A stretch of DNA of 64,000 nt from Knoellia sp. Soil729 (GTDB taxonomy: Bacteria; Actinomycetota; Actinomycetes; Actinomycetales; Dermatophilaceae): NCBI RefSeq assembly GCF_001427985.1, contig NZ_LMSA01000004.1:124604-188603 (forward strand), in the 5' to 3' direction. A model generated the notes under the pieces. It saw only the letters and a program-made list of their open reading frames with translations, made no database searches and was not told where the DNA came from. The translations under genes were made by a program, and so were the position numbers. Below are positions 1-64,000 of the stretch, one piece after another (within the stretch, counting starts at the first letter, position 1; each line of letters begins with the position of its first letter).

Positions 1-825
1 ACGCACCAGGCGCAGGCGCCACGCCTCGGGACCGCGCTCGAGGTAGTCGACCGTGAACACGCCGGGTGCGCGACCCTCGAGCTGGCGCAGGAGTGGCAGG
101 GGGTCGTGCGGCGCCACGAGGACCATGCCCTTGCCGGGCTGCACGGCGTCCAGCGCGCCGAAGATGGTCGCGTGGCGGATGGCGTGCGGGACCTGACGGG
201 CGTCGAGCTCGGGCAGCTCCTCGTCGTGTCCACCGCACCCGCAGGCGCCCGAGCCGGCCGCCTCGACCGGCGCGGACTCGGCGACCTCGCCGTGACCCGC
301 GTGACCGTGGCCCTCCTCGCCGTGGCCCTCCTCGGCGTGGCCCTCGTGGCCGCCGAGCAGGTCGTGCATGCCGTCGAGTGCCCCGGCGAGCGAGACCTGC
401 GGGTTGCTCGCGAGCAGCGGCAGGATCTGGTCGTTCTCCTTGGCCAGGTGGCTGTCGAAGGTCACCGCCAGGGCACGTGCCTCGGCGGCCGCGCGCACGC
501 GGCTGGGAGCCGAGCGCAGCGAGTCCACGAGCCCGATGATCAGCTGGTGCTCGACGAGCATGGCGTCGACGAGGAGCTGTCCGCGGGAGTCGGCGTGGGC
601 GAGGGGATACATCGCGGACTCCTCGGCCTTCGCGTGCGGGACGAGGTCACTCTCGGCCCACTGGACGAGCTCGTCGCGGGCGGCGAGGGCATCCTCGTCG
701 GTGCGCGCCGAGATGAGGCGTTCGACATGGGCGGCGAGCGTGCCGGCCATCTGGGCGTGGTGCTGCTTGACGGCCTCGACCGCGTCCGAGTCCTGCTCGG
801 TGCTGGCGATGACGATGGTGTTCAC
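1..825 (-). CDS. Hemerythrin-domain and DUF2249 protein (3' end beyond window)
   Basis: The start is GTG at 825, preceded by a strong AGGAGGT site 8 nt upstream. Residues about 10-145 form a hemerythrin-like four-helix region with spaced His and Glu residues, for example HH at 22-23, PHAKAEE, EHQLI and SHLAKEND. A His/Glu/Gly-rich linker (about 155-180) follows, then a CGCGGH cysteine cluster and the start of a DUF2249 domain that runs off the left edge. Hemerythrin-DUF2249 proteins are associated with di-iron NO/O2 chemistry and repair of nitrosative damage. It is divergent from the nitrite-reductase operon with a 70-bp shared promoter region, which supports a role in NO handling. The exact reaction is inferred. 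Confidence 0.85.
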   Translation of the reverse strand, partial: MNTIVIASTEQDSDAVEAVKQHHAQMAGTLAAHVERLISARTDEDALAARDELVQWAESDLVPHAKAEESAMYPLAHADSRGQLLVDAMLVEHQLIIGLVDSLRSAPSRVRAAAEARALAVTFDSHLAKENDQILPLLASNPQVSLAGALDGMHDLLGGHEGHAEEGHGEEGHGHAGHGEVAESAPVEAAGSGACGCGGHDEELPELDARQVPHAIRHATIFGALDAVQPGKGMVLVAPHDPLPLLRQLEGRAPGVFTVDYLERGPEAWRLRLVR

Positions 826-882
826 GGGGGTGACCTCCTGGGGCCTCCTGCCGCCCGGCTGGCGGCGACGACCCTTATTTAA

Positions 883-888
883 TACACT
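883..888 (+). promoter_or_regulatory. -10 element TACACT of a leaderless promoter for the HTH regulator
   Basis: TACACT lies 7 nt before the GTG at 896, so transcription would begin at or next to the start codon. The surrounding stretch 876-895 is strikingly AT-rich for this genome and is shared with the divergent hemerythrin gene. It is the likely operator for both. Confidence 0.55.
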
Positions 889-895
889 AGTTTCC

Positions 896-1624
896 GTGGA
901 TAATCCAACTGCTGACGCCGGCCTGCACCAGCGCATGGCGGCGGGGCTCGGCCCCGTCCCCTCGTCGACGAGCCGGGTCCACGAGGCGCCCGGACGTGCG
1001 GCTGCGGGTGTGCTCACGGCCCTCGAGGACTCCGGCGAGCCGGTGACCGTGGCGACGCTCGCCGAGGCCCTCGGACAGCACCCCAACACCGTGCGTGAGC
1101 ACTTGGACGCCCTCGTCGACGCAGGCCTGGCCGAGCGCACCCGTGCCGCGAGCGCCGGTCGTGGCCGGCCGGCCTGGCTGTATGCCGCGCTGCCGGCTGT
1201 CGCTGCCGGGTCCCGGGAGTACGCCGGCCTGGCCACGGCGCTCGCCCTGCAGCTGGCCCGCACGAGCGCCCACCCCGGTGACGAAGCAGCCACGGCCGGA
1301 CGCGCCTGGGGTGCCAGCCTGGCCACGGCCAGCGGGCGGCAGCCCCGGACGCGGCCGGGGGTCGAGCGTGGGGTCATGGGCATCCTCGACGAGCTCGGGT
1401 TCGAGCCGGAGTCACGTGGGCGCAGCACCACCGTCCGGCTGCGCCGCTGCCCACTGCTCGAGGCGGCCCGCGAGGAGCCCGAGGTCGTGTGCTCGGTACA
1501 CCTCGGCATCGTGCGCGGTGCGATGGACACGTGGGGCGCGGACACCGAGGGGGTCGGGCTCGTCCCGTTCGCCGAGCCCGGAGCATGCCTGCTCCACCTC
1601 GGAACGCCCAAGGGAACCGCCTGA
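896..1624 (+). CDS. HTH transcriptional regulator with C-terminal cysteines (SufR/ArsR-like)
   Basis: The N-terminal third is a winged-helix HTH (ALGQHPNTVREHLDALVDAGL, given here only in part as NTVREHLDALVDAG). The C-terminal half has cysteines in RRCPLLEAA, EVVCSVHLG and GACLLHLG, a pattern resembling COG2345/SufR-type regulators that bind an Fe-S cluster. I chose GTG at 896 because a TACACT box sits immediately upstream and no ribosome site is present. Its TGA overlaps the ATG of the next gene (TGATG), so it is the first gene of the nitrite reductase operon and probably regulates it. An NO-sensitive Fe-S cluster is an attractive but unproven sensor mechanism. Confidence 0.75.
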   Translation: MDNPTADAGLHQRMAAGLGPVPSSTSRVHEAPGRAAAGVLTALEDSGEPVTVATLAEALGQHPNTVREHLDALVDAGLAERTRAASAGRGRPAWLYAALPAVAAGSREYAGLATALALQLARTSAHPGDEAATAGRAWGASLATASGRQPRTRPGVERGVMGILDELGFEPESRGRSTTVRLRRCPLLEAAREEPEVVCSVHLGIVRGAMDTWGADTEGVGLVPFAEPGACLLHLGTPKGTA

Positions 1625-2808
1625 TGCTGCTGCGCCGTGCCCCGTTCCTCCTCCCCGGTGCCGTGGCCCTCCTCCTAGGCCTCGACGCCGGCCTGCAGCT
1701 GCTCAACCTCCCCTCGGTGCCGCTGGCCAACCGCCTGCCGGACGTCCACGGGATGCTGCTCGTGCTCGGTTTCGTCGGCACCCTCATCGCGCTCGAGCGG
1801 GCCGTGGCCCTGCGTCGGCGCTGGGGCTTCGCGGCGCCTGCCCTCCTGGGCGCCGGCGGGATGCTCATCGTGCCGACCGCGACCGCGCGTGCCGGCCAGG
1901 TGTTGCTGGTGGCGGGCAGCGCCGCCCTCGCCCTCGTCTACGTCTCGCTGTGGAAGCGCCAGCGCGACGAGGCCGTCACCATCCAGGCCCTGGGAGCCGT
2001 CCTCGCACTCGGAGCCGCGATGCTCTGGCTCCGGGACGTGCCCATCCCGAGCCTGCTGCCGTGGCTGGCCGGGTTCGTCGTGCTCACCATCGCCGGGGAG
2101 CGGCTCGAGCTGGCCCGGATCGACCTTGCCCGCAACGGACCGGCCCAGGTCTGCGCTGCCGCCCTCGTCGTGGCCACGCCAGTGAGCCTGCTCTGGCCGA
2201 CGGCTGGCCAGCCGCTCTTCGGGCTCGTGCTCCTGGCCCTCGTCGGCTGGCTCGTGACCCACGACGCTGCGCGGCGCACCGTGCGGGCCAGCGGCCTCCC
2301 GCGGTTCGCCGCTCTCTGTCTCCTCGCCGGCTACGCGTGGCTCACGCTGGCCGGAGCGCTGTGGCTGCTGGCGGGCCCGGTGCTCGAGGGACCTGCCTAC
2401 GACGCGACCGTCCACGCCGTCTTCCTCGGCTTCACCCTCTCGATGATCATGGCTCACGCGCCCGTCATCCTGCCGGCGGTGCTGCGGGTCTCGCTCCCCT
2501 ACCGTCCGGCGCTCTACGGCCCGGCGGTCCTGCTCCACGCATCGCTGCTCATCCGCGTCGGCGCGGGTGACGCGCGCGACTGGGAGCTGGCACGCGACGT
2601 CGGCGGAGCCCTCAACGTGGTCGCCGTCCTCTCGCTGCTCGTCGTGCTCGTCTGGAGCGCCGCCACCGCGTCTCGTCGCTCGGCCACCCGGGATCGCCCA
2701 CGTGCGGCACCGGCGGACGCATCCGCCCAGGCACCTGCACAGTCACCCACGGAGGCACCGGCGATCGCGCCACCTCTGCGCGGGCGAGCCCCTGAGGTGG
2801 TCAGGTGA
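1624..2808 (+). CDS. NnrS-like polytopic membrane protein
   Basis: This 394-residue protein has about 11-12 hydrophobic segments and a short Pro/Ala-rich cytoplasmic tail. It has the character of the NnrS-like membrane proteins that accompany nitrite reductases and protect against NO-derived damage. Histidines occur in or near membrane segments (LPDVHGMLLVLGF, TVHAVFLGFTLSMIMAH). It overlaps the upstream regulator (TGATG) and the downstream reductase (GTGA), so all three are translationally coupled. Whether it binds heme or copper, as proposed for NnrS, cannot be told from the sequence. NnrS family membership is a moderate-confidence call. Confidence 0.65.
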   Translation: MLLRRAPFLLPGAVALLLGLDAGLQLLNLPSVPLANRLPDVHGMLLVLGFVGTLIALERAVALRRRWGFAAPALLGAGGMLIVPTATARAGQVLLVAGSAALALVYVSLWKRQRDEAVTIQALGAVLALGAAMLWLRDVPIPSLLPWLAGFVVLTIAGERLELARIDLARNGPAQVCAAALVVATPVSLLWPTAGQPLFGLVLLALVGWLVTHDAARRTVRASGLPRFAALCLLAGYAWLTLAGALWLLAGPVLEGPAYDATVHAVFLGFTLSMIMAHAPVILPAVLRVSLPYRPALYGPAVLLHASLLIRVGAGDARDWELARDVGGALNVVAVLSLLVVLVWSAATASRRSATRDRPRAAPADASAQAPAQSPTEAPAIAPPLRGRAPEVVR

Positions 2809-5414
2809 CCGGCGGCAGGCCCCGGCTCACCTGGCACCTCGGCGCCAACTCCGGCGTCGTCCTGTGGCTCGTGCTGCTCTTCATGAGCACGCTCGTGCAC
2901 CCCTTCGTGGCGCAGTCGCGGTGGCTCATGGTGCACCTGCTGCTCCTCGGTGCCGTCACGAACGCCATCCTCGTGTGGAGCACACACTTCGCCCACGCCC
3001 TCCTGAGGACACCTGCCGGTTCACGGCGCGGCGAGGTCGTGCGTCTCGTCGTCCTGAACGTCGGTGTCGCCACAGTGGTCGCCGGGATGCTGAGCGGGCT
3101 CTGGCTGGCCGTCCTCGTGGGTGCGGTCGTGGTCGGCGCTGTCGTTGCCGCACACGGCATCTCGCTGGCCCTCAAGGCCCGACGCGCCCTGCCGGCCCGC
3201 TTCGCGACGTCGGTGCACCACTACATCGCCGCGTGCTGCGCGCTGCCCGTGGGCGCCGCCCTGGGCACCCTGCTGGCTCGCCACCCGAGTGAGTCGACGC
3301 ACGGTCGTCTCCTGGTCGCGCACCTCACGGCCAACATCCTCGGCTGGATGGGCCTCACCGTCATCGGGACCCTGCTGACCCTGTGGCCGACGATCCTGCG
3401 CACCAAGATGACCGTGGGCGCCGAGCGCGCTTCCCGGCAGGCCCTCCCCGTCCTCGGAGGCGCCCTGTGCCTTGCCGCAGGCAGCGCCCTCCTCGGCATC
3501 CTCAGCCTCGCCGGTCTCGGGGTCATGGCCTACCTCGGTGCGACGCTGTGGGCCCTCCGGCCGGCCCTGGCCGCGGCTCGCGCACGGCCACCCCAGTCGT
3601 TCGCCGCCTGGTCGGTCCTGGCTGCGATCGGATGGCTCGCCGTCTCCCTGGTGTGGCTGACGGCCCTGCTCGTGACGTCTGCGGACTGGGTCACGGCCGG
3701 CGAACGCACCCACCAGGTGACCGTGCCGCTCGCCGTCGGTTTCGCGGCGCAGGTCCTGCTCGGCGCCCTGACCTACCTCGTCCCCGTCGTGCTGGGTGGA
3801 GGCCCAGCCCGGGTGCGCGAGCTCACCGCCATCCTGGAGCGCGGCGCCGCCCTGCGCATCGCTCTCACCAACGCCGGCCTCGCCCTGTGTCTGGCGCCGG
3901 TGCCGAGCCTGGTGCGGGTCATCGTCTCCATGCTCGTCCTCGGCTCGTTCGCGTCGTTCCTCGTCCTTCTGGCCACCGCCCTTCGCCTTTCCCGCCGGTC
4001 GGTCGAGCCGCCCGCCTCCCCACCCGTCCGGCACGTGCCGGAGCCGCGCGCGGTGGCGAGCGGACGGCATACGGGACTGGCAGCCGTGGGTCTGGCAGCA
4101 GTCGTCCTCGCCACCGCCGCAGGAGTCGCCGCGGATCCCGCCGCGCTCGGTGGGCTGGGGGTCACCGCTGCCGGATCCGTCAGCGCCACTGGTGCGACGA
4201 CCACCGTGCAGGTCGAGGCGCGGGACATGCGCTTCCACCCGGACTCGGTGACGGTCCCGGCGGGCAACCGACTGGTGATCGAGGTCGTCAACCGCGATGC
4301 CGACGTCCACGACCTCGCCCTCGAGAGCGGTGAGCGCAGCGGTCGCCTCTCCCCCGGAGCGAGCGGCCAGGTGGTGGTGCCGGTGGTCGGGCGCGCGCTC
4401 GACGGCTGGTGCACCATCGCCGGTCACCGCCAGATGGGCATGCTGTTCAGGGTCACCGTGACCGGGGCTCCGTCGGAGCACTCCGCACACGCCCTGACCG
4501 AGGCGGCGGCACCCCAGGGCGCTGCCCCACCGATCGACTTCATGGCCAAGGCGCCTCCGGGCTTCGCCGCCCGCGACGCAGCAGTGCCCCCGGCGCCGAG
4601 CACCACCGTGCACCGCGTGCGGCTCACCGCCCAGGAGGTCGTGTTCGAGGTGGCCATCGGTGTGCCACAGAGCCGGTGGACGTTCAACGGCACCGCTCCG
4701 GGACCGACGCTGCGCGGCCACGTGGGCGACCGGTTCGAGATCACCCTGACCAACGACGGGTCGATGGGCCACTCGATCGACTTCCACGCCGGCTCCCTCG
4801 CGCCGGACGGGCCGATGCGCACCATTGCCCCCGGTCAGTCGCACACGTTCTCGTTCGTGGCGACGCAGGCGGGGATCTGGATGTACCACTGCAGCACCAT
4901 GCCGATGTCGCTGCACATCGCCAACGGCATGTTCGGCGCCGTGGTGATCGACCCGCCCCACCTGCCGAAGGTCGACCGCGAGTACCTCCTCGTGCAGTCC
5001 GAGGTCTACCTCGGTGGGTCGGTCGCGTCGGGGTCCGACCCGGTGAAGGTGGCCACCGAACGTCCCGATGCGGTGGTGTTCAACGGATTCGCCAACCAGT
5101 ACGACCACGACCAGCTGCCTGCGAGGGTGGGTGAGCGGGTCCGCATCTGGGTCCTCGACGCCGGTCCGAGCCGCGCCTCGTCCTTCCACGTCGTCGGCGG
5201 ACAGTTCGACACCGTCTTCCGTGAGGGCAGCTATGACCTGCGGCCGGGTCAGCCCGGGAGCGTGGGTGGTGCACAGGCGCTTGCCCTCCTGCCCGCGCAA
5301 GGTGGCTTCGTCGAGCTCGTCCTACCGGGGGCGGGCCACTACCCGTTCGTGTCGCACGTCATGGTGGATGCCGAGCGCGGTGCCCACGGAGTGCTCGACG
5401 TCAGCGCTCGCTGA
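2805..5414 (+). CDS. nirK: Copper nitrite reductase fused to a membrane domain and an extra cupredoxin
   Basis: The 869-residue protein has three parts. Residues 1-400 carry about 12 membrane segments similar in kind to the upstream NnrS-like protein. Residues 465-560 form a cupredoxin with a type-1 copper set (VHD, WCTIAGH, QMGM). Residues 595-869 form a NirK/AniA-type two-domain nitrite reductase. Visible catalytic elements are GHSIDFH (type-1 His, catalytic Asp, type-2 His), YHCSTMPMSLHIANGM (type-2 His and type-1 Cys/His/Met), SSFHV (catalytic His) and FVSHV (third type-2 His), so the enzyme looks intact. It should reduce nitrite to NO outside the membrane, with electrons possibly passing through the tethered cupredoxin. 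Usual NirK is about 340-380 residues. Confidence 0.88.
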   Translation: MTGGRPRLTWHLGANSGVVLWLVLLFMSTLVHPFVAQSRWLMVHLLLLGAVTNAILVWSTHFAHALLRTPAGSRRGEVVRLVVLNVGVATVVAGMLSGLWLAVLVGAVVVGAVVAAHGISLALKARRALPARFATSVHHYIAACCALPVGAALGTLLARHPSESTHGRLLVAHLTANILGWMGLTVIGTLLTLWPTILRTKMTVGAERASRQALPVLGGALCLAAGSALLGILSLAGLGVMAYLGATLWALRPALAAARARPPQSFAAWSVLAAIGWLAVSLVWLTALLVTSADWVTAGERTHQVTVPLAVGFAAQVLLGALTYLVPVVLGGGPARVRELTAILERGAALRIALTNAGLALCLAPVPSLVRVIVSMLVLGSFASFLVLLATALRLSRRSVEPPASPPVRHVPEPRAVASGRHTGLAAVGLAAVVLATAAGVAADPAALGGLGVTAAGSVSATGATTTVQVEARDMRFHPDSVTVPAGNRLVIEVVNRDADVHDLALESGERSGRLSPGASGQVVVPVVGRALDGWCTIAGHRQMGMLFRVTVTGAPSEHSAHALTEAAAPQGAAPPIDFMAKAPPGFAARDAAVPPAPSTTVHRVRLTAQEVVFEVAIGVPQSRWTFNGTAPGPTLRGHVGDRFEITLTNDGSMGHSIDFHAGSLAPDGPMRTIAPGQSHTFSFVATQAGIWMYHCSTMPMSLHIANGMFGAVVIDPPHLPKVDREYLLVQSEVYLGGSVASGSDPVKVATERPDAVVFNGFANQYDHDQLPARVGERVRIWVLDAGPSRASSFHVVGGQFDTVFREGSYDLRPGQPGSVGGAQALALLPAQGGFVELVLPGAGHYPFVSHVMVDAERGAHGVLDVSAR
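4058..4072 (-). repeat. 15-mer repeat GTATGCCGTCCGCTC inside nirK coding sequence
   Basis: This is one of five exact copies in the window of the 15-mer; the others are at 37744, 45862, 61522 and, inverted, 61541. Here it is on the minus strand in the linker region of the reductase gene, read as SGRHTG codons. See the finding on the over-represented CGGCATAC motif. Confidence 0.7.
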
Positions 5415-6588
5415 GACCCTCCTGCTGCGACGATGTGCCGTCCGACTCAGTAACGAGCTCCGTGCGCAGCCGGGGCAGCGCCTTCTCGAGGGTGGCACCG
5501 GCGACGAACATCCGCTTGGCCCCTGCCCCACCGGCTGCCGCGAGGCGGAACTGGCCGACCTGGGACCTGTCGAGCCGGTCCCGCGCCAGCTGACGGGCGC
5601 GTTCACGCAGTGGCAGTGCGCCGGAGACCTTGGCGGGCACGTCCGGTCTGCTCAGGTCGACCTTCTTGCCGAAGGCGCTCTGCGACTGGGCCCACTGCTC
5701 GCGAGCTCCTGCCCTCACGCGCTGAACCGTCGTCATTGTCGGCGCTGACGTGATGACGCGCCTGCCGTTGGTCACGGTGCGTCCGGCTCCGGCCGTCGAC
5801 CCCTTGACCAGGGCCGACCCACCCCTGACCCCGAGTGCAGTCGCCGCACCGACCGCGACGTCGCCCACGCTCCCCTCGTCATAGAAGAGGGCCAGGGCGG
5901 CACGTGAGACGCCGCCCACGGCAGCCGTACCCGCGGCTGCCTGGGAACCTCCCGGCACCTTGGTCGCCAGCAGGTCGAAGAAGGGGACGTGGTCGCGTCC
6001 CACCTGGAAGCTGGCCTCCATGGAGGCGACAGCCTCGTCGCCCCGGGCGAAGGCGGTGTAGTGCCAGGAGTCAGCCAGGATGTCGTCGGACAGGGAACGC
6101 AGCCGCCGGGCCAGCACAGTGTCCGCCTCCCGGAAGTCCTCCCACGCGCACGCATGGACACGCTCGCACTCGTGCATCCGGGCCAGCGCATCTCGTTGCC
6201 GGCGCTCGAGGTCGGCCCTGGCGACGGGGTCGTCCAACTGGGCGTCGAGCTGGACCTGCAGGGCCTCGTGGTCCGCCCACGCGTCGAGGTAGCGCTCACC
6301 GGCGGCCACGGCTCGGCGCTGGGCACTGTCGAGCGCCTCGGCGAAGGTACGCAGGGCGCCGGCGGACCCGGCGTAGCGGTCGATGAGCGCGTCGACGAGG
6401 GGCGGCGACTCGCGCACCGCCGCCTCGAAGACCTCGCCCGCAGGGCTCTGCCAGGAGGCACCCGAGGAGATGGTCACGAGGACGTCGTTGATGGCACTCA
6501 GCCTGGCAGCAGCCCCCGAGAGAGCCGCGGCCAGCCGGCGCACGGAGTCGGCGTTGCCCTCGATCGGCGCCAGGGCCCGGCCCATCAC
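5401..6588 (-). CDS. Putative WXG100-like/T7SS-type substrate, large
   Basis: The 395-residue protein begins with a helical WXG-like region (SGASWQSPAGEVFEAAV) typical of ESX/type VII-associated N-terminal domains. A long helical segment follows (res. 60-170), then a Gly/Ala-rich middle and a basic C-terminus. There is no signal peptide. GTG at 6588 overlaps the stop of the upstream small gene by 4 nt; ATG at 6585 is an alternative. The 3' end overlaps nirK tail to tail by 14 bp. The pair of a small WXG-like protein plus a large partner suggests a secreted or polymorphic-toxin-like pair, but no toxin motif is visible and no secretion genes are nearby. Confidence 0.65.
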   Translation of the reverse strand: MMGRALAPIEGNADSVRRLAAALSGAAARLSAINDVLVTISSGASWQSPAGEVFEAAVRESPPLVDALIDRYAGSAGALRTFAEALDSAQRRAVAAGERYLDAWADHEALQVQLDAQLDDPVARADLERRQRDALARMHECERVHACAWEDFREADTVLARRLRSLSDDILADSWHYTAFARGDEAVASMEASFQVGRDHVPFFDLLATKVPGGSQAAAGTAAVGGVSRAALALFYDEGSVGDVAVGAATALGVRGGSALVKGSTAGAGRTVTNGRRVITSAPTMTTVQRVRAGAREQWAQSQSAFGKKVDLSRPDVPAKVSGALPLRERARQLARDRLDRSQVGQFRLAAAGGAGAKRMFVAGATLEKALPRLRTELVTESDGTSSQQEGLSER

Positions 6589-6872
6589 CGCGTCTCACCA
6601 CCGAACATCCGGTGGGTGTCCGACTCGGTCTCGACGTAGGCGGTGCCGGCACGTGCAGCCTTCTCGCTGAGGTCGCGCAGGGCCTCGACGAGCTGCAGCC
6701 GGCTCCGGCGCCACCCGCGCAGCAGGTCGTCGAACGCCTCGGAGCTCTGCCCGGCACCCAGCGCCCACCGGTCGACCGACCCGTCACGCACGGACTCGAG
6801 GTCGCTCGCCGTCTCGGCCAGGGACATCCCGAGCGCCGCGACCACCTCGGCGTCGACCCGCATCCTCGTCAT
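6585..6872 (-). CDS. Small WXG100-like helical protein
   Basis: About 95 residues from ATG at 6872 (MTRMRVDAEVV). It is mostly helical, with a W-containing turn (DGSVDRWALG) and a length typical of EsxA/B-like proteins. The frame stays open upstream, but the first 16 codons lack protein-like character. It overlaps the start of the larger WXG-like gene by 4 nt, so the two are co-translated and may form a heterodimer. No strong ribosome site is seen. Family assignment rests on size, helix content and pairing only. Confidence 0.6.
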   Translation of the reverse strand: MTRMRVDAEVVAALGMSLAETASDLESVRDGSVDRWALGAGQSSEAFDDLLRGWRRSRLQLVEALRDLSEKAARAGTAYVETESDTHRMFGGETR

Positions 6873-6940
6873 GCACCAGACGCTAGATCGAACCGGGGAT
6901 CGCGCCGTCGAGTTATCCACACCCCTCAGCGGGGCGGGGG

Positions 6941-8278
<1,338 letters not shown>

Positions 8279-8295
8279 GGCTTTGCTCCTTGTGT

Positions 8296-8408
8296 GCCGT
8301 GCTTGCGGACGCCGGTCGACGTACGCCAGGTCTTCACCCGGGGCACCCCACCGCGGTGGAGGGTTGCCGGCCAGCGAGCCGGGGCCTGTCGCTGACACTC
8401 ATGACCTT
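8296..8408 (-). promoter_or_regulatory. SAM-IV riboswitch upstream of metY
   Basis: Read on the minus strand, the leader begins GGTCATGAGTGTCAGCGACA, continues through CCCCGGCTCGCTGGCCGGCA and ACCCTCC, and then GCGGTGGGGTGCCCCGGGTG with AAGACC. This order (closing P1 GGTC/GACC, GCCGGCAACC core, GGTGCCCCGGGTGA) matches the actinobacterial SAM-IV class from memory of its consensus. A 3' pseudoknot-type hairpin probably lies in 8296-8325. By the known mechanism, SAM binding should repress metY, probably by sequestering the ribosome site. Exact ends are approximate. Confidence 0.9.
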
Positions 8409-8413
8409 TCTTG

Positions 8414-8419
8414 ACGATA
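8414..8419 (-). promoter_or_regulatory. -10 element TATCGT for the metY leader
   Basis: On the minus strand TATCGT is followed 7 nt later by the first G of the SAM-IV riboswitch, so transcription would start at the riboswitch 5' end. It fits the TANNNT pattern seen elsewhere in the window. No clear -35 box was identified. Confidence 0.5.
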
Positions 8420-8478
8420 GAACGACCACTCGAGGTCGCACTCCCCCGTCTCTCACTGTGGACGGCATGATGGGGAAC

Positions 8479-9513
<1,035 letters not shown>

Positions 9514-9525
<12 letters not shown>

Positions 9526-9945
9526 GGACTCGCCACCTCGCTGTGACCGCACCCGGTTGAGCCACCAGATACCCAGCATCGGCAGCACGAGCGGGACATA
9601 GCCGTAGCCGGCCCCGAAGTGTGACCAGACCGTCTTGTCCGGGAAGGCGTCGGGGATGGCATACGACAACGCTCCGACGACGAGCACGCCGACCAGCTCG
9701 ACCGTGCACGCCACCAGGGCAACGCGCGTCGACGCGCGGTCACCGCGGGCCATCCCGATCGTGGCGACGATGTAGATGACCGCCGCGAGCGCGGACAGCA
9801 CGTAGGCCAGCGGTGCCCGTGAGAAGTACTCGAGGATCTGGAGGATCGAACGTCCCGTGGCAGCGAGGGCCAGGACGCCGTAGACCGCAACGAGGATGCG
9901 GCCGGGCCCACGTCCGGAGTGGGTGTCGGGTGCTGCGTCAGGCAT
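9514..9945 (-). CDS. Small four-TM membrane protein
   Basis: This 143-residue protein has four hydrophobic segments (about 17-32, 45-65, 75-95, 112-130), with the second after ILQILEYFSRAPLAYVLSAL, and a conserved-looking HFGAGYGYVPLVLPMLGIWWL C-terminal segment (partially quoted: GYVPLVLPMLGIWW). I do not recognise a function. It overlaps the preceding gene of the pair by 8 nt (start 9945 against that gene's stop at 9938), so both are probably in one operon and may work together in the membrane. Confidence 0.75.
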
Positions 9946-10300
9946 GGAGGTCCCAGATCTGCTGGAGTCGGAGGGTCATGACAGCGACTGCGAAGGCACC
10001 CACGGCGATGGAGGCCATCGCCCACCGGGTCTTGTCCTTGATCGCACCCCAGACCGTGATGAGCAGGACGAAGGGCAGCGTCACGAGGTATGCCGTGAAC
10101 GTCGCCTTCGGCTCCGTGCCCTCCAGCGACATGATGCCGAAGAGCCCTCGGACGAACTGCACGACGACGCCGAGCTCCACGAGGGCGACGAGGCCCAGCA
10201 GCACGTTGCCGATGAGCCGGTCGAAGAGCGCGTACCCCAGGGCGACGACGGCGAGGAGCATCGCGGCGGCGACGAGCACTTGGGTGAGCAGGAGGAACAC
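9938..10300 (-). CDS. Small three-to-four-TM membrane protein
   Basis: A 120-residue hydrophobic protein from GTG at 10300 (MFLLLTQVLVAAAMLL), with three or four membrane segments and a short charged C-terminus. It is the first gene of a two-gene operon with the neighbouring membrane protein, whose start it overlaps. Upstream, 10301-10369 is the divergent spacer to a hydrolase gene. Function unknown. Confidence 0.75.
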   Translation of the reverse strand: MFLLLTQVLVAAAMLLAVVALGYALFDRLIGNVLLGLVALVELGVVVQFVRGLFGIMSLEGTEPKATFTAYLVTLPFVLLITVWGAIKDKTRWAMASIAVGAFAVAVMTLRLQQIWDLHA

Positions 10301-10369
10301 GGCGCACAGCCTACGTCGGCTCGATCACCCCTTCGTGGGGCGCCCAGCGGGCTTTGGTTGGATGCAGGG

Positions 10370-11266
10370 ATGACTTCTGCGCAGATCGGGAACCAGGTCG
10401 TCGAGTACGTCGTGGACGGCCCTGACGACGGCGAGCCGATGCTGCTCATCATGGGCATGGCCGCGCAGCTCGTGGCATGGCCGCAGGACTTCGTGGACCA
10501 GCTCGTCGAGCGCGGCTTCCGGGTCATCCGCTACGACAACCGTGACATGGGGCTGTCGGGCCAGACCGACGCTCCCCCGCCGACACGAGGTGCAGTCGCC
10601 AAGGGACTGGCGGCGCGACGCCTGGCGACCTCGGACTACACCCTGGCGGACCTGGCCGACGATGCGGCAGGACTACTGAGCCACCTCGGGGTCGCGAGCG
10701 CGCACATTGTCGGCATGTCGATGGGCGGGATGATCGCCCAGGAGCTCACCTTGCGGCACCCCGAGGTCGTGCGCTCGCTCACCTCGATCATGTCGAACAC
10801 CGGGCACCGCAGGTTCGGCCGGACGTCAGCCCGCCTCCTGCCGTCCCTCATGCGACAGGTGCGTGCGGCTGCCCCGACGACCCGCGAGGAGGCGCTCGCC
10901 GCAGCCGTCAACGGGTTCCGGCTCATCGCTGGCGACGCGTTCGACGAGGTGGAGTTCCGCGCCCTGGCCGAGCGCCATCTCGAACGTGGCGGCATCTCCG
11001 GGACGAGCCGTGACCGGCAGCTCAACGCGATCAACGCCTCGCCCGACCGCACGTCCAGGCTGCGCACGATCACCGTGCCCACCCTCGTCATCCACGGTCT
11101 GCGCGACCCGCTCGTCCTGCCGAGTGGGGGCATGGCGACGGCACGGGCCATCCCGGGGTCGCGCCTGCTGATGTTCCCCGAGATGGGGCACGACCTGCCA
11201 AGAGGACGTCGCGTCGAGATGGCCGAGGCGATCACGCAGAACGCGCGTCGCTCCGCTGCGTCCTGA
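10370..11266 (+). CDS. Alpha/beta-fold hydrolase
   Basis: The 298-residue protein has the canonical alpha/beta-hydrolase layout. The oxyanion region is LLIMGMAAQLVAWP, YDNRDMGLSGQ follows, the nucleophile elbow is GMSMGG (Ser about res. 119), the acid is in HGLRDPLV and the catalytic His is in EMGHDLPR. It belongs to the broad group that includes aclacinomycin methylesterase RdmC-like and lipase-like enzymes (NRDMGLS motif). The physiological substrate cannot be named. The start ATG at 10370 follows GCAGGG closely, and the frame upstream has no better candidate. Confidence 0.88.
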   Translation: MTSAQIGNQVVEYVVDGPDDGEPMLLIMGMAAQLVAWPQDFVDQLVERGFRVIRYDNRDMGLSGQTDAPPPTRGAVAKGLAARRLATSDYTLADLADDAAGLLSHLGVASAHIVGMSMGGMIAQELTLRHPEVVRSLTSIMSNTGHRRFGRTSARLLPSLMRQVRAAAPTTREEALAAAVNGFRLIAGDAFDEVEFRALAERHLERGGISGTSRDRQLNAINASPDRTSRLRTITVPTLVIHGLRDPLVLPSGGMATARAIPGSRLLMFPEMGHDLPRGRRVEMAEAITQNARRSAAS

Positions 11267-11301
11267 CGTCCCCAAAACCGCTGGTGAGCGGCGTGAGGAC
11301 C

Positions 11302-11307
11302 TATGAT
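11302..11307 (+). promoter_or_regulatory. -10 element TATGAT, leaderless promoter for the B12-binding protein
   Basis: TATGAT is followed by exactly 6 nt and then GTG at 11314, the textbook arrangement for a leaderless actinobacterial transcript. It decides the start of the following gene. Confidence 0.65.
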
Positions 11308-11313
11308 CCCGGG

Positions 11314-11964
11314 GTGACGTCCTCCCCCGCCGAGACCGCGGTCGCAGCCCTGCTCGACGGTGCCGGCTCGCTCAACGAGCTGGCCCTGCGTGCCACGCTC
11401 CGCTCCCACGCCGACGACCACGGCGTCGACGCGACCGTCGTCGACGTGGTCCTCCCGTTCCTCCATGAGATCGGAGCGGCCTGGGAGCGCGGCACCCACA
11501 CTGTCGCCCAGGAGCACTTCGCGAGCCAGGTCATTCGCGGCTGGCTCATCGGTGAGGCGCTCTCGGGCGCGGCCGAGCACGGCCCCGGTATCTCTCCGGT
11601 CGTCCTCGCGTGCCCGCCCGGTGAGCGCCACGATCTGGGCCTGCTCTGCTTCCACGTCCTCATCACCCGGGCCGGCGTGCCCTCACGCTTCCTCGGCTCG
11701 GACACTCCCCTGCCCGGTCTCGGCGACGTGTGCCGGGTGGTGGCCGCCTCGGGCGTCGTCGTCGCGGCGACCCGCAGCCGGGTCTTCGAGGCCCATGGCG
11801 GCGCGCTGCGGATGCTCGCGAGCCACTACCCGCTCGCCATCGGCGGCGCCGGGGCCGACCCGGAGGTGGCCGAACGGGTGCGGGCCACGCCGCTGTCCTC
11901 CGACATGCGCGAGTCCGTCGCGAACCTCGTCGGCTGGTACGCGCGCGTCACCGCCGCCGCCTGA
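11314..11964 (+). CDS. Standalone cobalamin-binding domain protein, CarH/LitR-like sensor half
   Basis: The 216-residue protein contains a four-helix bundle and a Rossmann B12 domain but no DNA-binding domain. The bundle carries the Wx9EH motif (WERGTHTVAQEH) that in CarH caps the upper face of adenosylcobalamin. The Rossmann part has ExHxxG (ERHDLG), whose His is the lower B12 ligand, preceded by ACPPG. In CarH/LitR these residues follow a MerR-type HTH, which is missing here. GTG at 11314 is chosen from the leaderless promoter; a GTG at 11284 is in frame. It may act as a light- or B12-responsive partner protein for a separate regulator. That role is inferred. Confidence 0.82.
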   Translation: MTSSPAETAVAALLDGAGSLNELALRATLRSHADDHGVDATVVDVVLPFLHEIGAAWERGTHTVAQEHFASQVIRGWLIGEALSGAAEHGPGISPVVLACPPGERHDLGLLCFHVLITRAGVPSRFLGSDTPLPGLGDVCRVVAASGVVVAATRSRVFEAHGGALRMLASHYPLAIGGAGADPEVAERVRATPLSSDMRESVANLVGWYARVTAAA

Positions 11965-11968
11965 GCGA

Positions 11969-13195
11969 TCAGGCGGTCAGGGAATCCTTGACCGCCGCGA
12001 CGAGCTGGTCGACCTCGTCCTCGGTGATCACGAGCGGCGGCGCGAGGCGGATCGTCATGCCGTGGGTGTCCTTGGCGAGGATGCCGCGCTCCATGAGGCG
12101 CTCGCACAGCTCACGACCGGACGGCCCACCCGGGGTGACGTCGAGCCCGGCCCACAGACCACGGACGCGGACCTCGTCGAGGCCGTGCCCCACGAGCGGC
12201 TCGAGCCCGGCCAGCAGCCGCTTCCCCAGCCGGCGTGCGCGGTCCTGGTACTCGCCGGTGGCGAGCAGACGGCATACCTCGTGTCCGATGGCGGCAGCGA
12301 GCGGGTTCCCACCGAAGGTGGAGCCGTGCGACCCGGGCGTGATGATGCCGAGGACGTCCTTGTCCGCGGCGACGGCCGAGACCGGGTAGAGGCCGCCACC
12401 GAGCGCCTTGCCGAGGATGTAGATGTCGGGGACGACGTCCTCCAGGTCGCAGGCGAAGGTCGTGCCGGTGCGGGCCAGGCCGGACTGGATCTCGTCGGCG
12501 ACCATGAGGACGTTCTCCTGCGAGCACAGGTCCCGCAGCTCGCGCAGGAAGCCCTCCGGCGGGACGACGACGCCACCCTCACCCTGGATCGGCTCGAAGA
12601 GGACGGCCACCGTGAACTCGTCGATCGCGGCACGGACCGAGTCGATGTCGCCGTAGCGGACGGCGCGGAAGCCGGGCGTGTAGGGCCCGTAGTTGTCGTG
12701 GGCGACCTTGTCGTCGCTGAAGCTGATGATCGTCGTCGTACGGCCGTGGAAGTTGCCCTCCATGACGATGATGTTGGCGTGGTCCTCGGGCACGCCCTTG
12801 GCCTCGTAGCCCCAGCGGCGGCTCACCTTGATCGCGGTCTCGACGGCCTCGGCGCCGGAGTTCATCGGCAGCACCAGGTCCTTGCCGGTGAGCTCCGCGA
12901 GCGCCTGGGCGAAGGGACCCAGCTGGTCGTTGTAGAAGGCGCGGCTGGTCAGCGTCAGGGTGCCCAGCTGCTGGCGGGCGCGCTCGACGAGCTGCGGGTG
13001 GGAGTGCCCGAAGTTGAGGGCGGAGTAGCCGGCGAGGCAGTCGAGGTAGCGCTTGCCATCCACGTCGGTGACCCAGGCGCCCTCACCACTGGCGATCACC
13101 ACCGGCAGCGGGTGGTAGTTGTGCGCCGCGTAGCGCTCGGTCGTCTCGATGTGCTGCTCGGTGCTCACCGGTGCGGTGCTGTGCTCGGGCGTCAT
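11969..13195 (-). CDS. rocD: Ornithine--oxo-acid aminotransferase
   Basis: The 408-residue protein is a class III PLP aminotransferase converting ornithine and 2-oxoglutarate to glutamate semialdehyde and glutamate. Motifs include HNYHPLPVVI, LDCLAGYSALNFGHSHP, LPMNSGAEAVETAIK, FHGRTTTIISFS, EPIQGEGGV, the PLP Asp in VADEIQSGLARTG and the Schiff-base Lys in YILGKALGGGLYPVSAV, ending with STFGGNPLA. These are diagnostic for RocD versus ArgD. ATG at 13195 has AAGGAG upstream. It is convergent with the B12 protein, 4 bp away. It may be co-transcribed with pdxH, 50 bp upstream, which supplies PLP. Confidence 0.95.
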   Translation of the reverse strand: MTPEHSTAPVSTEQHIETTERYAAHNYHPLPVVIASGEGAWVTDVDGKRYLDCLAGYSALNFGHSHPQLVERARQQLGTLTLTSRAFYNDQLGPFAQALAELTGKDLVLPMNSGAEAVETAIKVSRRWGYEAKGVPEDHANIIVMEGNFHGRTTTIISFSDDKVAHDNYGPYTPGFRAVRYGDIDSVRAAIDEFTVAVLFEPIQGEGGVVVPPEGFLRELRDLCSQENVLMVADEIQSGLARTGTTFACDLEDVVPDIYILGKALGGGLYPVSAVAADKDVLGIITPGSHGSTFGGNPLAAAIGHEVCRLLATGEYQDRARRLGKRLLAGLEPLVGHGLDEVRVRGLWAGLDVTPGGPSGRELCERLMERGILAKDTHGMTIRLAPPLVITEDEVDQLVAAVKDSLTA

Positions 13196-13245
13196 GCTGG
13201 GCTCACTCCTTCATCGTGTGGTCGCGCTCACTGTATCCGCGCTCG

Positions 13246-13926
13246 TCAGGGCTGACGACGTCCCAGGGACCAGGCCTCGGCGTCATCGAGCGAGCCCTGC
13301 GCGACCCGGGTGAAGACGAGCCGGTCGTGCAGGCGGTTGGTGCGGCCACCCCAGAACTCGACCTCGTCGCAGAGGATCCGGTAGCCGCCCCAGAAGTCCG
13401 GGACCGGCACGTCGTCCGGGCGGCCGTGGTCGGGCCACTGGACGGCATACCGCCCGTATGCCGTCTCGAGCTCGGATCTGGACGTGGCCGGCTCCGACTG
13501 CCTCGAGGCCCACGCCGAGATGCGCGAGCCCCACGGCCGGGAGCCGAAGTAGTCGCTGACCTCGTCGCGACCCAGCGGGACGGCCCGGCCGCGGAACCGG
13601 ATCGCGCGGAACATCGCCGGCCAGGTGAGTGACGCGGCGACGTTCGGGTTGCCGGCGAGCTCCCTCCCCTTGGCGGACAGCGTGTTCGTGAGGAAGCCGG
13701 GACCGCGCTCGTCGAAGAAGCGCATGAGGACGGTGCGTACGTTGGGCACGCCATGGGCGTCGACGGTTGCGACGGAGATGGCATAGGGCTCGGGGACGTC
13801 AGCCTGTGCGCTGGACCGCTCGACGGCGTCGTCGACCCAGGCCTTGGCCTGCTGCCACGGCGTGGCCGCGACCTCGTCCTCGGAGAGCCCGGTGCCGGTG
13901 TAGTCGATGCGCGTCACGTCGTTCAT
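13246..13926 (-). CDS. pdxH: Pyridoxamine 5'-phosphate oxidase
   Basis: The 226-residue flavoprotein is expected to oxidise pyridoxamine/pyridoxine 5'-phosphate to PLP using FMN. Family motifs are PYAISVATVDAHGVPNVRTVLMR, FFDERGPGFLTNTLSAKG, VRF-like RFRGRAVPL, SRISAWASRQS and the C-terminal EFWGGRTNRLHDRL containing the substrate-binding RxH. Length is normal (about 215-230). It sits head of a pair with rocD, a PLP enzyme. An inverted pair of the motif GGCATAC/GTATGCC (13444-13462) lies inside the coding region. Confidence 0.95.
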   Translation of the reverse strand: MNDVTRIDYTGTGLSEDEVAATPWQQAKAWVDDAVERSSAQADVPEPYAISVATVDAHGVPNVRTVLMRFFDERGPGFLTNTLSAKGRELAGNPNVAASLTWPAMFRAIRFRGRAVPLGRDEVSDYFGSRPWGSRISAWASRQSEPATSRSELETAYGRYAVQWPDHGRPDDVPVPDFWGGYRILCDEVEFWGGRTNRLHDRLVFTRVAQGSLDDAEAWSLGRRQP

Positions 13927-14015
13927 CCACCGAGCGTAGGACGTGGAGATGACAGGGCTGTCAGTGGAGCGACCTACGCTGCCAGGAGCAAGCCCCCCTC
14001 GTCAGGAGACAGCGC

Positions 14016-14945
14016 ATGTCAGTGATTGACCGCTCGAGCACGCCCACGACCGCGACGCTCAGCGAGCGCGCTCGCCGCACCCTGGCCACGGCCCTGCGTT
14101 CTCGGGTCGCAGGCGACGACGCCGCCCGCAAGGCGCAGGTCATCTGGGGCGCGGAGGGTGAGCGATGGTTCACCGCCGAGGACCCGATCTGGCGCGTGCA
14201 CGCCGATGCCGCCATGTTTCCCGGTGGCATCAGGGCTCTGCTGCTCCAGTCGCTGCATCCTCTTGCCATGGCCGGGGTCGCTGGACACTCGGGCTTCAAG
14301 GGTGACCCGTGGGGACGGCTGCAGCGCACGAGCGAGTTCCTCGCCACGACGACGTTCGGCACGGTCGAGCACGCGACCAAGCAGATCGAGCGGGTGCGCC
14401 GCATCCACGAGCGCGTGCGCGGCGTGGCTCCCGACGGGCGCCCCTATGCCGCCAGCGACCCGCACCTGCTGCGCTGGGTGCACGTCACCGAGGCCGACAG
14501 CTTCCTCACCGCCTACCAGCGCTATGCCGCCCAGCCGCTCACGCCTGCCGAGGCCGACCTCTATGTCGAGCAGAGCTCGGTCGTCGCATCGCTGCTCGGC
14601 GTGGTCGACGCACCGATGACCCGCGACGAGCTGAGCGAGGCGATCGAGGGCTACCGGCCGGAGCTCAGCTCGACGCCGGAAGCCCGCGAAGCCGCCCGCT
14701 TCCTGCTCGTGCGTCCGCCCCTGCCTGTTCTGGCCAGGCCCGGCTATGCCGCGCTTGCCACCGGGGCGGTCGCGCTGCTGCCGCGGTGGGCCCGCTGGCC
14801 GCTCCGGCTGCCCTGGCTGCCGCTCACCGAGCAGCTCCTGGGCCGGCCCATCGGTGGCGCGGCAACGTCGACGGTGCGGTGGGCGATGACGTCACCGGAC
14901 GACGTCCGCACCCGGGCTCTGGAAGCACGCACTCAAACAAGCTGA
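14016..14945 (+). CDS. Oxygenase MpaB family protein (DUF2236)
   Basis: The 309-residue protein has the DUF2236 signature: WRVHADAAMFPGGIRALLLQSLHPLAMAGVAGHS (here only LLLQSLHPLAMAGV quoted as key), then TTFGTVEHATKQIERVRRIH, the paired DPHLLRWVHVTEADSF, and the C-terminal membrane-like TGAVALLPRWARWPL segment. Members include latex-clearing protein-like heme enzymes and MpaB; the conserved His residues are candidate heme ligands. The start at ATG 14016 has CAGGAG upstream. The substrate cannot be predicted. It is a single gene with divergent spacing to pdxH. Confidence 0.88.
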   Translation: MSVIDRSSTPTTATLSERARRTLATALRSRVAGDDAARKAQVIWGAEGERWFTAEDPIWRVHADAAMFPGGIRALLLQSLHPLAMAGVAGHSGFKGDPWGRLQRTSEFLATTTFGTVEHATKQIERVRRIHERVRGVAPDGRPYAASDPHLLRWVHVTEADSFLTAYQRYAAQPLTPAEADLYVEQSSVVASLLGVVDAPMTRDELSEAIEGYRPELSSTPEAREAARFLLVRPPLPVLARPGYAALATGAVALLPRWARWPLRLPWLPLTEQLLGRPIGGAATSTVRWAMTSPDDVRTRALEARTQTS

Positions 14946-15046
14946 CTCCCACGCGCCGGGCCCGCACGCGCTCGCGCCGGCGCTGCCTGCACCGGCGGTG
15001 GGATCGGGAACGTTCGGTCGCCGAGCCTGGGTGCGACTCGAACGGT

Positions 15047-15604
15047 TCAGGACCCTTCGGCCTGCTTGCGCGTCGGCGTGTGGTTGGGGCTGCGGCCGGC
15101 GAAGGCCGCGAGCCGGTCCTGGACGGAGAAGTCAGGCGCAGCATCGACCTCCGGCTTGAACACACCACTGCGGTTCTCCGGAGTCAGGTTGGCGCTCATG
15201 AACGCGAGCGCCTGCTCGGCGACCTCGTCGTCCAGAGGCGTGGAGCTGCCGATCGAGTGGGCGAGGTCCCAGCCGTGGACGGCGAACTCGGGGATCACCG
15301 CGTCCGAGGAGCCACGCGACGCGTCGGCCTGCACCTGGTCGACGAGCTTGGCGGCCCCGGCTCGGAAGTCGGCGGCCGGGTCGTCGCCGAGCTCGGGCGG
15401 GTTTGCCCAGTCAACCTCCTGACCTGCGAACATCGAGAGGAAGTTCTGTGGTGAAGCGACGACGTGCCGAACGAGGTCACCGACACTCCAACCCTCACAC
15501 GTGCTGGGCTGCTCGAGCTGGTTGCGGGAGACCTCGTCAAGGAGGGCAGCGGTCTGGTCGACGGCTCGTGAGAGCAGGGTCGCGGCATCGGGCTGGGCGT
15601 TCAT
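15047..15604 (-). CDS. DinB/mycothiol-dependent maleylpyruvate isomerase-like protein (TIGR03086 type)
   Basis: The 185-residue protein carries the three metal-binding His positions of this family: DLVRHVVASP (His about 50), the central EFAVHGWDLAHSIG (paired His) and the N-terminal helix SRAVDQTAALLDEV with CEGWSVGDLV. TIGR03086 proteins bind a metal in a four-helix bundle and are often mycothiol-related enzymes. ATG at 15604 is preferred because GGAAGG lies upstream; a GTG at 15616 is in frame. Substrate unknown. Confidence 0.85.
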   Translation of the reverse strand: MNAQPDAATLLSRAVDQTAALLDEVSRNQLEQPSTCEGWSVGDLVRHVVASPQNFLSMFAGQEVDWANPPELGDDPAADFRAGAAKLVDQVQADASRGSSDAVIPEFAVHGWDLAHSIGSSTPLDDEVAEQALAFMSANLTPENRSGVFKPEVDAAPDFSVQDRLAAFAGRSPNHTPTRKQAEGS

Positions 15605-15685
15605 GGCAGAAGACACCTTCCGTGGACGGACGTTGCGGGTTCCACCGCCGGCAGTTCCGACACTGCGGTCCCACTCGGCAGGTTC

Positions 15686-15715
15686 ACACTGATGGTTCCG
15701 ACACTGATGGTTCCG
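15686..15715. repeat. Perfect 15-bp tandem duplication
   Basis: ACACTGATGGTTCCG occurs twice in direct succession in the spacer between the DinB-like gene and the end of the SprT-like gene. It looks like a simple slippage duplication. No coding or promoter role is visible. Confidence 0.8.
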
Positions 15716-15739
15716 ACGCTACTGCTGGAGGCCGTGGTC

Positions 15740-16474
15740 TCAGCTCGCCAGACGTTGAGCACTCTCGAGCATCTCGTTGGGCACGGCGTAGAGCTCGTCG
15801 CCCACCCTCACCTGGCTGCGCGTCGGGAAGACCGCCTCGACCTCCCCGGTGACGTCGCGCATCGCGCCGTCGGTGACGATGCGCACCATGGCGCCGATGG
15901 GGAAGGACGACCCGTGGCCGGCGGCGCTCGGTCCGCCCCTTGGCGACGGCGTCGTCGACCCCTGGGCGCCCATGATGCGGTCGAGCTCCGCGCGGTAGGC
16001 CTCGCCCATGTCGACGCGCCTGCCCTGGTAGGTCCACGTGAGCAGGGAGCCGGCATCGAAGCCTGGACTGCACCGCAGGCAGCTCATCACGTGCCCCGGT
16101 CGGCGATGCCTCGTGTGGGCGTGGCCCTCGGGGCACTCACCGCGCCAGGGGCCCGCGACCGCAGGGGCGCTCGTCGACACGGTGCGCTCACCCGAGCAAC
16201 CGATCGACATGGCCTTCTGGCGCCACACGTGGTCGTGGCCGTGTGCGGGTCCGACGAGGGCGTGCGCGATCTCGTGCAGGATCGTGTCGCGCACCTCGGC
16301 GTCGTCGTGGAGGCGAGTCAACGCGGAGCTGAGCGAGATCGTGCGGGAGGCGAAGCGGCATACACCTGCTCGGGTCTTGGCACGGTCGGTCGTGATGGTC
16401 CAGTGCTCCAGCCCGTGCTCACGCAGCAGGCGGCGCCCGAGCGCGAGTGCCGACGAGATGTCCATGCCCCTCAT
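15740..16474 (-). CDS. SprT-like zinc metalloprotease-domain protein
   Basis: About 244 residues. The HExxH motif is in ILHEIAHALVGPAHGHDHVWRQKA, given here as HEIAHALVG with the third ligand in HGHDHVW, typical of SprT/Spartan-type domains. Two CxxC-like elements (ECPEGHAH, SCLRCSPG) suggest a zinc ribbon, and the C-terminus (GAMVRIVTDGAMRDVTGEVEAVFPTR) resembles a small SH3-like barrel. SprT-type proteases are linked to DNA-protein crosslink repair. ATG at 16474 is used, with ATG at 16465 as an alternative; neither has a good ribosome site. Confidence 0.82.
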   Translation of the reverse strand: MRGMDISSALALGRRLLREHGLEHWTITTDRAKTRAGVCRFASRTISLSSALTRLHDDAEVRDTILHEIAHALVGPAHGHDHVWRQKAMSIGCSGERTVSTSAPAVAGPWRGECPEGHAHTRHRRPGHVMSCLRCSPGFDAGSLLTWTYQGRRVDMGEAYRAELDRIMGAQGSTTPSPRGGPSAAGHGSSFPIGAMVRIVTDGAMRDVTGEVEAVFPTRSQVRVGDELYAVPNEMLESAQRLAS

Positions 16475-16503
16475 CGTGTCAGCGAGCACTGACAGCACCC
16501 GGC

Positions 16504-17154
16504 TCACGACCCGTGGGCAAGGGGCACCTGGGCGGCGGGGATGCGAGCCTCGGTCGCGCGCGCACCGCGGACCACCAGCCGAACACCGAACACGAGTGCC
16601 CAGACGAGGTACACCGGGATGGTGAAGTAGAACGGCAGCAGTATCCCCGCGAGCCCGGCCACGACCGTGAAGACGGCGAGCCAGCGGGGCAGCTTCGCCT
16701 TGGCGGCCAGGACGATGGCGAGGACCCCGACGAAGAAGGCCGGTCCGCACAACGACAGCAGGTTGCCGATCTCGCTGACCATGTAGACCACCGGGTACGG
16801 CACTCCCTGCTGGACGGCAGGCCCTCCCTCCACCAGGGCTGTGACGAGACCGCCACCGACGAAGGCGCCGACGACACTGGTCGCGGTCCCGGCGACGGAC
16901 AGGGCCCAGGCCGTCTCTCCCAGCGCTCCGCCGAGGCGTCGCAGCCCGTGGCCGAAAGCCAGCAGGCCCAGGGCAGCGACGCCACCCAGGTACCAGAAGG
17001 CCAGCGACTGCGCGTAGTGACCGGGGTCGACGTATCCCGGCACGTTGGCCGCCGCGTAGTCACCGCCGGGTCCTCCCGCACCGACGAAGCCGACGGTCGT
17101 GCCGATGACGTAGACCAGGAGCCCGATGCCGGCGCTGCGTGGAATGGTGTTCAT
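16504..17154 (-). CDS. Polytopic membrane protein of DUF4386-like character
   Basis: The 216-residue protein has about six membrane helices and ends in a short basic tail (RLVVRGARATEARIPAAQ). ATG at 17154 follows a strong GGAGGAA site. A paralogue of similar layout sits at 29580-30269, though identity looks low. It is transcribed divergently from the two-component system at 17309-19119. That placement is common for a target of such a system, but the link is inferred. Confidence 0.75.
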   Translation of the reverse strand: MNTIPRSAGIGLLVYVIGTTVGFVGAGGPGGDYAAANVPGYVDPGHYAQSLAFWYLGGVAALGLLAFGHGLRRLGGALGETAWALSVAGTATSVVGAFVGGGLVTALVEGGPAVQQGVPYPVVYMVSEIGNLLSLCGPAFFVGVLAIVLAAKAKLPRWLAVFTVVAGLAGILLPFYFTIPVYLVWALVFGVRLVVRGARATEARIPAAQVPLAHGS

Positions 17155-17296
17155 GGTTCCTCCTCGAGTGGTTGATGAGCAGACGCTAGGAACTCGAGCA
17201 CCCCCACCGCGTCGTGCCACAGTGCGAAATCACGGTGTCCGACAGGAGGATTCACGCATCCTCCCCAAGGAGGACGCTCCGCCGCGCTTCCGGGCG

Positions 17297-17302
17297 TACG
17301 GT
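17297..17302 (+). promoter_or_regulatory. -10 element TACGGT, leaderless promoter for the histidine kinase
   Basis: TACGGT is followed by 6 nt and the GTG at 17309. The arrangement supports that GTG over the longer upstream reading frame, which overlaps the divergent gene. Confidence 0.6.
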
Positions 17303-17308
17303 CGACTC

Positions 17309-18457
17309 GTGACCCGCAGGAACTGGGCTTTCGACATCAGCGTCGCGGTGGTCGTCGGCGTGCTGGGGCAGCTCGAAGCGTGGTGGGGAATCAACTCGAC
17401 TCACCGTCAGGGGCCGCTCTGGGCGCAAGCTCTGTTGTATGCCGTGACCGCGGGTCTGCTCGTGTTCCGCCGGGTCAGTCCCCTCACCTGTCAAGGCGCG
17501 ATCCTCGTGGTGAGCGCGGCCGAGTTCGCCACTTTCGGTTCGCCCGAGGGCAACGGTGTCGCACTGCCGTCGGTCATCGCCGGCTACACCGTCGCCCGCC
17601 GTCTGGACCTCAGGCGGTCGTGGTGGGGCCTGGCGATCGGCGGTGTCTTCTGGCTCCTCTGGTCCACCCTCGACCCGACGAGCGCGGGTGCCAGCGGGAG
17701 CGAGCGCCTGCTGACCCTGCTCTGGCTCTCACCCTTCGTCATCGCGTGGCTGCTGGGGACGCTCGTGCGCCTGACGCTGCAGAACAGAGAGCAGCGCCGG
17801 GTCAACACGGCTCAACGCGCGGTGCAGGCCGTGTCGGAGGAACGCAACCGGATCGCTCGCGAGCTGCACGACGTCATCGGGCACAGCGTCTCCGTCATGA
17901 CGGTCCAGGCCGCCGCGGTCCGACGTCGCCTCACCCCCGAGCAGGCGGTCGAGCGCGAGGCCTTGGAGACGGTGGAGTCCGTCGGCCGGGAGGCGCTGGC
18001 CGAGATGAGGCGCATGGTCGGGGTGCTGCGACAGGCAGGTGACGACCCCGACCTCGAGCCGCCACCCGGCCTCGACCAGCTCGACCGGCTTGCCGAGAAG
18101 TTCCGCACCGCCGGGCTGCCGGTCACCGTGGAGGTGACGGGTGCGAGCCGTGAGCTGGCTCCGGGACTGGATCTGACGGCATACCGGCTCGTCCAGGAGG
18201 GCCTGACGAACACGCTTCGGCACGCCCACGGGGCCCAGGGGGCGCGCGTCGAGATCGACTATCGCGATGACGAGCTGGAGCTGGCCGTGCGTGACGATGG
18301 CCTGCCCACCGACTCACCGGGGGTGGCTGCACAGGCGAGCAACGGACTGCTGGGGATGCGTGAACGCGTTGCGGTGTACGGCGGTTCGCTCCTGGCGAGG
18401 CCGCGCCCCGAGGGTGGCTTTGAGCTGGTGGCAACGCTTCCGCTGGAGTCGAGATGA
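17309..18457 (+). CDS. NarL-type sensor histidine kinase
   Basis: The 382-residue kinase has four to five N-terminal membrane helices (res. 10-150), a DHp domain of the HisKA_3 type with the phosphorylated His in IARELHDVIGHSVSVM (about res. 196), and a C-terminal HATPase with YRLVQEGLTNTLRHA (N-box), RDDGLPTD and NGLLGMRERV. There is no large extracellular sensor domain, so the signal may be membrane-derived. Its stop overlaps the ATG of the response regulator (ATGA), which is its evident partner. This is the usual layout of DesK/LiaS-like actinobacterial kinases. Confidence 0.93.
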   Translation: MTRRNWAFDISVAVVVGVLGQLEAWWGINSTHRQGPLWAQALLYAVTAGLLVFRRVSPLTCQGAILVVSAAEFATFGSPEGNGVALPSVIAGYTVARRLDLRRSWWGLAIGGVFWLLWSTLDPTSAGASGSERLLTLLWLSPFVIAWLLGTLVRLTLQNREQRRVNTAQRAVQAVSEERNRIARELHDVIGHSVSVMTVQAAAVRRRLTPEQAVEREALETVESVGREALAEMRRMVGVLRQAGDDPDLEPPPGLDQLDRLAEKFRTAGLPVTVEVTGASRELAPGLDLTAYRLVQEGLTNTLRHAHGAQGARVEIDYRDDELELAVRDDGLPTDSPGVAAQASNGLLGMRERVAVYGGSLLARPRPEGGFELVATLPLESR

Positions 18458-19119
18458 CCCCGACCGAGACCATCCGTGTGCTCATCTGCGACGACCAGGC
18501 GTTGGTGCGCGCCGGCTTCCGGATGATCCTCGAGATCGAGCCGGACCTGCACGTCGTGGGCGAGGCGGTCGACGGCGAGGACGCCGTGTCCAAGGTGGCG
18601 GAGCTTGCACCTGACGTCGTGCTGATGGACGTCCGGATGCCCGGCGTCGACGGAATCGCCGCCACTGGGCGCCTTCTCGCGGAACCCGGCTGCACTGCGC
18701 GGGTCGTGATGCTGACGACGTTCGACATGGATGAGTACGTCTATGAGGCGCTGCGAGCCGGTGCGAGCGGGTTCCTGCTCAAGGACATCCGGGCCGAGCT
18801 GCTCGTGGCCGGCATCCGCGCCGTGCACTCGGGCGAGTCGCTGCTGGCCCCGGCGGTCACCCGCCGGATGATCGAGTCGTTCCTCGGACGAGCCCACACT
18901 CCGGCGACCGGGGCTGCGAGTCGCTTGGCCGCCCTCACCCAGCGCGAGCGAGAGGTGCTGCAGCTCATCGCCCGGGGGCTGACCAACGGAGAGATCGCCA
19001 GTGAGCTCTTCGTCTCCGAGACCACCGTGAAGACGCACGTGGGCCGAATCCTGTCCAAGCTCGGGCTGCGGGACCGGGTGCAGGCCGTCATCCTCGCGTA
19101 TGAGACGGGTGCCGTCTGA
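18454..19119 (+). CDS. NarL/LuxR-family response regulator
   Basis: The 221-residue regulator has a receiver domain with acidic residues in LICDDQ, the phosphoacceptor Asp in VVLMDVRMPG (about res. 57) and the Lys in FLLKDI. A LuxR-type HTH follows (LTQREREVLQLIARG with SETTVKTHVGRILSKLG). It overlaps the kinase gene by 4 nt. A perfect 26-bp palindrome begins at its stop codon and likely terminates the operon. A plausible target is the divergent membrane protein at 16504-17154. Confidence 0.95.
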   Translation: MTPTETIRVLICDDQALVRAGFRMILEIEPDLHVVGEAVDGEDAVSKVAELAPDVVLMDVRMPGVDGIAATGRLLAEPGCTARVVMLTTFDMDEYVYEALRAGASGFLLKDIRAELLVAGIRAVHSGESLLAPAVTRRMIESFLGRAHTPATGAASRLAALTQREREVLQLIARGLTNGEIASELFVSETTVKTHVGRILSKLGLRDRVQAVILAYETGAV

Positions 19120-19141
19120 CCGTCCGAGCTCGGACGGTCAG
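19116..19141 (+). terminator. Perfect palindrome at the end of the two-component operon
   Basis: Arms CTGACCGTCCGAG and CTCGGACGGTCAG form a 26-bp perfect dyad that includes the TGA stop. There is no T-run after it, as is usual for high-GC actinobacterial terminators. Confidence 0.7.
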
Positions 19142-19251
19142 AAGCCCGGGACCGCCGCGAGCTGGGCACCACGCATCCCACAGCCGACCAGGAGCAGGCC
19201 GGAGCAGGGTCACAGCCAATCGGGAGCCGATCGGGAGCCGATCAGAGCCGG

Positions 19252-20817
19252 TCAGGCGGGCACACCCCACCACTCGTCCATCTCGCAATAGAGCTCGTGC
19301 TCGGCCGCCAGGTCGTCGGCGATCTGCGCCAGCACGTCGGCAGGAACAACCTGTGCGAGACCGTCCGGCGGACCGGTGTCCAGTCGTCGGCGACCGACTG
19401 TGCCATCGCTGCGTTCTCGGGCTCTCGCGAACTCCGCCAGGCGGTCAGGCAGTGCCCGGTCGTAGCTTCCCGGGCTGAGGTCCCACGTGACCGACCGACC
19501 GCCTTCCTCCGGAGGGTGGACCGTGGCGATGAGCCGCTGCTCGTGGACCTGGGTGTGGTGGCGCTGGCACAGGAGCGCCGCGTTGGACAGGTCGGAAGGT
19601 CCCCCGCTGGACCAGTGCACGATGTGGTGCGCCTGGGTCCATGCAGCAGGAGCGGTGCACCCGGGGAACGTGCACTGGCCGTCACGGTGCCACAGCATGC
19701 GCCGCTGACCACGAGTGAAGAGGCGTGTCACCCGCCCCAGGTCGACCACCTCGCCGTCTGCTCCGAGCACGACCGGGACGAGGTCGGCGTCGCACGCCAG
19801 CTGCCGCACGGCGGACGGGGCGAGCATCGTCTGGTGCGCCCGGGACCCCATCACCGAGCCACGTCCCTGCCCAGCCTCCGCGCCGGATAGACCGGCCAGG
19901 AGATCGGCGAGGGTCATCGTCACGTGCACGACCGTCGGGGCTCCGCCGGGCTCCCGCGTTGCTGCGTCTTCCGCGGCCGCACCGGTGAGCACCGCATCAA
20001 GGGCCTCGACGCGCCGCTGGCCCGAGCTCCGCAGGTCCGACTCCCCCGTGTCGGGGTTCGGCGAAGGCTTGGACCCGGGACCAATCGCAGCCTCCAGCCT
20101 GGACGCCTGCTCTGGAGTCATCGCCATCCGGTACTCCGTCAGGTCACCGTCGGAGACCACCGGGCTGGAGAGGAACGCCCCCGGACGCAAGCGCTTCTGC
20201 TTGTCGTCGAACTCGCCCTCCATGCCGAACTCCGCCAGCAGACGGGGACGCAGACGTCGAGCCTCCGCCTGCCCCCACTCGACGCCGTGGTCGAGGATCG
20301 CCTTGGCCACGGTCGGCACGGCCTCCTCGGTCAGGAGGTCCTTCATCCGGGCCAGCTCACGCAGCATCGTCAGCGCAAGCGCCGCACTCACCTCGCCGGA
20401 CACCACTCGAGCCCAGGCGATCCCCTCAGGGCGGCTCCCGTCCGCGAACGCGCCGGCATCCGGGCCGCCACGCGACCACATGCCACCGGGAGTCGCTGCG
20501 GCAGCCTCCTGCGCGAGCTGCGCCACCTGCCCAGCCCCAGCCTGCCGGAGCGACGGAGCGTGCTCACGCACCCAGGCATGCACCGAGCCGACACCGCGGC
20601 GGGCGGATGCGAACTCACCCCGGTGGGCCGCCTCGGCGGTGGCGCGCACCTGCGCCGCCGCCGCCTGGGACTTCACCTCATCGGCTGCGGTCATCAGCTC
20701 CGCGAGGTCAGCGGCACTGAGCGAGGGGAGCACATCGCCGATCCCGGCGAGACCGTCACGGGCAGCGTTGAGCACCTCGCGCAACGGCGTGCCGGGTGTC
20801 GGCTGCTGCTCGTCCAT
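19252..20817 (-). CDS. DUF222/HNH endonuclease (13E12 repeat type)
   Basis: The 521-residue protein has an N-terminal DUF222 helical region (AEAAHRGEFASARRGVGSVHAW as the family hallmark) and a C-terminal HNH nuclease: WHRDGQCTFPGC, then AHHIVHWSSGGPSDLSNAALLC and RHHTQVHE, with two CxxC-like zinc positions. ATG at 20817 follows GGAGGG. A close paralogue, broken by a frameshift, lies at 42429-44104. These proteins are abundant in actinobacteria and may be parasitic or DNA-repair related; the true role is unsettled. No SOS box was found upstream of this copy, unlike the paralogue. Confidence 0.9.
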   Translation of the reverse strand: MDEQQPTPGTPLREVLNAARDGLAGIGDVLPSLSAADLAELMTAADEVKSQAAAAQVRATAEAAHRGEFASARRGVGSVHAWVREHAPSLRQAGAGQVAQLAQEAAAATPGGMWSRGGPDAGAFADGSRPEGIAWARVVSGEVSAALALTMLRELARMKDLLTEEAVPTVAKAILDHGVEWGQAEARRLRPRLLAEFGMEGEFDDKQKRLRPGAFLSSPVVSDGDLTEYRMAMTPEQASRLEAAIGPGSKPSPNPDTGESDLRSSGQRRVEALDAVLTGAAAEDAATREPGGAPTVVHVTMTLADLLAGLSGAEAGQGRGSVMGSRAHQTMLAPSAVRQLACDADLVPVVLGADGEVVDLGRVTRLFTRGQRRMLWHRDGQCTFPGCTAPAAWTQAHHIVHWSSGGPSDLSNAALLCQRHHTQVHEQRLIATVHPPEEGGRSVTWDLSPGSYDRALPDRLAEFARARERSDGTVGRRRLDTGPPDGLAQVVPADVLAQIADDLAAEHELYCEMDEWWGVPA

Positions 20818-20974
20818 CGATCCCTCCTCCAACGTCTGCTACCAACCTAGCGGCGACCACTGACAGCCAGTGCGGTCGATCAACTCCGCCCAGTGCCAAC
20901 GGAACTCGCGCTTCGTGAATCTCGTCGCCAGCCGCTCCCGTCCACCTGGGATCCATCTGGAAACCACCCCAGGG

Positions 20975-21092
20975 ATGGCCACCGACAACCGCGCGTACAC
21001 AGGATCCGTGGCCACGGCATACGTCGTCCTGGTCGTTCTTCTGGGATGCAGAGGTGGAGCCCTCACGAGCGTGATGCACGTGGTGGCGTCCA
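20975..21092 (+). pseudogene. Possible remnant of a ceramidase-like gene
   Basis: In one frame the stretch reads as VATAYVVLVVLLG...GGALTSVMHVVAS. This parallels the intact ceramidase 2 kb downstream, which has LGTAYAVLVVLLGPGSAAMHAS at the same relative position. The similarity extends over about 30 codons and also at the nucleotide level (GGCATACGxCGTCCT). The rest of the gene is missing. It may be a partial duplication left behind. The evidence is a short match only. Confidence 0.4.
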
Positions 21093-21140
21093 CGTGCCCG
21101 AGACAGGAAGCAAGGCCTGTTCTCCACGGCGGGACGTGGC

Positions 21141-21146
21141 TACACT
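21141..21146 (+). promoter_or_regulatory. -10 element TACACT upstream of the subtilase gene
   Basis: TACACT in an otherwise GC-rich stretch, about 115 nt before the ATG at 21261. No clear -35 match was found. The long leader could hold regulatory structure, but nothing definite is seen. Confidence 0.4.
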
Positions 21147-21260
21147 CGCGCTCATCCGGCCCTGCGGCGCACCACTCGCCGTGTCGTGAACGTCCGACTG
21201 GCCGGCCCGTCGCCGACGACGTCGACGGAAGCACTCAGCAGCTCGAAGGAGACCCTTTCG

Positions 21261-22715
21261 ATGAGAATGCACAAACTGGTCGGCCTGCCATCTGCCATCG
21301 CCCTTGCCGTCGGCCTCGCCGGCGCAGCGATCGCACCGGCGAACGCCGCCGCACCACCCAGCGCGGGACCAGCCAGCACCTACCTGGTGCTCGCGCCGCA
21401 GGGCGGGAACACGAAGGCAGCGCAGAAACGGGTGGCCGCCGCAGGTGGAACGATCCTCGCTTCGTACGACCAGATCGGGGTCCTCGTCGCACGCTCGACG
21501 AACGGCGCCTTCGAGACGGCAGTGAAGGGTTCGGGCGTCCAGTCCGTCGCTTCGACCGACGGCCTCGGGACCACGCTCATCGACGACAACATCACCATGG
21601 GCGTCGACACGGGCGCGGAGGAGGCAACCGGCAACCCGACGGCCGAGCCGTTGTGGGCCAACCAGTGGGACATGAGGCAGATCGACGTCCCCGAGGCACA
21701 CGCGATCACGACGGGCGACCCGTCCGTGGTCGTCGGGGTGCTCGACTCGGGCATCGACGCAACGCACCCTGACCTCGCGACCCAGGTCGTGAAGGAGAAG
21801 AGCGCCTCGTGCATCGGCGGCGTCGTCGACACGAGCCAGGCCGCGTGGAGCCCGACGACGTCCACACATGGCACACACGTCGCTGGCACGATCGCCGCAG
21901 CCATCAACGGCGTCGGCATCGCGGGAGTCGCGCCGGGCGCGAGGGTGGCCTCGGTGAAGGTCGTCAACGACGACGGCTTCATCTACCCCGAGGCCGCGAT
22001 CTGCGGATATCTCTGGGCCGCCGACCACGGCATGCAGGTCACCAACAACAGCTACTACATCGACCCGTGGGAGTTCAACTGCATCAACGACCCCCGCCAG
22101 CGGCCGGTGTGGCTGGCTGTGCAGCGGGCGTTGAGCTACTCATCGCGCAAGGGCACGCTGACTGTGGCATCGGCGGGCAACAGCAACGTCGACCTGCAGC
22201 ACAAGTTCACCGACTCGACCAGCCCGAACGACGGCAGCTACCCGGTCGTGGATCGCACCATCACCGGTGCGTGCCGTGACCTCCCGGCCGAGGCGCCCGG
22301 TGTCGTCACCGTGTCCGCCGTCGGCCCGACCGAGCAGAAGAGCTACTACTCGTCCTACGGCCAAGGCGTCGTCGACGTCACCGCTCCCGGCGGTGACACC
22401 CGCTTCCGCACGGGTGGCGCCACGTCCACCATCACGGACGCGGTGCTCTCGACCGTCCCCGGTGGTTGGGGTTGGGCACAGGGCACCTCGATGGCCGGGC
22501 CGCACGTGGCCGGCGTCGCAGCCTTGGCGCTGTCGGCGCACCCCGGCATGAAGCCTGGTCAACTGGCCTCGTTCCTCGAGCGCACGGCGACTCCGCTGGC
22601 CTGTCCTGAGGGTGTCTACGAGCCGCGTCCCGGCTACGCAGCAACCTGCACGGGCGGCGAGCGCAACTCGTTCTACGGCGCAGGCAATGTCAACGCCTTC
22701 AACGTCGTGAAGTAG
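21261..22715 (+). CDS. Secreted S8 (subtilisin-like) serine protease
   Basis: The 484-residue protein has a signal peptide (MRMHKLVG, hydrophobic core, cleavage near ANAA-AP), then an I9-like propeptide of about 80 residues (TYLVLAPQGG ... ILASYDQIGVLVAR). The catalytic domain has Asp in GVLDSGID, His in STHGTHVAGT and Ser in GTSMAGPHVAG. ATG 21261 has AAGGAG 9 nt upstream. It is exported and probably self-processed. A paralogue lies at 63123-64000; both share FIYPE and VTNNSYY blocks and extra cysteines. A terminator hairpin follows. Confidence 0.93.
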   Translation: MRMHKLVGLPSAIALAVGLAGAAIAPANAAAPPSAGPASTYLVLAPQGGNTKAAQKRVAAAGGTILASYDQIGVLVARSTNGAFETAVKGSGVQSVASTDGLGTTLIDDNITMGVDTGAEEATGNPTAEPLWANQWDMRQIDVPEAHAITTGDPSVVVGVLDSGIDATHPDLATQVVKEKSASCIGGVVDTSQAAWSPTTSTHGTHVAGTIAAAINGVGIAGVAPGARVASVKVVNDDGFIYPEAAICGYLWAADHGMQVTNNSYYIDPWEFNCINDPRQRPVWLAVQRALSYSSRKGTLTVASAGNSNVDLQHKFTDSTSPNDGSYPVVDRTITGACRDLPAEAPGVVTVSAVGPTEQKSYYSSYGQGVVDVTAPGGDTRFRTGGATSTITDAVLSTVPGGWGWAQGTSMAGPHVAGVAALALSAHPGMKPGQLASFLERTATPLACPEGVYEPRPGYAATCTGGERNSFYGAGNVNAFNVVK

Positions 22716-22732
22716 CAACCTCACCGCACGGC

Positions 22733-22770
22733 ATGAGGGGTCGGGCCTTCGGGTCCGGCCCCTCGTCATG
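22733..22770 (+). terminator. Hairpin terminator after the subtilase gene
   Basis: Arms GAGGGGTCGGGCC and GGTCCGGCCCCTC (two wobble pairs) enclose a TTCG tetraloop, beginning 20 nt after the stop codon. Confidence 0.75.
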
Positions 22771-22786
22771 TCGCACCGACGACGGC

Positions 22787-22792
22787 TACGTT
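22787..22792 (+). promoter_or_regulatory. -10 element TACGTT, leaderless promoter for the ceramidase gene
   Basis: TACGTT is followed by 7 nt and ATG at 22800. This supports that ATG over the TTG at 22791, which falls inside the box. Confidence 0.55.
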
Positions 22793-22799
22793 GAGCGAC

Positions 22800-23609
22800 A
22801 TGGAGGCCGGCGCAGCACCCGAGGTGAGCACCCATGGCCGAACCCGCCCCTCACCCGTGGCCGTCACCGCATGGACGGCCGTCGTCTCGCTCGGACTTCT
22901 CGCGACAGCCCTCACGGCCGGCTGGCTCGGCCCCGACACCGGACGCGGCGGCGGCTTCTGCGAGGCGGCTCGTGACGCACTGGTCAAGCAGCCCGCGAAC
23001 ACGTTCAGCAACCTCGGCTTCGTGATCGCCGGGCTGGCCATCGCGGTGCATGTCTCCCGCCGCGGAAGCGGCACGATGGACGCGCGCCTCGGCACGGCAT
23101 ACGCCGTCCTCGTCGTGCTCCTCGGGCCCGGAAGTGCAGCCATGCACGCGAGCCAAAGTGTGCTGGGCGGCCACCTCGACGTCTACAGCATGTATCTGCT
23201 CGCGTGCTTCGTCTTTGCGTATGCCGCCGCGCGGCTCCTTGCGCTGTCCCCCAGCGGTTTTGCTCTGGTCTATGTTCTGCTGCTGGGGCTGTGCAGCATT
23301 GCGGAGTTCACGCCGGCGGACGTCCCGGTCCTCATGACGGTGGGCAACACGGTGTTCGCGGTGCTGTTGCTCGCCGGGCTGGTCCTCGAGGTGGTGCTGA
23401 GGGTGCGTGGGGCGAGCCGGCTGGACCTGCGCTGGGGCCTGGCGTCCGTGGTGACCTTGCTGGTGGCGTTCGCGATCTGGAGCCTGGGCAAGGACGGTGG
23501 CCCGCTGTGTGAGCCGCGATCGCTGCTCCAGCCGCACGCGGTGTGGCACCTGCTGGACGCCCTCGCCGCGTGGCTGCTCTTCCGCTACTACGCGAGCCGC
23601 CGGCCATAG
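22800..23609 (+). CDS. Ceramidase-family (CREST superfamily) integral membrane hydrolase
   Basis: The 269-residue protein has seven predicted membrane helices and the alkaline-ceramidase layout. GFCEAARDALVKQPANTFSNLGF lies near the N-terminus, GPGSAAMHAS and GGHLDVYSMYLL in the middle, and CEPRSLLQPHAVWHLLDALAAWLLF at the end. The conserved E, S, H, D and HxxxH residues are the zinc-site positions of the family. The substrate in a bacterium without obvious ceramides is uncertain; an amide- or ester-lipid is possible. The downstream neighbour is an IS110 element that begins within about 30 bp of its stop. Confidence 0.85.
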   Translation: MEAGAAPEVSTHGRTRPSPVAVTAWTAVVSLGLLATALTAGWLGPDTGRGGGFCEAARDALVKQPANTFSNLGFVIAGLAIAVHVSRRGSGTMDARLGTAYAVLVVLLGPGSAAMHASQSVLGGHLDVYSMYLLACFVFAYAAARLLALSPSGFALVYVLLLGLCSIAEFTPADVPVLMTVGNTVFAVLLLAGLVLEVVLRVRGASRLDLRWGLASVVTLLVAFAIWSLGKDGGPLCEPRSLLQPHAVWHLLDALAAWLLFRYYASRRP

Positions 23610-23610
23610 G

Positions 23611-24915
23611 GTCGGGTCAGTGTCAGGGTGTTGTCGCCGCTCACGCGGTGGTTGGATCCTGAGCATTCGGTGTCTGGCTCGTAGGGTCGTTGTCGCCTTC
23701 GGGCTGATGTTCATGCGTTTTGCCGACACCGGGTGTGAAGGACCGGCCGGCGTGACTTGATAGGAGCGTGGCTACCGCCCCCACTGAGATGTGTCCGCCG
23801 ACCGGCCCAACCGTCCAGTCACTGACAAGTGAAGGAGGCAACCACCATGGTTGTTGTCGGAGCCGATGTACACAAGCGCACGCACACATTTGTTGCGGTC
23901 AACGAGGTCGGCAAGGAAGTTGGGCAGCTCACGGTCGCGGCCACGTCCAAAGGGCACGCGAAGGCGTTGAAGTGGGCCCGAGGACAGTTCGGTGACGAGT
24001 TGACGTGGGCGATCGAGACTGCCGACACCTGTCCGCCAGGTTGGAGCGCGAGCTGCTCAGTGCCGGGCAGGCCGTGGTTCGGGTGCCGCCGAAGATGATG
24101 GCTGAGCAGCGCCGCGTCGCGCGCACGCGCGGAAAGTCCGATCCGATCGACGCGTTGGCGGTGGCGCGAGCGTTCCTGCGCGAACCTGACCTGCCGGTGG
24201 CCTCGCACGACGAGGTGTCTCGTGAGGCAAAACTGTTGGTCGATCGGCGCGAAGCGTTGGTGCACACCCGCACTCGCACGATCAACTCGCTGTTGTGGCG
24301 GGTCCACGAGCTCGACCCCGAGCGGGCGCCGAAGCCTCGGTCCTTGGATCTGGCCAAGCATCAGCAGGCGTTGCGAACATGGCTGCTGAGCGTGAACGGC
24401 GTCGTCGCGGAGATGGCCCTCGATGAGCTCGATGACGTCATCGCCCTGACTGCCCGGATCAATGCCTTCACCCAACGTATCGGCGCCATGGTGCGCGCCC
24501 AGGCTCCTGAGCTGTTGGCTCTGCCGGGTTGTGGGGAGTTGTCTGCGGCCAAGCTCCTGGGTGAGTCCGCCGGGATCACCCGCTTCGCCACCGAGGCACA
24601 ATTCGCCCGCCACGGCGGCTTGGCACCGATCCCTGTCTGGTCCGGCGCGACCGCTGGCCGTGTTCGCATGACCCGTTCGGGCAACCGTCAGATCAACTGC
24701 GCCATCCACCGCATCGCGGTCACCCAACTCCGCCTCAAGGACTCGCTGGGCCGCGCCTACTACGACAAGAAGAGAGCCGAGAACATGACCAAGACCGAGG
24801 CCCTGCGCTGCCTCAAGCGACGCATCGCCAGAACCGTGTTCAACCGCCTCAACGCCGACCACAACCACCGTCAAAGCACTGCCATCCCGGCAGCGGCTTG
24901 ACATAGGAGAAACGC
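23611..24915 (+). mobile_element. IS110-family insertion element, ends approximate
   Basis: The element is defined by its transposase gene (23847-24901). The roughly 235 bp before it have no coding potential and would be the left end, where IS110 elements of this group encode the bridge RNA. The right end must be short because the next gene starts at 24916. Similar strings occur near both ends: CTTGATAGGAG near 23757 and CTTGACATAGGAG at 24898. IS110 elements lack terminal inverted repeats, so precise boundaries cannot be read from one copy. The right end may supply the ribosome site (ATAGGAG) of the NYN gene. Confidence 0.7.
23847..24901 (+). pseudogene. IS110 transposase with a one-base deletion frameshift
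   Basis: The first frame reads VVVGADVHKRTHTFVAV through LTWAIE. Near 24017 the sequence GATCGAGACTGCC lacks one G against the expected GATCGAGGACTGCC, and the protein continues in the next frame as DCRHLSARLERELLSAGQ. Restored, it would be about 350 residues with the DEDD domain (Asp in GADVHK, Glu at the break in WAIE, Asp pair in SDPIDAL) and the C-terminal Tnp20 domain with the catalytic Ser region RMTRSGNRQINCAI. The frameshift sits right at the DEDD glutamate. ATG 23847 has GAAGGAGG upstream. It is inactive unless frameshifting rescues it. Confidence 0.88.
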
Positions 24916-25860
24916 ATGTCAGACAGTTCCCGGGTCGCGGTCTACCTCGACTTCGACAACATGGTCATCTCCCGCTACGACAACCTGCACGGCAACAACT
25001 CCTGGCGCAACGACAACGCCCGGGACCACCGGCCTGGTAGCGGCGACGCCACTGACGTGCGTCTGGCCGAGGCGATGCTGGACGTGGGGGCGATCATCGA
25101 CTACGCCTCCTCGTTCGGGACAGTGGCGCTGAACCGGGCCTATGCCGACTGGTCGGTGCCCGCCAACGCCGCCTATCGCACGCAGCTCGTGGACCGCGCC
25201 GTCGACCTCGTGCAGCTCTTCGCCACCTCGGGGACCAAGAACGGTGCCGACATCCGGCTGTCGATCGACGCGATCAACGACCTGGTCGACCACGCGGATC
25301 TCACCCACGTCGTGATCGTCGGCGGCGACTCCGACTACATCGCGCTGGCGCAGCGGTGTCGACGGATGGGCCGCTTCGTCGTCGGCATCGGGGTGACGGG
25401 GTCGACCAGCCGGGCGCTCGTCGCGGCGTGTGACGAGTTCAGTGACTACGGCGACCTCCCGGGGGTGCGGGCCGTGGTTCCGACGACGAAGGTGGCCGTC
25501 AAGAAGGCCGCTGCGGCAGACGCTCCGGTGGAGACGGCTGCTGCGGAAGCGGGTCCAGCGAAGAAGACCGCTCCGGCGAAGAAGGCCGCCAGGAAGGCCA
25601 CGGCAGCGGCCACCAAGGCGCCCACTGCTGCTGAGGCGGCGACGGCGTTGCTGCTCCGGGCGATCCGGGTAGGGATGGAGAAGAGCGACGACGAGTGGCT
25701 GCACTCCTCGTCGGTGAAGAGCCAGATGCAGCGCATGGACTCGACGTTCAAGGAGAAGTCGCTCGGCTTCTCCTCGTTCAAGGCGTTCGTCGAGTCGCAG
25801 GGAGACCTGCTGGAGCTCCAGTCCAAGGACAACGGTCAGCTGATGCTCCGCCTGCGCTGA
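24916..25860 (+). CDS. NYN-domain (PIN-like) nuclease with C-terminal OST-HTH/LOTUS-like domain
   Basis: The 314-residue protein has an N-terminal NYN domain with the acidic active-site residues in VAVYLDFDNMVIS, TKNGADIRLSIDAI and IVGGDSDYIALAQR, typical of LabA/DUF88 RNases. A Lys/Ala-rich linker (res. 190-235, resembling a histone H1-like tail) follows, then a C-terminal helical domain (LLLRAIRVGMEKSDDEWLHSSSVKSQMQRMDSTF, key part EWLHSSSVKSQM) of the OST-HTH type that binds RNA. It probably cleaves RNA. The start ATG at 24916 has TAGGAG 8 nt upstream, lying at the IS110 right end. Confidence 0.88.
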   Translation: MSDSSRVAVYLDFDNMVISRYDNLHGNNSWRNDNARDHRPGSGDATDVRLAEAMLDVGAIIDYASSFGTVALNRAYADWSVPANAAYRTQLVDRAVDLVQLFATSGTKNGADIRLSIDAINDLVDHADLTHVVIVGGDSDYIALAQRCRRMGRFVVGIGVTGSTSRALVAACDEFSDYGDLPGVRAVVPTTKVAVKKAAAADAPVETAAAEAGPAKKTAPAKKAARKATAAATKAPTAAEAATALLLRAIRVGMEKSDDEWLHSSSVKSQMQRMDSTFKEKSLGFSSFKAFVESQGDLLELQSKDNGQLMLRLR

Positions 25861-26094
25861 CTCTTGTCTGTGGAAAAGTCCGCGGCGGGCGTCGCGACTT
25901 TTGCCAAACTCCCATGTCATGACTTCGATGTGCGGCGTACGAGCCTGCTTGGTGCAGCCACAGGGGCGTGGGCCAGTTCCCTCAGGCGCTCGAGTGGCGA
26001 AACCGTCTGATTTCCCTACTCTGGATGACAAGACACGATGCCTTGCGCCGGCTCGGACGACTGCTTGGCACCGCACAACGGAGGGCCCGCACGA

Positions 26095-26715
26095 ATGAAG
26101 TCGCGCACAACCATGTCGTATGCCGTTGCCTTGACGACCGCTGCCACGCTCGCCTTGGCGGGGTGCAACGGCAATGACGAAGCCCCGACTCCCTCCCCCA
26201 CATCGTCCGCTTCGTCCACCGGCTCCCCCACTCCGAGCCCCTCGGCAAGCCCCCCACAAAGCGCCAGCCCTACCTCGAGCGCCTCAGCGTCGATCGACAT
26301 CCCGGCCGCGGCACGAAGCCATTCGAAGTCTGGCGCGGAGGCGTTCGTGCGCTTCTACTTCAAAGAGATAAATGCTGCGTACTTGGCCCCGTCTGAAGAA
26401 GCCGCCGACCGTATCCTCCAGATCTCAACAGACGCCTGTCGGAGTTGCGCGGCCGGATCTGCAGATATTCGAAGCCTCAGTGAGGCGGGGCAGCGCTTGG
26501 CTACGCCGGCGTTCGCCCAGATGCCCGACGTCACCGCCCAGAAGGTGAGCGACACGAACTACCGCGTGTCGTTCACGATGACTCAGACGGACGCCAAGGT
26601 GCTTGATGGCAGCGGCAAGGTCGTCGATAAGCAAGTTGCGAAGTCACAACCCCAACTTGCCGCCGTGGTGTGGGAGGAGGGGTCATGGCGAATGGACGGA
26701 CTCGCCGCCGCGTAG
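26095..26715 (+). CDS. Lipoprotein, DUF6318-like
   Basis: The 206-residue protein has a lipoprotein signal peptide ending in the lipobox LALAGC (Cys about res. 24), a Ser/Pro/Thr-rich spacer (res. 30-65) and a compact C-terminal domain (EAFVRFYFKEINAAYLAPS ... CRSCAAG ... VWEEGSWRMDGLAA). Such domains are common in actinobacterial surface lipoproteins of unknown function. ATG 26095 follows GGAGGG. Its end overlaps the start of the next gene by 31 nt, so they are an operon. The GC content is lower than the neighbourhood. Confidence 0.82.
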   Translation: MKSRTTMSYAVALTTAATLALAGCNGNDEAPTPSPTSSASSTGSPTPSPSASPPQSASPTSSASASIDIPAAARSHSKSGAEAFVRFYFKEINAAYLAPSEEAADRILQISTDACRSCAAGSADIRSLSEAGQRLATPAFAQMPDVTAQKVSDTNYRVSFTMTQTDAKVLDGSGKVVDKQVAKSQPQLAAVVWEEGSWRMDGLAAA

Positions 26716-27599
26716 CCGCTACGGCACTGGTTGCAGCCGCTTGCTTGTTGTTACCCGATGTCGCGCACGCCGTGCGTGATCCAACGGCGACATGGAGTAA
26801 TGATGGCTCTAAGTTGCATGGGCTAGGCGAAAAGGAAATGCTCGGCCTCGCAGCCAAGACTCCCAACGCTGCCAACGCAGTTTCGAATCCTCCTTGGTTC
26901 AAGTACTCATCCACCTCATTCTGCAACTCCAACCCGCCTGGAACACCTGGAAGTGCGCAGGCTAGTTGCACTCTTGAATACAGTATTTGTAACGGTGGCC
27001 GAATCGGTGGAAGCGCTGGGCCCGCCGTGCGAGTTTGGCAAATGGAGGTCAGCAAGACCGGCCAGCCCGTCGCTGGAGCGACGTGGACGGACGTTGGATT
27101 TACGTGCCTTGCGGCCCTCGTCCCGGGCGCGAACAACGTCCTGACGATGCAGATGATTCTCGACCAGTTCCACAAGACGACGTTCGCCAAGCCGACCGCG
27201 TCCATTCAGCCCGTTGGGCTCAAGACGCTCGTGAACCTGCCGACGTACTACGAGCTCAAGTGGCCGACCAGCGGCTTCGAGCCTGGTGAAGCGGACGCCA
27301 CGATCCTCGTGGGACGTCGGGTCGAGATCGAGCCCGTCTTCGTGAGCGCGACCTACATCTACGGCGACGGTGAGACCAGCGGCCCCGTCGACACCTTCGG
27401 GGGACCGCACCCGACCGGCGATGTCGTCCACACCTATCGCAAGAAGATGACGGCTCCAGTGCAGATCAACGCCACCTACTCAGGACGCTTCCGTGTCGAT
27501 GGCGGCGCATGGATCACCATTCCCGACACGGTGACGATCGAGGGCACCCCGGCCAATCTGACCGTCGCCGAGGCAAAGGCCCGCCTCTACAGCAACTGA
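26685..27599 (+). CDS. Secreted protein, PKD-like/uncharacterised
   Basis: The 304-residue protein has a Tat- or Sec-type signal peptide (MANGRTRRRVAATALVAAAC ... DVAHA) and paired cysteines (SFCNSN, ASCTLEYSICNGG, FTCLAA). Its C-terminal half (YYELKWPTSGFEPGEADATILVGRR ... YIYGDGETSG ... VVHTYRKKMTAPVQINATYSG) reads like a PKD-type beta-sandwich, with GDGETS and HTYRK as the hallmark. GGAGGAGG precedes ATG 26685. The first 250 nt are less GC-rich than the surroundings. It is probably a cell-surface or secreted partner of the upstream lipoprotein. No enzyme motif is visible. Confidence 0.78.
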   Translation: MANGRTRRRVAATALVAAACLLLPDVAHAVRDPTATWSNDGSKLHGLGEKEMLGLAAKTPNAANAVSNPPWFKYSSTSFCNSNPPGTPGSAQASCTLEYSICNGGRIGGSAGPAVRVWQMEVSKTGQPVAGATWTDVGFTCLAALVPGANNVLTMQMILDQFHKTTFAKPTASIQPVGLKTLVNLPTYYELKWPTSGFEPGEADATILVGRRVEIEPVFVSATYIYGDGETSGPVDTFGGPHPTGDVVHTYRKKMTAPVQINATYSGRFRVDGGAWITIPDTVTIEGTPANLTVAEAKARLYSN

Positions 27600-27647
27600 T
27601 CTGCGGCTTCACCTCAGCCCGTCGAGTCGCACCATGGGTCTGGGTGA

Positions 27648-28664
27648 TCATGCGTTCCCCGTGGCTGTCGGGGCATGGTCGTGACCGGTTGAACCCAGAG
27701 CAGAGGGATCGTGCCTGACCCCAGCAGCCGCAGGGAATCCACAGCGCCCGGCAGGTTCGCTTCGAGCGTGTTGCGCTCGGCGACGAATGAGCGCAAGAGT
27801 TGCGAGGGTGACCGCGCTGACCAGGACCAGGGCGACCACTGAGGCTTCCGGGCCGAACGCCCCTCCCGTCAGCCAGGTTGGCGCACCAGCGCGAGCGGTG
27901 CTGAGCGCGACGGACTGGCCGAGGTCTCCGCCGGAGACGGCCGCGCCGAACAGGTACCCCTGCGCGAGGTTCCAGGCGGCGTGCACACCGATCGGCAGCC
28001 ACAGCCTCCCGGTCACTACATACATCGCACAGAACATCATCCCCGCCACGGCCACGGTGGCTCCCGACAGGACGGTGGCGCCGTGGTTCGCCATGTGCGG
28101 AGTTGCAAAAACTACTGCGGAGACGACGAACGCTGGCACCGGGCCGAACGCCCGCCACACCAGTCTGAAGAGCAGGGCGCGCATCCACAGCTCCTCGGTC
28201 ACTGCGGCCTGTACTGCAAGGCCGAGCCCGGTCCACACCGGTGCAGTGCCGAGCAGTGTGATGTCGTAGGCGCCGCCCATGGCAAGGATGCCCATGAGCA
28301 CGGTCATCATCGCCAAGCCGAGGAGCGCGCCAGTGAGCAGTTCGGCTGGTGCCGGTCGCAGGGCCAGCTCCTGCGCAGCGCGCGCCTCACCGAGGCGGAC
28401 GGCGATGCCGTAGCAGGCCAGGGCAAGCGCACAAGCACCGACCAGGCCCGTGAGCTGCAGAGGCGCGTTCCCCGGTGAGAGGTGGTCAGCGGCCCACTGC
28501 AGCGGTAGGCCGAACGCCAGGGCGGTGAGGAAGAAGAGCCCCACCAGCCAGGACAGGGCCCGCAGCCAACGCCAGCGGCCGGGGCGGAGCATCCGCCGTT
28601 GGCCCAGCTGAACCGGTGGCACGCCCCAGCGCGGCGGTTCCATGCCTGACTCCGAGGTCATCAT
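27648..28664 (-). CDS. CPBP-family intramembrane glutamic protease (CAAX-like)
   Basis: The 338-residue protein has about eight membrane helices and the Abi/CPBP motifs: EELWMRALLFR (EExxxR, about res. 158), FATPHMANHG and HAAWNLAQGYLFG. The last 40 residues are not protein-like compared with the rest, so the natural C-terminus may have been altered. It overlaps the upstream small gene (TGATGATG). CPBP proteases cleave membrane-bound substrates and include bacteriocin-immunity proteins; the target here is unknown. It is the last gene of a four-gene operon. Confidence 0.85.
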   Translation of the reverse strand: MMTSESGMEPPRWGVPPVQLGQRRMLRPGRWRWLRALSWLVGLFFLTALAFGLPLQWAADHLSPGNAPLQLTGLVGACALALACYGIAVRLGEARAAQELALRPAPAELLTGALLGLAMMTVLMGILAMGGAYDITLLGTAPVWTGLGLAVQAAVTEELWMRALLFRLVWRAFGPVPAFVVSAVVFATPHMANHGATVLSGATVAVAGMMFCAMYVVTGRLWLPIGVHAAWNLAQGYLFGAAVSGGDLGQSVALSTARAGAPTWLTGGAFGPEASVVALVLVSAVTLATLALIRRRAQHARSEPAGRCGFPAAAGVRHDPSALGSTGHDHAPTATGNA

Positions 28665-28900
28665 GACGTGGACCCGGGGTAGGTCGCGGTCACGGAGATC
28701 AGGGTGACGCCGAGGTCGCGAATGCGCGCCAAGGTGCCGTGCAGCGCGGCCTGGTCTGCCACCACCCCCGTGAGAAGGGTGGTGCCGTCCGGGTCGTGAG
28801 CGAGAGCAAGGCCGAACGCGGCCGCCCAGTGCGGGTCGAGGTGTCCGCCGACCCGGATGACATAGGCGTCCGGCCACGCGCCGGGCGTGGAGCGAGTCAC
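28661..28900 (-). CDS. Small conserved protein, 79 residues
   Basis: It begins at GTG 28900, overlapping the preceding stop (GTGA), and its own stop overlaps the start of the CPBP gene. The sequence reads AYVIRVGGHLDPHWAAAFG then GTTLLTGVVADQAALHGTLARIRDLGVTLISV (key part ADQAALHGTLARIRDLG). From memory, short proteins of this type are widespread in actinobacteria next to membrane or multidrug-type genes, with no known function. Tight coupling on both sides makes it a genuine gene. Confidence 0.8.
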   Translation of the reverse strand: MTRSTPGAWPDAYVIRVGGHLDPHWAAAFGLALAHDPDGTTLLTGVVADQAALHGTLARIRDLGVTLISVTATYPGSTS

Positions 28901-29583
28901 GGGGTACCCGCCACTGACACGACAGTCCGGACGCCGGCCCGGGCGTAGCGGTGGATGATGATTTCGGCCACGGCCAGGTTCACCAGCCAGCCAAGTCCCA
29001 AACTGAGGTCCTTGGTGAGGGCAGCAGGGCCGAAGAGTGCCGGTCCGACGCCCAGGGTCACGGTCTGCGTGGCTGCTGCCAGGGCGATGGCGTAGGCCCT
29101 CGTCATCCACGCTTGGTGGGTCGGCACGTCGACGCGGCGGATCGCCGCGACGCCGAGCACGATGCACGCGGCCAGGGCCGAGCCGAAGACGAGCCGCAAG
29201 AGGTACGCGAGATCGCCCGTGCCCGGCTGGCGGGCGTAGAACAACGTCATCCACAGTCCCGAGAGAGCGACGAGCAGGCCGAGGGGCACGAGCAGCTTTC
29301 CGGTCGCCCGGTGCCAGCGGGGGTGTCTGCGGCGCAGGCCTGAGGAGAACTGGAAGGCGCCGAGCACGGCATACGGGACAGCGCTGAGCACATGAATGAA
29401 GACCGGTACGGGTGAGGCAGTCATTCGCGGGTTGGCGGGCAGCAGGAGCGGACCACCGGCGAGCTCGACGAGCCGGAGGGACCCCGCGATGGCCGGGATC
29501 GCGACGATGGCGATGAGGAGGAACGGCACCCACCCGGTCGGCCGAGCCGACCGGATGGGCTTCGTCGGGGTCAGGAGAGTCAT
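28897..29583 (-). CDS. DUF2306-like membrane protein
   Basis: The 228-residue protein has six to seven membrane helices and the DUF2306-type elements: PVFIHVLSAVPYAVLGAFQFSSGLRRRHPRWHRATGKLLV (key HPRWHRATGK), RRVDVPTHQAWMTRAYAI and a membrane His motif near the C-terminus (EIIIHRYAR). These conserved His residues suggest a redox or heme-like site, which is inference. It overlaps genes on both sides by 4 nt. Confidence 0.82.
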   Translation of the reverse strand: MTLLTPTKPIRSARPTGWVPFLLIAIVAIPAIAGSLRLVELAGGPLLLPANPRMTASPVPVFIHVLSAVPYAVLGAFQFSSGLRRRHPRWHRATGKLLVPLGLLVALSGLWMTLFYARQPGTGDLAYLLRLVFGSALAACIVLGVAAIRRVDVPTHQAWMTRAYAIALAAATQTVTLGVGPALFGPAALTKDLSLGLGWLVNLAVAEIIIHRYARAGVRTVVSVAGTP

Positions 29584-30269
29584 CGCGCGCCGGCCGGGTC
29601 GAGCCGTGCGTCGATGGTGCTGGTCGCCGGCTCGAGGGTCGCCGCGCGGTGCTCCCGCCACAGGGACCAGCCGAGACCCATCAGAGCAATGGCGTTCGGC
29701 ACGGCGAACAGGCGCTGGTTGGCCACCGGGAGGAAGAGGGGCGCCAGCGTGGCAAGAGCGGCGACGGCGAGCAGGGCCGCGGCCCAGCGGGCGAGGACGC
29801 CGGCGCGGTACAGGGCGATGCCAAACACCAGTCCGCCAACGATGTAGCCCAATCCCTGGACGCCGTTGAGCGACCCGAACAGGCCGAGGTCTGCGTTGGT
29901 GCTGCCGTTGGTTGCCCGGGCGACCACACCGCCGACGTACTCGGAGGAGCTCTGGGCGATCGTGGGAACGACGACCAACCCGATCGCCTCCACGCAGAGC
30001 ATGGCGAGGTAACCCATGCCGAAGAGCAGGTAGCCGACCAGTCCGAGCAGCCCGATCTGGCGGACCTGGCGCAGGTACATGCCGGTGATGCCGGCGAGCG
30101 CGAGGGTGGCCATCGCGACCTTCATGCCCTGGCGCACCTTCCACTGGGCGGTCTGCACGAAGTCGACGGTGATCTCGGGGTGCTTGACCTGGACCGCGAT
30201 GAACAGCGTGCCCGCGGCAATGGCGGCCAGGCCGGCCGCACGAGTGAGTGTGGTGGTGGTGATCTGCAT
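29580..30269 (-). CDS. DUF4386-like membrane protein
   Basis: The 229-residue protein has about six membrane helices (MQITTTTLTRAAGLAAIAAGTLF start, GYLLFGMGYLAMLCVEAIGLVVVPT, GLGYIVGGLVFGIALYRAGVLARWAA). The family has no known biochemical role. It is the first gene of the four-gene operon (30269 down to 27648). The next gene upstream, in the same direction, is a LuxR-type regulator that is the obvious candidate controller. The 117-bp spacer 30270-30386 should contain the operon promoter. Confidence 0.8.
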   Translation of the reverse strand: MQITTTTLTRAAGLAAIAAGTLFIAVQVKHPEITVDFVQTAQWKVRQGMKVAMATLALAGITGMYLRQVRQIGLLGLVGYLLFGMGYLAMLCVEAIGLVVVPTIAQSSSEYVGGVVARATNGSTNADLGLFGSLNGVQGLGYIVGGLVFGIALYRAGVLARWAAALLAVAALATLAPLFLPVANQRLFAVPNAIALMGLGWSLWREHRAATLEPATSTIDARLDPAGAR

Positions 30270-30386
30270 GACGTCCTCCGTGGTTCCAGGTCGTCCCTGG
30301 CGGATGCCTCGGGACTGTTTGGAAACCTACGAACCTGCAGGGGTCCCGGGCATCACCCGATGATGTGACTGGCTGGGTGAGATCCG

Positions 30387-33095
30387 TCAGCCGGATGTTG
30401 GCGGCATTACGCTGCGCTCACGAGCGCGCATCACGGCGGCCCTGCGGCTGGATACGCCGAGCTTGGTGAAGATGTGTTTGGTGTGTGTGCGCAGGGTGTT
30501 GTGTGAGATGAACAGGGCTCGGGCGATCTCCGGCCCGCGCAGGTCGCTGTCGAGGAGCGCGAGCACCTCGAGCTCGCGCTCGCTCAATTCGTCCACCGAT
30601 GTACTCGGCCGCAGATGTGTCGCAGCGGTGGCCGTTCCAGCCGATGCCAAAAGGCGTTGGGCGTGGTGACTGGTCCGCTGGTGGCGTTGCGCAGCGCGCA
30701 GCAGCTCGGTCATCGGCGTGCCTTCGTCAAGGAAGAGCCGCACGTACCCGTCGGGCTCCGGTGCAAGCTCCCACGCGTCACCCAAGACCATCAGCGCGTC
30801 AGGGCGTCGCCCATGGGCATCAAGCGCCAAGGCCGTGAGCATCCGAATTTCGGTGAGGCTGCGCGCGCGACCCGAGGCCCGCGCGGCCTCGCCGAGCCGC
30901 TCAAGCAGCGCGAGCACGGCGTTGATCGTGTCGCTGTCCGGCTCGTTCCGGTGCGTCGCCACCATGAGGCGCACCAAGGTGAGGTGGTCGTACTCCCGCA
31001 GGTGGCCAACGGGCTCGTCCAGGGATACCCCGCGCTCTTGTGCCCACTCAGCGGCCACCCCATGATCGCCCTCGCAGATCTGGAACCGCGCCCGCAGGGA
31101 CGCGATGGGGCGCAGGTCGGGAAAGAAGCCAGGGCGATAGAGCTGCTCAGCCTGCTGCAGGTGCGCGAATGCTGACGCGAAGTCCCCCGCGGCCCGGGCC
31201 AGCAACGCCTCGGCCACGGAGGACCGGAACAGGCTCTCCGTGATCGCCGTCCCACGGCTGTGCCCGGCAGCGGAGTCCAGGTGTCGGCGGGCGCTGTCCA
31301 GGCCACCGCTTTCGATGTCGAGCTCGGCCAGTGCGACGTCCAGCTCTGCGGCTGCGCGCGCGATCCCTTGTGTCTCGGCCCGTCGAAGTGCCTCGTCGCA
31401 GATCTCGCGGGCCCTGCGTGGTCGGCCGGATGCACGCCACAGGTCCGCGAGCACCACGGTGCCGGTGAGCTCGTCGACCACATTTCCCGCGGCATGCAGG
31501 CTGTGCACTGCTTGCTGGAAGGTGACCAGGGCGCGCGGCACGTCACCCTGCGCCCACGCCGAGAGGCCAAGGAAGCCGGCTGCCCCACCCCGGGCCAGGT
31601 GGTCCTCCGGTGCAGCGAGGTCGAGCGCGACCTGGGCATGCCGAACGGTGGCTTCGATGTCACCGTGCGCCTGGGCGAGGGAGGCCCGGTAGATGGCGAT
31701 CGTCGCCGGGAGTCCAAGCGACTCTTGGGCCAGGGCCTGTCCATCAGTTGGAGCGTCCTGGGCCGCGGCCAGCGCCTCCTCTGCCTCGTCCAGGCGAGAG
31801 CTGACCCCATCGAGGTCACCAGCAACGAGAAGCAAGCCAGCGGAGAGCACGGCGAGTGCCGGCCTGCGCCGGATGACGTCTTCGGGCAGCTGGTGCAACC
31901 ACGTCTGGGCCACCCCTTCCTGCCGCTCCCGCCGGACCGCTGGCATGGCCGCCTCGATGAGTGCTGATGCCCGGTCCAGGTCACCGGCTGCGAGCGCGTG
32001 CCGGATCGCAGGGTCCGCGAGGTCGTGGTTCTCGAACCAGTCGCTGGCGCGCCGATGCAGCAGGGGGATGACCTCGGGCTGTTCGCTGAACAGGCGGGCG
32101 CGCAGCACGTCGGCGAACAGGTGGTGGTAGCGGTACCACTGGCGCTTGTCGTCCAGCGCGACGAGGAAGAGGTTGGCCCGATCCAAGACGCGCAGCATTC
32201 CGTCCGCGCCCTCTCCTCCCATGAGGACGTCGCACAGCGGCGCGCAGAACCGGTCGAGGACAGCGGAGCGCAGCAGGAAGTCGCGCACCACCGGCTTCTG
32301 ATGGGCCAGCACTTCCTCGATGAGGTAGTCGACGACGTATCGGTCGTCACCGGCGAAGCCCTCGATGAAACGGCCAACGTCCGCGTGATCCTGCAACGAG
32401 ATGGCGGCAAGCTGAAGGGCGGCGATCCACCCCTCGGTGCGGTCCTCGAGCGCGCGAACCTGCCCCACGGTGAGTCGAGTGGTGCAGGTTCCTTCGAGGT
32501 ACGCCGCAGTCTCGGCGGCGGTGAAACGCAGGTCGACGGCGCGGACCTCGACCAGCTCACCCCGCGCCCGCCAACGGGCCAGGGCCAGGTCCGGATCAGC
32601 ACGGGTGCACATCACCACATGGGCGTTCGGCGGCAGGTGCTCAACCAGGAAGGTCATGCCCGCTGCCACCTCGGGGTGGTCGGCCAGGTGGTAGTCGTCG
32701 AGCACGAGCAACACCTCGTCGGGACTGTCAGCCAGGTAGTTGACGATTGCGGGCACCATCGCGTCGGCCGAGACCGCCAAGCCAGCCAGCTGTGCTGCGG
32801 GCTCTGTGCCACGTCGCGAGAACGCACCGCGCAGAGCCGTCACAACACCGGTCCAGAACACCGACAGGTCCGCGTCACCGGCATCGAGCGACAGCCAGGC
32901 AACGGCACGGTCGTTCTCCGGGCGCGCCAGCCACGAGGCGACCAGTGTGGTCTTGCCGAAACCGGCCGGGGCCGAGACGAGGGTCAGCCGTCTGGAGGCG
33001 CCGTCCTCGAGGCGGCCAAGAAGGCGATCGCGTGTCACCAGCCCGGGCCGCACCGATGGCACGTACAGCTTGGTCGCCACCATGGGCAGTGTCAC
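30387..33095 (-). CDS. LuxR-family ATP-dependent regulator, MalT-like (LAL type)
   Basis: The 902-residue regulator starts VATKLYVPSVRPGLVTRDRLLGRL and has a Walker A in SAPAGFGKTTLVASWL (about res. 41-56) and a Walker B in EVLLVLDDYHLAD. TPR-like helical repeats follow through the middle (res. 350-800) and the C-terminal LuxR HTH is LSERELEVLALLDSDLRGPEIARALFISHNTLRTHTKHIF (key HNTLRTHTKHIFTKLG). It is an STAND-type signal-integrating activator whose ligand binds the TPR region. GTG 33095 follows TACGGT plus 8 nt. It is likely the activator of the downstream membrane operon. Confidence 0.9.
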   Translation of the reverse strand: MTLPMVATKLYVPSVRPGLVTRDRLLGRLEDGASRRLTLVSAPAGFGKTTLVASWLARPENDRAVAWLSLDAGDADLSVFWTGVVTALRGAFSRRGTEPAAQLAGLAVSADAMVPAIVNYLADSPDEVLLVLDDYHLADHPEVAAGMTFLVEHLPPNAHVVMCTRADPDLALARWRARGELVEVRAVDLRFTAAETAAYLEGTCTTRLTVGQVRALEDRTEGWIAALQLAAISLQDHADVGRFIEGFAGDDRYVVDYLIEEVLAHQKPVVRDFLLRSAVLDRFCAPLCDVLMGGEGADGMLRVLDRANLFLVALDDKRQWYRYHHLFADVLRARLFSEQPEVIPLLHRRASDWFENHDLADPAIRHALAAGDLDRASALIEAAMPAVRRERQEGVAQTWLHQLPEDVIRRRPALAVLSAGLLLVAGDLDGVSSRLDEAEEALAAAQDAPTDGQALAQESLGLPATIAIYRASLAQAHGDIEATVRHAQVALDLAAPEDHLARGGAAGFLGLSAWAQGDVPRALVTFQQAVHSLHAAGNVVDELTGTVVLADLWRASGRPRRAREICDEALRRAETQGIARAAAELDVALAELDIESGGLDSARRHLDSAAGHSRGTAITESLFRSSVAEALLARAAGDFASAFAHLQQAEQLYRPGFFPDLRPIASLRARFQICEGDHGVAAEWAQERGVSLDEPVGHLREYDHLTLVRLMVATHRNEPDSDTINAVLALLERLGEAARASGRARSLTEIRMLTALALDAHGRRPDALMVLGDAWELAPEPDGYVRLFLDEGTPMTELLRAAQRHQRTSHHAQRLLASAGTATAATHLRPSTSVDELSERELEVLALLDSDLRGPEIARALFISHNTLRTHTKHIFTKLGVSSRRAAVMRARERSVMPPTSG

Positions 33096-33103
33096 GAGCG
33101 TTC

Positions 33104-33109
33104 ACCGTA
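33104..33109 (-). promoter_or_regulatory. -10 element TACGGT for the MalT-like regulator
   Basis: TACGGT on the minus strand lies 8 nt before GTG 33095, which suggests a leaderless transcript. Confidence 0.5.
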
Positions 33110-33205
33110 CCCATCACCGTGTGGTCGGCAGTCGCCCCATACTACGCGGCACCCCGCTTCGTGGCCTCCGTTCATCGTGGTTCCCGCCGGCCTTGCCCAC
33201 GACGC

Positions 33206-34483
33206 CTAACGGACACGGTGGATGGGAAGAACAGCAAGGGCTCCCAGGGCAGCGCAGGTGCCCGAGACGAGGTAGAGGACGGAGTAGCTGTTCCCGCTGA
33301 TGGCCAGGATGACCGGTGCGACAGCGGGTGCGAGGGCGAAGGGTAGAGCGCCCGCCATGTTCAGCACTCCGAGATCTTTCGCGGCGGAAGCGGCATCCGG
33401 AAGGACGTCGACAACGAGTGCGAGGTCGACCGCCATGTACATACCGAAGCCCACGCCGCCCAAGCCCATACCGAGCAGGTAGCCACCGGTCCCGCTGGCG
33501 GTCGCGATGATGACCAATGCAGCGGCGTAGATCACAGCAGCGGCCATGACGAAGACCTTGCGGCGTTGCAGTCGATCCGAGAGCTGGCCCGTGATCGGCG
33601 AGGCGATGATCAGAGCTGTCGACTGCACGAGAGTGCCGAGGTAGATCTGGTGGGCAACGTCTGCCACCACGACGCCGAGCTCGTCGATCAGGAAGTAGGC
33701 CTGATACGTGACCAGGAACGCGTACGCCACGATGAGCATGAAACGACTGGTGAAAGCCCACGCGAAGTCGGGGTTGGCCCGGGGGTTGACATAGAAGGTC
33801 CCGGCCAGCTGTTTCAGCGACCATGGCGGCTTGTCGGCTGAGTCGAGCCGCCGGTCCTGAAGCGAGCTGGTGAAGATGCCGACCAGCACGCAACCGACCA
33901 GCAGTGGCGCGAGGAAGGTCATCAGCCGGCTTCCCTCGAAGGCCTGGACGAGGTAGGTGGCGGCCACCGACGCCACCGGAAGGCAGACGCCGAGAATGCC
34001 GGAGACCCGACCCCGCTGCACGGTCGGCACCTGGTCGGGCAGCACCGCGGCCTGGGCCGCGAGCAGGGCGTTGAGGAAGACCTGAGCCATGCACCAGCCG
34101 ACGAGCACCACCCCGATGTTCGGCGCGAGCGCAACCGTGAGTGTGCCAAGGGCGCCCCCGGCGACCCCGACGATCATCCACGGACGTCGCATGCCCAGCC
34201 GAGAGGACGTGCGGTCGCTCAGGCGGCCGAACAGCGGGTTGCTCACGATGGCCAGCAGCGAGCCGACCCCGGTGACGAGGGCCAAGTTCTTGGGTGCATC
34301 GTCGATGCCGACCAGGTCGTTGACCTTCAGCGCCAACGACACCAGCAGCGGGCCCAGGAGGAGCAGCGATCCCCCTGCGTAGGACAGTGCGTACAGAGTG
34401 ACGAACCGCCGCCCGACCTGCGGCGGGTCGAGCATCGCGAGGGCGACGCCGCGATGGTGCAGGTGAGGATCAGGTGCTTCCAT
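33206..34483 (-). CDS. MFS transporter
   Basis: The 425-residue protein has 12 predicted membrane helices. The family loop motif between helices 2 and 3 is visible as NPLFGRLSDRTSSRLGMRRPW, and its repeat in the second half is ITGQLSDRLQRRKVFV. MFS proteins exchange solutes using the proton gradient; the SDRT..RRPW pattern is frequent in sugar/glycoside or unknown-substrate members. ATG at 34483 (MEAPDPHLHH) follows GAGGCAGGCGG and is preferred; ATG at 34501 is in frame. The substrate is not predictable from context. Confidence 0.85.
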   Translation of the reverse strand: MEAPDPHLHHRGVALAMLDPPQVGRRFVTLYALSYAGGSLLLLGPLLVSLALKVNDLVGIDDAPKNLALVTGVGSLLAIVSNPLFGRLSDRTSSRLGMRRPWMIVGVAGGALGTLTVALAPNIGVVLVGWCMAQVFLNALLAAQAAVLPDQVPTVQRGRVSGILGVCLPVASVAATYLVQAFEGSRLMTFLAPLLVGCVLVGIFTSSLQDRRLDSADKPPWSLKQLAGTFYVNPRANPDFAWAFTSRFMLIVAYAFLVTYQAYFLIDELGVVVADVAHQIYLGTLVQSTALIIASPITGQLSDRLQRRKVFVMAAAVIYAAALVIIATASGTGGYLLGMGLGGVGFGMYMAVDLALVVDVLPDAASAAKDLGVLNMAGALPFALAPAVAPVILAISGNSYSVLYLVSGTCAALGALAVLPIHRVR

Positions 34484-34642
34484 ACCGCCTGCCTCGAGCA
34501 TGCATCGCGCCGGTGAGGTGACCAGCATCCGGCAGGCGCAGCGTGCTGCCAATGGCCAATCCGGGGTGGACCGGTCAGAGTTACAGGCGGATCAGGTCGT
34601 GCTCGAGCCGACAGCCGGTATGCCGGTCGGTCACCTGCGCTG

Positions 34643-34936
34643 TCAGCTCTGTGCGCGCTTGGCCAGGAGTCGAGCGCGCCCCTTGTGCAGCTGCGGCATC
34701 AGCAGGTAGATGACGATCGGCACGGCCACAGTGGCCAGCACCAGCGTGCGCAGGATGGATGGCATCATCCCCAACCACCCGCCGAAGGTCAGGTTGATGA
34801 GGGTGAGCGTCGGGAAGACGCAGACCCAGATCATCAGGGCCAGCTCGTGCTTGCTCGGCGGGCCTGGTCGGCGCGGCTCGCCAGCACCCTGCGGCCCCGT
34901 GGGCTGTCCCGGACCGGTCAGCGAGGGGGTGCTCAT
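34643..34936 (-). CDS. Small two-TM membrane protein
   Basis: The 97-residue protein has a Pro/Gly-rich cytoplasmic start, two membrane helices (MIWVCVFPTLTLINLTFGGWL, key FPTLTLINL, and LVLATVAVPIVIYLLMPQL) and a basic tail. It resembles the small DUF2798-like proteins that accompany flavoproteins in actinobacteria, though I am not certain of the family. Its ATG overlaps the stop of the upstream flavoprotein gene (ATGA), so the two are co-translated. Function unknown. Confidence 0.78.
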   Translation of the reverse strand: MSTPSLTGPGQPTGPQGAGEPRRPGPPSKHELALMIWVCVFPTLTLINLTFGGWLGMMPSILRTLVLATVAVPIVIYLLMPQLHKGRARLLAKRAQS

Positions 34937-35868
34937 GCGCGCACCCCGTGCCGGGCATCGCGAACGGCGTTGCGCACGTCCTCGTCGACGAGCTCGGCGT
35001 TGAGCGCGATGGCAGCCGCCGATCCTTCGCCCGCCGCGGTGATCACCTGGGCGCGGGCGTTGGCGACGTTGCCGGCGACGCGCACGCCGGGGATCGACGT
35101 GGCACCATGCTCACCGGTGATCACCCACCCTGAGTCGTCGACCTCGCAACCGAGTCGGAGCAAGAGGTCGACATGGGGCACGAAGCGCGGTGGCACGAAC
35201 ACGGCCTCGCAGGCCACGACCGTCCCACCGTCAACGGCGATGCCCGTCAGCCGGTCGTCCTGGACGACGACGTGGTCGACGGCCTCTTCCACCACCGTGA
35301 TCCCCCGGGCAAGCAGCTGGGTGCGCTCGGCGTTGGTCAAGGTCTCCTTCGGGGCGAACATCGTCACCTCACCCGACCACTGCCTGACGACCTGCGCGTA
35401 GCCCACCGTCTGGGGCCCGTTCCAGATGATGCCGAGTCGCTGGTCGCGCACCTCCCAGCCGTGGCAGTAGGGGCAGTGCAGGACGTCGCGCCCCCACCGC
35501 TCCCGCAGGCCGGGGATCTCGGGCAGCTCGTCGCGCAGGCCGGTCGTGACGAGCAGCCGTCGGGCACCGAGTCGTTCACCGCCCTCGAGCAGCACCTGGA
35601 AGCCGTCGGCGCCGCAGCGCACGACCTCCAAGGCCACGCCGCGCCGGATCTCACCTCCATAGCCCTCCACCTCACGGCGACCGGTCTCGAGGAGGAGAGC
35701 GGGCGGCATACCGTCGCGGGACAGGAAGCCGTGCATGTGCGCGGCCGGAGCGTTGCGCGGCTCCCCCGCATCGATGACGAGGACCCGGCGGCGGGCCCGG
35801 CTGAGGACGAGGGCGGCCGAGAGTCCGGCGGCTCCGCCTCCGATGATGATGGTGTCGTAGGAGTTCAT
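34933..35868 (-). CDS. Thioredoxin-reductase-like FAD/NAD(P) oxidoreductase
   Basis: The 311-residue flavoprotein has the FAD GxGxxG motif (IIIGGGAAGLSAALVLSRARR), the redox-like CxxC motif in HCPYCHGWEV (about res. 134), the NAD(P)-region LGIIWNGPQTVGYAQVVRQW (altered GxG motif), and the C-terminal FAD motif VAGNVANARAQV. The CPYCHGWEV form is typical of the actinobacterial branch rather than TrxB. It is divergent from an XRE-cupin regulator with an 80-bp spacer, a common regulator-target layout, so that regulator probably controls it. Confidence 0.88.
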   Translation of the reverse strand: MNSYDTIIIGGGAAGLSAALVLSRARRRVLVIDAGEPRNAPAAHMHGFLSRDGMPPALLLETGRREVEGYGGEIRRGVALEVVRCGADGFQVLLEGGERLGARRLLVTTGLRDELPEIPGLRERWGRDVLHCPYCHGWEVRDQRLGIIWNGPQTVGYAQVVRQWSGEVTMFAPKETLTNAERTQLLARGITVVEEAVDHVVVQDDRLTGIAVDGGTVVACEAVFVPPRFVPHVDLLLRLGCEVDDSGWVITGEHGATSIPGVRVAGNVANARAQVITAAGEGSAAAIALNAELVDEDVRNAVRDARHGVRA

Positions 35869-35946
35869 GTCGTCAACATTCCTCGCGGCCGAACCATGTG
35901 ACAACATCCGTTGCTGTTTCCGGGACGTCGGGTGTGCAATGGGTCC

Positions 35947-36525
35947 ATGAGCCCTCCAGACTTCCGTGCGGCCCTTGACCGGGTTGGCCCTCGAATCAAG
36001 GCGATTCGCGCACAACGCGGCGTCACCTTGGCCGCCCTCGCCGAGGTGACAGGCATCTCCAAGAGCACGTTGTCCCGGCTCGAGACGGGACAGCGCAAGG
36101 CCAGCCTCGAGCTGCTGCTGCCGTTGGCCCAGGCCTACCAGGTGCCCCTCGACGACCTCGTGGGTGCACCCGACGTCGGCGACCCGCGGGTGCGCCTCAA
36201 GCCGCACAAGGTGCACGGTCGGACGGTGCTGCCCCTCACCCGTCAACCGGGAGGGTTGCAGGCGTGGAAGATCGTCGTCCCCCGGACGCAGCGCACCCCC
36301 GAGCTCAAGCAGCACGAGGGCTACGAGTGGCTCTACGTCCTGTCGGGGCGGATGCGCCTGGTGCTCGGCGACCTCGACCTGGTCCTGGGGTCGGGCGAGG
36401 TGGCGGAGTTCGACACGCACGTGCCGCACTGGTTCGGCAGCACTGGGGACTCGGCGGCGGAGGTGCTCAGCCTGTTCGGGCCGGAGGGAGAACGCGTGCA
36501 CGCCCGGGCCAGGACGACGGACTGA
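35947..36525 (+). CDS. XRE-family regulator with C-terminal cupin
   Basis: The 192-residue protein has an N-terminal XRE HTH (RIKAIRAQRGVTLAALAEVTGISKSTLSRLETGQRKASL, key ISKSTLSRLETGQRK) and a C-terminal cupin barrel (ELKQHEGYEWLYVLSGRMRLVLGDLDLVLGSGEVAEFDTHVPHWF; key HEGYEWLYVLSGR and HVPHWFG). This is the usual ligand-sensing repressor layout. The start at ATG 35947 was chosen because the HTH begins directly afterwards. It probably autoregulates and controls the divergent flavoprotein operon. The ligand is unknown. Confidence 0.9.
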   Translation: MSPPDFRAALDRVGPRIKAIRAQRGVTLAALAEVTGISKSTLSRLETGQRKASLELLLPLAQAYQVPLDDLVGAPDVGDPRVRLKPHKVHGRTVLPLTRQPGGLQAWKIVVPRTQRTPELKQHEGYEWLYVLSGRMRLVLGDLDLVLGSGEVAEFDTHVPHWFGSTGDSAAEVLSLFGPEGERVHARARTTD

Positions 36526-36639
36526 CGCGGACCAAAAGCACCTTCCCGGCCGCTCGCTTGCCGTCCAGCCGCACTGCTGGCCCGGTCCCGATTTCGACGT
36601 TTCGCTGCGCCGTGGTCCACCTAATGCCACCTTGTCCTC

Positions 36640-37446
36640 GTGAGCATCGGGGCCGGATCACAGCGCGCACGCGCCTTCTCCATGCCCCTTGTCCTGACCC
36701 TCCTGCTGACAGGCGGCCTCCTCTGGGCTCGTCAGGCCCTCAAGGACCCCATCGACCACATCGCGACCATGGTGTCGACGGGCGCGCCTCCCCCGCGTGC
36801 CTCGGATGCCGGGTTGGGCCGGGTAATGCCCCCGCCGCAGCAGCTGGGTGGGTCCGGGGACTACACGTTCATGATGTCGAACGGTCGCGGCCCGGCGGCC
36901 TACGATCCCTGCCGTCCTCTGCACGTGGTCGTGAACCACGAGCAGGCTCCTGCCGGAGCAGACCAGCTGGTGGCCGACGCGGTCGCGCAGGTCTCTGCAG
37001 CATCGGGTCTCGCGATCGTCATGGACGGACCGACCGACGAGCTGGCGGCTGACAGCCGACCGACCGTGGACCGCACGAGGTACGGCAACCGGTGGTCGCC
37101 GGTGCTCATCGCCTGGACGACTCACGCCCGGGACGCTCGGCTGGGTGATGCGGTGGGGATTGGTGGCAGCCAGGTCCTCGAGGCTCCTGACGGACGACTG
37201 TGGAACATCACCGGCACGATCCATCTCGATGGCCCGGCCATGAGCGAGATCCTTGCCCGCCCCGACGGCCCCCAGCGCGCGACAGCCGTCATCGTGCACG
37301 AGCTGGTCCACGTCGTGGGACTCGGTCACGCGGCCGGTGATGGGCAGCTGATGACCGTCGACGGAAGTGGTCGCACGACGCTGGGCGACGGTGACCTCCG
37401 TGGCTTGGCGGAGCTCGCCAACGTCCCCTGCAACACCGTCTTCTGA
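36640..37446 (+). CDS. Membrane-anchored matrixin-like metalloprotease
   Basis: The 268-residue protein has an N-terminal signal anchor (SMPLVLTLLLTGGLLWARQAL). The C-terminal metalloprotease-like domain carries the metzincin zinc motif HELVHVVGLGH (HExxHxxGxxH, about res. 219), followed by QLMTVDG and LADLA-like ELANVPC. The layout matches small actinobacterial proteases with peptidase M10A-like signatures (SRPTVDRTRYGNRWSPVLIAW also family-like). The start is GTG 36640 with no clear ribosome site. It is active outside the cell; its substrate is unknown. Immediately convergent with the FAD reductase gene. Confidence 0.88.
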   Translation: MSIGAGSQRARAFSMPLVLTLLLTGGLLWARQALKDPIDHIATMVSTGAPPPRASDAGLGRVMPPPQQLGGSGDYTFMMSNGRGPAAYDPCRPLHVVVNHEQAPAGADQLVADAVAQVSAASGLAIVMDGPTDELAADSRPTVDRTRYGNRWSPVLIAWTTHARDARLGDAVGIGGSQVLEAPDGRLWNITGTIHLDGPAMSEILARPDGPQRATAVIVHELVHVVGLGHAAGDGQLMTVDGSGRTTLGDGDLRGLAELANVPCNTVF

Positions 37447-37458
37447 GCAGCGAATCGG

Positions 37459-38715
37459 TCAGTGCACCCCCACCAGCTCGCCCAGTGGCACGTTCGGGTC
37501 GGAGAGCCGGGACGCCGGGACGACGTCGCCGGAGCGGATCAGCTCCTGGATGTTGGGCATCTCGTCCCAGATGTTGACGCTCAACCCGGCGACGACTCGA
37601 CCCTGCATCGTCCAGAACGCCATGAAGGCACCCGATGCCTCCTCACCACGCACCACGACGTCCGTGACGTCGCCTCGGGCCACGTGCCCGGTGTACTCCA
37701 GCCCGAGGTCGTACTGGTCCGAGTAGAAGTACGGAAGGCGCTCGTATGCCGTCCGCTCACCCACGATGGTCGCCGCCACGGCCTTGGGCTGGTTGAGCGC
37801 GTTGGCCCAGTGCTCGACCCGAATTCGCCTCTCCAGCAGGGGATGCCACGCGTTCACGATGTCACCGACCGCAAGCACCCCGGCGTGTGAGGTCCGCAGG
37901 AACTCGTCGGTGAGCACTCCGTTGTCGAGGTCGAGACCCATCGCCAGCGCGAGCCCCAGGTTTGGCGTGGCGCCCACGCCCACGACCACCAGGTCGGCAG
38001 CCACCTGGGTACCGTCGCGGAGCTCGACACCGGTGACCCGACCGGCCCCGTCGTCGGTGAACCCCGCGACGTCGACGTCGGTACGCACGTCCACGCCATG
38101 GGCACGGTGCGCCTCGACGAGGACGGAGGCGATCCGCTCTCCGAGAACGGTGCCGAGCGGCATACCCGAGGATTCGAGCACGGTGACGGACGCACCCAGG
38201 GTGGCGCCCGCGGCCGCCACCTCCAGCCCGATCCAACCCCCGCCGATGAGCACCACTCGAGGACGAGTGGCAAGGGCCGCATGGAGGGCACGGCTGTCGT
38301 CAAGCGTGCGCAGGTAGTGCACACCGGACAGGTCTGCGCCGGGCACATCGAGGTGCCTGGGTGACGAGCCCGTCGCCAGCACGAGGGCATCGAACGGCAA
38401 GGACTGGCTCGACCCGCCGACGCGTGCCGTCAGGGTCCGGGTCTCGAGGTCGACCGCGTCGACGGTGCACCCCAGGCGCAGGTCGACGTCGTGCTCGGAG
38501 TACCAGGACGCCTCGTGGACGAAGAGATCGGCGTCCGGCACGGTGCCCTTGAGCAGGTTCGTCTTTGACAGCGGCGGGCGCTCATAGGGTCGGTGCTCCT
38601 CGCGCCCGAGCAGGGTGATGGCCCCGTCGAAGCCAGCGGTGCGCAGCTCCTCGGCGGTCTTGGCACCGGCGAGGCCGGCGCCCACGATGGCGACGGAGGT
38701 GGGAGTGCTGGTCAT
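37459..38715 (-). CDS. FAD-dependent NAD(P)H:rubredoxin/ferredoxin-type reductase
   Basis: The 418-residue protein has the FAD GxGxxG (VAIVGAGLAGAKTAEEL), PYERPPLSK, LATGSSPRHL, the NAD motif VVLIGGGWIGLEVAAAGATLG, GVGATPNLGLA, the second FAD motif VLAVGDIV and the C-terminal reductase domain VEHWANALNQPKAVAATIVG. This is the ThcD/Camphor-type ferredoxin reductase layout. It passes electrons from NAD(P)H to a ferredoxin or similar carrier; the partner is not in the window. It is last in the DoxX-patatin-FolE operon. ATG 38715 has AGGAC upstream. One GTATGCCGTCCGCTC motif copy lies within it. Confidence 0.9.
   Translation of the reverse strand: MTSTPTSVAIVGAGLAGAKTAEELRTAGFDGAITLLGREEHRPYERPPLSKTNLLKGTVPDADLFVHEASWYSEHDVDLRLGCTVDAVDLETRTLTARVGGSSQSLPFDALVLATGSSPRHLDVPGADLSGVHYLRTLDDSRALHAALATRPRVVLIGGGWIGLEVAAAGATLGASVTVLESSGMPLGTVLGERIASVLVEAHRAHGVDVRTDVDVAGFTDDGAGRVTGVELRDGTQVAADLVVVGVGATPNLGLALAMGLDLDNGVLTDEFLRTSHAGVLAVGDIVNAWHPLLERRIRVEHWANALNQPKAVAATIVGERTAYERLPYFYSDQYDLGLEYTGHVARGDVTDVVVRGEEASGAFMAFWTMQGRVVAGLSVNIWDEMPNIQELIRSGDVVPASRLSDPNVPLGELVGVH
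37744..37758 (+). repeat. 15-mer repeat GTATGCCGTCCGCTC
   Basis: Exact copy of the 15-mer, located inside the FAD reductase gene near its 3' end. Confidence 0.7.
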
Positions 38716-38774
38716 GGCGTCCTGCTTTCGGGGTCGGGGAGTCCTGCGGCTACTGGTCCGGAGCCGGCCAGCAT

Positions 38775-39404
38775 TCATCGGGGTGAGTGCGTGAGGGCGA
38801 GGAACTCGGCTCGGGTGCGCGGGTCGTCGCGCAGCACACCGAGCAGGCTGGACGTCACCGTGCTCGTCCCCGGCACCTGGACTCCCCGCAGCGTCATGCA
38901 CATGTGCTCGGCCTCGATGACGACTCCGACCCCTGTCGCGCCGAGCTGGTCACGCAGCCAGGTGGACACCTGCATGGTGAGCCGCTCCTGCACCTGAGGT
39001 CGGCGGGAGAAGTGCTCCACGACCCGGGCCAGCTTCGACAGCCCGAGGATGCGCTCCCCCGGCAGGTAGCCGACGTGTGCTGTGCCGATGAAGGGCAGGA
39101 CATGGTGCTCGCACAGCGACCGCACGGGGATGTTGCGGGCCACGATGAGCTCGTCGTAACCGCCGTCGTTGGGGAAGGTCGTCAGCTCGAACGGTCGTGG
39201 CCGCAGCATCTCCGCCAGCGCGAGCACCATCCGCTCGGGGGTCCTTCGAAGCGACTCGCTCTCCACGTCGACCCCGAGGGCGGTGAGCAGGTCCGCCGCC
39301 GCGCTCGTCGCCGAGTCGACGTCCGGTTCGCCCACCGCCTCGACGGCTGCCCAGGAGGGGCGTGGTCTGGCCGGTTCGCGGTGGTGCAGTCCCGTGCTGG
39401 TCAT
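38775..39404 (-). CDS. folE: GTP cyclohydrolase I
   Basis: The 209-residue enzyme catalyses the first committed step of tetrahydrofolate/pteridine synthesis from GTP. Zinc ligands and active-site residues are visible: CEHHVLPFIGTAHVGYLPG (Cys, His), LSKLARVVEHFSRRPQVQERLT, VEAEHMCM-type IEAEHMCMTLRGV (Cys, His). The length is normal. Its start overlaps the patatin gene stop by 4 nt. It sits outside any folate cluster, so it may be an additional copy serving a pterin-dependent enzyme or a stress-induced one; that is inference. Confidence 0.95.
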   Translation of the reverse strand: MTSTGLHHREPARPRPSWAAVEAVGEPDVDSATSAAADLLTALGVDVESESLRRTPERMVLALAEMLRPRPFELTTFPNDGGYDELIVARNIPVRSLCEHHVLPFIGTAHVGYLPGERILGLSKLARVVEHFSRRPQVQERLTMQVSTWLRDQLGATGVGVVIEAEHMCMTLRGVQVPGTSTVTSSLLGVLRDDPRTRAEFLALTHSPR

Positions 39405-40381
39405 GTGAGGATCCCTTCGGTGCGTGCGGGTTCAGCGAGGGCGGACTGGGCAACGTGGGCGGGTTCGGCGCCGTGTATGCCGTGCACTGCGAGGACCCCG
39501 CCCTGGCCGTCAGCACCGCGGTCACCCAGAGCGCGGGCCTGCGCATCGTCATCGTCGAGCCAATGGCCCGTGGTCTCGTGGGCACGCTCGATGAGGGCAT
39601 CCGCCTGGCCGAAGTCCGCGGGTGAGACGGCGAGTGGGCACAGCGGTGGGGCAACGTGGAGACGGGCGCGGCCGGCATACGCCTCCACCTCCGCGATCAG
39701 CTGGCGGTGCAGCAAGAGCGTGAGCGCAGTGAGCGCAACAGCGAGTGCGCTCGTGGGCGGCACTGCGGCACAGGGATATCCGGCAGGCAGTAGATAGATG
39801 TCGTCGATACCGGGCTGGTCGGCGAAGGCCAGAGAACCGGCATGCCCGACCGAGCCATCGACCAAGGTGCGCCCGTCTCGCTCCACAGGGGGCAGCAGTC
39901 CGGGGACCGCCGCACTGGCCGCGATTGCGTCGACCACCGACCCGCTGTCGATGACGAGCGGCTGGCCCGTGACCAGATCCGTTGCGGTGACGGCAAGCCG
40001 GCGTTGTGCGTGGTCGAACGCGGAGTATCCAAGGTTGGTCGACAGCAGCCGTTGCAGAGGAGCGCCGGAGAAGAGGGAGGGCTCAGCACCAGTGGCTGCG
40101 CGCACCCAGCGCCGGGGATCCAGGACGAAGACGTCGTGGCGTCGCATACCTCCCCAGAGACGCTCCAGCTCCTCGATACGATCCGACCACCGGCCAGGAC
40201 CCGCGAGGTACGCGGCGTTCATCGCGCCCACGGACGTGCCGACAAGCAGGTCCGGCTCGACGCCGTGCTCGTGCAGGGCGGCAATCATGCCCACCTGCAC
40301 GGCGCCCAGGCTGCCCCCACCGGTGAGCACGACGGCCGTGGCCGGGTGCGCCGGAGGGGTGCTGCCTCCGTTGGGAACCAC
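39401..40381 (-). CDS. Patatin-like phospholipase
   Basis: The 326-residue protein has the patatin oxyanion hole (VVLTGGGSLGAVQVGM), the nucleophile GTSVGAMNAAYLAG (Ser about res. 49) and the catalytic Asp in DGSVGH (about res. 174). It belongs to the RssA-like bacterial group. There is no signal peptide, so it probably acts in the cytoplasm on lipids. GTG 40381 lies 6 nt after the DoxX stop, and it overlaps folE by 4 nt, so it belongs to the four-gene operon opposite the sigma factor. Confidence 0.9.
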   Translation of the reverse strand: MVPNGGSTPPAHPATAVVLTGGGSLGAVQVGMIAALHEHGVEPDLLVGTSVGAMNAAYLAGPGRWSDRIEELERLWGGMRRHDVFVLDPRRWVRAATGAEPSLFSGAPLQRLLSTNLGYSAFDHAQRRLAVTATDLVTGQPLVIDSGSVVDAIAASAAVPGLLPPVERDGRTLVDGSVGHAGSLAFADQPGIDDIYLLPAGYPCAAVPPTSALAVALTALTLLLHRQLIAEVEAYAGRARLHVAPPLCPLAVSPADFGQADALIERAHETTGHWLDDDDAQARALGDRGADGQGGVLAVHGIHGAEPAHVAQSALAEPARTEGILT

Positions 40382-40387
40382 GGTCAG

Positions 40388-40837
40388 TCAGCCCTGGTGC
40401 ACGGGCCAGAGCAGCGCGTGGGCGTCGAATCGGGTGGAGAGGCGCTGCAGCGCCACAGCTGCGAGCAGGAGGCCGAAGTCGCGCAGCGCGACGTCGTAGT
40501 AGTTGCCGAGGAGCAGGAGGTTGAGGATGATCCCGGCCAGCCACACCGTGACGACGAGGGCGCCGAGCTTCGGGTGGAGCAGGACGACCAGTCCTGCGAT
40601 GACCTCGATGACACCGACGACGTACATCTGCTGGTGCGGCGTGAACGGGAGCGGGTCGGACAGGACCGGCGCGAGGTAGCGGTCCCACTCGGTCATGAGG
40701 TTGGTGAACTTGTCCAGGCCGAAGAGGATCGGTGCGACGACGAACGCCGCCCGAAGGACGAAGAACGCCTGGTATGCCGGGTCGTCGCTGCCGTGCGACC
40801 TCACCTCGGACTTGTGGTGGGTCTCGATCGTGGCCAT
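40388..40837 (-). CDS. DoxX-family membrane protein
   Basis: The 149-residue protein has four membrane helices of the DoxX type (FFVLRAAFVVAPILFGLDKFTNLMTEWDRY, key LFGLDKFTNLM; PHQQMYVVGVIEVIAGLVVLLHP; NLLLLGNYYDVALRDFGLLLAAVAL). DoxX members are associated with redox or sulfur stress and membrane oxidoreductase complexes. ATG 40837 is preceded by CAGGAGG. It is the first gene of the leftward operon DoxX-patatin-folE-FAD reductase, divergent from an ECF sigma operon, with a perfect 12-bp dyad in between. Confidence 0.9.
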   Translation of the reverse strand: MATIETHHKSEVRSHGSDDPAYQAFFVLRAAFVVAPILFGLDKFTNLMTEWDRYLAPVLSDPLPFTPHQQMYVVGVIEVIAGLVVLLHPKLGALVVTVWLAGIILNLLLLGNYYDVALRDFGLLLAAVALQRLSTRFDAHALLWPVHQG

Positions 40838-40912
40838 GGGAACCTCCTGGTGCGTGGTGCCCTCCGGCCCGAGCTGCCTGACAGAACGGCAGCGGGGTGG
40901 GAGGCTGACATC

Positions 40913-41245
40913 GTGTTGGTTGCACCGCACCCGTCCGCTCTTACCCGTCTCGAGAAGTTCGCCAAGACGGGTAAGACCGCCGACCTGCCACACAGCGAAC
41001 AAGGCATGACCACCCACCAGACCCGGATCCCCGGGACGTGCCAGTCGGCCGGCCCCCCGGTCGACGTCGTCGCCTGGCGGGAGTGCCGGTTGCGGGAGGC
41101 AGGGTTCCCCTGGGACCTCGCAGACTGGCTGGCGCACACGCCGGCCGACCTGCACGAGCTGCTGTCCCTCGTCGACGCCGGCTGCCCGCCACACCTCGCT
41201 GCCCGCATCCTGTCTCCTCTCGACGAGGGAACCGGGCCGTGGTGA
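40913..41245 (+). CDS. Small protein preceding the ECF sigma factor
   Basis: The 110-residue reading begins at GTG 40913, which has a good GGGAGG site 8 nt upstream. It then runs through the 12-bp dyad. The alternative start ATG 41006 gives 79 residues (MTTHQTRIPGTCQSAG). The C-terminal part is clearly protein-like: VAWRECRLREAGFPWDLADWLAHTPADLHELLSLVDAGCPPHLAARIL (key AGFPWDLADWLA and DAGCPPHLAARIL). The start is undecided. It overlaps the sigma gene by 4 nt, so it is cotranslated; it may regulate or report for the sigma factor. Confidence 0.65.
   Translation: MLVAPHPSALTRLEKFAKTGKTADLPHSEQGMTTHQTRIPGTCQSAGPPVDVVAWRECRLREAGFPWDLADWLAHTPADLHELLSLVDAGCPPHLAARILSPLDEGTGPW
40939..40976. promoter_or_regulatory. 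Perfect 12-bp inverted repeat in the DoxX/sigma divergon
   Basis: Arms TCTTACCCGTCT (40939-40950) and AGACGGGTAAGA (40965-40976) are separated by a 14-nt spacer. The dyad lies between the divergent DoxX operon and the sigma operon and looks like a repressor operator or an RNA hairpin in the leader of the rightward operon. It overlaps the GTG-initiated version of the small gene that follows. Confidence 0.6.
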
Positions 41246-42000
41246 GCGATGCCGGCCGCGAAGGACTGCTGATGCCGGCGGCTCCCCGCGCGGATGGCCT
41301 CACCGGGGGCGACGGCGCACCCGACGGCTTCGCGACGGCAGACCTGGTGCCCCAGGACTGGGTGCTGGCCCTGTCATCGACCGGTGCCGAGCAGCAGGTG
41401 GCCCTGCGAGCACTGCATGCGCTCATGGTGCGTGCCGCCGCCCACCAGGTCTGGCGCATGCGGGGGGTCCTGCCCGATGCCTCACACGCCACGGTCGACG
41501 TCATCGTCAACCAGGCGGCGGACGAGGCCATGGCCGCGCTGTTGCGCAAGTTGCACACGTTCGAGGGCCGCAGCGCCTTCACGACGTGGGCGTTCAAGTT
41601 CGCCATCCTGCAGGCCGGCAGCGACGTGCGTCGGCTGCAGTGGCAGCACCGCGAGGTCGAGCTGCGCGACCTCGACGTGGAACGTGTTCCGGGGCTCGTC
41701 CACGACGGGCCGGAGCGCCATGCCGAGGGTTCGGACCTCGCGCGTGCCCTCGCCGAATCCATGCGTTCCTGCCTGACCCCCCACCAGCGACGCGTCGCGG
41801 TTGCCCTCCTCGTCGACGGGGTGCCCATCGATGTCCTGGCCGAGCGGCTCGGCACGAACCGCAACGCGCTCTACAAGACCGTCCATGACGTCCGGCAACG
41901 GCTGCGCACGGACCTCACCCGGCGGGGATACCTGCCCGATGGGTCTCCTCGCAGCGGCCCGGGCGACCACGTCCCCACTGCATCGGCAGGCTTGTCATGA
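41242..42000 (+). CDS. ECF-type sigma factor
   Basis: The 252-residue protein has a region-2-like helix set (ALHALMVRAAAHQVWR, AADEAMAALLRKLHTFEGRSAFTTWAFKFAILQA; key FEGRSAFTTWAFKFA, matching sigma 2.3/2.4) and a region-4 HTH (LTPHQRRVAVALLVDGVPIDVLAERLGTNRNALYKTVHDVRQRLR; key DVLAERLGTNRNALYKTVHDVR). GTG 41242 overlaps the small gene; ATG 41272 is in frame. Its stop overlaps the anti-sigma gene. It likely directs transcription of the divergent DoxX operon, its own operon, or both. Confidence 0.88.
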   Translation: MSDAGREGLLMPAAPRADGLTGGDGAPDGFATADLVPQDWVLALSSTGAEQQVALRALHALMVRAAAHQVWRMRGVLPDASHATVDVIVNQAADEAMAALLRKLHTFEGRSAFTTWAFKFAILQAGSDVRRLQWQHREVELRDLDVERVPGLVHDGPERHAEGSDLARALAESMRSCLTPHQRRVAVALLVDGVPIDVLAERLGTNRNALYKTVHDVRQRLRTDLTRRGYLPDGSPRSGPGDHVPTASAGLS

Positions 42001-42254
42001 CTTCCCCGACCACTCCCCCGAATCCCGACCCCAACGCGATGCCAGTCCTGCCTGACGACGCCATTGCCGCTCTGCTCGTCGACACCACGCCGTACCTGTC
42101 GTGCGACGAGTGCTTCGAGCGGATGGACGTGCACGTCGAGGCGGTTGTCGCTGACCCGGGTCACCACGACCCGGGCATGGAGCGCCACCTCGCCGGCTGC
42201 GCCGCCTGCGACGAGGAGGCCCTGTCCCTCATCGCTCTCCTCACCGCCCACTGA
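41997..42254 (+). CDS. Zinc-binding anti-sigma factor-like protein
   Basis: The 85-residue protein has CDECFERMDVHVEAVV and MERHLAGCAACDEEALSLIALL, giving the HxxxCxxC zinc motif of ZAS anti-sigma domains, plus an additional CxxC near the N-terminus. The short length and lack of a membrane helix suggest a soluble redox-responsive anti-sigma of the RsrA type. The ATGA overlap with the sigma gene supports the pairing. Confidence 0.85.
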   Translation: MTSPTTPPNPDPNAMPVLPDDAIAALLVDTTPYLSCDECFERMDVHVEAVVADPGHHDPGMERHLAGCAACDEEALSLIALLTAH

Positions 42255-42340
42255 GTCGCTGAGTGGCGCTGTCCCCAGACCGATTCCCGTATGCCGTGTG
42301 GTCGACTCGGCGACGCACCGGACGTCTCGCCCGTGAAAGT

Positions 42341-42428
42341 TCTCAGACAGGGGTGGCCTCGAGCGCCGGTGGCCTCAGCCACGGGTGGTCTCGGACGCGG
42401 GTGGTGGTCTCAGTCGCGGATGGTGATC
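42341..42428. repeat. Five imperfect tandem units of 16-19 bp
   Basis: Units resemble TCAGCCACGGGTGGTC: 42341 TCTCAGACAGGGGTGGCC, 42359 TCGAGCGCCGGTGGCC, 42375 TCAGCCACGGGTGGTC, 42391 TCGGACGCGGGTGGTGGTC, 42410 TCAGTCGCGGATGGTGATC. They end at the stop codon of the HNH pseudogene. The anti-sigma gene ends about 85 bp earlier. They are probably non-coding slippage repeats. Confidence 0.6.
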
Positions 42429-44104
42429 TCAGGCCGTGTTGGCTTGGTCACCGTCGAGAATGGTGGCGATGGCATCGTTGAACTCGGCCTCGAACATCGC
42501 ATCGAGTCGTTCGCGGTCTTCGCGTTCTTCGATCCATTCATCGACCCACTGGCTGATGAGCTCGTCAGGGGGTTCAAGCTGCCACACGTCGGGTGGTCCG
42601 GTGTCGAGGTGGGCGCGTTCGGCGGCGCGACCATCCTTGCTGGCCTGGACGTCGCGCAGTGCGGCCAACCGTCCGGGTAGGGCACGGTCGTAGGACCCAG
42701 GCGTCAGGTCCCACGTGACGCACCGCCCGTCGGCGTCGGGTTGATGCACCAGCGCGATGAGGCGCCGATCGTGCACGGTCGTGTGGTGACGCTGGCACAA
42801 CAGGGCTGCGTTGGACAGGTCTGAGGTCCGCCATCAACCCAGTGGATGAGGTGGTGCGCCTGGACCCAGCCTGCAGGCATGTCGCAGCCCGGGTAGGTGC
42901 ACTGCTTGTCACGGTGCCACAAGGCCCGGCGTTGGCCCTTGGTGAACAGGCGGACCGCGCGACCGATGTCGAGAAGCTCACCGTCGGAGCCGAGGACGAC
43001 CGGGATGATGTCGGCGTCGCAGGCGAGCTGGCGCACCACAGCGGGGGCGAGCATCGTCAGCTGCGCCCGCGACACCATGACCCGGCCACACTTCGTCCGG
43101 GCAGGCCCAGCCGTGGACCCGGTGTCCTCATCGGCATCCGCGTCGCCGCAGTCGCGGGCGGCGAGCTGGTCCCTCAGGTCATCGAGCGTCGCGGCAACGT
43201 GCAACGCGGTCGGCGCCGACCCCGGGCTGCGACGCTCCGCACCCTCGGCGCTGGCCGCACCGGCACACACCGCGGCGAGGGCCTCCGCGCGGCGCTGCTC
43301 GGCGGGCCGCAGGTCCCGCTCGCCGGTCACCTCGTTCGGGGCCGGCTTCGAGAGCGGGCCGATCGCCGCCTCCAGGGTCGCCGCCTGCGCCGGGGTCAGC
43401 CCAAGCCGGTACTCGGTGATGTCGGCGTCGTTGACTCGCGGCGAGGTCAGATAGGCGGCGACCCGCAGCTTCGCCTGCGCATCATCGAACTCACCCTCGG
43501 CCCCGAACATGGCCAGCAGGTGCGGGCGCAGCTTGCGTGCCTCAGAGGACCCCCACAGCACTCCGTGGTCCAGGATCGCCTTCGCCACCGTGGGCTCCGC
43601 GGCCGGCTGCAGCTGGTCGGCGAGCTTGGCCATCTCCCGCAGCGCCGTCAGCGCCAGGCTTGGCGCGACCTCACCGGTGACCACCCGGGCCCACACCACT
43701 CCTTCGGGCCGCTCCGGGTCGGCGTAGGCGCCGGCTCCCGGACCACCCGTCGACCACAGGCCGCCCGTCACTGAGCACGCCACGTCCTGCGCGAGCTGGC
43801 CCAGCTGGTGGGCGCCGTCCTGCCTCAGCGACGGCGCGTGCTCCTGCACCCATGCATGCACCGACCCCACGCCTCGACGCGCTGTCGTGAACTCGCCCCG
43901 ATGAGCAGCCTCGGCCGTCAGGCGCACCTGCGCCGCCCGAGCCCTCGCGGCGACGTCGTCCGCAACCCGCATCACCGCTGCGAGCTCCGGACCCGACAAC
44001 TGGGACAGCACCTTCCCCACCGCGGCCGGGTCCAACGCGTCACGCGCACCGGCCAGGGCCGCGTGCAGCGGCCCAACCTCCGGTGTCGTGACCTCGTTGT
44101 CCAT
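42429..44104 (-). pseudogene. DUF222/HNH endonuclease gene with a one-base frameshift
   Basis: From ATG 44104 the frame carries an intact DUF222 region (AEAAHRGEFTTARRGVGSVHAW) and the start of the HNH domain (WHRDKQCTYPGCDMPAGWVQAHHLIHWVDGGP). One base is missing near 42824, where the minus strand reads GGCGGACCTCAGACCTG. The domain resumes in the next frame as LCQRHHTTVHDRRLIALVHQPD and runs to 42429. The break falls inside the active site. The intact paralogue at 19252-20817 gives the expected reading. An SOS box lies just upstream. Confidence 0.88.
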
Positions 44105-44119
44105 GGCTCCCATTCTCGT

Positions 44120-44133
44120 CGAACTGGTGTTCG
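44120..44133 (-). promoter_or_regulatory. LexA-type SOS box upstream of the DUF222/HNH gene
   Basis: CGAACTGGTGTTCG matches the actinobacterial SOS consensus CGAACRNRYGTTCG at all but one position and ends 16 bp before the ATG at 44104. LexA control of DUF222/13E12 genes is known in mycobacteria. Confidence 0.7.
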
Positions 44134-44362
44134 GTTGTCAAGCGAAAACAGCTGCGCTGTAGGCTGAATTCGTCACTGGCACAGGCAAATTCACGCACAC
44201 GCCGCCGGACCGCAACGAGGCCGAAACCGTGCCCGGACTCTGTGGTCCACCGTCTCCAAACACGCTAGCTGCCACCTCTGACAACCCCCACGACATGGGC
44301 ATCTCAGCCACCGATAGGCCGACCGAGCAACGGTCAACCCCCAGCACCGAAGGCCTCGATGC

Positions 44363-44903
44363 TCACTCGAGGGCGGCGATGATCTTGTCCAGCACCGCCT
44401 CCCTCGTGCACGGCCACCCCTCGCTGCCGCATCGCCGCGGCGAGCTCGGGATCCCAGAGCGACTCCACGGGTGAGCCCTTGAGCAACAGCGATCCCGGAA
44501 CGCGTTCGTAGTCCTTGGCCGACATCAGCCAGGGCTTCGCGCCGTAGCGGTCCAGGGCATCGGCGGTCATCGCCAGGCCGGGCCAGTCGAAGTCCCCGTG
44601 AGTGGTCATCGGTGACCTCGACTCGGCCACGTGCGAGAGGACCTGTCCCGTCACCAGGTTCGCGCGGCCACTCGTGCAGATCACGGCCACTTCGATCCCG
44701 GCCGTGGCGATCGCCTCGAGCACGCTCGGGTTCTCGCAGACGAGCACCCGGTCGACCCTCTCCACCCGCATGCCCGACCTGAGGTCCCACCACGTCAGGT
44801 GGGTGGGCTGATCGGTGTCGAGGCCCCGCGCTCGCCCGCTGTCGCTCCACACCTGCCCCTGCAACCTCCACACCAGACACGTCGAGGACACGAGGTCGGT
44901 CAC
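44363..44903 (-). pseudogene. Remnant of a DUF2399 (TIGR02679/JetD-like) protein
   Basis: The frame starting near GTG 44903 contains the DUF2399 pattern: VTDLVSSTCLVW, VLVCENPSVLEAIA, VICTSGRANLVTGQVL, THGDFDWPGLAMT and ESLWDPELAAAMRQRGVAVHE. The N-terminal two thirds of the family (about 400 residues) is missing, and an in-frame TGA interrupts further upstream. A one-base insertion near 44402 (CCTCCCTCG for CCTCCTCG) breaks the last 13 codons, which would otherwise end EEAVLDKIIAALE. DUF2399 proteins are subunits of Wadjet-like SMC/TOPRIM defence systems. Confidence 0.7.
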
Positions 44904-45292
44904 GACACCAAGGCGGTGTCATCCCACGCCGAACGACGTTGCCGCCGTCTCGGCGACTGCGAGTCGGCGGCGATGAAGGCCCGCCGGTAGTGCAGCACCT
45001 CGAGCGCGGAGGTCACGAGAGTGACAGGCTCCGGGTCCCTGCCAAGGAGAGCGTCCGAGCGCGGGGTCGCCAGCCATCCTCCGACCCACGGCCAGTCGAC
45101 CTCTGGGTGCGGCTCCACCCAGGCCACGGCCGCAGCGGTCGGCTCGGCGCGACGCGCGGCCTGCCGTGCCGCCCGCGCTCGGCGATCGACCAGTGCCCGC
45201 CGCAAAAAGGTCAGCGCAGCCTCAACCAGGCCCAGGCCAGCCCGCATCCTCATCCTCTGGTCGAGGTCGGGACATTCGCTCGGGACTCGCAC
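44900..45292 (-). CDS. Hypothetical protein, possibly a gene fragment
   Basis: The 130-residue frame begins at GTG 45292, with ATGs at 45253 and 45247 as alternatives. It has an Arg/Ala-rich helical start (RALVDRRARAARQAARRA) and a middle segment (WVEPHPEVDWPWVGGWLATPRSD). No family is recognised. It overlaps the DUF2399 remnant by 4 nt, which could be chance. Given the decay next door, it may be part of an eroded gene. Confidence 0.4.
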   Translation of the reverse strand: MRVPSECPDLDQRMRMRAGLGLVEAALTFLRRALVDRRARAARQAARRAEPTAAAVAWVEPHPEVDWPWVGGWLATPRSDALLGRDPEPVTLVTSALEVLHYRRAFIAADSQSPRRRQRRSAWDDTALVS

Positions 45293-45312
45293 CGATCCGT
45301 CGACGAACGGCT

Positions 45313-45798
45313 TTAGCTCGAAAGGTCCTCAAGGAACTGCGCAACGGAATTCAAGACCTGCTGGCCGTCCTGGCCTTCGGCCACCAGGGTCTCCACTCCT
45401 GACCCGACGATGTACGCCATCAGGTACGCGGCATTTCCCTTGAAGTTCTTGTCCAGGTCCGCCAAGGACGGGCCCGGGGCCAGCTCTTGGGTTCCCGCGC
45501 GGTCAGCCTCACGCACTCGCGTGAACAGGCTGTTGAGCATGTCGAGCGCCTCCTCACCGCGGCGTCGACCCGCCAGGATGATGACCTCGGACGGCGGCCG
45601 CGGGATGACGGCCACCCCTGCCTCACCGTCGGTGCCCTGGCCACCGAAGTTGTCGCCGAACGCCACGAGCGCCGTGAAGCACGCGTACGTCAGTGGGTAG
45701 CCATGCTCGTCCCACGCCTCGCGACTGGCGTCGAGCAACTTCTCTGGTGATTGCGGGGTCGACATGAGGTCCAACGCACGGGCAGCGGATGGGTGCAT
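45313..45798 (-). CDS. Hypothetical protein, 161 residues
   Basis: ATG 45798 begins MHPSAARALDLMST. The protein is soluble and mixed alpha/beta, with GYPLTYACFTALVAFGDNFG, IPRPPSEVIILAGRRRGEEALDML and GNAAYLMAYIVGSGVETLV as its most structured segments. No catalytic motif or signal peptide is seen. It is followed by the 44900 gene in the same direction with a 20-bp gap. Function unknown. Confidence 0.65.
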   Translation of the reverse strand: MHPSAARALDLMSTPQSPEKLLDASREAWDEHGYPLTYACFTALVAFGDNFGGQGTDGEAGVAVIPRPPSEVIILAGRRRGEEALDMLNSLFTRVREADRAGTQELAPGPSLADLDKNFKGNAAYLMAYIVGSGVETLVAEGQDGQQVLNSVAQFLEDLSS

Positions 45799-45861
45799 CC
45801 CTTCACCCTAGGTCTGCAAACCGCCGCGATGTGACGACCTCACTTTTGCCCCAATGCGTCG

Positions 45862-45896
45862 GTATGCCGTCCGCTCCCCTCGAGCAGTCGGCATAC
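45862..45896. terminator. Hairpin built from inverted GTATGCCG motifs
   Basis: GTATGCCGTCCGCTC and the imperfect inverted arm GAGCAGTCGGCATAC enclose CCCTC, forming a stem of about 15 bp with one mismatched and bulged position. It lies between the hypothetical gene (start 45798) and the protease gene (stop 45967), both leftward. It should terminate the protease transcript. It is one of the inverted-pair cases of the repeated motif. Confidence 0.75.
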
Positions 45897-45966
45897 CCCT
45901 CTTGATTCCAAGACTCGAGCAACGCTGGAGGAGACCGAATTCCTCTCGCCGCCCCAACCAGACCGC

Positions 45967-47343
45967 TCAGCAGGAGTGATAGGCGGAGCCGCCGCCATGG
46001 GCCTTCGCGCGTCGGATCTGCCATGGGTCCCCCGTCGGGACGAGGGTGTAGTCCAGGTCCCAGACAGTGCAGGTCTGCCCCTCCGGCCCCTGCTCCGATG
46101 CCTGGGTGCTCACGAAGTACACGTGCGCGGTGGCGCTCCCGTCCTTGCCCGGCTTGACCGAGTGCACCACCACTCCGAAGTCAATGGTCGAGGAGAGTGA
46201 GTCGGCAAAGGTGGTGACATCGGACGGGCGCAGACGCGGACTCATCAACGCCCACGCCTGGTCGTAGTCGGCTCCGTTGATGGCCGTGAAGTAGTCGCGG
46301 AACAGCTGCGTCACCTCCACAGCCAAGGGGTCGTCACTGGGCGGGACGATGTCGAAGTCACTGGTGCGATCAGGGGCGGTGGGGGCCTCACAGTCGGCGT
46401 CGACGACCGACTTCGTGTTGCCCCGCCACTGCTCGGTCAGCCTCCGAACCGTTGCAGCGGGGATGGCGTAGGCGATTCCCTGCGCGTCGGTCCGCACGGC
46501 ATCGGCAACGCCCTGCACCGCACCCTTGAGGTCCAGCATCGGGCCGCCCGAGTTCCCCGGGTTGATGGCTGCGTCCGTCTGGATGAGTCCTTGGAAGGTG
46601 CGGCCCTCGAAGCTGATGGTCCGGTTGAGCCCGGAGACGATGCCGCTGGTGAGCGTCATCGGCTCACCCTGTGGGAAGCCGATGGCGACGACGCTCTGGC
46701 CGACGTCTGGTTGCGAGTCGGCCAGGCCGAAGACGTGTCCGTCCAGGTCTCGGTCAGCCCGGATCAACGCCATGTCCGTCTCCCGGTCGATGCCCACCAC
46801 CACGCCTGACGCGACAGTGGGATCCGACTCGTCACCGAAGGTGAGGCCGAGCGACGCGGCTCCCTCGACCACATGCGCCGCAGTCACGATCAGGGCATCG
46901 TCGATCAGGAAGCCCGTCCCGATGCCACCACCGTCACACGTCGACGAGTCGATCCGGACCACGCCGCTGCGCACCTTCGAGAAGATCTGCGCGAAGTCGC
47001 CCGGGACCTCGCTGGCCGATGGCGACGGACTCGCACTGGCCGGCGTCGGCGAAGGGCTGGTTGGGGTGGGCGAAGGACTGACGCGCGTCGGCGTCACGGA
47101 GGGTGTGGCGCGGGCGCTGTCGACGGGCGTCGTCGACGTCGCGTCGGGTTTGAGGAGCTGTGATGCCGCGAACGCCGCCGACCCAAGCAGCACGACCAGA
47201 GCTGCGACCAAGGCCACCCACCGCCCACGGTTTCGACGACGCGGGAAGGGGAATCCGCATTGGGGACAGGACTGGGCCTGCGGGTCGTGCGCGCTGCCGC
47301 ACTTCGGGCAGAACCCCCAGCCCTGACTGCCGGACCCACTCAT
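45967..47343 (-). CDS. HtrA/DegP-like trypsin-type serine protease, membrane anchored
   Basis: The 458-residue protein has an N-terminal zinc ribbon (FCPKCGSAHDPQAQSCPQCG, two CxxC), one membrane helix (WVALVAALVVLLGSAAFAAS), a Ser/Pro/Thr-rich extracellular linker and a trypsin-like domain with His in VTAAHVVEG, Asp in DRETDMALIR and Ser in NPGNSGGPML. No PDZ domain follows; a C-terminal NTF2-like domain (FRDYFTAINGADYDQAWALMSPRLR) replaces it. It acts on envelope proteins. The zinc ribbon plus anchor suggests sensing of the cytoplasmic redox or metal state. Confidence 0.9.
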   Translation of the reverse strand: MSGSGSQGWGFCPKCGSAHDPQAQSCPQCGFPFPRRRNRGRWVALVAALVVLLGSAAFAASQLLKPDATSTTPVDSARATPSVTPTRVSPSPTPTSPSPTPASASPSPSASEVPGDFAQIFSKVRSGVVRIDSSTCDGGGIGTGFLIDDALIVTAAHVVEGAASLGLTFGDESDPTVASGVVVGIDRETDMALIRADRDLDGHVFGLADSQPDVGQSVVAIGFPQGEPMTLTSGIVSGLNRTISFEGRTFQGLIQTDAAINPGNSGGPMLDLKGAVQGVADAVRTDAQGIAYAIPAATVRRLTEQWRGNTKSVVDADCEAPTAPDRTSDFDIVPPSDDPLAVEVTQLFRDYFTAINGADYDQAWALMSPRLRPSDVTTFADSLSSTIDFGVVVHSVKPGKDGSATAHVYFVSTQASEQGPEGQTCTVWDLDYTLVPTGDPWQIRRAKAHGGGSAYHSC

Positions 47344-47443
47344 TTGCGTTCTCCCCTTGCCCGGCGCGTTCCTGGACTGATCCTAGGTGGCCGCCTCGGG
47401 GTTACCGCCGGATTCCTTCAACTCGCCGGATCCGATCACACCA

Positions 47444-48061
47444 CTACTTGGCCTCGTTGACTGCCGCCGCGACGGAGGTTGCGAGGGCCCGAGCGCGGTC
47501 ATCAGAGACGTTCAGAGCGTCTGTGGAGATCGTGACCTCGGTGTCCAGCGTGGCGCTCTCTGGATGCTTGCCGTACCCGATCGGCTGGCCAGTCGCCACC
47601 CACAACCCCGTGGCCGGCTTCGAGTTGAGATATCACGCCCCAAACACGGTGCGGCGCTGGCTCTGCGACGTCACACAGTTGCTTTCGTATGCCGCGTTGC
47701 TCGTCTGCGGTGCGAACCGTCACCACGGTCGTGGTGGCGTCATATAGGGCGTGCCCCACGAGCAGCCAGAGCGGTCCGCGACCGGCTGGACCTTCCTTCC
47801 GACGATCTTGGCGACCTTGCCTGCTGTGAGGTTGGCGCAGGTGCTCGCCGGCGCTACAGGCACCGTGCCCTTCGCCGGTGGCTTCTTCACCACGGCACCG
47901 CTCTTGCGGGCTGAGGCGGACGCCTTCGGTTTTGGCACCGTACTGGTGTTGATTGACGGGGTCGGGCTGGGACTCGACGCCCCTCCCCGAGTGACCCGAT
48001 CCGTGAGCCCACCAGCCAGCCGGTCCGGCAGCTCTTGGAACGGGGCCAGGCTCACACCCAT
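47444..48061 (-). pseudogene. Decayed secreted/lipoprotein gene, DUF3558-like
   Basis: Three frames hold successive pieces of one protein. First, ASSPSPTPSINTSTVPKP and CANLTAGKVAKIVGRKVQPVADRSGCSWG from about 48061; second, ALYDATTTVVTVRTADEQRG from about 47750; third, ATLDTEVTISTDALNVSDDRARALATSVAAAVNEAK ending at TAG 47444-47446. The Cys pair and C-terminal pattern resemble DUF3558-type lipoproteins. At least two frameshifts are needed, the first near the GGGG run at about 47752. The signal peptide has been lost or lies in an unrecognised frame. It is non-functional as it stands. Confidence 0.6.
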
Positions 48062-48067
48062 CCAGAG

Positions 48068-48091
48068 CATGTCCGCGTCGACGCGGACATG
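48068..48091. repeat. Perfect 24-bp palindrome
   Basis: Arms CATGTCCGCG and CGCGGACATG flank a central TCGA, with no spacer. It lies at the 5' side of the decayed gene and 240 bp before the defence-island promoter. It may be a regulator operator or a recombination/insertion scar. Confidence 0.6.
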
Positions 48092-48279
48092 CCGGGACGC
48101 ATCACCATCGGTCGCCTTCGCCATGCCTGACGGGGCTGGACGGACTGAAGCCCGATGCGAGGTCTTGGCAATAAGGCCTCCGGCAGGCTGCGGTCAAGCC
48201 CCTCAACCGAGGAAGTCACCCTCCCTTCGCTGGCATAACCAGACCATGGTCCTCCCAAGCATTTCGGCGGTTTCCGCCC

Positions 48280-48308
48280 TTCAACCTCGCGATGGTGGTA
48301 CTTATGAT
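48280..48308 (+). promoter_or_regulatory. Promoter of the GHKL ATPase operon
   Basis: TTCAAC (-35, 48280-48285) and TATGAT (-10, 48303-48308) are separated by 17 bp. The ribosome site GAGGGGG and ATG 48332 follow. The -10 match is strong and the -35 is partial. Confidence 0.55.
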
Positions 48309-48331
48309 CAGTGCTATCTGAGGGGGAATCT

Positions 48332-50179
48332 ATGAGCAGCAGTGTCGAATGGGTCTTTGATCCTGTCCCACCGTCCGGAGCATTGAGTGGCGGCGACCCC
48401 AAGTCGTATGTCTTCAGCCCGAACATCGATTCACTCGTACGTGAGGTGGTGCAGAACTCAACCGATCAGCAGGTCGGCGAGAAACCCGTTCGGGTACGGT
48501 TCACGCTTCACGAACTCAGCGACGACGCCCGAGACGACTTCTTGGCAACGCTCAGATGGGAGCGCCTCAGCGACCACCTCGCCGGTGTGGTCAACAGCAA
48601 GTCGCTCATCAACGGGCGTGTCCGAGATGCGCTTGACGAGATCGAAGACGGTCGGCTACTGCTACTTCAGATTGAAGACGGCGGAACTAAGGGGCTGACC
48701 GGGGAGGAGGACGGGACCGCGGGCAACTTCGCCGCCCTCTGTAAACACGTCTTAGTCACCAACGACGACAAGGCAGCGAAGGGCGGATCCTACGGCTTGG
48801 GTAAAGCGGTTCTCTGGCGCTTCTCGGCGGTTGAAACCGTGCTGTTCGGGTCGAAGTTCCGTAAACCCGACGGGGTCTTGGACAGGCGTGTGTTTGGTCG
48901 GACCGAACTCCCATTTCACAATGCCGAGAAGCGGCAGTGGGCGGGGCCGGGATGGTTCGGTATGCCAGAAGAGACCTCAGCAGGGCGAAGAGCCATCTCC
49001 GTCCGCGGAGGGGCCGCTGCGGATCTGGAGCGAAGGCTTTTTCTGGAGCGCGATGATGAAGTGGGGACCGGCACCACGGCTCTGATCGTCGGCTTCTCCG
49101 AGCCGGCGTCTGAGCAGCACAGGCCAGTCACTGACATCGTGTTCGAGATCGTCCAATCGGCTGCAAGGTGGTTTTGGCCCCGCATCAACGACGGAACCCT
49201 CATCGTCGAAGCGTCTGGCTACGTTGGCGGAGATCTCATCATTCATGAGTCTGCGGTAGCCGCATTAGCCGACCCAGGTTTTGTCAGCGCCGCGCAGCTG
49301 GCTACGACAGGGGACGTGGCGCTCAAGCCGGGAGATGTCGCCGAGCGCTCACTCGAGCTGCGCGTCCCGCGAGAAAAGACCAGCGAACTCCCCGGCGAAA
49401 TTGAGGGTCAAGTCCTCCTGCGGCTCTTCCGAGTTGACGACGATGGCGGGAGCGACAGTTCGTCGGTGGCCCTGATCCGCGGTGCCGGGATGGTGGTCAA
49501 GCATCACCGGGTGGCCGGAATTCCCCTGCAAGGTGGGGGGTACCGAGCTGTACTAGTCGCGGGGACCCGGCACGGTGCCGATCCGTCGGATGCAGCTATC
49601 GAGGAATTTCTGCGCTCTGCTGAGCCGCCAGAGCACGACCAATGGGTTCATCACACCAACGCTCTGCGTTCTCGCTATCGCCCCGGCGCCAAAGCGCGCC
49701 TAGACGAAATGTGGAACAAGATCCGATTGGCCGTCATGGAGATGACCAGTTCGAAACCGGGCACGAGCGAAGAAGGTCCCTCAATGCTCGCACGGTACTT
49801 TCAGATGGGCGGCAAGACCGGCACCCAACGTCAGAAGCATCGCTTCCTTATCGAATTCGAATCAATGCGCTTCGACGGAGTCCAGTGGGCGGTAGAGGGA
49901 AGGGCGCGGCGAACCAAGGGCGACAAACCTTGGCACATTGACCTGGACGCGAAACTGGCTGGGGAGAGCGCCAAGGTGCCGTTGGAGATCCTTGACGGAT
50001 CGTCGCAAAATGCGCATGCGAGCGTGGTCGATGCCGCGCGCCAAGTGTTGCGGATTGAGGTGGCAAGAGACGTTTCCGACGTCCGATTCAAGCTGAGTGC
50101 TCTCCCGCGGGAGGAAGATCGCTCCCTAGCTCTGGAGAGCACGCTTCGAGTCGACGCCCGTCCGCATGAGGAGGTCTGA
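48332..50179 (+). CDS. GHKL/HSP90-like ATPase of a probable defence operon
   Basis: The 615-residue protein starts at ATG 48332 with GAGGGGG 7 nt upstream. It has an N-terminal GHKL fold: N-box REVVQNSTDQ (Glu38, Asn42), a G1-like motif IEDGGTKGLTG (about res. 112) and a G2-like motif GGSYGLGKAVLWRFS (about res. 154). A middle domain follows (GTTALIVGFSEP, then DIVFEIVQSAARWFWPRI) and a long C-terminal region without a recognised fold. It is larger than MutL or histidine-kinase ATPase domains and similar in plan to MORC/MutL-like ATPases of restriction systems. It is the first gene of a tight three-gene operon. The GC content is below the window average, suggesting transfer. Confidence 0.85.
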   Translation: MSSSVEWVFDPVPPSGALSGGDPKSYVFSPNIDSLVREVVQNSTDQQVGEKPVRVRFTLHELSDDARDDFLATLRWERLSDHLAGVVNSKSLINGRVRDALDEIEDGRLLLLQIEDGGTKGLTGEEDGTAGNFAALCKHVLVTNDDKAAKGGSYGLGKAVLWRFSAVETVLFGSKFRKPDGVLDRRVFGRTELPFHNAEKRQWAGPGWFGMPEETSAGRRAISVRGGAAADLERRLFLERDDEVGTGTTALIVGFSEPASEQHRPVTDIVFEIVQSAARWFWPRINDGTLIVEASGYVGGDLIIHESAVAALADPGFVSAAQLATTGDVALKPGDVAERSLELRVPREKTSELPGEIEGQVLLRLFRVDDDGGSDSSSVALIRGAGMVVKHHRVAGIPLQGGGYRAVLVAGTRHGADPSDAAIEEFLRSAEPPEHDQWVHHTNALRSRYRPGAKARLDEMWNKIRLAVMEMTSSKPGTSEEGPSMLARYFQMGGKTGTQRQKHRFLIEFESMRFDGVQWAVEGRARRTKGDKPWHIDLDAKLAGESAKVPLEILDGSSQNAHASVVDAARQVLRIEVARDVSDVRFKLSALPREEDRSLALESTLRVDARPHEEV

Positions 50180-50181
50180 AC

Positions 50182-51165
50182 ATGACTTGGCAGCGCGCGT
50201 TTCCCTATGCCACCGATAATTTGGCCGTTGTAGGTGTAGCGAAGCTACTGAACAGTGACGTCCTCGAGCGATCCGATGGCACATGGGACGCGTACTCCGA
50301 GAGCGTCGCCTGCGTACGCTTTGCGCTGCGGATTGAAAGCCAGATCGATAGGCTCGCCGATTGCCTACCGCCGGGTGCCGACGTCGAGTGTACGCTCGAA
50401 CTCGTCGTGAGCCTCGAAGGAGTTCACTCTCGTCAGCGCCGAAACCTCTACACGCTGGACGTTGGATCACACGATTTGGAGATCGAACTCGACCCAGCCG
50501 AATATCTCGGGCGGGTTGACCTCGCGATCTCCGCCAGGCTGAAGACTGACCTACCGGCCCAGCCCGGCTTTGCGCACCTGAGGGCCTCGCGCGTCTCGCA
50601 AGTCTCACTTCCGAGCATCTGGTTCTCTGAGCCACCCACGTCGGTAGGAGACGCGCTAGAGGTCCGCTGGGAGAACTTCGACGAGGACGGAGACCTTGTC
50701 GACGGGCAACTCTTCGCAGTCCGACTGGAGGAACGGCCGGTGATTCTCCTCAACTCGGAGATCCCGAAGGCCTACGACATCCTTGGCTCGAAGGGGACTT
50801 GGGGCTCCGCCGCCCGAATCAGAGATGCCATCTACGGTCAGATTGTCCATCAGGCGTGGTCATCCATTATCGCGCATTGCATCCTAGAGATCACAAGACA
50901 TGATGAAGCGGATGCTCCTGAAACAGTTCTTGCCGAACTTGACGAATGGCAGGCCCAAGTGATCCGGGCGTGGGCGTCGGAGTTTGTACCCGGCGAGCCG
51001 GATCCCGAGGCTGCCGCAGTGACTCTCATTGAACACTGCCGCGAGACCGGAAGCTTAGTGCTGCTTCATCAACTCCCGGAAGTCATTCAGAGACGGTGCT
51101 CCACGATTGACGGGTTCAACGGCCTTATCAAGGAGTCCCACAGGTTCGATGGAGGTGGATCATGA
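50182..51165 (+). CDS. Uncharacterised defence-operon protein
   Basis: The 327-residue protein starts 2 nt after the ATPase stop, with AGGAGG upstream, so it is translationally coupled. Its N-terminal half is beta-rich (VECTLELVVSLEGVHSR ... HDLEIELDPAEYLGRVDLAISARLKTD), and its C-terminal half is helical (AWSSIIAHCILEITRHDEAD ... LDEWQAQVIRAWASEFV). The N-terminal region looks like a ligand- or nucleic-acid-binding beta-sandwich. No catalytic motif is seen and no family is recognised. Its stop overlaps the next gene (ATGA). Confidence 0.8.
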   Translation: MTWQRAFPYATDNLAVVGVAKLLNSDVLERSDGTWDAYSESVACVRFALRIESQIDRLADCLPPGADVECTLELVVSLEGVHSRQRRNLYTLDVGSHDLEIELDPAEYLGRVDLAISARLKTDLPAQPGFAHLRASRVSQVSLPSIWFSEPPTSVGDALEVRWENFDEDGDLVDGQLFAVRLEERPVILLNSEIPKAYDILGSKGTWGSAARIRDAIYGQIVHQAWSSIIAHCILEITRHDEADAPETVLAELDEWQAQVIRAWASEFVPGEPDPEAAAVTLIEHCRETGSLVLLHQLPEVIQRRCSTIDGFNGLIKESHRFDGGGS

Positions 51166-51833
51166 CGAGCCTGAAGCGGTTCGGTTCTCCAATTAACGGT
51201 GCCCAATTGCGTACGCTCATCGAAGGCCATGCCGTTCCCTCGACCCGGGACCTAGGAGCGTCTGCTGACTTGGGGCCGCTCAAGCAGGTTGTTGCGAGCA
51301 TCGCACACGGCGGATCCATCGAATCGTCGACGGACGCAGACCTTGCTCCTCACGTCCATGGGACATTTCGTGGTTTGCCACGAAGGGTCCTGCTGGATCA
51401 TCGATTCTGGCAGTGGTTAACCTGTATGGAGTTTCGTGAATACACACGCGCACGTTGGGCGCCGGAGGTCGATTTCACGCTTGACCCTGTGCTGAAGCCG
51501 AGTCAACAAGCCCGATTTCTTGGAAACGCGGGGCTCAATGGTCTGGGGCGCAATGCTCTGTCAAGGCTATTCTGGGCTGCGGAGGTGATGAACGACAGCG
51601 ACGAGGGCTACGTCCTTACCCGCGCCCTCTTCAAGAAACAGGACCTGGCGGTCGGCGTCGTTGAGCGTTCATTCGGTCTCATCCCGGAGGTCGCGAGAGC
51701 TTGCGCGCGCCACTTGGCTGACGTCCCAGAGAAAGAGCATCGTGAGGCGCTGAAGCGACTTAACCTGCGTGCATCCACAGTAGTCCTCGAGGGCGCATCC
51801 GAGGAACAAGTCCGCGCACTTCTTTTGGCTTAA
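51162..51833 (+). CDS. DUF6339-like protein of the defence operon
   Basis: The 223-residue protein starts at ATG 51162 inside the previous stop. It is helical, with the segment HRFWQWLTCMEFREYTRARWA followed by FLGNAGLNGLGRNALSRLFWAAEVM, which resembles DUF6339 family proteins from memory (moderate confidence). The Arg/Trp-rich patches and helical repeats could mediate protein or nucleic-acid contact. No nuclease or methylase motif is present, so the operon would need partners for catalysis. It ends the rightward operon and faces the leftward GHKL-nuclease gene, 280 bp away. Confidence 0.75.
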   Translation: MTSLKRFGSPINGAQLRTLIEGHAVPSTRDLGASADLGPLKQVVASIAHGGSIESSTDADLAPHVHGTFRGLPRRVLLDHRFWQWLTCMEFREYTRARWAPEVDFTLDPVLKPSQQARFLGNAGLNGLGRNALSRLFWAAEVMNDSDEGYVLTRALFKKQDLAVGVVERSFGLIPEVARACARHLADVPEKEHREALKRLNLRASTVVLEGASEEQVRALLLA

Positions 51834-51901
51834 GTCACATGTGAATGAGGGACTCACGGCTCGCCGTCGATGGTGAAATTTGGCCCTTAGGGAAACATCT
51901 G

Positions 51902-52156
51902 CTACGCGGCGCTGACTGATTGAACAATCGGCGGCCAATTCTGACGGACTGAGTAGAAAGCAGCCATTGACAACTGCACCAAGAGGGTTGGGTCTGTGAA
52001 CCTGTGAGCAAAGTCACGCTCCTCCCCCTTGATGTAAGTTGCGCAATCTTGGCCGTTCCTAGGGTTTTCTTGCGACAGTTCCTCGACATGAGCGCCGAGG
52101 TATGGCGTAGGACTGTTAGTCTTTCGAGACTCTTTCCGCAAGGCTTTTGAGTACAA
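51902..52156 (-). CDS. Possible small gene or out-of-frame tail after the GHKL-nuclease
   Basis: The 84-codon frame overlaps the last 41 bp of the GHKL-nuclease gene. Its C-terminal 60 residues look like real protein (EELSQENPRNGQDCATYIKG, HRFTDPTLLVQLSMAAFYSVRQNW), but no ribosome site or good start is seen. It may be a small coupled gene, or the natural C-terminus of the ATPase displaced by a frameshift. Confidence 0.35.
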   Translation of the reverse strand: MYSKALRKESRKTNSPTPYLGAHVEELSQENPRNGQDCATYIKGEERDFAHRFTDPTLLVQLSMAAFYSVRQNWPPIVQSVSAA

Positions 52157-53891
52157 TCACAGGAATTGGCTCTGGACTGATATCCAAAGGCAGGTTCAAT
52201 TCATGCGTCACTCCGTCGTACGGTGGTTGAGAGACCAGCGTTAGCGACATCCCGACTTCTGCCACCTTGGCATGATTGGCATCCCAGCAAACGAGCAGGT
52301 CTATGTCACCGATGGACTTGATCCCATCGCGGAAGTCGGTAAGAACAGATTCAAGCTTGTCCTTGAACTCGATGACCAGCGGCAGCACATCCCCACCACC
52401 CACGTAGTGGGCCAAGAGATCGTACTGAGTCGCGTAACCGGTCGCGAGTGGGCGGAAGTTCGCGATAACACCTGCGCCAAGCAATTCGTGGAAGAGGGCA
52501 GCAACAGCGGCCTCTTGATTTGTCGGAACCTTGTGGAATGCGATTCCTGGCCAATTTAGGTCGTGGCGACCTTCCGCTTCTTCCCACATTTTCTTGATTC
52601 GCAACTTCCTCTCTGCGGAAGTCTCGGGTGAGGGCGGAAGCGGCTTTGATTCCATGGGACCTTGGTATTTCGCTACCCGCTCAAACTGAATAAACAGCTC
52701 AGCAACCGCGTCTTGCAGTCGGCGCTTGTGCTGCCAGTGCATCGATTTTCGACCCAAGTCGAAATCGATGCGATCCGACTCGACCAAGAAAATGCAGCGC
52801 TTGTAGTACGCCGGGTAGGCGCCCCGTGCAGCAGGTTCGATTGTGATACCGGTGGGCATCGATTTCGTGACAACGAATATCCCAGCATGGAGGAGAGGGT
52901 TTGAGTCCTCTTGATTCATATCCAAATGATACGACTCGGCGAGCGTATCGATGGCCTTATTCCCGGGCAGCATGACTCCATAGACGCGAAGCGTGTCATT
53001 TCCGTGGCCGATCACCTTGCTGCCCACCACAACCTTGCCACCAAGGTACTTCCTAGAGGCGCTTTCGGACTTGCCAACTAGGTTGCTGTTGACTTCCTCG
53101 ATCGTAAGTGCCTTTGGGTTTGCAAGTGGCGGATAGCCAAACTCGACCTTCCCTTCCACATGTTCACCATCTACCGAAGTCCAAGAGTAGGTGATGAGAA
53201 TTGGTGGCAGGACCTCTCCCCGAAGTACTTGACGCGTGTCACCCACCGCGGTCCTAGTACGCAGGATCCACTTTAGTTGCTCCGTTGATAGGGAAAAGAG
53301 ATCGGTAGAGGACCGCGATGGAATTCCCGCGATGCGTATTCGAGTGAATGTACCCTGCTCAAAACCCTGAGGTACATCGACCTCGCCGCGCTTGGCGAAC
53401 TCCGGCGCATGCACTGCCGCGTCTTCACTAGAAACCCAAGTGGCGGCTCCCGTTAGGCTGCACCGCACGGCGTCCTCAGCACTACGTGTCTCAAGCGAAA
53501 AGTTGTCGCCACTAAAGGCGACGTAGGTTAGCCCGACGCCCTTCTCACCGATTTGGTGGTCCAGCACAGACTTGTCGCCGCCGCCAGGGGCTAGCACTTC
53601 CTCAACGAAGTGACTCGGAATCCCAACGCCATTATCGATTACATCGACTGCCCGCTGAGTCGCATCTAGAGAAATGTGAATCTGGCCCTCGACATGGGTC
53701 GACCCTGAAGCGGCCTCCAGTTCCCAACGCCTCTCGATAGCATCGCGCGAGTTCTGTAGGAGCTCTGCAAGGACGTCCCAGTAGTGGTGATAACTCTGGA
53801 GGATGCCCTTGAGTTCGCGTTTTACAGCCCGTGCGCTCTTAGCCCGAAGGAAGTCAGGGACTTCGTGACCTGACTGGCTAAACTGAACCAC
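52116..53891 (-). CDS. GHKL ATPase fused to a PD-(D/E)XK nuclease-like domain
   Basis: The 591-residue protein begins at GTG 53891 with AAGGGG upstream. The N-terminal GHKL domain has the N-box ELLQNSRDAIERR (Glu/Asn), DVIDNGVGIPSHFVEEVLAPGGG (G1) and GEKGVGLTYVAFSGDN (G2). The C-terminal 110 residues contain TQYDLLAHYVGGGDVLPLVIEFKDKLESV and DIDLLVCWDANH, whose D-x14-E-x-K spacing fits a PD-(D/E)XK nuclease core. The pairing of a MutL/MORC-like ATPase with a nuclease and with Dcm and Vsr is a known restriction-system architecture. It should be the restricting subunit. Confidence 0.88.
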   Translation of the reverse strand: MVQFSQSGHEVPDFLRAKSARAVKRELKGILQSYHHYWDVLAELLQNSRDAIERRWELEAASGSTHVEGQIHISLDATQRAVDVIDNGVGIPSHFVEEVLAPGGGDKSVLDHQIGEKGVGLTYVAFSGDNFSLETRSAEDAVRCSLTGAATWVSSEDAAVHAPEFAKRGEVDVPQGFEQGTFTRIRIAGIPSRSSTDLFSLSTEQLKWILRTRTAVGDTRQVLRGEVLPPILITYSWTSVDGEHVEGKVEFGYPPLANPKALTIEEVNSNLVGKSESASRKYLGGKVVVGSKVIGHGNDTLRVYGVMLPGNKAIDTLAESYHLDMNQEDSNPLLHAGIFVVTKSMPTGITIEPAARGAYPAYYKRCIFLVESDRIDFDLGRKSMHWQHKRRLQDAVAELFIQFERVAKYQGPMESKPLPPSPETSAERKLRIKKMWEEAEGRHDLNWPGIAFHKVPTNQEAAVAALFHELLGAGVIANFRPLATGYATQYDLLAHYVGGGDVLPLVIEFKDKLESVLTDFRDGIKSIGDIDLLVCWDANHAKVAEVGMSLTLVSQPPYDGVTHELNLPLDISPEPIPVIVLKSLAERVSKD

Positions 53892-53941
53892 AGATACCCC
53901 TTAAGACGAAAGGACAGCGCTGACACCGCGCTAACCGCACC

Positions 53942-54421
53942 CTACAGCCCCCCCTTCCGGTTGGGGATGGGTTGTGATGCCGCCTTAGGCGACACCAGGT
54001 CGCTTAACGCTTGCTCGACGCTCCCAGCGACTACCAAGAGGTTGTTTCGCACGTCATGCTCCCACACACGAAGGACTCGCCAAGCATGTTCTGTCAATAG
54101 CTGCGTCGTCTCAGAATCGCGTACCCGGTTCCGATCGATCTTCTCTCTCCACCACTCGGCATTAGCCTTCGGAGGGACGCCATGGATGGGGCATCCGTGC
54201 CAGAAGCAACCGTCCACAAAGATGGCAAGGCGCTGCCGTGGAAACGTGATATCTATCGTTCGGCGGGGCAGGCCTGGTACCGGGTAATTCACTCTGTATC
54301 GCATCCCGCGACGAAACAATTCCCGACGAAGGGCCATCTCAGGACGCGTGTCTCGCGTCTTCTGGCGCCTGAAGCGGAGCCGTACTCTCTCACTGGAGGG
54401 CTGTGGTCGAGCCTTTACCAT
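53942..54421 (-). CDS. vsr: Very short patch repair endonuclease
   Basis: The 159-residue protein shows the Vsr signature: MSRTRPEMALRR-like KTRDTRPEMALRRELFRRGMRYR, the catalytic Asp in RRTIDITFPRQRLAIFVDGCFWHGCPIHG, and PKANAEWWREKIDRNRVRD. It nicks at T:G mismatches made by deamination of 5-methylcytosine, or acts as a nuclease in R-M systems. ATG 54421 has GAGG 5 nt upstream. It lies 35 nt after the dcm stop and 50 nt before the GHKL-nuclease start, in one operon. Confidence 0.93.
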   Translation of the reverse strand: MVKARPQPSSERVRLRFRRQKTRDTRPEMALRRELFRRGMRYRVNYPVPGLPRRTIDITFPRQRLAIFVDGCFWHGCPIHGVPPKANAEWWREKIDRNRVRDSETTQLLTEHAWRVLRVWEHDVRNNLLVVAGSVEQALSDLVSPKAASQPIPNRKGGL

Positions 54422-54455
54422 GCATCCTCAACTCTTGGGGCAGATTTTCTGGACC

Positions 54456-55862
54456 TCAGCGGTCCAGCACTGCCGCCACCCGCTCGGCGATCTGCACCGC
54501 AAGAAGCGGCGGCACGGCGTTCCCAACTTGGTGGTATTGCATGGTTCGCGGTCCGGCGAACCAGTAATCGTCTGGGAAGGTTTGAAGCCGTGCTGCCTCG
54601 CGGACGGTCAGACTTCGCATCTGACGTGCGTCCGGGTGGATGTAGTAATGGCCGTCCTTGCTGATGTGCGATGCCACAGTGCTACTGGGAGCATCCCATC
54701 GCTGCACTTTGAAGCGATCAGAGAACGGTGTCCCCTGTCCCGAAATGTTGCTGTGCATCGGCCGGAGGCCGGGCGGGAACTCGTGAACTCGGCGCGATAT
54801 GCCCCTAGCTGCCAATATGGCCAAGTAGGCATATCGCGCGAGATCGAGGTCCATGTGGGCCCGCGGCTCGTGCAGTGAGATGGGTGCGCTGCACCCGTTC
54901 AACCAAGTTCGAAGCTCAGCGTGCGCGGTGCCGTCCGTCGCGGGCAATCTCGGGACTCCGTGCACCTCACGCTTGGCAAGCGTAGAACCAAGGATCTGGG
55001 CGGACCCCCACGTGAGGCCCCCAGGTCGACGACGCGATACCGATGACTTCACCTGAGGCAGGTCCCCGATGGCATCCCTTACCGTGGTGACAGAGGCGGT
55101 CTGTGCGAGGGGCACAAGTCGCTGGGTGCCTATGTCGGAACGCACTCCGACCAAAATGACGCGGTGCCGCGCCTGCGGGATCCCATATCGCTCGGCCCGC
55201 AGGACGAAGTCTCGCGGCTCTACGTCACCCCCCGGAACGGCAAGGCTTCGAATCTCGTAGGCGCCCCCCAGTTGCAGGTCGTCGATGATGCGATCCATCA
55301 TGCTCTTCCCCCCGTGCCCAGCCGAGAGGAGACCTTTGACGTTCTCCATTACAAAAACGGATGGTCTGAAGCGGCGAAGGATGTCCAAGTACTCCCGGTA
55401 TAAAAAGTGCTTCTTGTCGTCCTCAAATGACTCGTCGTTCGTCCGACGTGCCCGACCGATGAGCGAATACGCTTGGCAGGGTGGGCCACCGATTAGAACC
55501 CAGTGTTCAGCGCCGCTGATGGCTCCCTTGATCAGCCGGCCCGCCTCGGCGCGCGCTTCAGGGCCCAACTCTATGGCATGAACGTGATCTTCAGCCTTGG
55601 CCATTTGAGCCGCGAATTCAGCGTTCCCGAGCAGATCACGAACAGAGGTCTTTGAGGCTAGCAGGTCGCGGTAGGGCCCGTAGAGCTCGGTGTCACGGCT
55701 GAGCGCCCGGACGGCAGAGCGGATCTTGAGGGTCTGCACTGCATGACGGTCCATTTCGAACGACGCAGTGATGTCGAAGACTGGCTCACCGTCGCGCTTG
55801 AACTGCGCAAAGCCTTCATTGAGTCCTCCTGGCCCTGCGAAGACATCGACTACTGGCAGCAT
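54456..55862 (-). CDS. dcm: DNA (cytosine-5) methyltransferase
   Basis: The 468-residue enzyme has C5-MTase motifs in order: I (VVDVFAGPGGLNEGF), IV (LIGGPPCQAYSLIGRAR, catalytic Cys), VI (VFVMENVKGLLS), VIII (YGIPQARHRVILVGVRSD), a target-recognition region (about res. 270-370) and IX/X (VREAARLQTFPDDYWF, YHQVGNAVPPLLA). There is a long insert (about res. 50-105) between motifs I and IV. It methylates cytosine in an unknown site and would protect host DNA from the nuclease. ATG 55862 has AGGGAG upstream. It is the first gene of the dcm-vsr-GHKL operon. Confidence 0.95.
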   Translation of the reverse strand: MLPVVDVFAGPGGLNEGFAQFKRDGEPVFDITASFEMDRHAVQTLKIRSAVRALSRDTELYGPYRDLLASKTSVRDLLGNAEFAAQMAKAEDHVHAIELGPEARAEAGRLIKGAISGAEHWVLIGGPPCQAYSLIGRARRTNDESFEDDKKHFLYREYLDILRRFRPSVFVMENVKGLLSAGHGGKSMMDRIIDDLQLGGAYEIRSLAVPGGDVEPRDFVLRAERYGIPQARHRVILVGVRSDIGTQRLVPLAQTASVTTVRDAIGDLPQVKSSVSRRRPGGLTWGSAQILGSTLAKREVHGVPRLPATDGTAHAELRTWLNGCSAPISLHEPRAHMDLDLARYAYLAILAARGISRRVHEFPPGLRPMHSNISGQGTPFSDRFKVQRWDAPSSTVASHISKDGHYYIHPDARQMRSLTVREAARLQTFPDDYWFAGPRTMQYHQVGNAVPPLLAVQIAERVAAVLDR

Positions 55863-55928
55863 CTGCGCTGATCTCCCTTATTCACTTCCACAAATGTACC
55901 TGCCTTAATGATCCGCTTACCTTGATAC

Positions 55929-55966
55929 GCGAGCGGCTCCTAGGCACGCGCCCAAGAGCCACTCGC
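55929..55966 (-). terminator. Hairpin between nrdJ and dcm
   Basis: Arms GCGAGCGGCTC and GAGCCACTCGC (one non-pairing position) enclose 16 nt and lie about 40-75 nt after the nrdJ stop, on its strand. It likely ends the nrdRJ transcript before the defence operon. Confidence 0.6.
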
Positions 55967-56002
55967 GATTGGCCGCCCTCTCGGACCTCAGGTCAGATCA
56001 GA

Positions 56003-58957
56003 TCAGCTGCAGCCGCTGGTGCTTCCGCAGCCTTCGCAGACGTAGCAGGAGCCTGCCGGGCGCATCTTCGTGCCGCAGGTCATGCACATCGGCGCATCAG
56101 CGGAGACGCCCTGGAACTTCTCGAGCAGCTCGGCCGAGGAGTGCACGTCGTCCGAGATCTTGCGGGCCGAGGCCGCGCCTGCACCGGAGTTGTCCGTGAC
56201 CTCTTCGCCGACCTTGGCCGAGGAGTCAGCCTTGGTTGGAGCCACCTCTGCCGTCTTCTTCGGTGAGGTCGCACCGACACCCTGCGAGAACGACTCGATC
56301 TCGTCCTCGATCGCCTCGGCGTCCTCGTCATCGACCGTCGACGGGGCGTACGAGCCCGTCTCCAGCTGGCGCTGACGCTCCTCGGCGGTGTGGATGCCCA
56401 TGAACGACCGGGTCTCGAAGTCGAGGTGGTCGAGCGCCAGGCGGCGGAAGACGTAGTCGACGAGCGACTGGCCCATCCGGATGTCCTGGTCGTCGGTCAT
56501 GCCGGCCGGCTCGAAGCGCATGTTCGAGTACTTCTCGACGAACGTCTCGAGCGGCACGCCGTACTGCAGGCCAACCGACACAGCGATCGAGAACGCGTCC
56601 ATGACACCGGCGAGCGTGGAGCCCTGCTTGCCGAACTTGAGGAAGACCTCACCGAGGCGACCGTCCGCGTAGGTGCCGGCCGTGAGATAACCCTCGGCGC
56701 CACCGATGGCGAACGACGTCGTCTGCGAGGAGCGACGCTTGGGCAGACGCTCACGCGTCGGGCGGTAGACGACCTTCTCGACGACCTGGGCGCCAGCCGC
56801 AGCAATACCAGCAGCCTTGTCGGCCGCAGCGTCCTTGGCGGTGGAGCCACCATCGGAGAGCGGCTGGCCGACCTTGCAGTTGTCGCGGTAGACCGCGAGC
56901 GCCTTGAGGCCCATCTTCCAGCCCTGAACGTAGACGTCCTGGATCTCCTCGACCGAGGCGTTCTCGGGCAGGTTGACCGTCTTGGAGATGGCACCGGACA
57001 GGAACGGCTGCACCGCAGCCATCATCCGCACGTGACCCATGGGGGCGATGGAGCGCGCACCCATGGCGGTGTCAAAGATCTCGTAGTGCTCGGTCTTGAG
57101 ACCGGGCGCGTCGATGACGTGACCCTTGTCGGCGATGAACTCGACGATCGCCTCGACCGTCTCCTCCGTGTAGCCGAGCTTGCGCAGGGCACGCGGGATG
57201 GTGAGGTTGACGATCTGCATCGAGCCGCCACCGACGAGCTTCTTGAACTTGACGAGCGAGAAGTCCGGCTCGATGCCAGTCGTGTCGCAGTCCATCATGA
57301 AGCCGATGGTGCCGGTCGGCGCGAGCACCGACGCCTGGGCATTGCGGTAGCCGTTCTTCTCACCGAGCTTGACGACGTCGTCCCACGCCTTCGTCGCGAC
57401 GCGGTGGATATCCTTGTCCATCGTGTGGATGGTACGGATCGAGTCGTTGGCCGAGGCGTGCTTGCGCATGACGCGCTTGTGGGCGTCGGAGTTGCGGGCG
57501 TAGCCGTTGTAGGGGCCGACGACCGCAGCCATCTCGGCGGAGCGCTTGTAGGCGGCACCGGTGAGCAGCGAGGTGATCGACGCGGCGAGCGCGCGGCCAC
57601 CGTCGGAGTCGTAGCCGTGGCCGGTGGCCATGAGCAGCGCGCCGAGGTTGGCGTAGCCGATGCCGAGCTGGCGGTAGTTGCGCGTCGTCTCACCGATGGG
57701 CTCGGTCGGGAAGTCGGCGAAGCAGATGGAGATGTCCATCGCCGTGATGACGAGCTCGGTGACCTGCTGGAACAGCTTGGCGTCGAAGGTGTCGTCGTCC
57801 TTGAGGAACTTCAGCAGGTTGAGCGAGGCCAGGTTGCACGAGGAGTTGTCGAGCGACATGTACTCGGAGCAGGGGTTGGACGCGGTGATGCGGCCGGTCT
57901 CGGGGTTGGTGTGCCAGTCGTTGATCGTGTCGTCGTACTGGATGCCCGGGTCGGCGCACTCCCACGCGGCCTTGGAGATCTTGCCCATGAGCTCGCGGGC
58001 GTCGATGGTCTCGATGACCGAGCCGTCCTTGCGCGAGCGCAGACCGAACTCGGAGCCCTCCTCGACGGCGCGCATGAACTCGTCGTTGACGCGCACGGAG
58101 TTGTTGGCGTTCTGGTACTGCACGGACACGATGTCCTTGCCGCCCAGGTCCATGTCGAAGCCGGCGTCACGCAGCGCGCGGATCTTGTCCTCCTCGCGCG
58201 CCTTGGTCTCGACGAACTCGACGATGTCGGGGTGGTCGACGTCGAGGACGACCATCTTGGCCGCACGACGGGTCGCGCCACCGGACTTGATCGTGCCCGC
58301 GGACGCGTCGGCGCCACGCATGAACGACACCGGGCCCGAGGCCGTGCCACCGGAGGACAAGAGCTCCTTGGACGAGCGGATGCGCGACAGGTTGAGACCC
58401 GCGCCGGAGCCGCCCTTGAAGATGAAGCCCTCCTCCTTGTACCAGTTGAGGATGGAGTCCATCGAGTCGTCGACGGCGAGGATGAAGCAGGCGGAGACCT
58501 GCTGCGGCGAGGCCGTGCCGACGTTGAACCAGACCGGCGAGTTGAAGCTGAACACCTGGTGCAGCAGGGCGTAGGTCAGCTCGTGCTCGAAGATCTCGGC
58601 GTCCTCGTCGGTGCCGAAGTAGCCGTGCTCCTTGCCGGCCTTGACGTAGGTGAGGACGACGCGGTCGATGAGCTGCTTGAGCCCGGTCTCGCGTGCCTCG
58701 GTGCCGACGGCGCCGCGGAAGTACTTCGTCGTGACGATCGTGGAGGCGTTGACGCTCCAGAAGTCGGGGAACTCGACCCCGCGCTGCTCGAAGATCGTTG
58801 CGCCGGTCTTCCAGTTCTGCTGGACGACGTCGCGCTTCTCCCAGGTGACCTCGTCATAGGGATGCACACCGGGGGTCGTGAAGATGCGCTCGACAAACAC
58901 GCCCTTGCCCTTGGTGGACTTCCGCGCCCCTGCACGTGCGCCGGCGGTCTCCGTCAT
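56003..58957 (-). CDS. nrdJ: Class II (adenosylcobalamin-dependent) ribonucleotide reductase
   Basis: The 984-residue enzyme reduces ribonucleotides to deoxyribonucleotides using AdoB12. Visible elements are SFNSPVWFNVG, ACFILAVDDSMDSIL, FKGGSGAGLNLSRIRSS, the active site NPCSEYMSLDNSSCNLASLNL, APTGTIGFMMDCDTTGIEPDF and a C-terminal zinc-ribbon-like Cys set (CMTCGTKM, CYVCEGCGSTSGC) that reduces the active site. The Ser/Ala-rich linker before the ribbon (res. 880-930) is typical of actinobacteria. ATG 58957 has GAGGGAG upstream. It is in an operon with nrdR, controlled by NrdR boxes. Confidence 0.97.
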   Translation of the reverse strand: MTETAGARAGARKSTKGKGVFVERIFTTPGVHPYDEVTWEKRDVVQQNWKTGATIFEQRGVEFPDFWSVNASTIVTTKYFRGAVGTEARETGLKQLIDRVVLTYVKAGKEHGYFGTDEDAEIFEHELTYALLHQVFSFNSPVWFNVGTASPQQVSACFILAVDDSMDSILNWYKEEGFIFKGGSGAGLNLSRIRSSKELLSSGGTASGPVSFMRGADASAGTIKSGGATRRAAKMVVLDVDHPDIVEFVETKAREEDKIRALRDAGFDMDLGGKDIVSVQYQNANNSVRVNDEFMRAVEEGSEFGLRSRKDGSVIETIDARELMGKISKAAWECADPGIQYDDTINDWHTNPETGRITASNPCSEYMSLDNSSCNLASLNLLKFLKDDDTFDAKLFQQVTELVITAMDISICFADFPTEPIGETTRNYRQLGIGYANLGALLMATGHGYDSDGGRALAASITSLLTGAAYKRSAEMAAVVGPYNGYARNSDAHKRVMRKHASANDSIRTIHTMDKDIHRVATKAWDDVVKLGEKNGYRNAQASVLAPTGTIGFMMDCDTTGIEPDFSLVKFKKLVGGGSMQIVNLTIPRALRKLGYTEETVEAIVEFIADKGHVIDAPGLKTEHYEIFDTAMGARSIAPMGHVRMMAAVQPFLSGAISKTVNLPENASVEEIQDVYVQGWKMGLKALAVYRDNCKVGQPLSDGGSTAKDAAADKAAGIAAAGAQVVEKVVYRPTRERLPKRRSSQTTSFAIGGAEGYLTAGTYADGRLGEVFLKFGKQGSTLAGVMDAFSIAVSVGLQYGVPLETFVEKYSNMRFEPAGMTDDQDIRMGQSLVDYVFRRLALDHLDFETRSFMGIHTAEERQRQLETGSYAPSTVDDEDAEAIEDEIESFSQGVGATSPKKTAEVAPTKADSSAKVGEEVTDNSGAGAASARKISDDVHSSAELLEKFQGVSADAPMCMTCGTKMRPAGSCYVCEGCGSTSGCS

Positions 58958-59116
58958 GGTGTGGCTCCCTCTTCTGCCCGGCTCAACCCGGACGATTTCT
59001 GTGACTTCATTGATGAGTATTGACGTGACCACTGACAGTGGCCGGGGGGTCGCACGAGGCGACCACAGTGCGGTGTTCTTCCGTATGCCGCGTGGTCCGG
59101 GGCGGCGGTGGAGCCG

Positions 59117-59632
59117 TCAGCCCGGCGGGGCGACGGGGGCACCCGAGCTGCTCGACGGCATACGTTCGGGTTCTCGACCCAGCGCCTCGCGCTCGACCCG
59201 GAGCAGGGTGATCGCCTGCTCGAAATCCTCGAGGCTGTCGAAGGCCTGGTAGACGCTGGCGAACCGCAGGTAGGCGACCTCGTCGAGGCTGCGCAACGGG
59301 TCGAGGACGGCCAGGCCGACCTCGTGGGCGTCGATCTCGGCCTGACCGGCGGCCCGGATGCTCTCCTCGACCTGGTGGGCGAGGAGGGCGAGCTGGTCCT
59401 CGGTGACCGGGCGACCCTGGCAGGCCTTGCGGACGCCGACGAGGACCTTGGCTCGGCTGAACGGCTCGGCAGCACCGGACCGCTTGACCACGGACAGTGC
59501 CGCGGTCTCGACGGTCGTGAAGCGCTTGCCGCACTCGGGGCACTGACGGCGACGGCGGATGCTGGCACCGTCGTCGGTGGCGCGCGAGTCCATGACGCGA
59601 GAGTCGGTGTGACGGCAGAACGGGCAGTGCAT
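59117..59632 (-). CDS. nrdR: Transcriptional repressor NrdR
   Basis: The 171-residue repressor has the N-terminal zinc finger [17 protein letters not shown] with [12 protein letters not shown], and the ATP-cone domain ([24 protein letters not shown], then [28 protein letters not shown]) that binds ATP/dATP. It represses nrd genes when dATP is high by binding paired NrdR boxes. It is the first gene of the nrdR-nrdJ operon with a 160-bp spacer between the two. Confidence 0.97.
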
Positions 59633-59737
59633 GAACCGGGCTCCTCTGCGCGTGTGTGGACCGTGGACGGGCCGCGAAATGGGGACAAGTGTGGGGACGG
59701 GCTGGGGACAACGTGTGGAGAACTACCCCGCCCCTGT

Positions 59738-59753
59738 GAACCACATGTGGATG
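59738..59753 (-). promoter_or_regulatory. NrdR box 2, upstream of nrdR
   Basis: GAACCACATGTGGATG has a CCACATGTGG core, and its centre is 31 bp from the centre of the second box at 59769-59784. That spacing of three helical turns is the known NrdR-box arrangement. Confidence 0.6.
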
Positions 59754-59768
59754 AACTACATCGGTGTA

Positions 59769-59784
59769 ACCACTAGATGTAGTA
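59769..59784 (-). promoter_or_regulatory. NrdR box 1, upstream of nrdR
   Basis: ACCACTAGATGTAGTA resembles the NrdR consensus (ACACWATATWTAGTGT-like dyad), read on the minus strand as TACTACATCTAGTGGT. It pairs with the 59738 box for cooperative repression. Confidence 0.65.
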
Positions 59785-59988
59785 GCCAGTATGCGCCCCT
59801 GTGACCCGGGTCGCAAGCCCTGCCGGACACTTCCTGCGTGTCGTGCGTGACATCGGCGTGTCGCCCCACCAACCCTCGACTCATTGCCCGTTCGGCCACA
59901 CCACCGCACCACTTATTGCGCGTTCGAGTAGTGCCAGCGCTCCCGCTGAGCGCTAGCTTCTGAGCCGAGAAGCTGCAAAGCTCCGCGA

Positions 59989-60523
59989 GTGATCGAGTAC
60001 CGCCAGCTCTCGCGGCCACCGGCCGACGAGCTGGAACGGGTGGAGCTCGACGCGGTGGGCGCACTGGCCCAGCAGTTGCGGCTCCATCTCCAGAACGACG
60101 CCACTGCGATCGCCTCCCTTCATCGACACGGCGCCCAGAGCAAGGCGATCCAGGACCGGGTCGGCAGCCTCCTCGAGGAGCAACTGGGCTTCCAGTCGGA
60201 GGTTGTCGTCACACCTGACGAGGGCTTGGTGACCCAGGCCCGGCCTGACTTCTACTTCCCGCTCTCCGACAGGACCGGCGTCATTGCTGAGGTCGAGCGC
60301 GGGGGCACCACCGCGAACAACCATGACCTCAAGGACCTGTGGAAGACACACCTGGCCGTCAACGCGAACCATCTCTTCCTCGTTGTGCCCAACCAGTTGT
60401 TCAAGGAGTCGGGGGCTGTCCGGGAGAAGGCCCTATCCCAAGGTGGTTCGCCGGATGAGCGCCTTCTTCGGGACACCGCGGTCCCACGTCGATGTCCTGA
60501 GCGTCCACATCTTCGGGTACTGA
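59989..60523 (+). pseudogene. PD-(D/E)XK nuclease-like gene with a one-base insertion
   Basis: From GTG 59989 the frame reads HRHGAQSKAIQDRVGSLLEEQLGF, then ARPDFYFPLSDRTGVIAEVERGGTT and NNHDLKDLWKTHLAVNANHLFLVVPN, with Asp and Glu-x-Glu residues of a nuclease-like core. Near 60430 one extra G (GAGAAGGCCC for GAGAAGCCC) shifts the frame, and the natural end KVVRRMSAFFGTPRSHVDVLSVHIFGY is in the next frame, stopping at 60523. Restored length is about 178 residues. It may be a restriction-type or repair nuclease now inactive. Confidence 0.7.
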
Positions 60524-60548
60524 CGCCGCGCGGTGGATTGGCGGACCG

Positions 60549-60875
60549 TCACTTCGGCGGCAGCGACCTCGCGTAGCTCAGCCCTCGGGACACGATCTCG
60601 CGCAGTTGCTCGTCGGACTCCACCCCTTCGACGTCGACGTGCAGCCAGCCGGACATCACCCGCTCCCCCATGACCTGCGGCCGGATGTGATCTCCAATGG
60701 GGTCCGGACGCTCGGGGTCACGACGGAACATCATCGCTCCATCGGATCCGGCGGCCACCGCCATGTTGCCGTCGACCAGGAACGCCATCCCCCCGAACAT
60801 CCGCTTCTCGCGGACCCCCGGCTCATCCCGCAGCACGTCACGGATCCGGTCGGCCAGGCCCTCGTCGTATGCCAT
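60549..60875 (-). CDS. TfoX/Sxy N-terminal domain protein
   Basis: The 108-residue protein is the widespread standalone TfoX-N form: MAYDEGLADRIRDVL, EKRMFGGMAFLVDGNMAVAAGSDGAMMFR and GWLHVDVEGVESDEQLREIVSRG. In enterics TfoX/Sxy drives competence genes with CRP. The standalone domain in actinobacteria has no proven role. ATG 60875 follows CATACT plus 7 nt. Copies of the GTATGCC motif overlap its start (60868) and its promoter (60884). Confidence 0.9.
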   Translation of the reverse strand: MAYDEGLADRIRDVLRDEPGVREKRMFGGMAFLVDGNMAVAAGSDGAMMFRRDPERPDPIGDHIRPQVMGERVMSGWLHVDVEGVESDEQLREIVSRGLSYARSLPPK

Positions 60876-60908
60876 GCCGCCGAGTATGCCGCGCTCCCCC
60901 TCTCTCCG

Positions 60909-60914
60909 TAGGCT
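60909..60914 (+). promoter_or_regulatory. -10 element TAGGCT for the flavodoxin-like gene
   Basis: TAGGCT is followed by 8 nt and ATG 60923. It lies in the divergent spacer with the TfoX-like gene. Confidence 0.5.
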
Positions 60915-60922
60915 TCCCGGGC

Positions 60923-61399
60923 ATGAGCGACTCAACCCGCCCGCGCCGGCTCCTCCTCGTGCACCACACACCCTCCCCCGGCATGCAGGGGATGCTCGAG
61001 GCAGCTCTCGCCGGAGCGAACGACGACGAGATCACGGGCGTGGAGGTCGTCGTCCGCCCGGCACTGGCCGCGACGGCGAGCGACGTGCTCGAGGCCGACG
61101 CCTACCTGCTCGGCACGCCCGCCAACATCGGCTACATGTCAGGCGCCCTCAAGCACTTCTTCGACCAGATCTACTACCCGTGCCTACTGGCCACGACGAA
61201 GCGGCCCTACGGCGTCTACGTCCACGGCAACGAAGGACTCGAAGGCGCCGTGCGCGCCATCACGAGCATCGCCGGCGCCCTGGGCTGGGAGTCGGTCGCC
61301 CCGCCGGTCGAGGTCACCGGCGCTCCCGACCGCAAGGCCCTCGACGTTTGTCGCGAGCTCGGTGCGGTGCTGGCCGCGACCGTCATGCCCGACGCCTGA
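60923..61399 (+). CDS. Flavodoxin-like / NADPH-dependent FMN reductase family protein
   Basis: The 158-residue protein has the flavodoxin fold pattern: RRLLLVHHTPSPGMQGMLEAAL (phosphate loop), DVLEADAYLLGTPANIGYMSGALKHFFDQIYYP and GVYVHGNEGLEGAVRAI, with PVEVTGAPDRKALDVCRELG at the end. It probably binds FMN and carries electrons or reduces quinones. ATG 60923 is chosen over the long upstream reading. Divergent from the TfoX-like gene with a 47-bp spacer. Confidence 0.88.
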   Translation: MSDSTRPRRLLLVHHTPSPGMQGMLEAALAGANDDEITGVEVVVRPALAATASDVLEADAYLLGTPANIGYMSGALKHFFDQIYYPCLLATTKRPYGVYVHGNEGLEGAVRAITSIAGALGWESVAPPVEVTGAPDRKALDVCRELGAVLAATVMPDA

Positions 61400-61422
61400 G
61401 CTCCCCGCCACACACTCAATCC

Positions 61423-61481
61423 GGTTCATGAACCACGTGGTCCTTCGGCATCCGGATCGATCCGGGTGTCGAGGCACCTCG
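61423..61481. repeat. Cluster of three short palindromes
   Basis: GGTTCATGAACC (61423-61434), CCGGATCGATCCGG (61452-61465) and CGAGGCACCTCG (61470-61481) lie within 60 bp of each other, just after the flavodoxin-like gene. They may be regulator sites or an RNA structure. The following terminator is separate. Confidence 0.5.
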
Positions 61482-61516
61482 CGGTCCGCGAACCGTTTTG
61501 GACAGGCACGCAAAGA

Positions 61517-61560
61517 CGCAGGTATGCCGTCCGCTCACTTGAGCGGACGGCATACCTGCG
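61517..61560. terminator. Perfect 20-bp-stem bidirectional terminator of inverted GTATGCCG motifs
   Basis: Arms CGCAGGTATGCCGTCCGCTC (61517-61536) and its exact inverse (61541-61560) enclose ACTT. Each arm contains the exact 15-mer GTATGCCGTCCGCTC. It lies between the convergent flavodoxin-like gene and the 61572 gene. Confidence 0.85.
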
Positions 61561-61571
61561 CTCTTCTTGCG

Positions 61572-62270
61572 TCAGAGACCGGGCCCTTGGGAGCGGAGCT
61601 TGTCGACCTCGCTCATGGCCTCACGGAGCTGGCCCAGCCACTCGTCGGCGTGCTGTCCGACGAGGCGGACCGACCACGCGAGTGCGTCGCTGCGGGAGCG
61701 GGCGACGCCGGAGTCGACGAGGGTGTCGAGCACCTGGCGCTCGGGCTGGCGCAGACGGGTCATGACTGGTGCGGCGAGGTGGGTGAAGAGCGCCTCGGTC
61801 TCGCCGAGCCGCACCCCCCACGACACCTTGCGCTGGTAGCGGGACTCGGCCTCGCTCGCGATGGCGATGCGCTGCTCCTTGGTGTCGGCCCGCCAGCGGC
61901 TGATGCGACCCTCTGCCTCAGCGCCGGGTGAGGCGTCGTCGGGCAGGGTGCCGATCACCGTGATCTCGTCGCGGTCGACGTTGACGTCGAGCGCGCTGAA
62001 CCACTCGTCGGGCAGACGCCCGGTGAACCAGTCCTGCGCGTCGTCGGCACTGGGGACGTCGGCCTGCTGCCAGCCGCCTGGGCGGCCCATGCCGGGACCG
62101 CGACCGCGTCCGCCGCCGCCGTGTCCGCCAGGCCCGCGACCGGGGATGCCGTCCCTCATGCCGTGGCGCATGCCGGGGCCGGTGGGGCGGGGTGAGTTCT
62201 CGGAAGTGTCCGGGCCGAAGAGTGTGTGTGGTGGGACCTCATGAGGGTCTCCTTCCGGTGGTGACTGCAT
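61572..62270 (-). CDS. Uncharacterised protein with Gly/Arg/His-rich N-terminus
   Basis: The 232-residue frame from ATG 62270 has a Gly/Arg-rich segment (about res. 38-70, GRGPGGHGGGGRGRGPGMG). A structured C-terminal domain follows (DEWFSALDVNVDRDEITVIGTLPDD, SDALAWSVRLVGQHADEWLGQLREAMSEVDKLRSQGP; key DALAWSVRLVGQHADEWL). Similar C-terminal domains occur in actinobacterial proteins of unknown function. ATG 62171 (MRHGMRDG) is an alternative start. An upstream GGAAGGAG with good spacing serves a different frame, so the true N-terminus is unclear. Confidence 0.65.
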   Translation of the reverse strand: MQSPPEGDPHEVPPHTLFGPDTSENSPRPTGPGMRHGMRDGIPGRGPGGHGGGGRGRGPGMGRPGGWQQADVPSADDAQDWFTGRLPDEWFSALDVNVDRDEITVIGTLPDDASPGAEAEGRISRWRADTKEQRIAIASEAESRYQRKVSWGVRLGETEALFTHLAAPVMTRLRQPERQVLDTLVDSGVARSRSDALAWSVRLVGQHADEWLGQLREAMSEVDKLRSQGPGL

Positions 62271-62334
62271 CTTCTTGCAGCGCTTACATGATTACACAAC
62301 TGCACATGCAATGAATTGTTCCCTGAGGATTGCC

Positions 62335-62372
62335 GGTGTGCACTGCTGCGCTGTGACGCAGCAGTGCACACC
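62335..62372. promoter_or_regulatory. Perfect 16-bp inverted repeat between divergent genes
   Basis: Arms GGTGTGCACTGCTGCG and CGCAGCAGTGCACACC enclose CTGTGA. It lies between the leftward gene (start 62270) and the GNAT gene (start 62419). Its size exceeds a typical operator, so it may be a leader hairpin or a strong regulator site. Confidence 0.55.
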
Positions 62373-62418
62373 GCAAACCAGCACGACCGGTCAGCGACCG
62401 TCAGAGGGGGCAGACAAG

Positions 62419-63027
62419 ATGGGACCCATGAGCGCGGAGCCCGAGTGGGAGACGCACCCCGTCACGCCCGACCGGTTCGAGGACTTCGCCGACGTCATCA
62501 ACAAGAACCGGCGCCAAACCCACTGCTGGTGTCTGTCGCACCGCCTCACGGTCGGTGAGATCGGCGAGCTCGGCGGCGACGCTGACGACCAGCGAGAACA
62601 GGCGATGCGCGCCCTCTGCGAACGCGAACACCCACCCGGTGTCGTGACGTATCTCGATGGCGAGCCGGTCGGCTGGTGCAACATCGGCCCCCGCGTCGAG
62701 ATCACCCGGCTCGCTCGTTCCAAGCTCATGCTCGCGACCGACGACCTGCCAGTGTGGAGCATCGTCTGTCTCGTGGTGCGCAGTGGCTACCGCAAACGGG
62801 GCGTGACACGTCACCTCATCGAGGGCGCCGTGGACTACGCCGGGGCCAACGGCGCACCCGCCATCGAAGCCCACCCCGTCGACCCCCAGGGGCGGATGGA
62901 TCTCACGATGGCCTTCGTCGGGACGCGAGCCATGTTCGAGCGCAACGGTTTCGAGGTGGTCGGCACGACTGGTGCCACGGCAAGCAAGATGCCGCGGCTC
63001 ACGATGCGCCGCACCCTCTTGGGCTGA
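62419..63027 (+). CDS. GNAT-family N-acetyltransferase
   Basis: The 202-residue protein has the GNAT core: DGEPVGWCNIGPR (beta4), DDLPVWSIVCLVVRSGYRKRGVTRHLIEGAVDYAGANGA (motif A, RxxGVxxHLI for the acetyl-CoA pyrophosphate) and AMFERNGFEVVG (motif B). The N-terminal TVGEIGELGGDADDQREQ is an extra helix region. It acetylates an unknown small molecule or protein. ATG 62419 is preferred because AGGGGG lies 8 nt upstream. It is followed by a terminator. Confidence 0.9.
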   Translation: MGPMSAEPEWETHPVTPDRFEDFADVINKNRRQTHCWCLSHRLTVGEIGELGGDADDQREQAMRALCEREHPPGVVTYLDGEPVGWCNIGPRVEITRLARSKLMLATDDLPVWSIVCLVVRSGYRKRGVTRHLIEGAVDYAGANGAPAIEAHPVDPQGRMDLTMAFVGTRAMFERNGFEVVGTTGATASKMPRLTMRRTLLG

Positions 63028-63049
63028 GGAGCGCCGGCCAGAAGGCAAA

Positions 63050-63084
63050 CTGCCGGGGGTGAGCGAGGTGCTCACCCCCGGCAG
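63050..63084 (+). terminator. Perfect 15-bp-stem hairpin between GNAT and protease genes
   Basis: Arms CTGCCGGGGGTGAGC and GCTCACCCCCGGCAG enclose GAGGT. It lies 22 nt after the GNAT stop and about 40 bp before the convergent protease stop, so it may serve both. Confidence 0.85.
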
Positions 63085-63122
63085 GTCCAGGGTCATGCTG
63101 CGTCAGTCTGGGAACCGATGCG

Positions 63123-64000
63123 TCAGCTGACAGCCTTGAGGGCGTCAACCATGCCCTCTCCGTAGAAGCTGTTGTCCTCGGCAGTGCCCAGGCACGCGTC
63201 ACCCCTGGTGGTCACGGTGCAGGCCGTGTCGGTCGCGTCCGCGCGCAGCTTGGCCACCATCTGCTCGGGGGTGAGCTCCGGGTGGGCGGTTTTCATGAGC
63301 GCGAGGACACCCGCGACGTGCGGGGAGGCCATCGAGGTGCCGCTCTTGTAGCCGTACCAGTTGTTCGCGACGATCGTCGACAGGATGTTGCTGCCGGGGG
63401 CCGCGACGTCGATGACGCCCAGACCACGGTTCGAGAACGACGACAGCGCACCGGTGCTGGTGGCTGACGACACGGTGGCGACTCCGGGGAGCTCGGCCGG
63501 GATGTCCTGGCACCCGTCGTTGAGCTTTCGGACCACCGCGGTGCCGTCATTGGGACTGCCACGGTCGGTGATCTTGGACTTGTCGGACAGGTCGTAGGCC
63601 GAGTTGCCCGCAGCCGCGGCGTGCACGACGCCCTGCTTGGTCGACCACGCCACGGCGCGGCTCACGGCCTCCTTGGCAGCGGCCTGGTCGGGCTGGTCGC
63701 TGCACCAGAACTCGAACGGGTCGACGTAGTAGCTGTTGTTCGTGACGTCCATGTGCTTCTGGCCCGCCCAGACGAAGCCACACACGGCGTACTCCGGGTA
63801 GATGAAGCCCTCGTCGCTCACAACCTTGACCGCGGCCATGCGCACGTTGGGCGCGACACCGACGATGCCGACGCCGTTGCGCGGCGCGGCGATCGTGCCC
63901 GCGACGTGGGTGCCGTGGTCACTCGTGGTGGGGTTCCAACCGGTCGCCGAGGTGTCCGGGCGCCCGCCGTTGGTGCAGTTGACCGAGTCAGCCACGTCGA
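63123..64000 (-). CDS. S8 serine protease, paralogue of 21261, 5' part beyond window
   Basis: The visible 292 residues begin DVADSVNCTNGGRPDT and contain catalytic His (DHGTHVAGT) and Ser (SGTSMASPHVAGV); the Asp lies outside the window. It shares with the 21261 protease the blocks FIYPEYAVCGFVWAG, VTNNSYYVDPFEFWC and C-terminal NSFYGEGMVDA, including extra cysteines likely forming disulfides. The C-terminal end is complete at 63123. It is presumably exported like its paralogue. Confidence 0.9.
   Translation of the reverse strand, partial: DVADSVNCTNGGRPDTSATGWNPTTSDHGTHVAGTIAAPRNGVGIVGVAPNVRMAAVKVVSDEGFIYPEYAVCGFVWAGQKHMDVTNNSYYVDPFEFWCSDQPDQAAAKEAVSRAVAWSTKQGVVHAAAAGNSAYDLSDKSKITDRGSPNDGTAVVRKLNDGCQDIPAELPGVATVSSATSTGALSSFSNRGLGVIDVAAPGSNILSTIVANNWYGYKSGTSMASPHVAGVLALMKTAHPELTPEQMVAKLRADATDTACTVTTRGDACLGTAEDNSFYGEGMVDALKAVS

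What the first reader, a model, noticed from the sequence alone, without database searches (positions are those of the whole stretch)
1..64000. Over-represented motif CGGCATAC/GTATGCCG extending to a 15-mer, with inverted-pair terminators (DNA-uptake-sequence-like)
I counted about 28 occurrences of the octamer CGGCATAC/GTATGCCG in both orientations across the window, in several reading frames and between genes. Examples are at 4065, 12270, 13443, 16357, 18177, 21015, 29367, 35704, 39475, 45862, 59157 and 61548. At 70% GC with independent bases about two would be expected (my estimate). The 15-mer GTATGCCGTCCGCTC occurs exactly at 4058, 37744, 45862, 61522 and, inverted, 61541. Near matches occur at 12263 (one mismatch) and 35697 (one mismatch). 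Inverted pairs form the hairpins at 45862-45896 and 61517-61560. Short over-represented words in both orientations, frequently paired as terminators, are the pattern of DNA uptake sequences in Haemophilus and Neisseria. I know of none for actinobacteria. Other explanations are a nucleoid or chromosome-segregation site, or a mobile hairpin family.
Basis: partly seen in the sequence, partly recalled or inferred. Interest (0 to 1): 0.78.

Follow-up and report, generated by a model that had tools for sequence, protein, structure and literature searches.

The report
DNA-uptake-like words in actinobacteria
A short DNA word is repeated about two thousand times in this actinobacterium and is replaced by other words in some relatives, a pattern described for bacteria that use such words to recognise and take up DNA of their own kind; uptake itself has not been tested here.

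Summary
GTATGCCG/CGGCATAC occurs 31 times in the window (1.2 expected) and 2138 times in the 3.6-Mb genome, equally on both strands, against 89 for the reversed word. Codon usage does not explain it (189 coding copies, 11.8 in synonymous shuffles). It is not a mobile hairpin: sites change by point substitution and are conserved inside variable flanks. It shows no replichore bias and is missing from the few low-GC stretches sampled. Of 186 family genomes, 110 are enriched in GTATGCCG; others use GTACGCCG (10), GGATGCCG (7, three shared) or an unrelated word, CGAAGGGGG (19): 143 in all. Of 318 genomes from 19 other families of the order, none is enriched in GTATGCCG. This resembles the uptake-sequence dialects of Neisseriaceae and Pasteurellaceae. 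Best explanation: DNA uptake sequences for natural transformation, probably through Tad/Flp pili and ComEA/ComEC. Uptake is untested, no receptor was identified, and paired copies are rarer than in Neisseria. My nine literature searches showed no earlier report in actinobacteria.

The parts
1180..1187 (+). GTATGCCG
4058..4072 (-). exact 15-mer GTATGCCGTCCGCTC
8531..8538 (+). GTATGCCG
10088..10095 (+). GTATGCCG
12263..12277 (-). 15-mer with one mismatch (GTATGCCGTCTGCTC)
13443..13450 (-). GTATGCCG, half of a close inverted pair inside a gene
13456..13463 (+). GTATGCCG, other half of that pair
16356..16363 (-). GTATGCCG
17437..17444 (+). GTATGCCG
18177..18184 (-). GTATGCCG
21015..21022 (-). GTATGCCG
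23095..23102 (-). GTATGCCG
23219..23226 (+). GTATGCCG
26118..26125 (+). GTATGCCG
29367..29374 (-). GTATGCCG
34618..34625 (+). GTATGCCG
35697..35711 (-). 15-mer with one mismatch
37744..37758 (+). exact 15-mer
38158..38165 (-). GTATGCCG
39475..39482 (+). GTATGCCG
39673..39680 (-). GTATGCCG
40772..40779 (+). GTATGCCG
42289..42296 (+). GTATGCCG
45861..45897 (.). intergenic inverted pair of extended copies (octamers at 45862 + and 45889 -), terminator-like hairpin, arms 88% complementary
47687..47694 (+). GTATGCCG
59083..59090 (+). GTATGCCG
59156..59163 (-). GTATGCCG
60884..60891 (+). GTATGCCG
61517..61560 (.). intergenic inverted pair of exact 15-mers (octamers at 61522 + and 61548 -), perfect 21-nt arms
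48001..56000 (.). motif-free stretch of 58-60% GC (sampled genome 70%) with a C5 DNA methylase and other defence-like genes: probably acquired DNA without the signal

Best explanation
GTATGCCG (extended form: weak A-rich stretch at -10 to -7, GTATGCCG, then T..YGCYC and a T about one helical turn further) is a DNA uptake sequence. The cells very probably carry out natural transformation in which a surface receptor, likely a minor pilin of a Tad/Flp pilus, binds this word in free DNA. DNA bearing it is pulled in and passed to ComEA and ComEC, so DNA of close kin is preferred. Because fragments with the word recombine into the genome more often, point mutations that create or keep it spread, which builds up thousands of copies. 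Change of receptor specificity yields new 'dialects' in relatives. Shown: copy number, symmetry, conservation, origin by substitution, absence from the low-GC stretches sampled, dialects, presence of comEA/comEC and Tad-type genes. Inferred: uptake bias, the receptor, and the drive.
For: 2138 copies vs 89 for the reversed word; 498 observed vs 17.3 expected by an order-2 Markov model in 864 kb of two genomes. Both strands equal (largest imbalance among the 110 GTATGCCG genomes 6%); positive-GC-skew strand 127 vs other strand 124 in 20 stretches of a sister chromosome. All six reading frames enriched; the minor codon TAT is used in 80 of 91 G-TAY-GCC-G contexts, 13% overall. At 16 sites aligned to 8 genus-mates the octamer is identical in 67 of 104 cells (64%), against 35% for same-composition octamers and 12-33% for neighbouring octamers; of 37 changed cells 36 are substitutions. 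Density 0.86/kb between genes, 0.47/kb inside. Zero of 8.9 expected in 16 kb of low-GC DNA. Dialects; GTACGCCG and GGATGCCG each changed more than once on a ComEC tree. comEA and comEC near the window, three Tad-type ATPases and TadE/TadG-like small proteins.
Against: No uptake or transformation data exist here. ComEC is found in 180 of 186 family genomes, and a TadA-type ATPase matches in 184 of 186 (168 over the curated cut-off), including genomes without any motif found, so gene presence does not track the motif. ComEA shows no obvious dialect-specific residues by eye. The N_methyl type IV pilin signature, the class of the known or proposed receptors, has no hit in this genome and hits in 4 of 186. 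Close inverted pairs are only 8 of 247 sites, while genomes with DUS are reported to have many. No word was found in 43 of 186 genomes.
Confidence: 0.77

Rival explanations
1. The word is the binding site of a chromosome protein (nucleoid organiser, recombination hotspot of the Chi kind, or segregation site of the KOPS kind) and is kept by selection on chromosome handling.
For: Genome-wide, conserved, close to random spacing (spacing CV 0.90); counts per 20 kb in a sister chromosome vary from 3 to 21; low-GC stretches lack it.
Against: No strand or replichore polarity, which KOPS-like and usually Chi-like sites have (recalled). Thousands of sites would have to be rewritten together when specificity changed, yet four different words are used in one family, and two within one genus (G118 against G119 and G032).
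Confidence: 0.12
2. A HIP1-like word (cyanobacterial highly iterated palindrome; comparison recalled) driven by sequence-specific methylation or repair bias rather than by function.
For: Point-substitution differences and extreme over-representation in coding and non-coding DNA.
Against: The word is not palindromic. The preferred sequence extends over some 30 bp with A and T positions outside the core, which a short repair or methylase site does not predict. Some family members use other words.
Confidence: 0.08
3. A mobile hairpin or REP-like element family spread through the genome.
For: Two pairs in the window form perfect or near-perfect hairpins, and short stretches of one region match many places of genus-mates in both orientations.
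Against: 189 of 247 sites lie inside predicted genes and 8 of 247 are in close inverted pairs; orthologous loci without the word differ by substitutions, not insertions: 36 of 37 changed cells.
Confidence: 0.02
4. Codon, dipeptide or codon-pair bias.
For: Most coding copies sit in two frames (Tyr-Ala and its reverse): 145 of 189.
Against: Synonymous shuffles keeping every protein give 11.8 on average (maximum 22 in 200 shuffles) against 189 observed; all six frames are enriched and minor codons are used; intergenic density is higher.
Confidence: 0.01

Closest known systems
DUS of Neisseriaceae (10-mer GCCGTCTGAA and dialects; PMC3630211, passages read)
   Same: Thousands of copies, inside and between genes, some as inverted pairs; dialects that follow related species. 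The extended form here contains GCCGTCCG, and the window copy at 12263 has GCCGTCTG.
   Different: Another phylum with a Gram-positive type of envelope (recalled); the core is GTATGCCG and the CTG core required in Neisseria is not part of it; inverted pairs are few here and numerous there; no N_methyl pilin hit in this genome; two genera use an unrelated word, CGAAGGGGG.
USS of Pasteurellaceae (Hin-USS AAGTGCGGT, Apl-USS ACAAGCGGT; PMC3630211 and PMC12616744, passages read)
   Same: A core with weaker A/T preferences outside it (extended USS given); dialects differing inside the core. About 0.6 copies per kb here.
   Different: Different word; the receptor proposed there is a type IV minor pilin, here only Tad/Flp-type genes were found.
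Natural competence of Micrococcus luteus (Flp/Tad-like pili with ComEA/ComEC; PMC6370729, passages read)
   Same: Actinobacterium with comEA, comEC and Tad-like clusters, the kind of machinery also present here.
   Different: No uptake word is mentioned for it in the passages read; GTATGCCG was not enriched in any of 318 genomes of other families of the order sampled here.

Membership tests
DNA uptake sequences (DUS/USS), general kind | Short word present in very large excess genome-wide | tested here: met
   2138 vs 89 control; O/E 28.8 in 864 kb
DNA uptake sequences (DUS/USS), general kind | Both strands, no replication polarity | tested here: met
   1083/1055; 127/124 by GC-skew strand in a sister genome
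DNA uptake sequences (DUS/USS), general kind | Differs between relatives by point mutation and is conserved, within and between genes | tested here: met
   (one 20-kb region, 16 sites)
DNA uptake sequences (DUS/USS), general kind | Scarce in recently acquired DNA and in phages | tested here: met
   0 vs 8.9 expected in four low-GC 4-kb bins; viral stretches carrying the 15-mer have 0.043 further octamers per kb, stretches with the reversed 15-mer 10 in 116 kb. Few bins; phage hosts unknown.
DNA uptake sequences (DUS/USS), general kind | Dialects among related species | tested here: met
DNA uptake sequences (DUS/USS), general kind | Competence machinery (ComEA/ComEC and a type IV filament) | tested here: met
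   near-universal in the family, so not discriminating
DNA uptake sequences (DUS/USS), general kind | Word increases DNA uptake or transformation | not testable with these tools
   needs an experiment
DUS of Neisseriaceae proper | Core CTG of the DUS | tested here: not met
   CTG is not part of the conserved core
DUS of Neisseriaceae proper | ComP-type type IV minor pilin receptor | tested here: not met
   no N_methyl hit in this genome, 4 of 186 in the family
DUS of Neisseriaceae proper | Inverted pairs in high numbers at terminators | tested here: not met
   present but 8 of 247 sites in close inverted pairs; high numbers reported for DUS genomes
Chi/KOPS-type oriented sites | Strand polarity relative to replication | tested here: not met
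REP/MITE hairpin family | Insertion of a unit at otherwise intact sites | tested here: not met
   36 of 37 changed cells are substitutions

The most novel reading that the evidence does not exclude
A DNA uptake sequence system in Gram-positive bacteria: an actinobacterial family marks its genomes with thousands of copies of a self-recognition word read by a Tad/Flp-type pilus receptor. Receptor changes have switched the word several times, including one complete replacement by an unrelated word (CGAAGGGGG). This would be a third, independent origin of such a system.
Probability: 0.68. Interest if true: 0.95.

Novelty: new variant of a known kind. Interest (0 to 1): 0.9.

Why it matters
[quoted passage not shown] A third, unrelated case in a different phylum and envelope type would allow general tests of why such words evolve (molecular drive or selection for kin DNA), how receptors change specificity, and whether Tad pili can read DNA sequence. 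Several dialect switches, some within one genus, give natural pairs for finding the receptor. Practically, adding the right word could make environmental actinobacteria of this family easier to transform.

Tried and rejected
Codon and codon-pair bias: rejected. Mobile hairpin: rejected. KOPS- or Chi-like polarity: not seen. ComEC or TadA-type ATPase presence as predictor of the motif: uninformative, near-universal. N_methyl type IV pilin as receptor: no hit in this genome. ComEA residues tracking dialects: nothing obvious by eye in 39 sequences. T2SSE ATPases in 12 genomes: a second Tad-type ATPase of the kind at G000:C2:169311 was listed for G000, G003, G118, G033, G122, G207 and G181 and not for G127, G022 and G086; those three lack a motif, but so do G207 and G181, so it is at most suggestive. 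Further dialects in motif-less genera: k-mer scans of 20-60 kb from part of them gave only words at the level of codon-bias background, so undetected dialects remain possible. A weak GTACG[GA]CG excess in G118 first looked like codon noise; the whole-genome count of GTACGCCG (1463 vs 114) counts it to that dialect. Viral contigs: 35 stretches with the 15-mer, 14 with its reverse, no stretch with four or more octamers. (window gene families) and served for orientation.
Full report
Observation. In the genome holding the window (G000, 3,605,744 bases, 8 contigs) there are 1083 forward and 1055 reverse copies, against 51 and 38 for the word read backwards. In 864 kb sampled from G000 and the single-contig genus-mate G003 it is found 498 times against 17.3 expected by an order-2 Markov model; the best single-base variant reaches 3.6-fold, and at least four variants fall below 0.4.

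Organism. Among named genomes the window's ribonucleotide reductase is nearest to Phycicoccus endophyticus and Pedococcus bigeumensis (86%), followed by Janibacter, Terrabacter and Ornithinimicrobium (very near records may be left out there). So this is very probably a member of the Intrasporangiaceae/Dermatophilaceae; the family names are recalled and the genome itself is unnamed. In 14 named loci of 14-23 kb the word is frequent in Pedococcus (9 and 13 copies), Terrabacter (6), Metallococcus (21) and Flexivirga (10 and 11), present at 4-5 in Ornithinimicrobium, Leekyejoonella and Arsenicicoccus, and at 0-1 in Phycicoccus endophyticus, Intrasporangium, two Janibacter and Kytococcus.

Anatomy. 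A simple gene finder of my own (404 genes in 464 kb) puts 189 of 247 sites inside genes and 57 between them (0.47 and 0.86 per kb; one straddles a boundary); 8 of 247 sites are in close inverted pairs. Around 113 intergenic sites the preference extends: A at -10 to -7 (30-35%, background 17%), T at +8 (48%), G at +11 (66%), C at +14 (63%), T at +18 (44%). Spacing is close to random (CV 0.90).

Not coding bias. Shuffling synonymous codons among the 404 genes 200 times, keeping every protein, gives 11.8 copies on average (maximum 22); 189 are observed, with all six frames in excess. In the context G-TAY-GCC-G the minor codon TAT is used 80 of 91 times (13% overall); in xCG-GCN-TAC the minor GCA is used 65 of 104 times.

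Not a mobile element; conserved. One 20-kb region was compared with eight genus-mates. At its 16 sites the octamer is unchanged in 67 of 104 aligned cells (24 of 128 cells not aligned; only alignments over 400 bits used), against 35% for 1426 same-composition octamers and 12-33% for octamers beside the sites. Of the 37 changed cells 36 are substitutions (GTACGCCG, GTAGGCCG and the like) and one has a gap.

Not polar. In 20 stretches round the G003 chromosome, 127 copies are on the strand of positive GC skew and 124 on the other.

Missing from low-GC DNA. Four of 121 4-kb bins have under 65% GC; they hold none, 8.9 expected (P 0.00014). Two are window 48-56 kb, which encodes a C5 DNA methylase and other defence-like genes; two are in L106, a stretch with a Mutator-family transposase and a ring-hydroxylating oxygenase. 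Across all bins density does not correlate with GC (Spearman 0.07, P 0.46), so the effect rests on these few bins. In IMG/VR the 15-mer hits 35 stretches and its reverse 14; the 35 hold 13 further octamers in 303 kb, the 14 control stretches 10 in 116 kb.

Dialects. GTATGCCG was counted in 186 family genomes. With a threshold of 300 copies and 2.5 times the reversed control, 110 pass (recount by script from the typed table). k-mer scans of fetched stretches from 41 genomes then showed that several 'negative' genomes are rich in one-base variants. Whole-genome counts confirmed this: GTACGCCG in 10 genomes (at least 300 per Mb and 6 times control; for example G121 4185 vs 207), GGATGCCG in 7 (at least 600 per Mb and 5 times control; for example G082 4480 vs 262), of which G082, G084 and G085 also pass for GTATGCCG. 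An unrelated 9-mer, CGAAGGGGG, is present 797-1939 times, on both strands equally, in all 19 genomes of two genera (g63, g67) and at most 80 times in each of the other 167. In named Janibacter limosus it occurs 9 times in 23 kb, dispersed and occasionally as inverted pairs in related stretches. Together 143 of 186 carry one of the four words; 43 pass for none (the GTACGCCG and GGATGCCG lists were picked by hand; union). The reversed word is an imperfect background, since GGATGCCG and GTACGCCG exceed it in most genomes, hence the different, hand-set thresholds; G061 (785 copies of GTACGCCG) falls just below. Within genus g25, G118 uses GTACGCCG (1463) while G119 and G032 use GTATGCCG (3681, 1062). 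On a ComEC tree of 39 genomes the GTACGCCG and GGATGCCG groups are each not one clade, and the two CGAAGGGGG genomes included group together (100/99; the bootstrap had not fully settled). Outside the family none of 318 genomes of 19 families in the order is enriched in GTATGCCG (highest 180 copies, its control 195); the other words were not counted there.

Machinery. comEC and comEA lie some 12-14 kb beyond the window end. ComEC passes the Pfam Competence and NCBIfam ComEC_N-term cut-offs but not that of the full-length ComEC/Rec2 model (166 vs 190 bits); ComEA has SLBB and helix-hairpin-helix domains. Three TadA-type ATPases are found; one passes the TIGR03819 cut-off, the other two have it as best but sub-threshold hit. 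The first lies in a cluster with a small DUF4244 protein, Flp-like by eye, and close to a TIGR03817 DECH-box helicase. The second has a small Flp-like protein (by eye), two TadE and one Tad (TadE/G-like) protein. The third lies beside a CpaE/MinD-like protein. Micrococcus luteus transforms with Flp/Tad-like pili and has ComEA/ComEC homologues (PMC6370729, passages). Both gene sets are nearly universal in the family (180 of 186; 184 of 186, 168 over the cut-off), so they permit but do not prove the reading.

Mechanism. The features match uptake sequences as described for Neisseriaceae and Pasteurellaceae (PMC3630211, PMC12616744; passages): thousands of copies, coding and intergenic, some inverted pairs, dialects. 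The pairs are much fewer here than is reported for DUS. I propose that a filament-borne receptor binds the word and that biased uptake plus recombination accumulates it. Tad minor pilins are the likeliest receptor class by analogy only. Chromosome-organising sites remain the main rival; wholesale dialect replacement argues against them.

Novelty. Nine literature searches over the open-access library returned listings without a report of uptake sequences in actinobacteria. Listings were capped (15 of 43; 12 of 120); subscription papers and preprints were not covered. Of the papers listed I read passages of three only (PMC3630211, PMC6370729, PMC12616744).

Noticed in passing
window 47,695-56,000: Low-GC (58-60%) motif-free island with a C5 cytosine methylase (54456-55862), an HATPase protein (52116-53891) and a PDC-M33A-like protein (48311-50179): a probable defence island.
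   Followed up: partly
G000:C5:20001-40000 (L106): 20 kb of about 64% GC with one motif copy (about 12 expected), a Mutator-family transposase and a ring-hydroxylating oxygenase: a probable acquired catabolic island.
   Followed up: partly
genus g2: G009 and G181 against other g2 genomes: GGATGCCG is somewhat raised (1336 and 1210 copies) in two genomes of a genus that sits beside a GGATGCCG user on the ComEC tree: possibly a decaying relic of that dialect.
   Followed up: no
G141 (genus g68), G065 (genus g52): Single genomes that have almost lost the word (50 and 37 copies) while their genus-mates hold hundreds to thousands: natural cases for asking which gene was lost.
   Followed up: no
G011, G066, G064; named Flexivirga and Arsenicicoccus loci L017, L021, L020: Relaxed dialect GTATGNCG: GTATGACG, GTATGGCG or GTATGTCG are also raised.
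   Followed up: partly
window 12263-12277: The copy GTATGCCGTCTGCTC contains GCCGTCTG, eight bases of the Neisseria DUS GCCGTCTGAA; the resemblance may be chance.
   Followed up: no
L103:6143-6198 and L103:15775-15839: Short stretches with matches in both orientations at many places of genus-mates, possibly extended paired copies acting as terminators.
   Followed up: no
L227:4556-6772: A TIGR03817 DECH-box helicase gene lies close to a Tad pilus cluster in this genome; such a helicase might serve DNA uptake (speculation).
   Followed up: no
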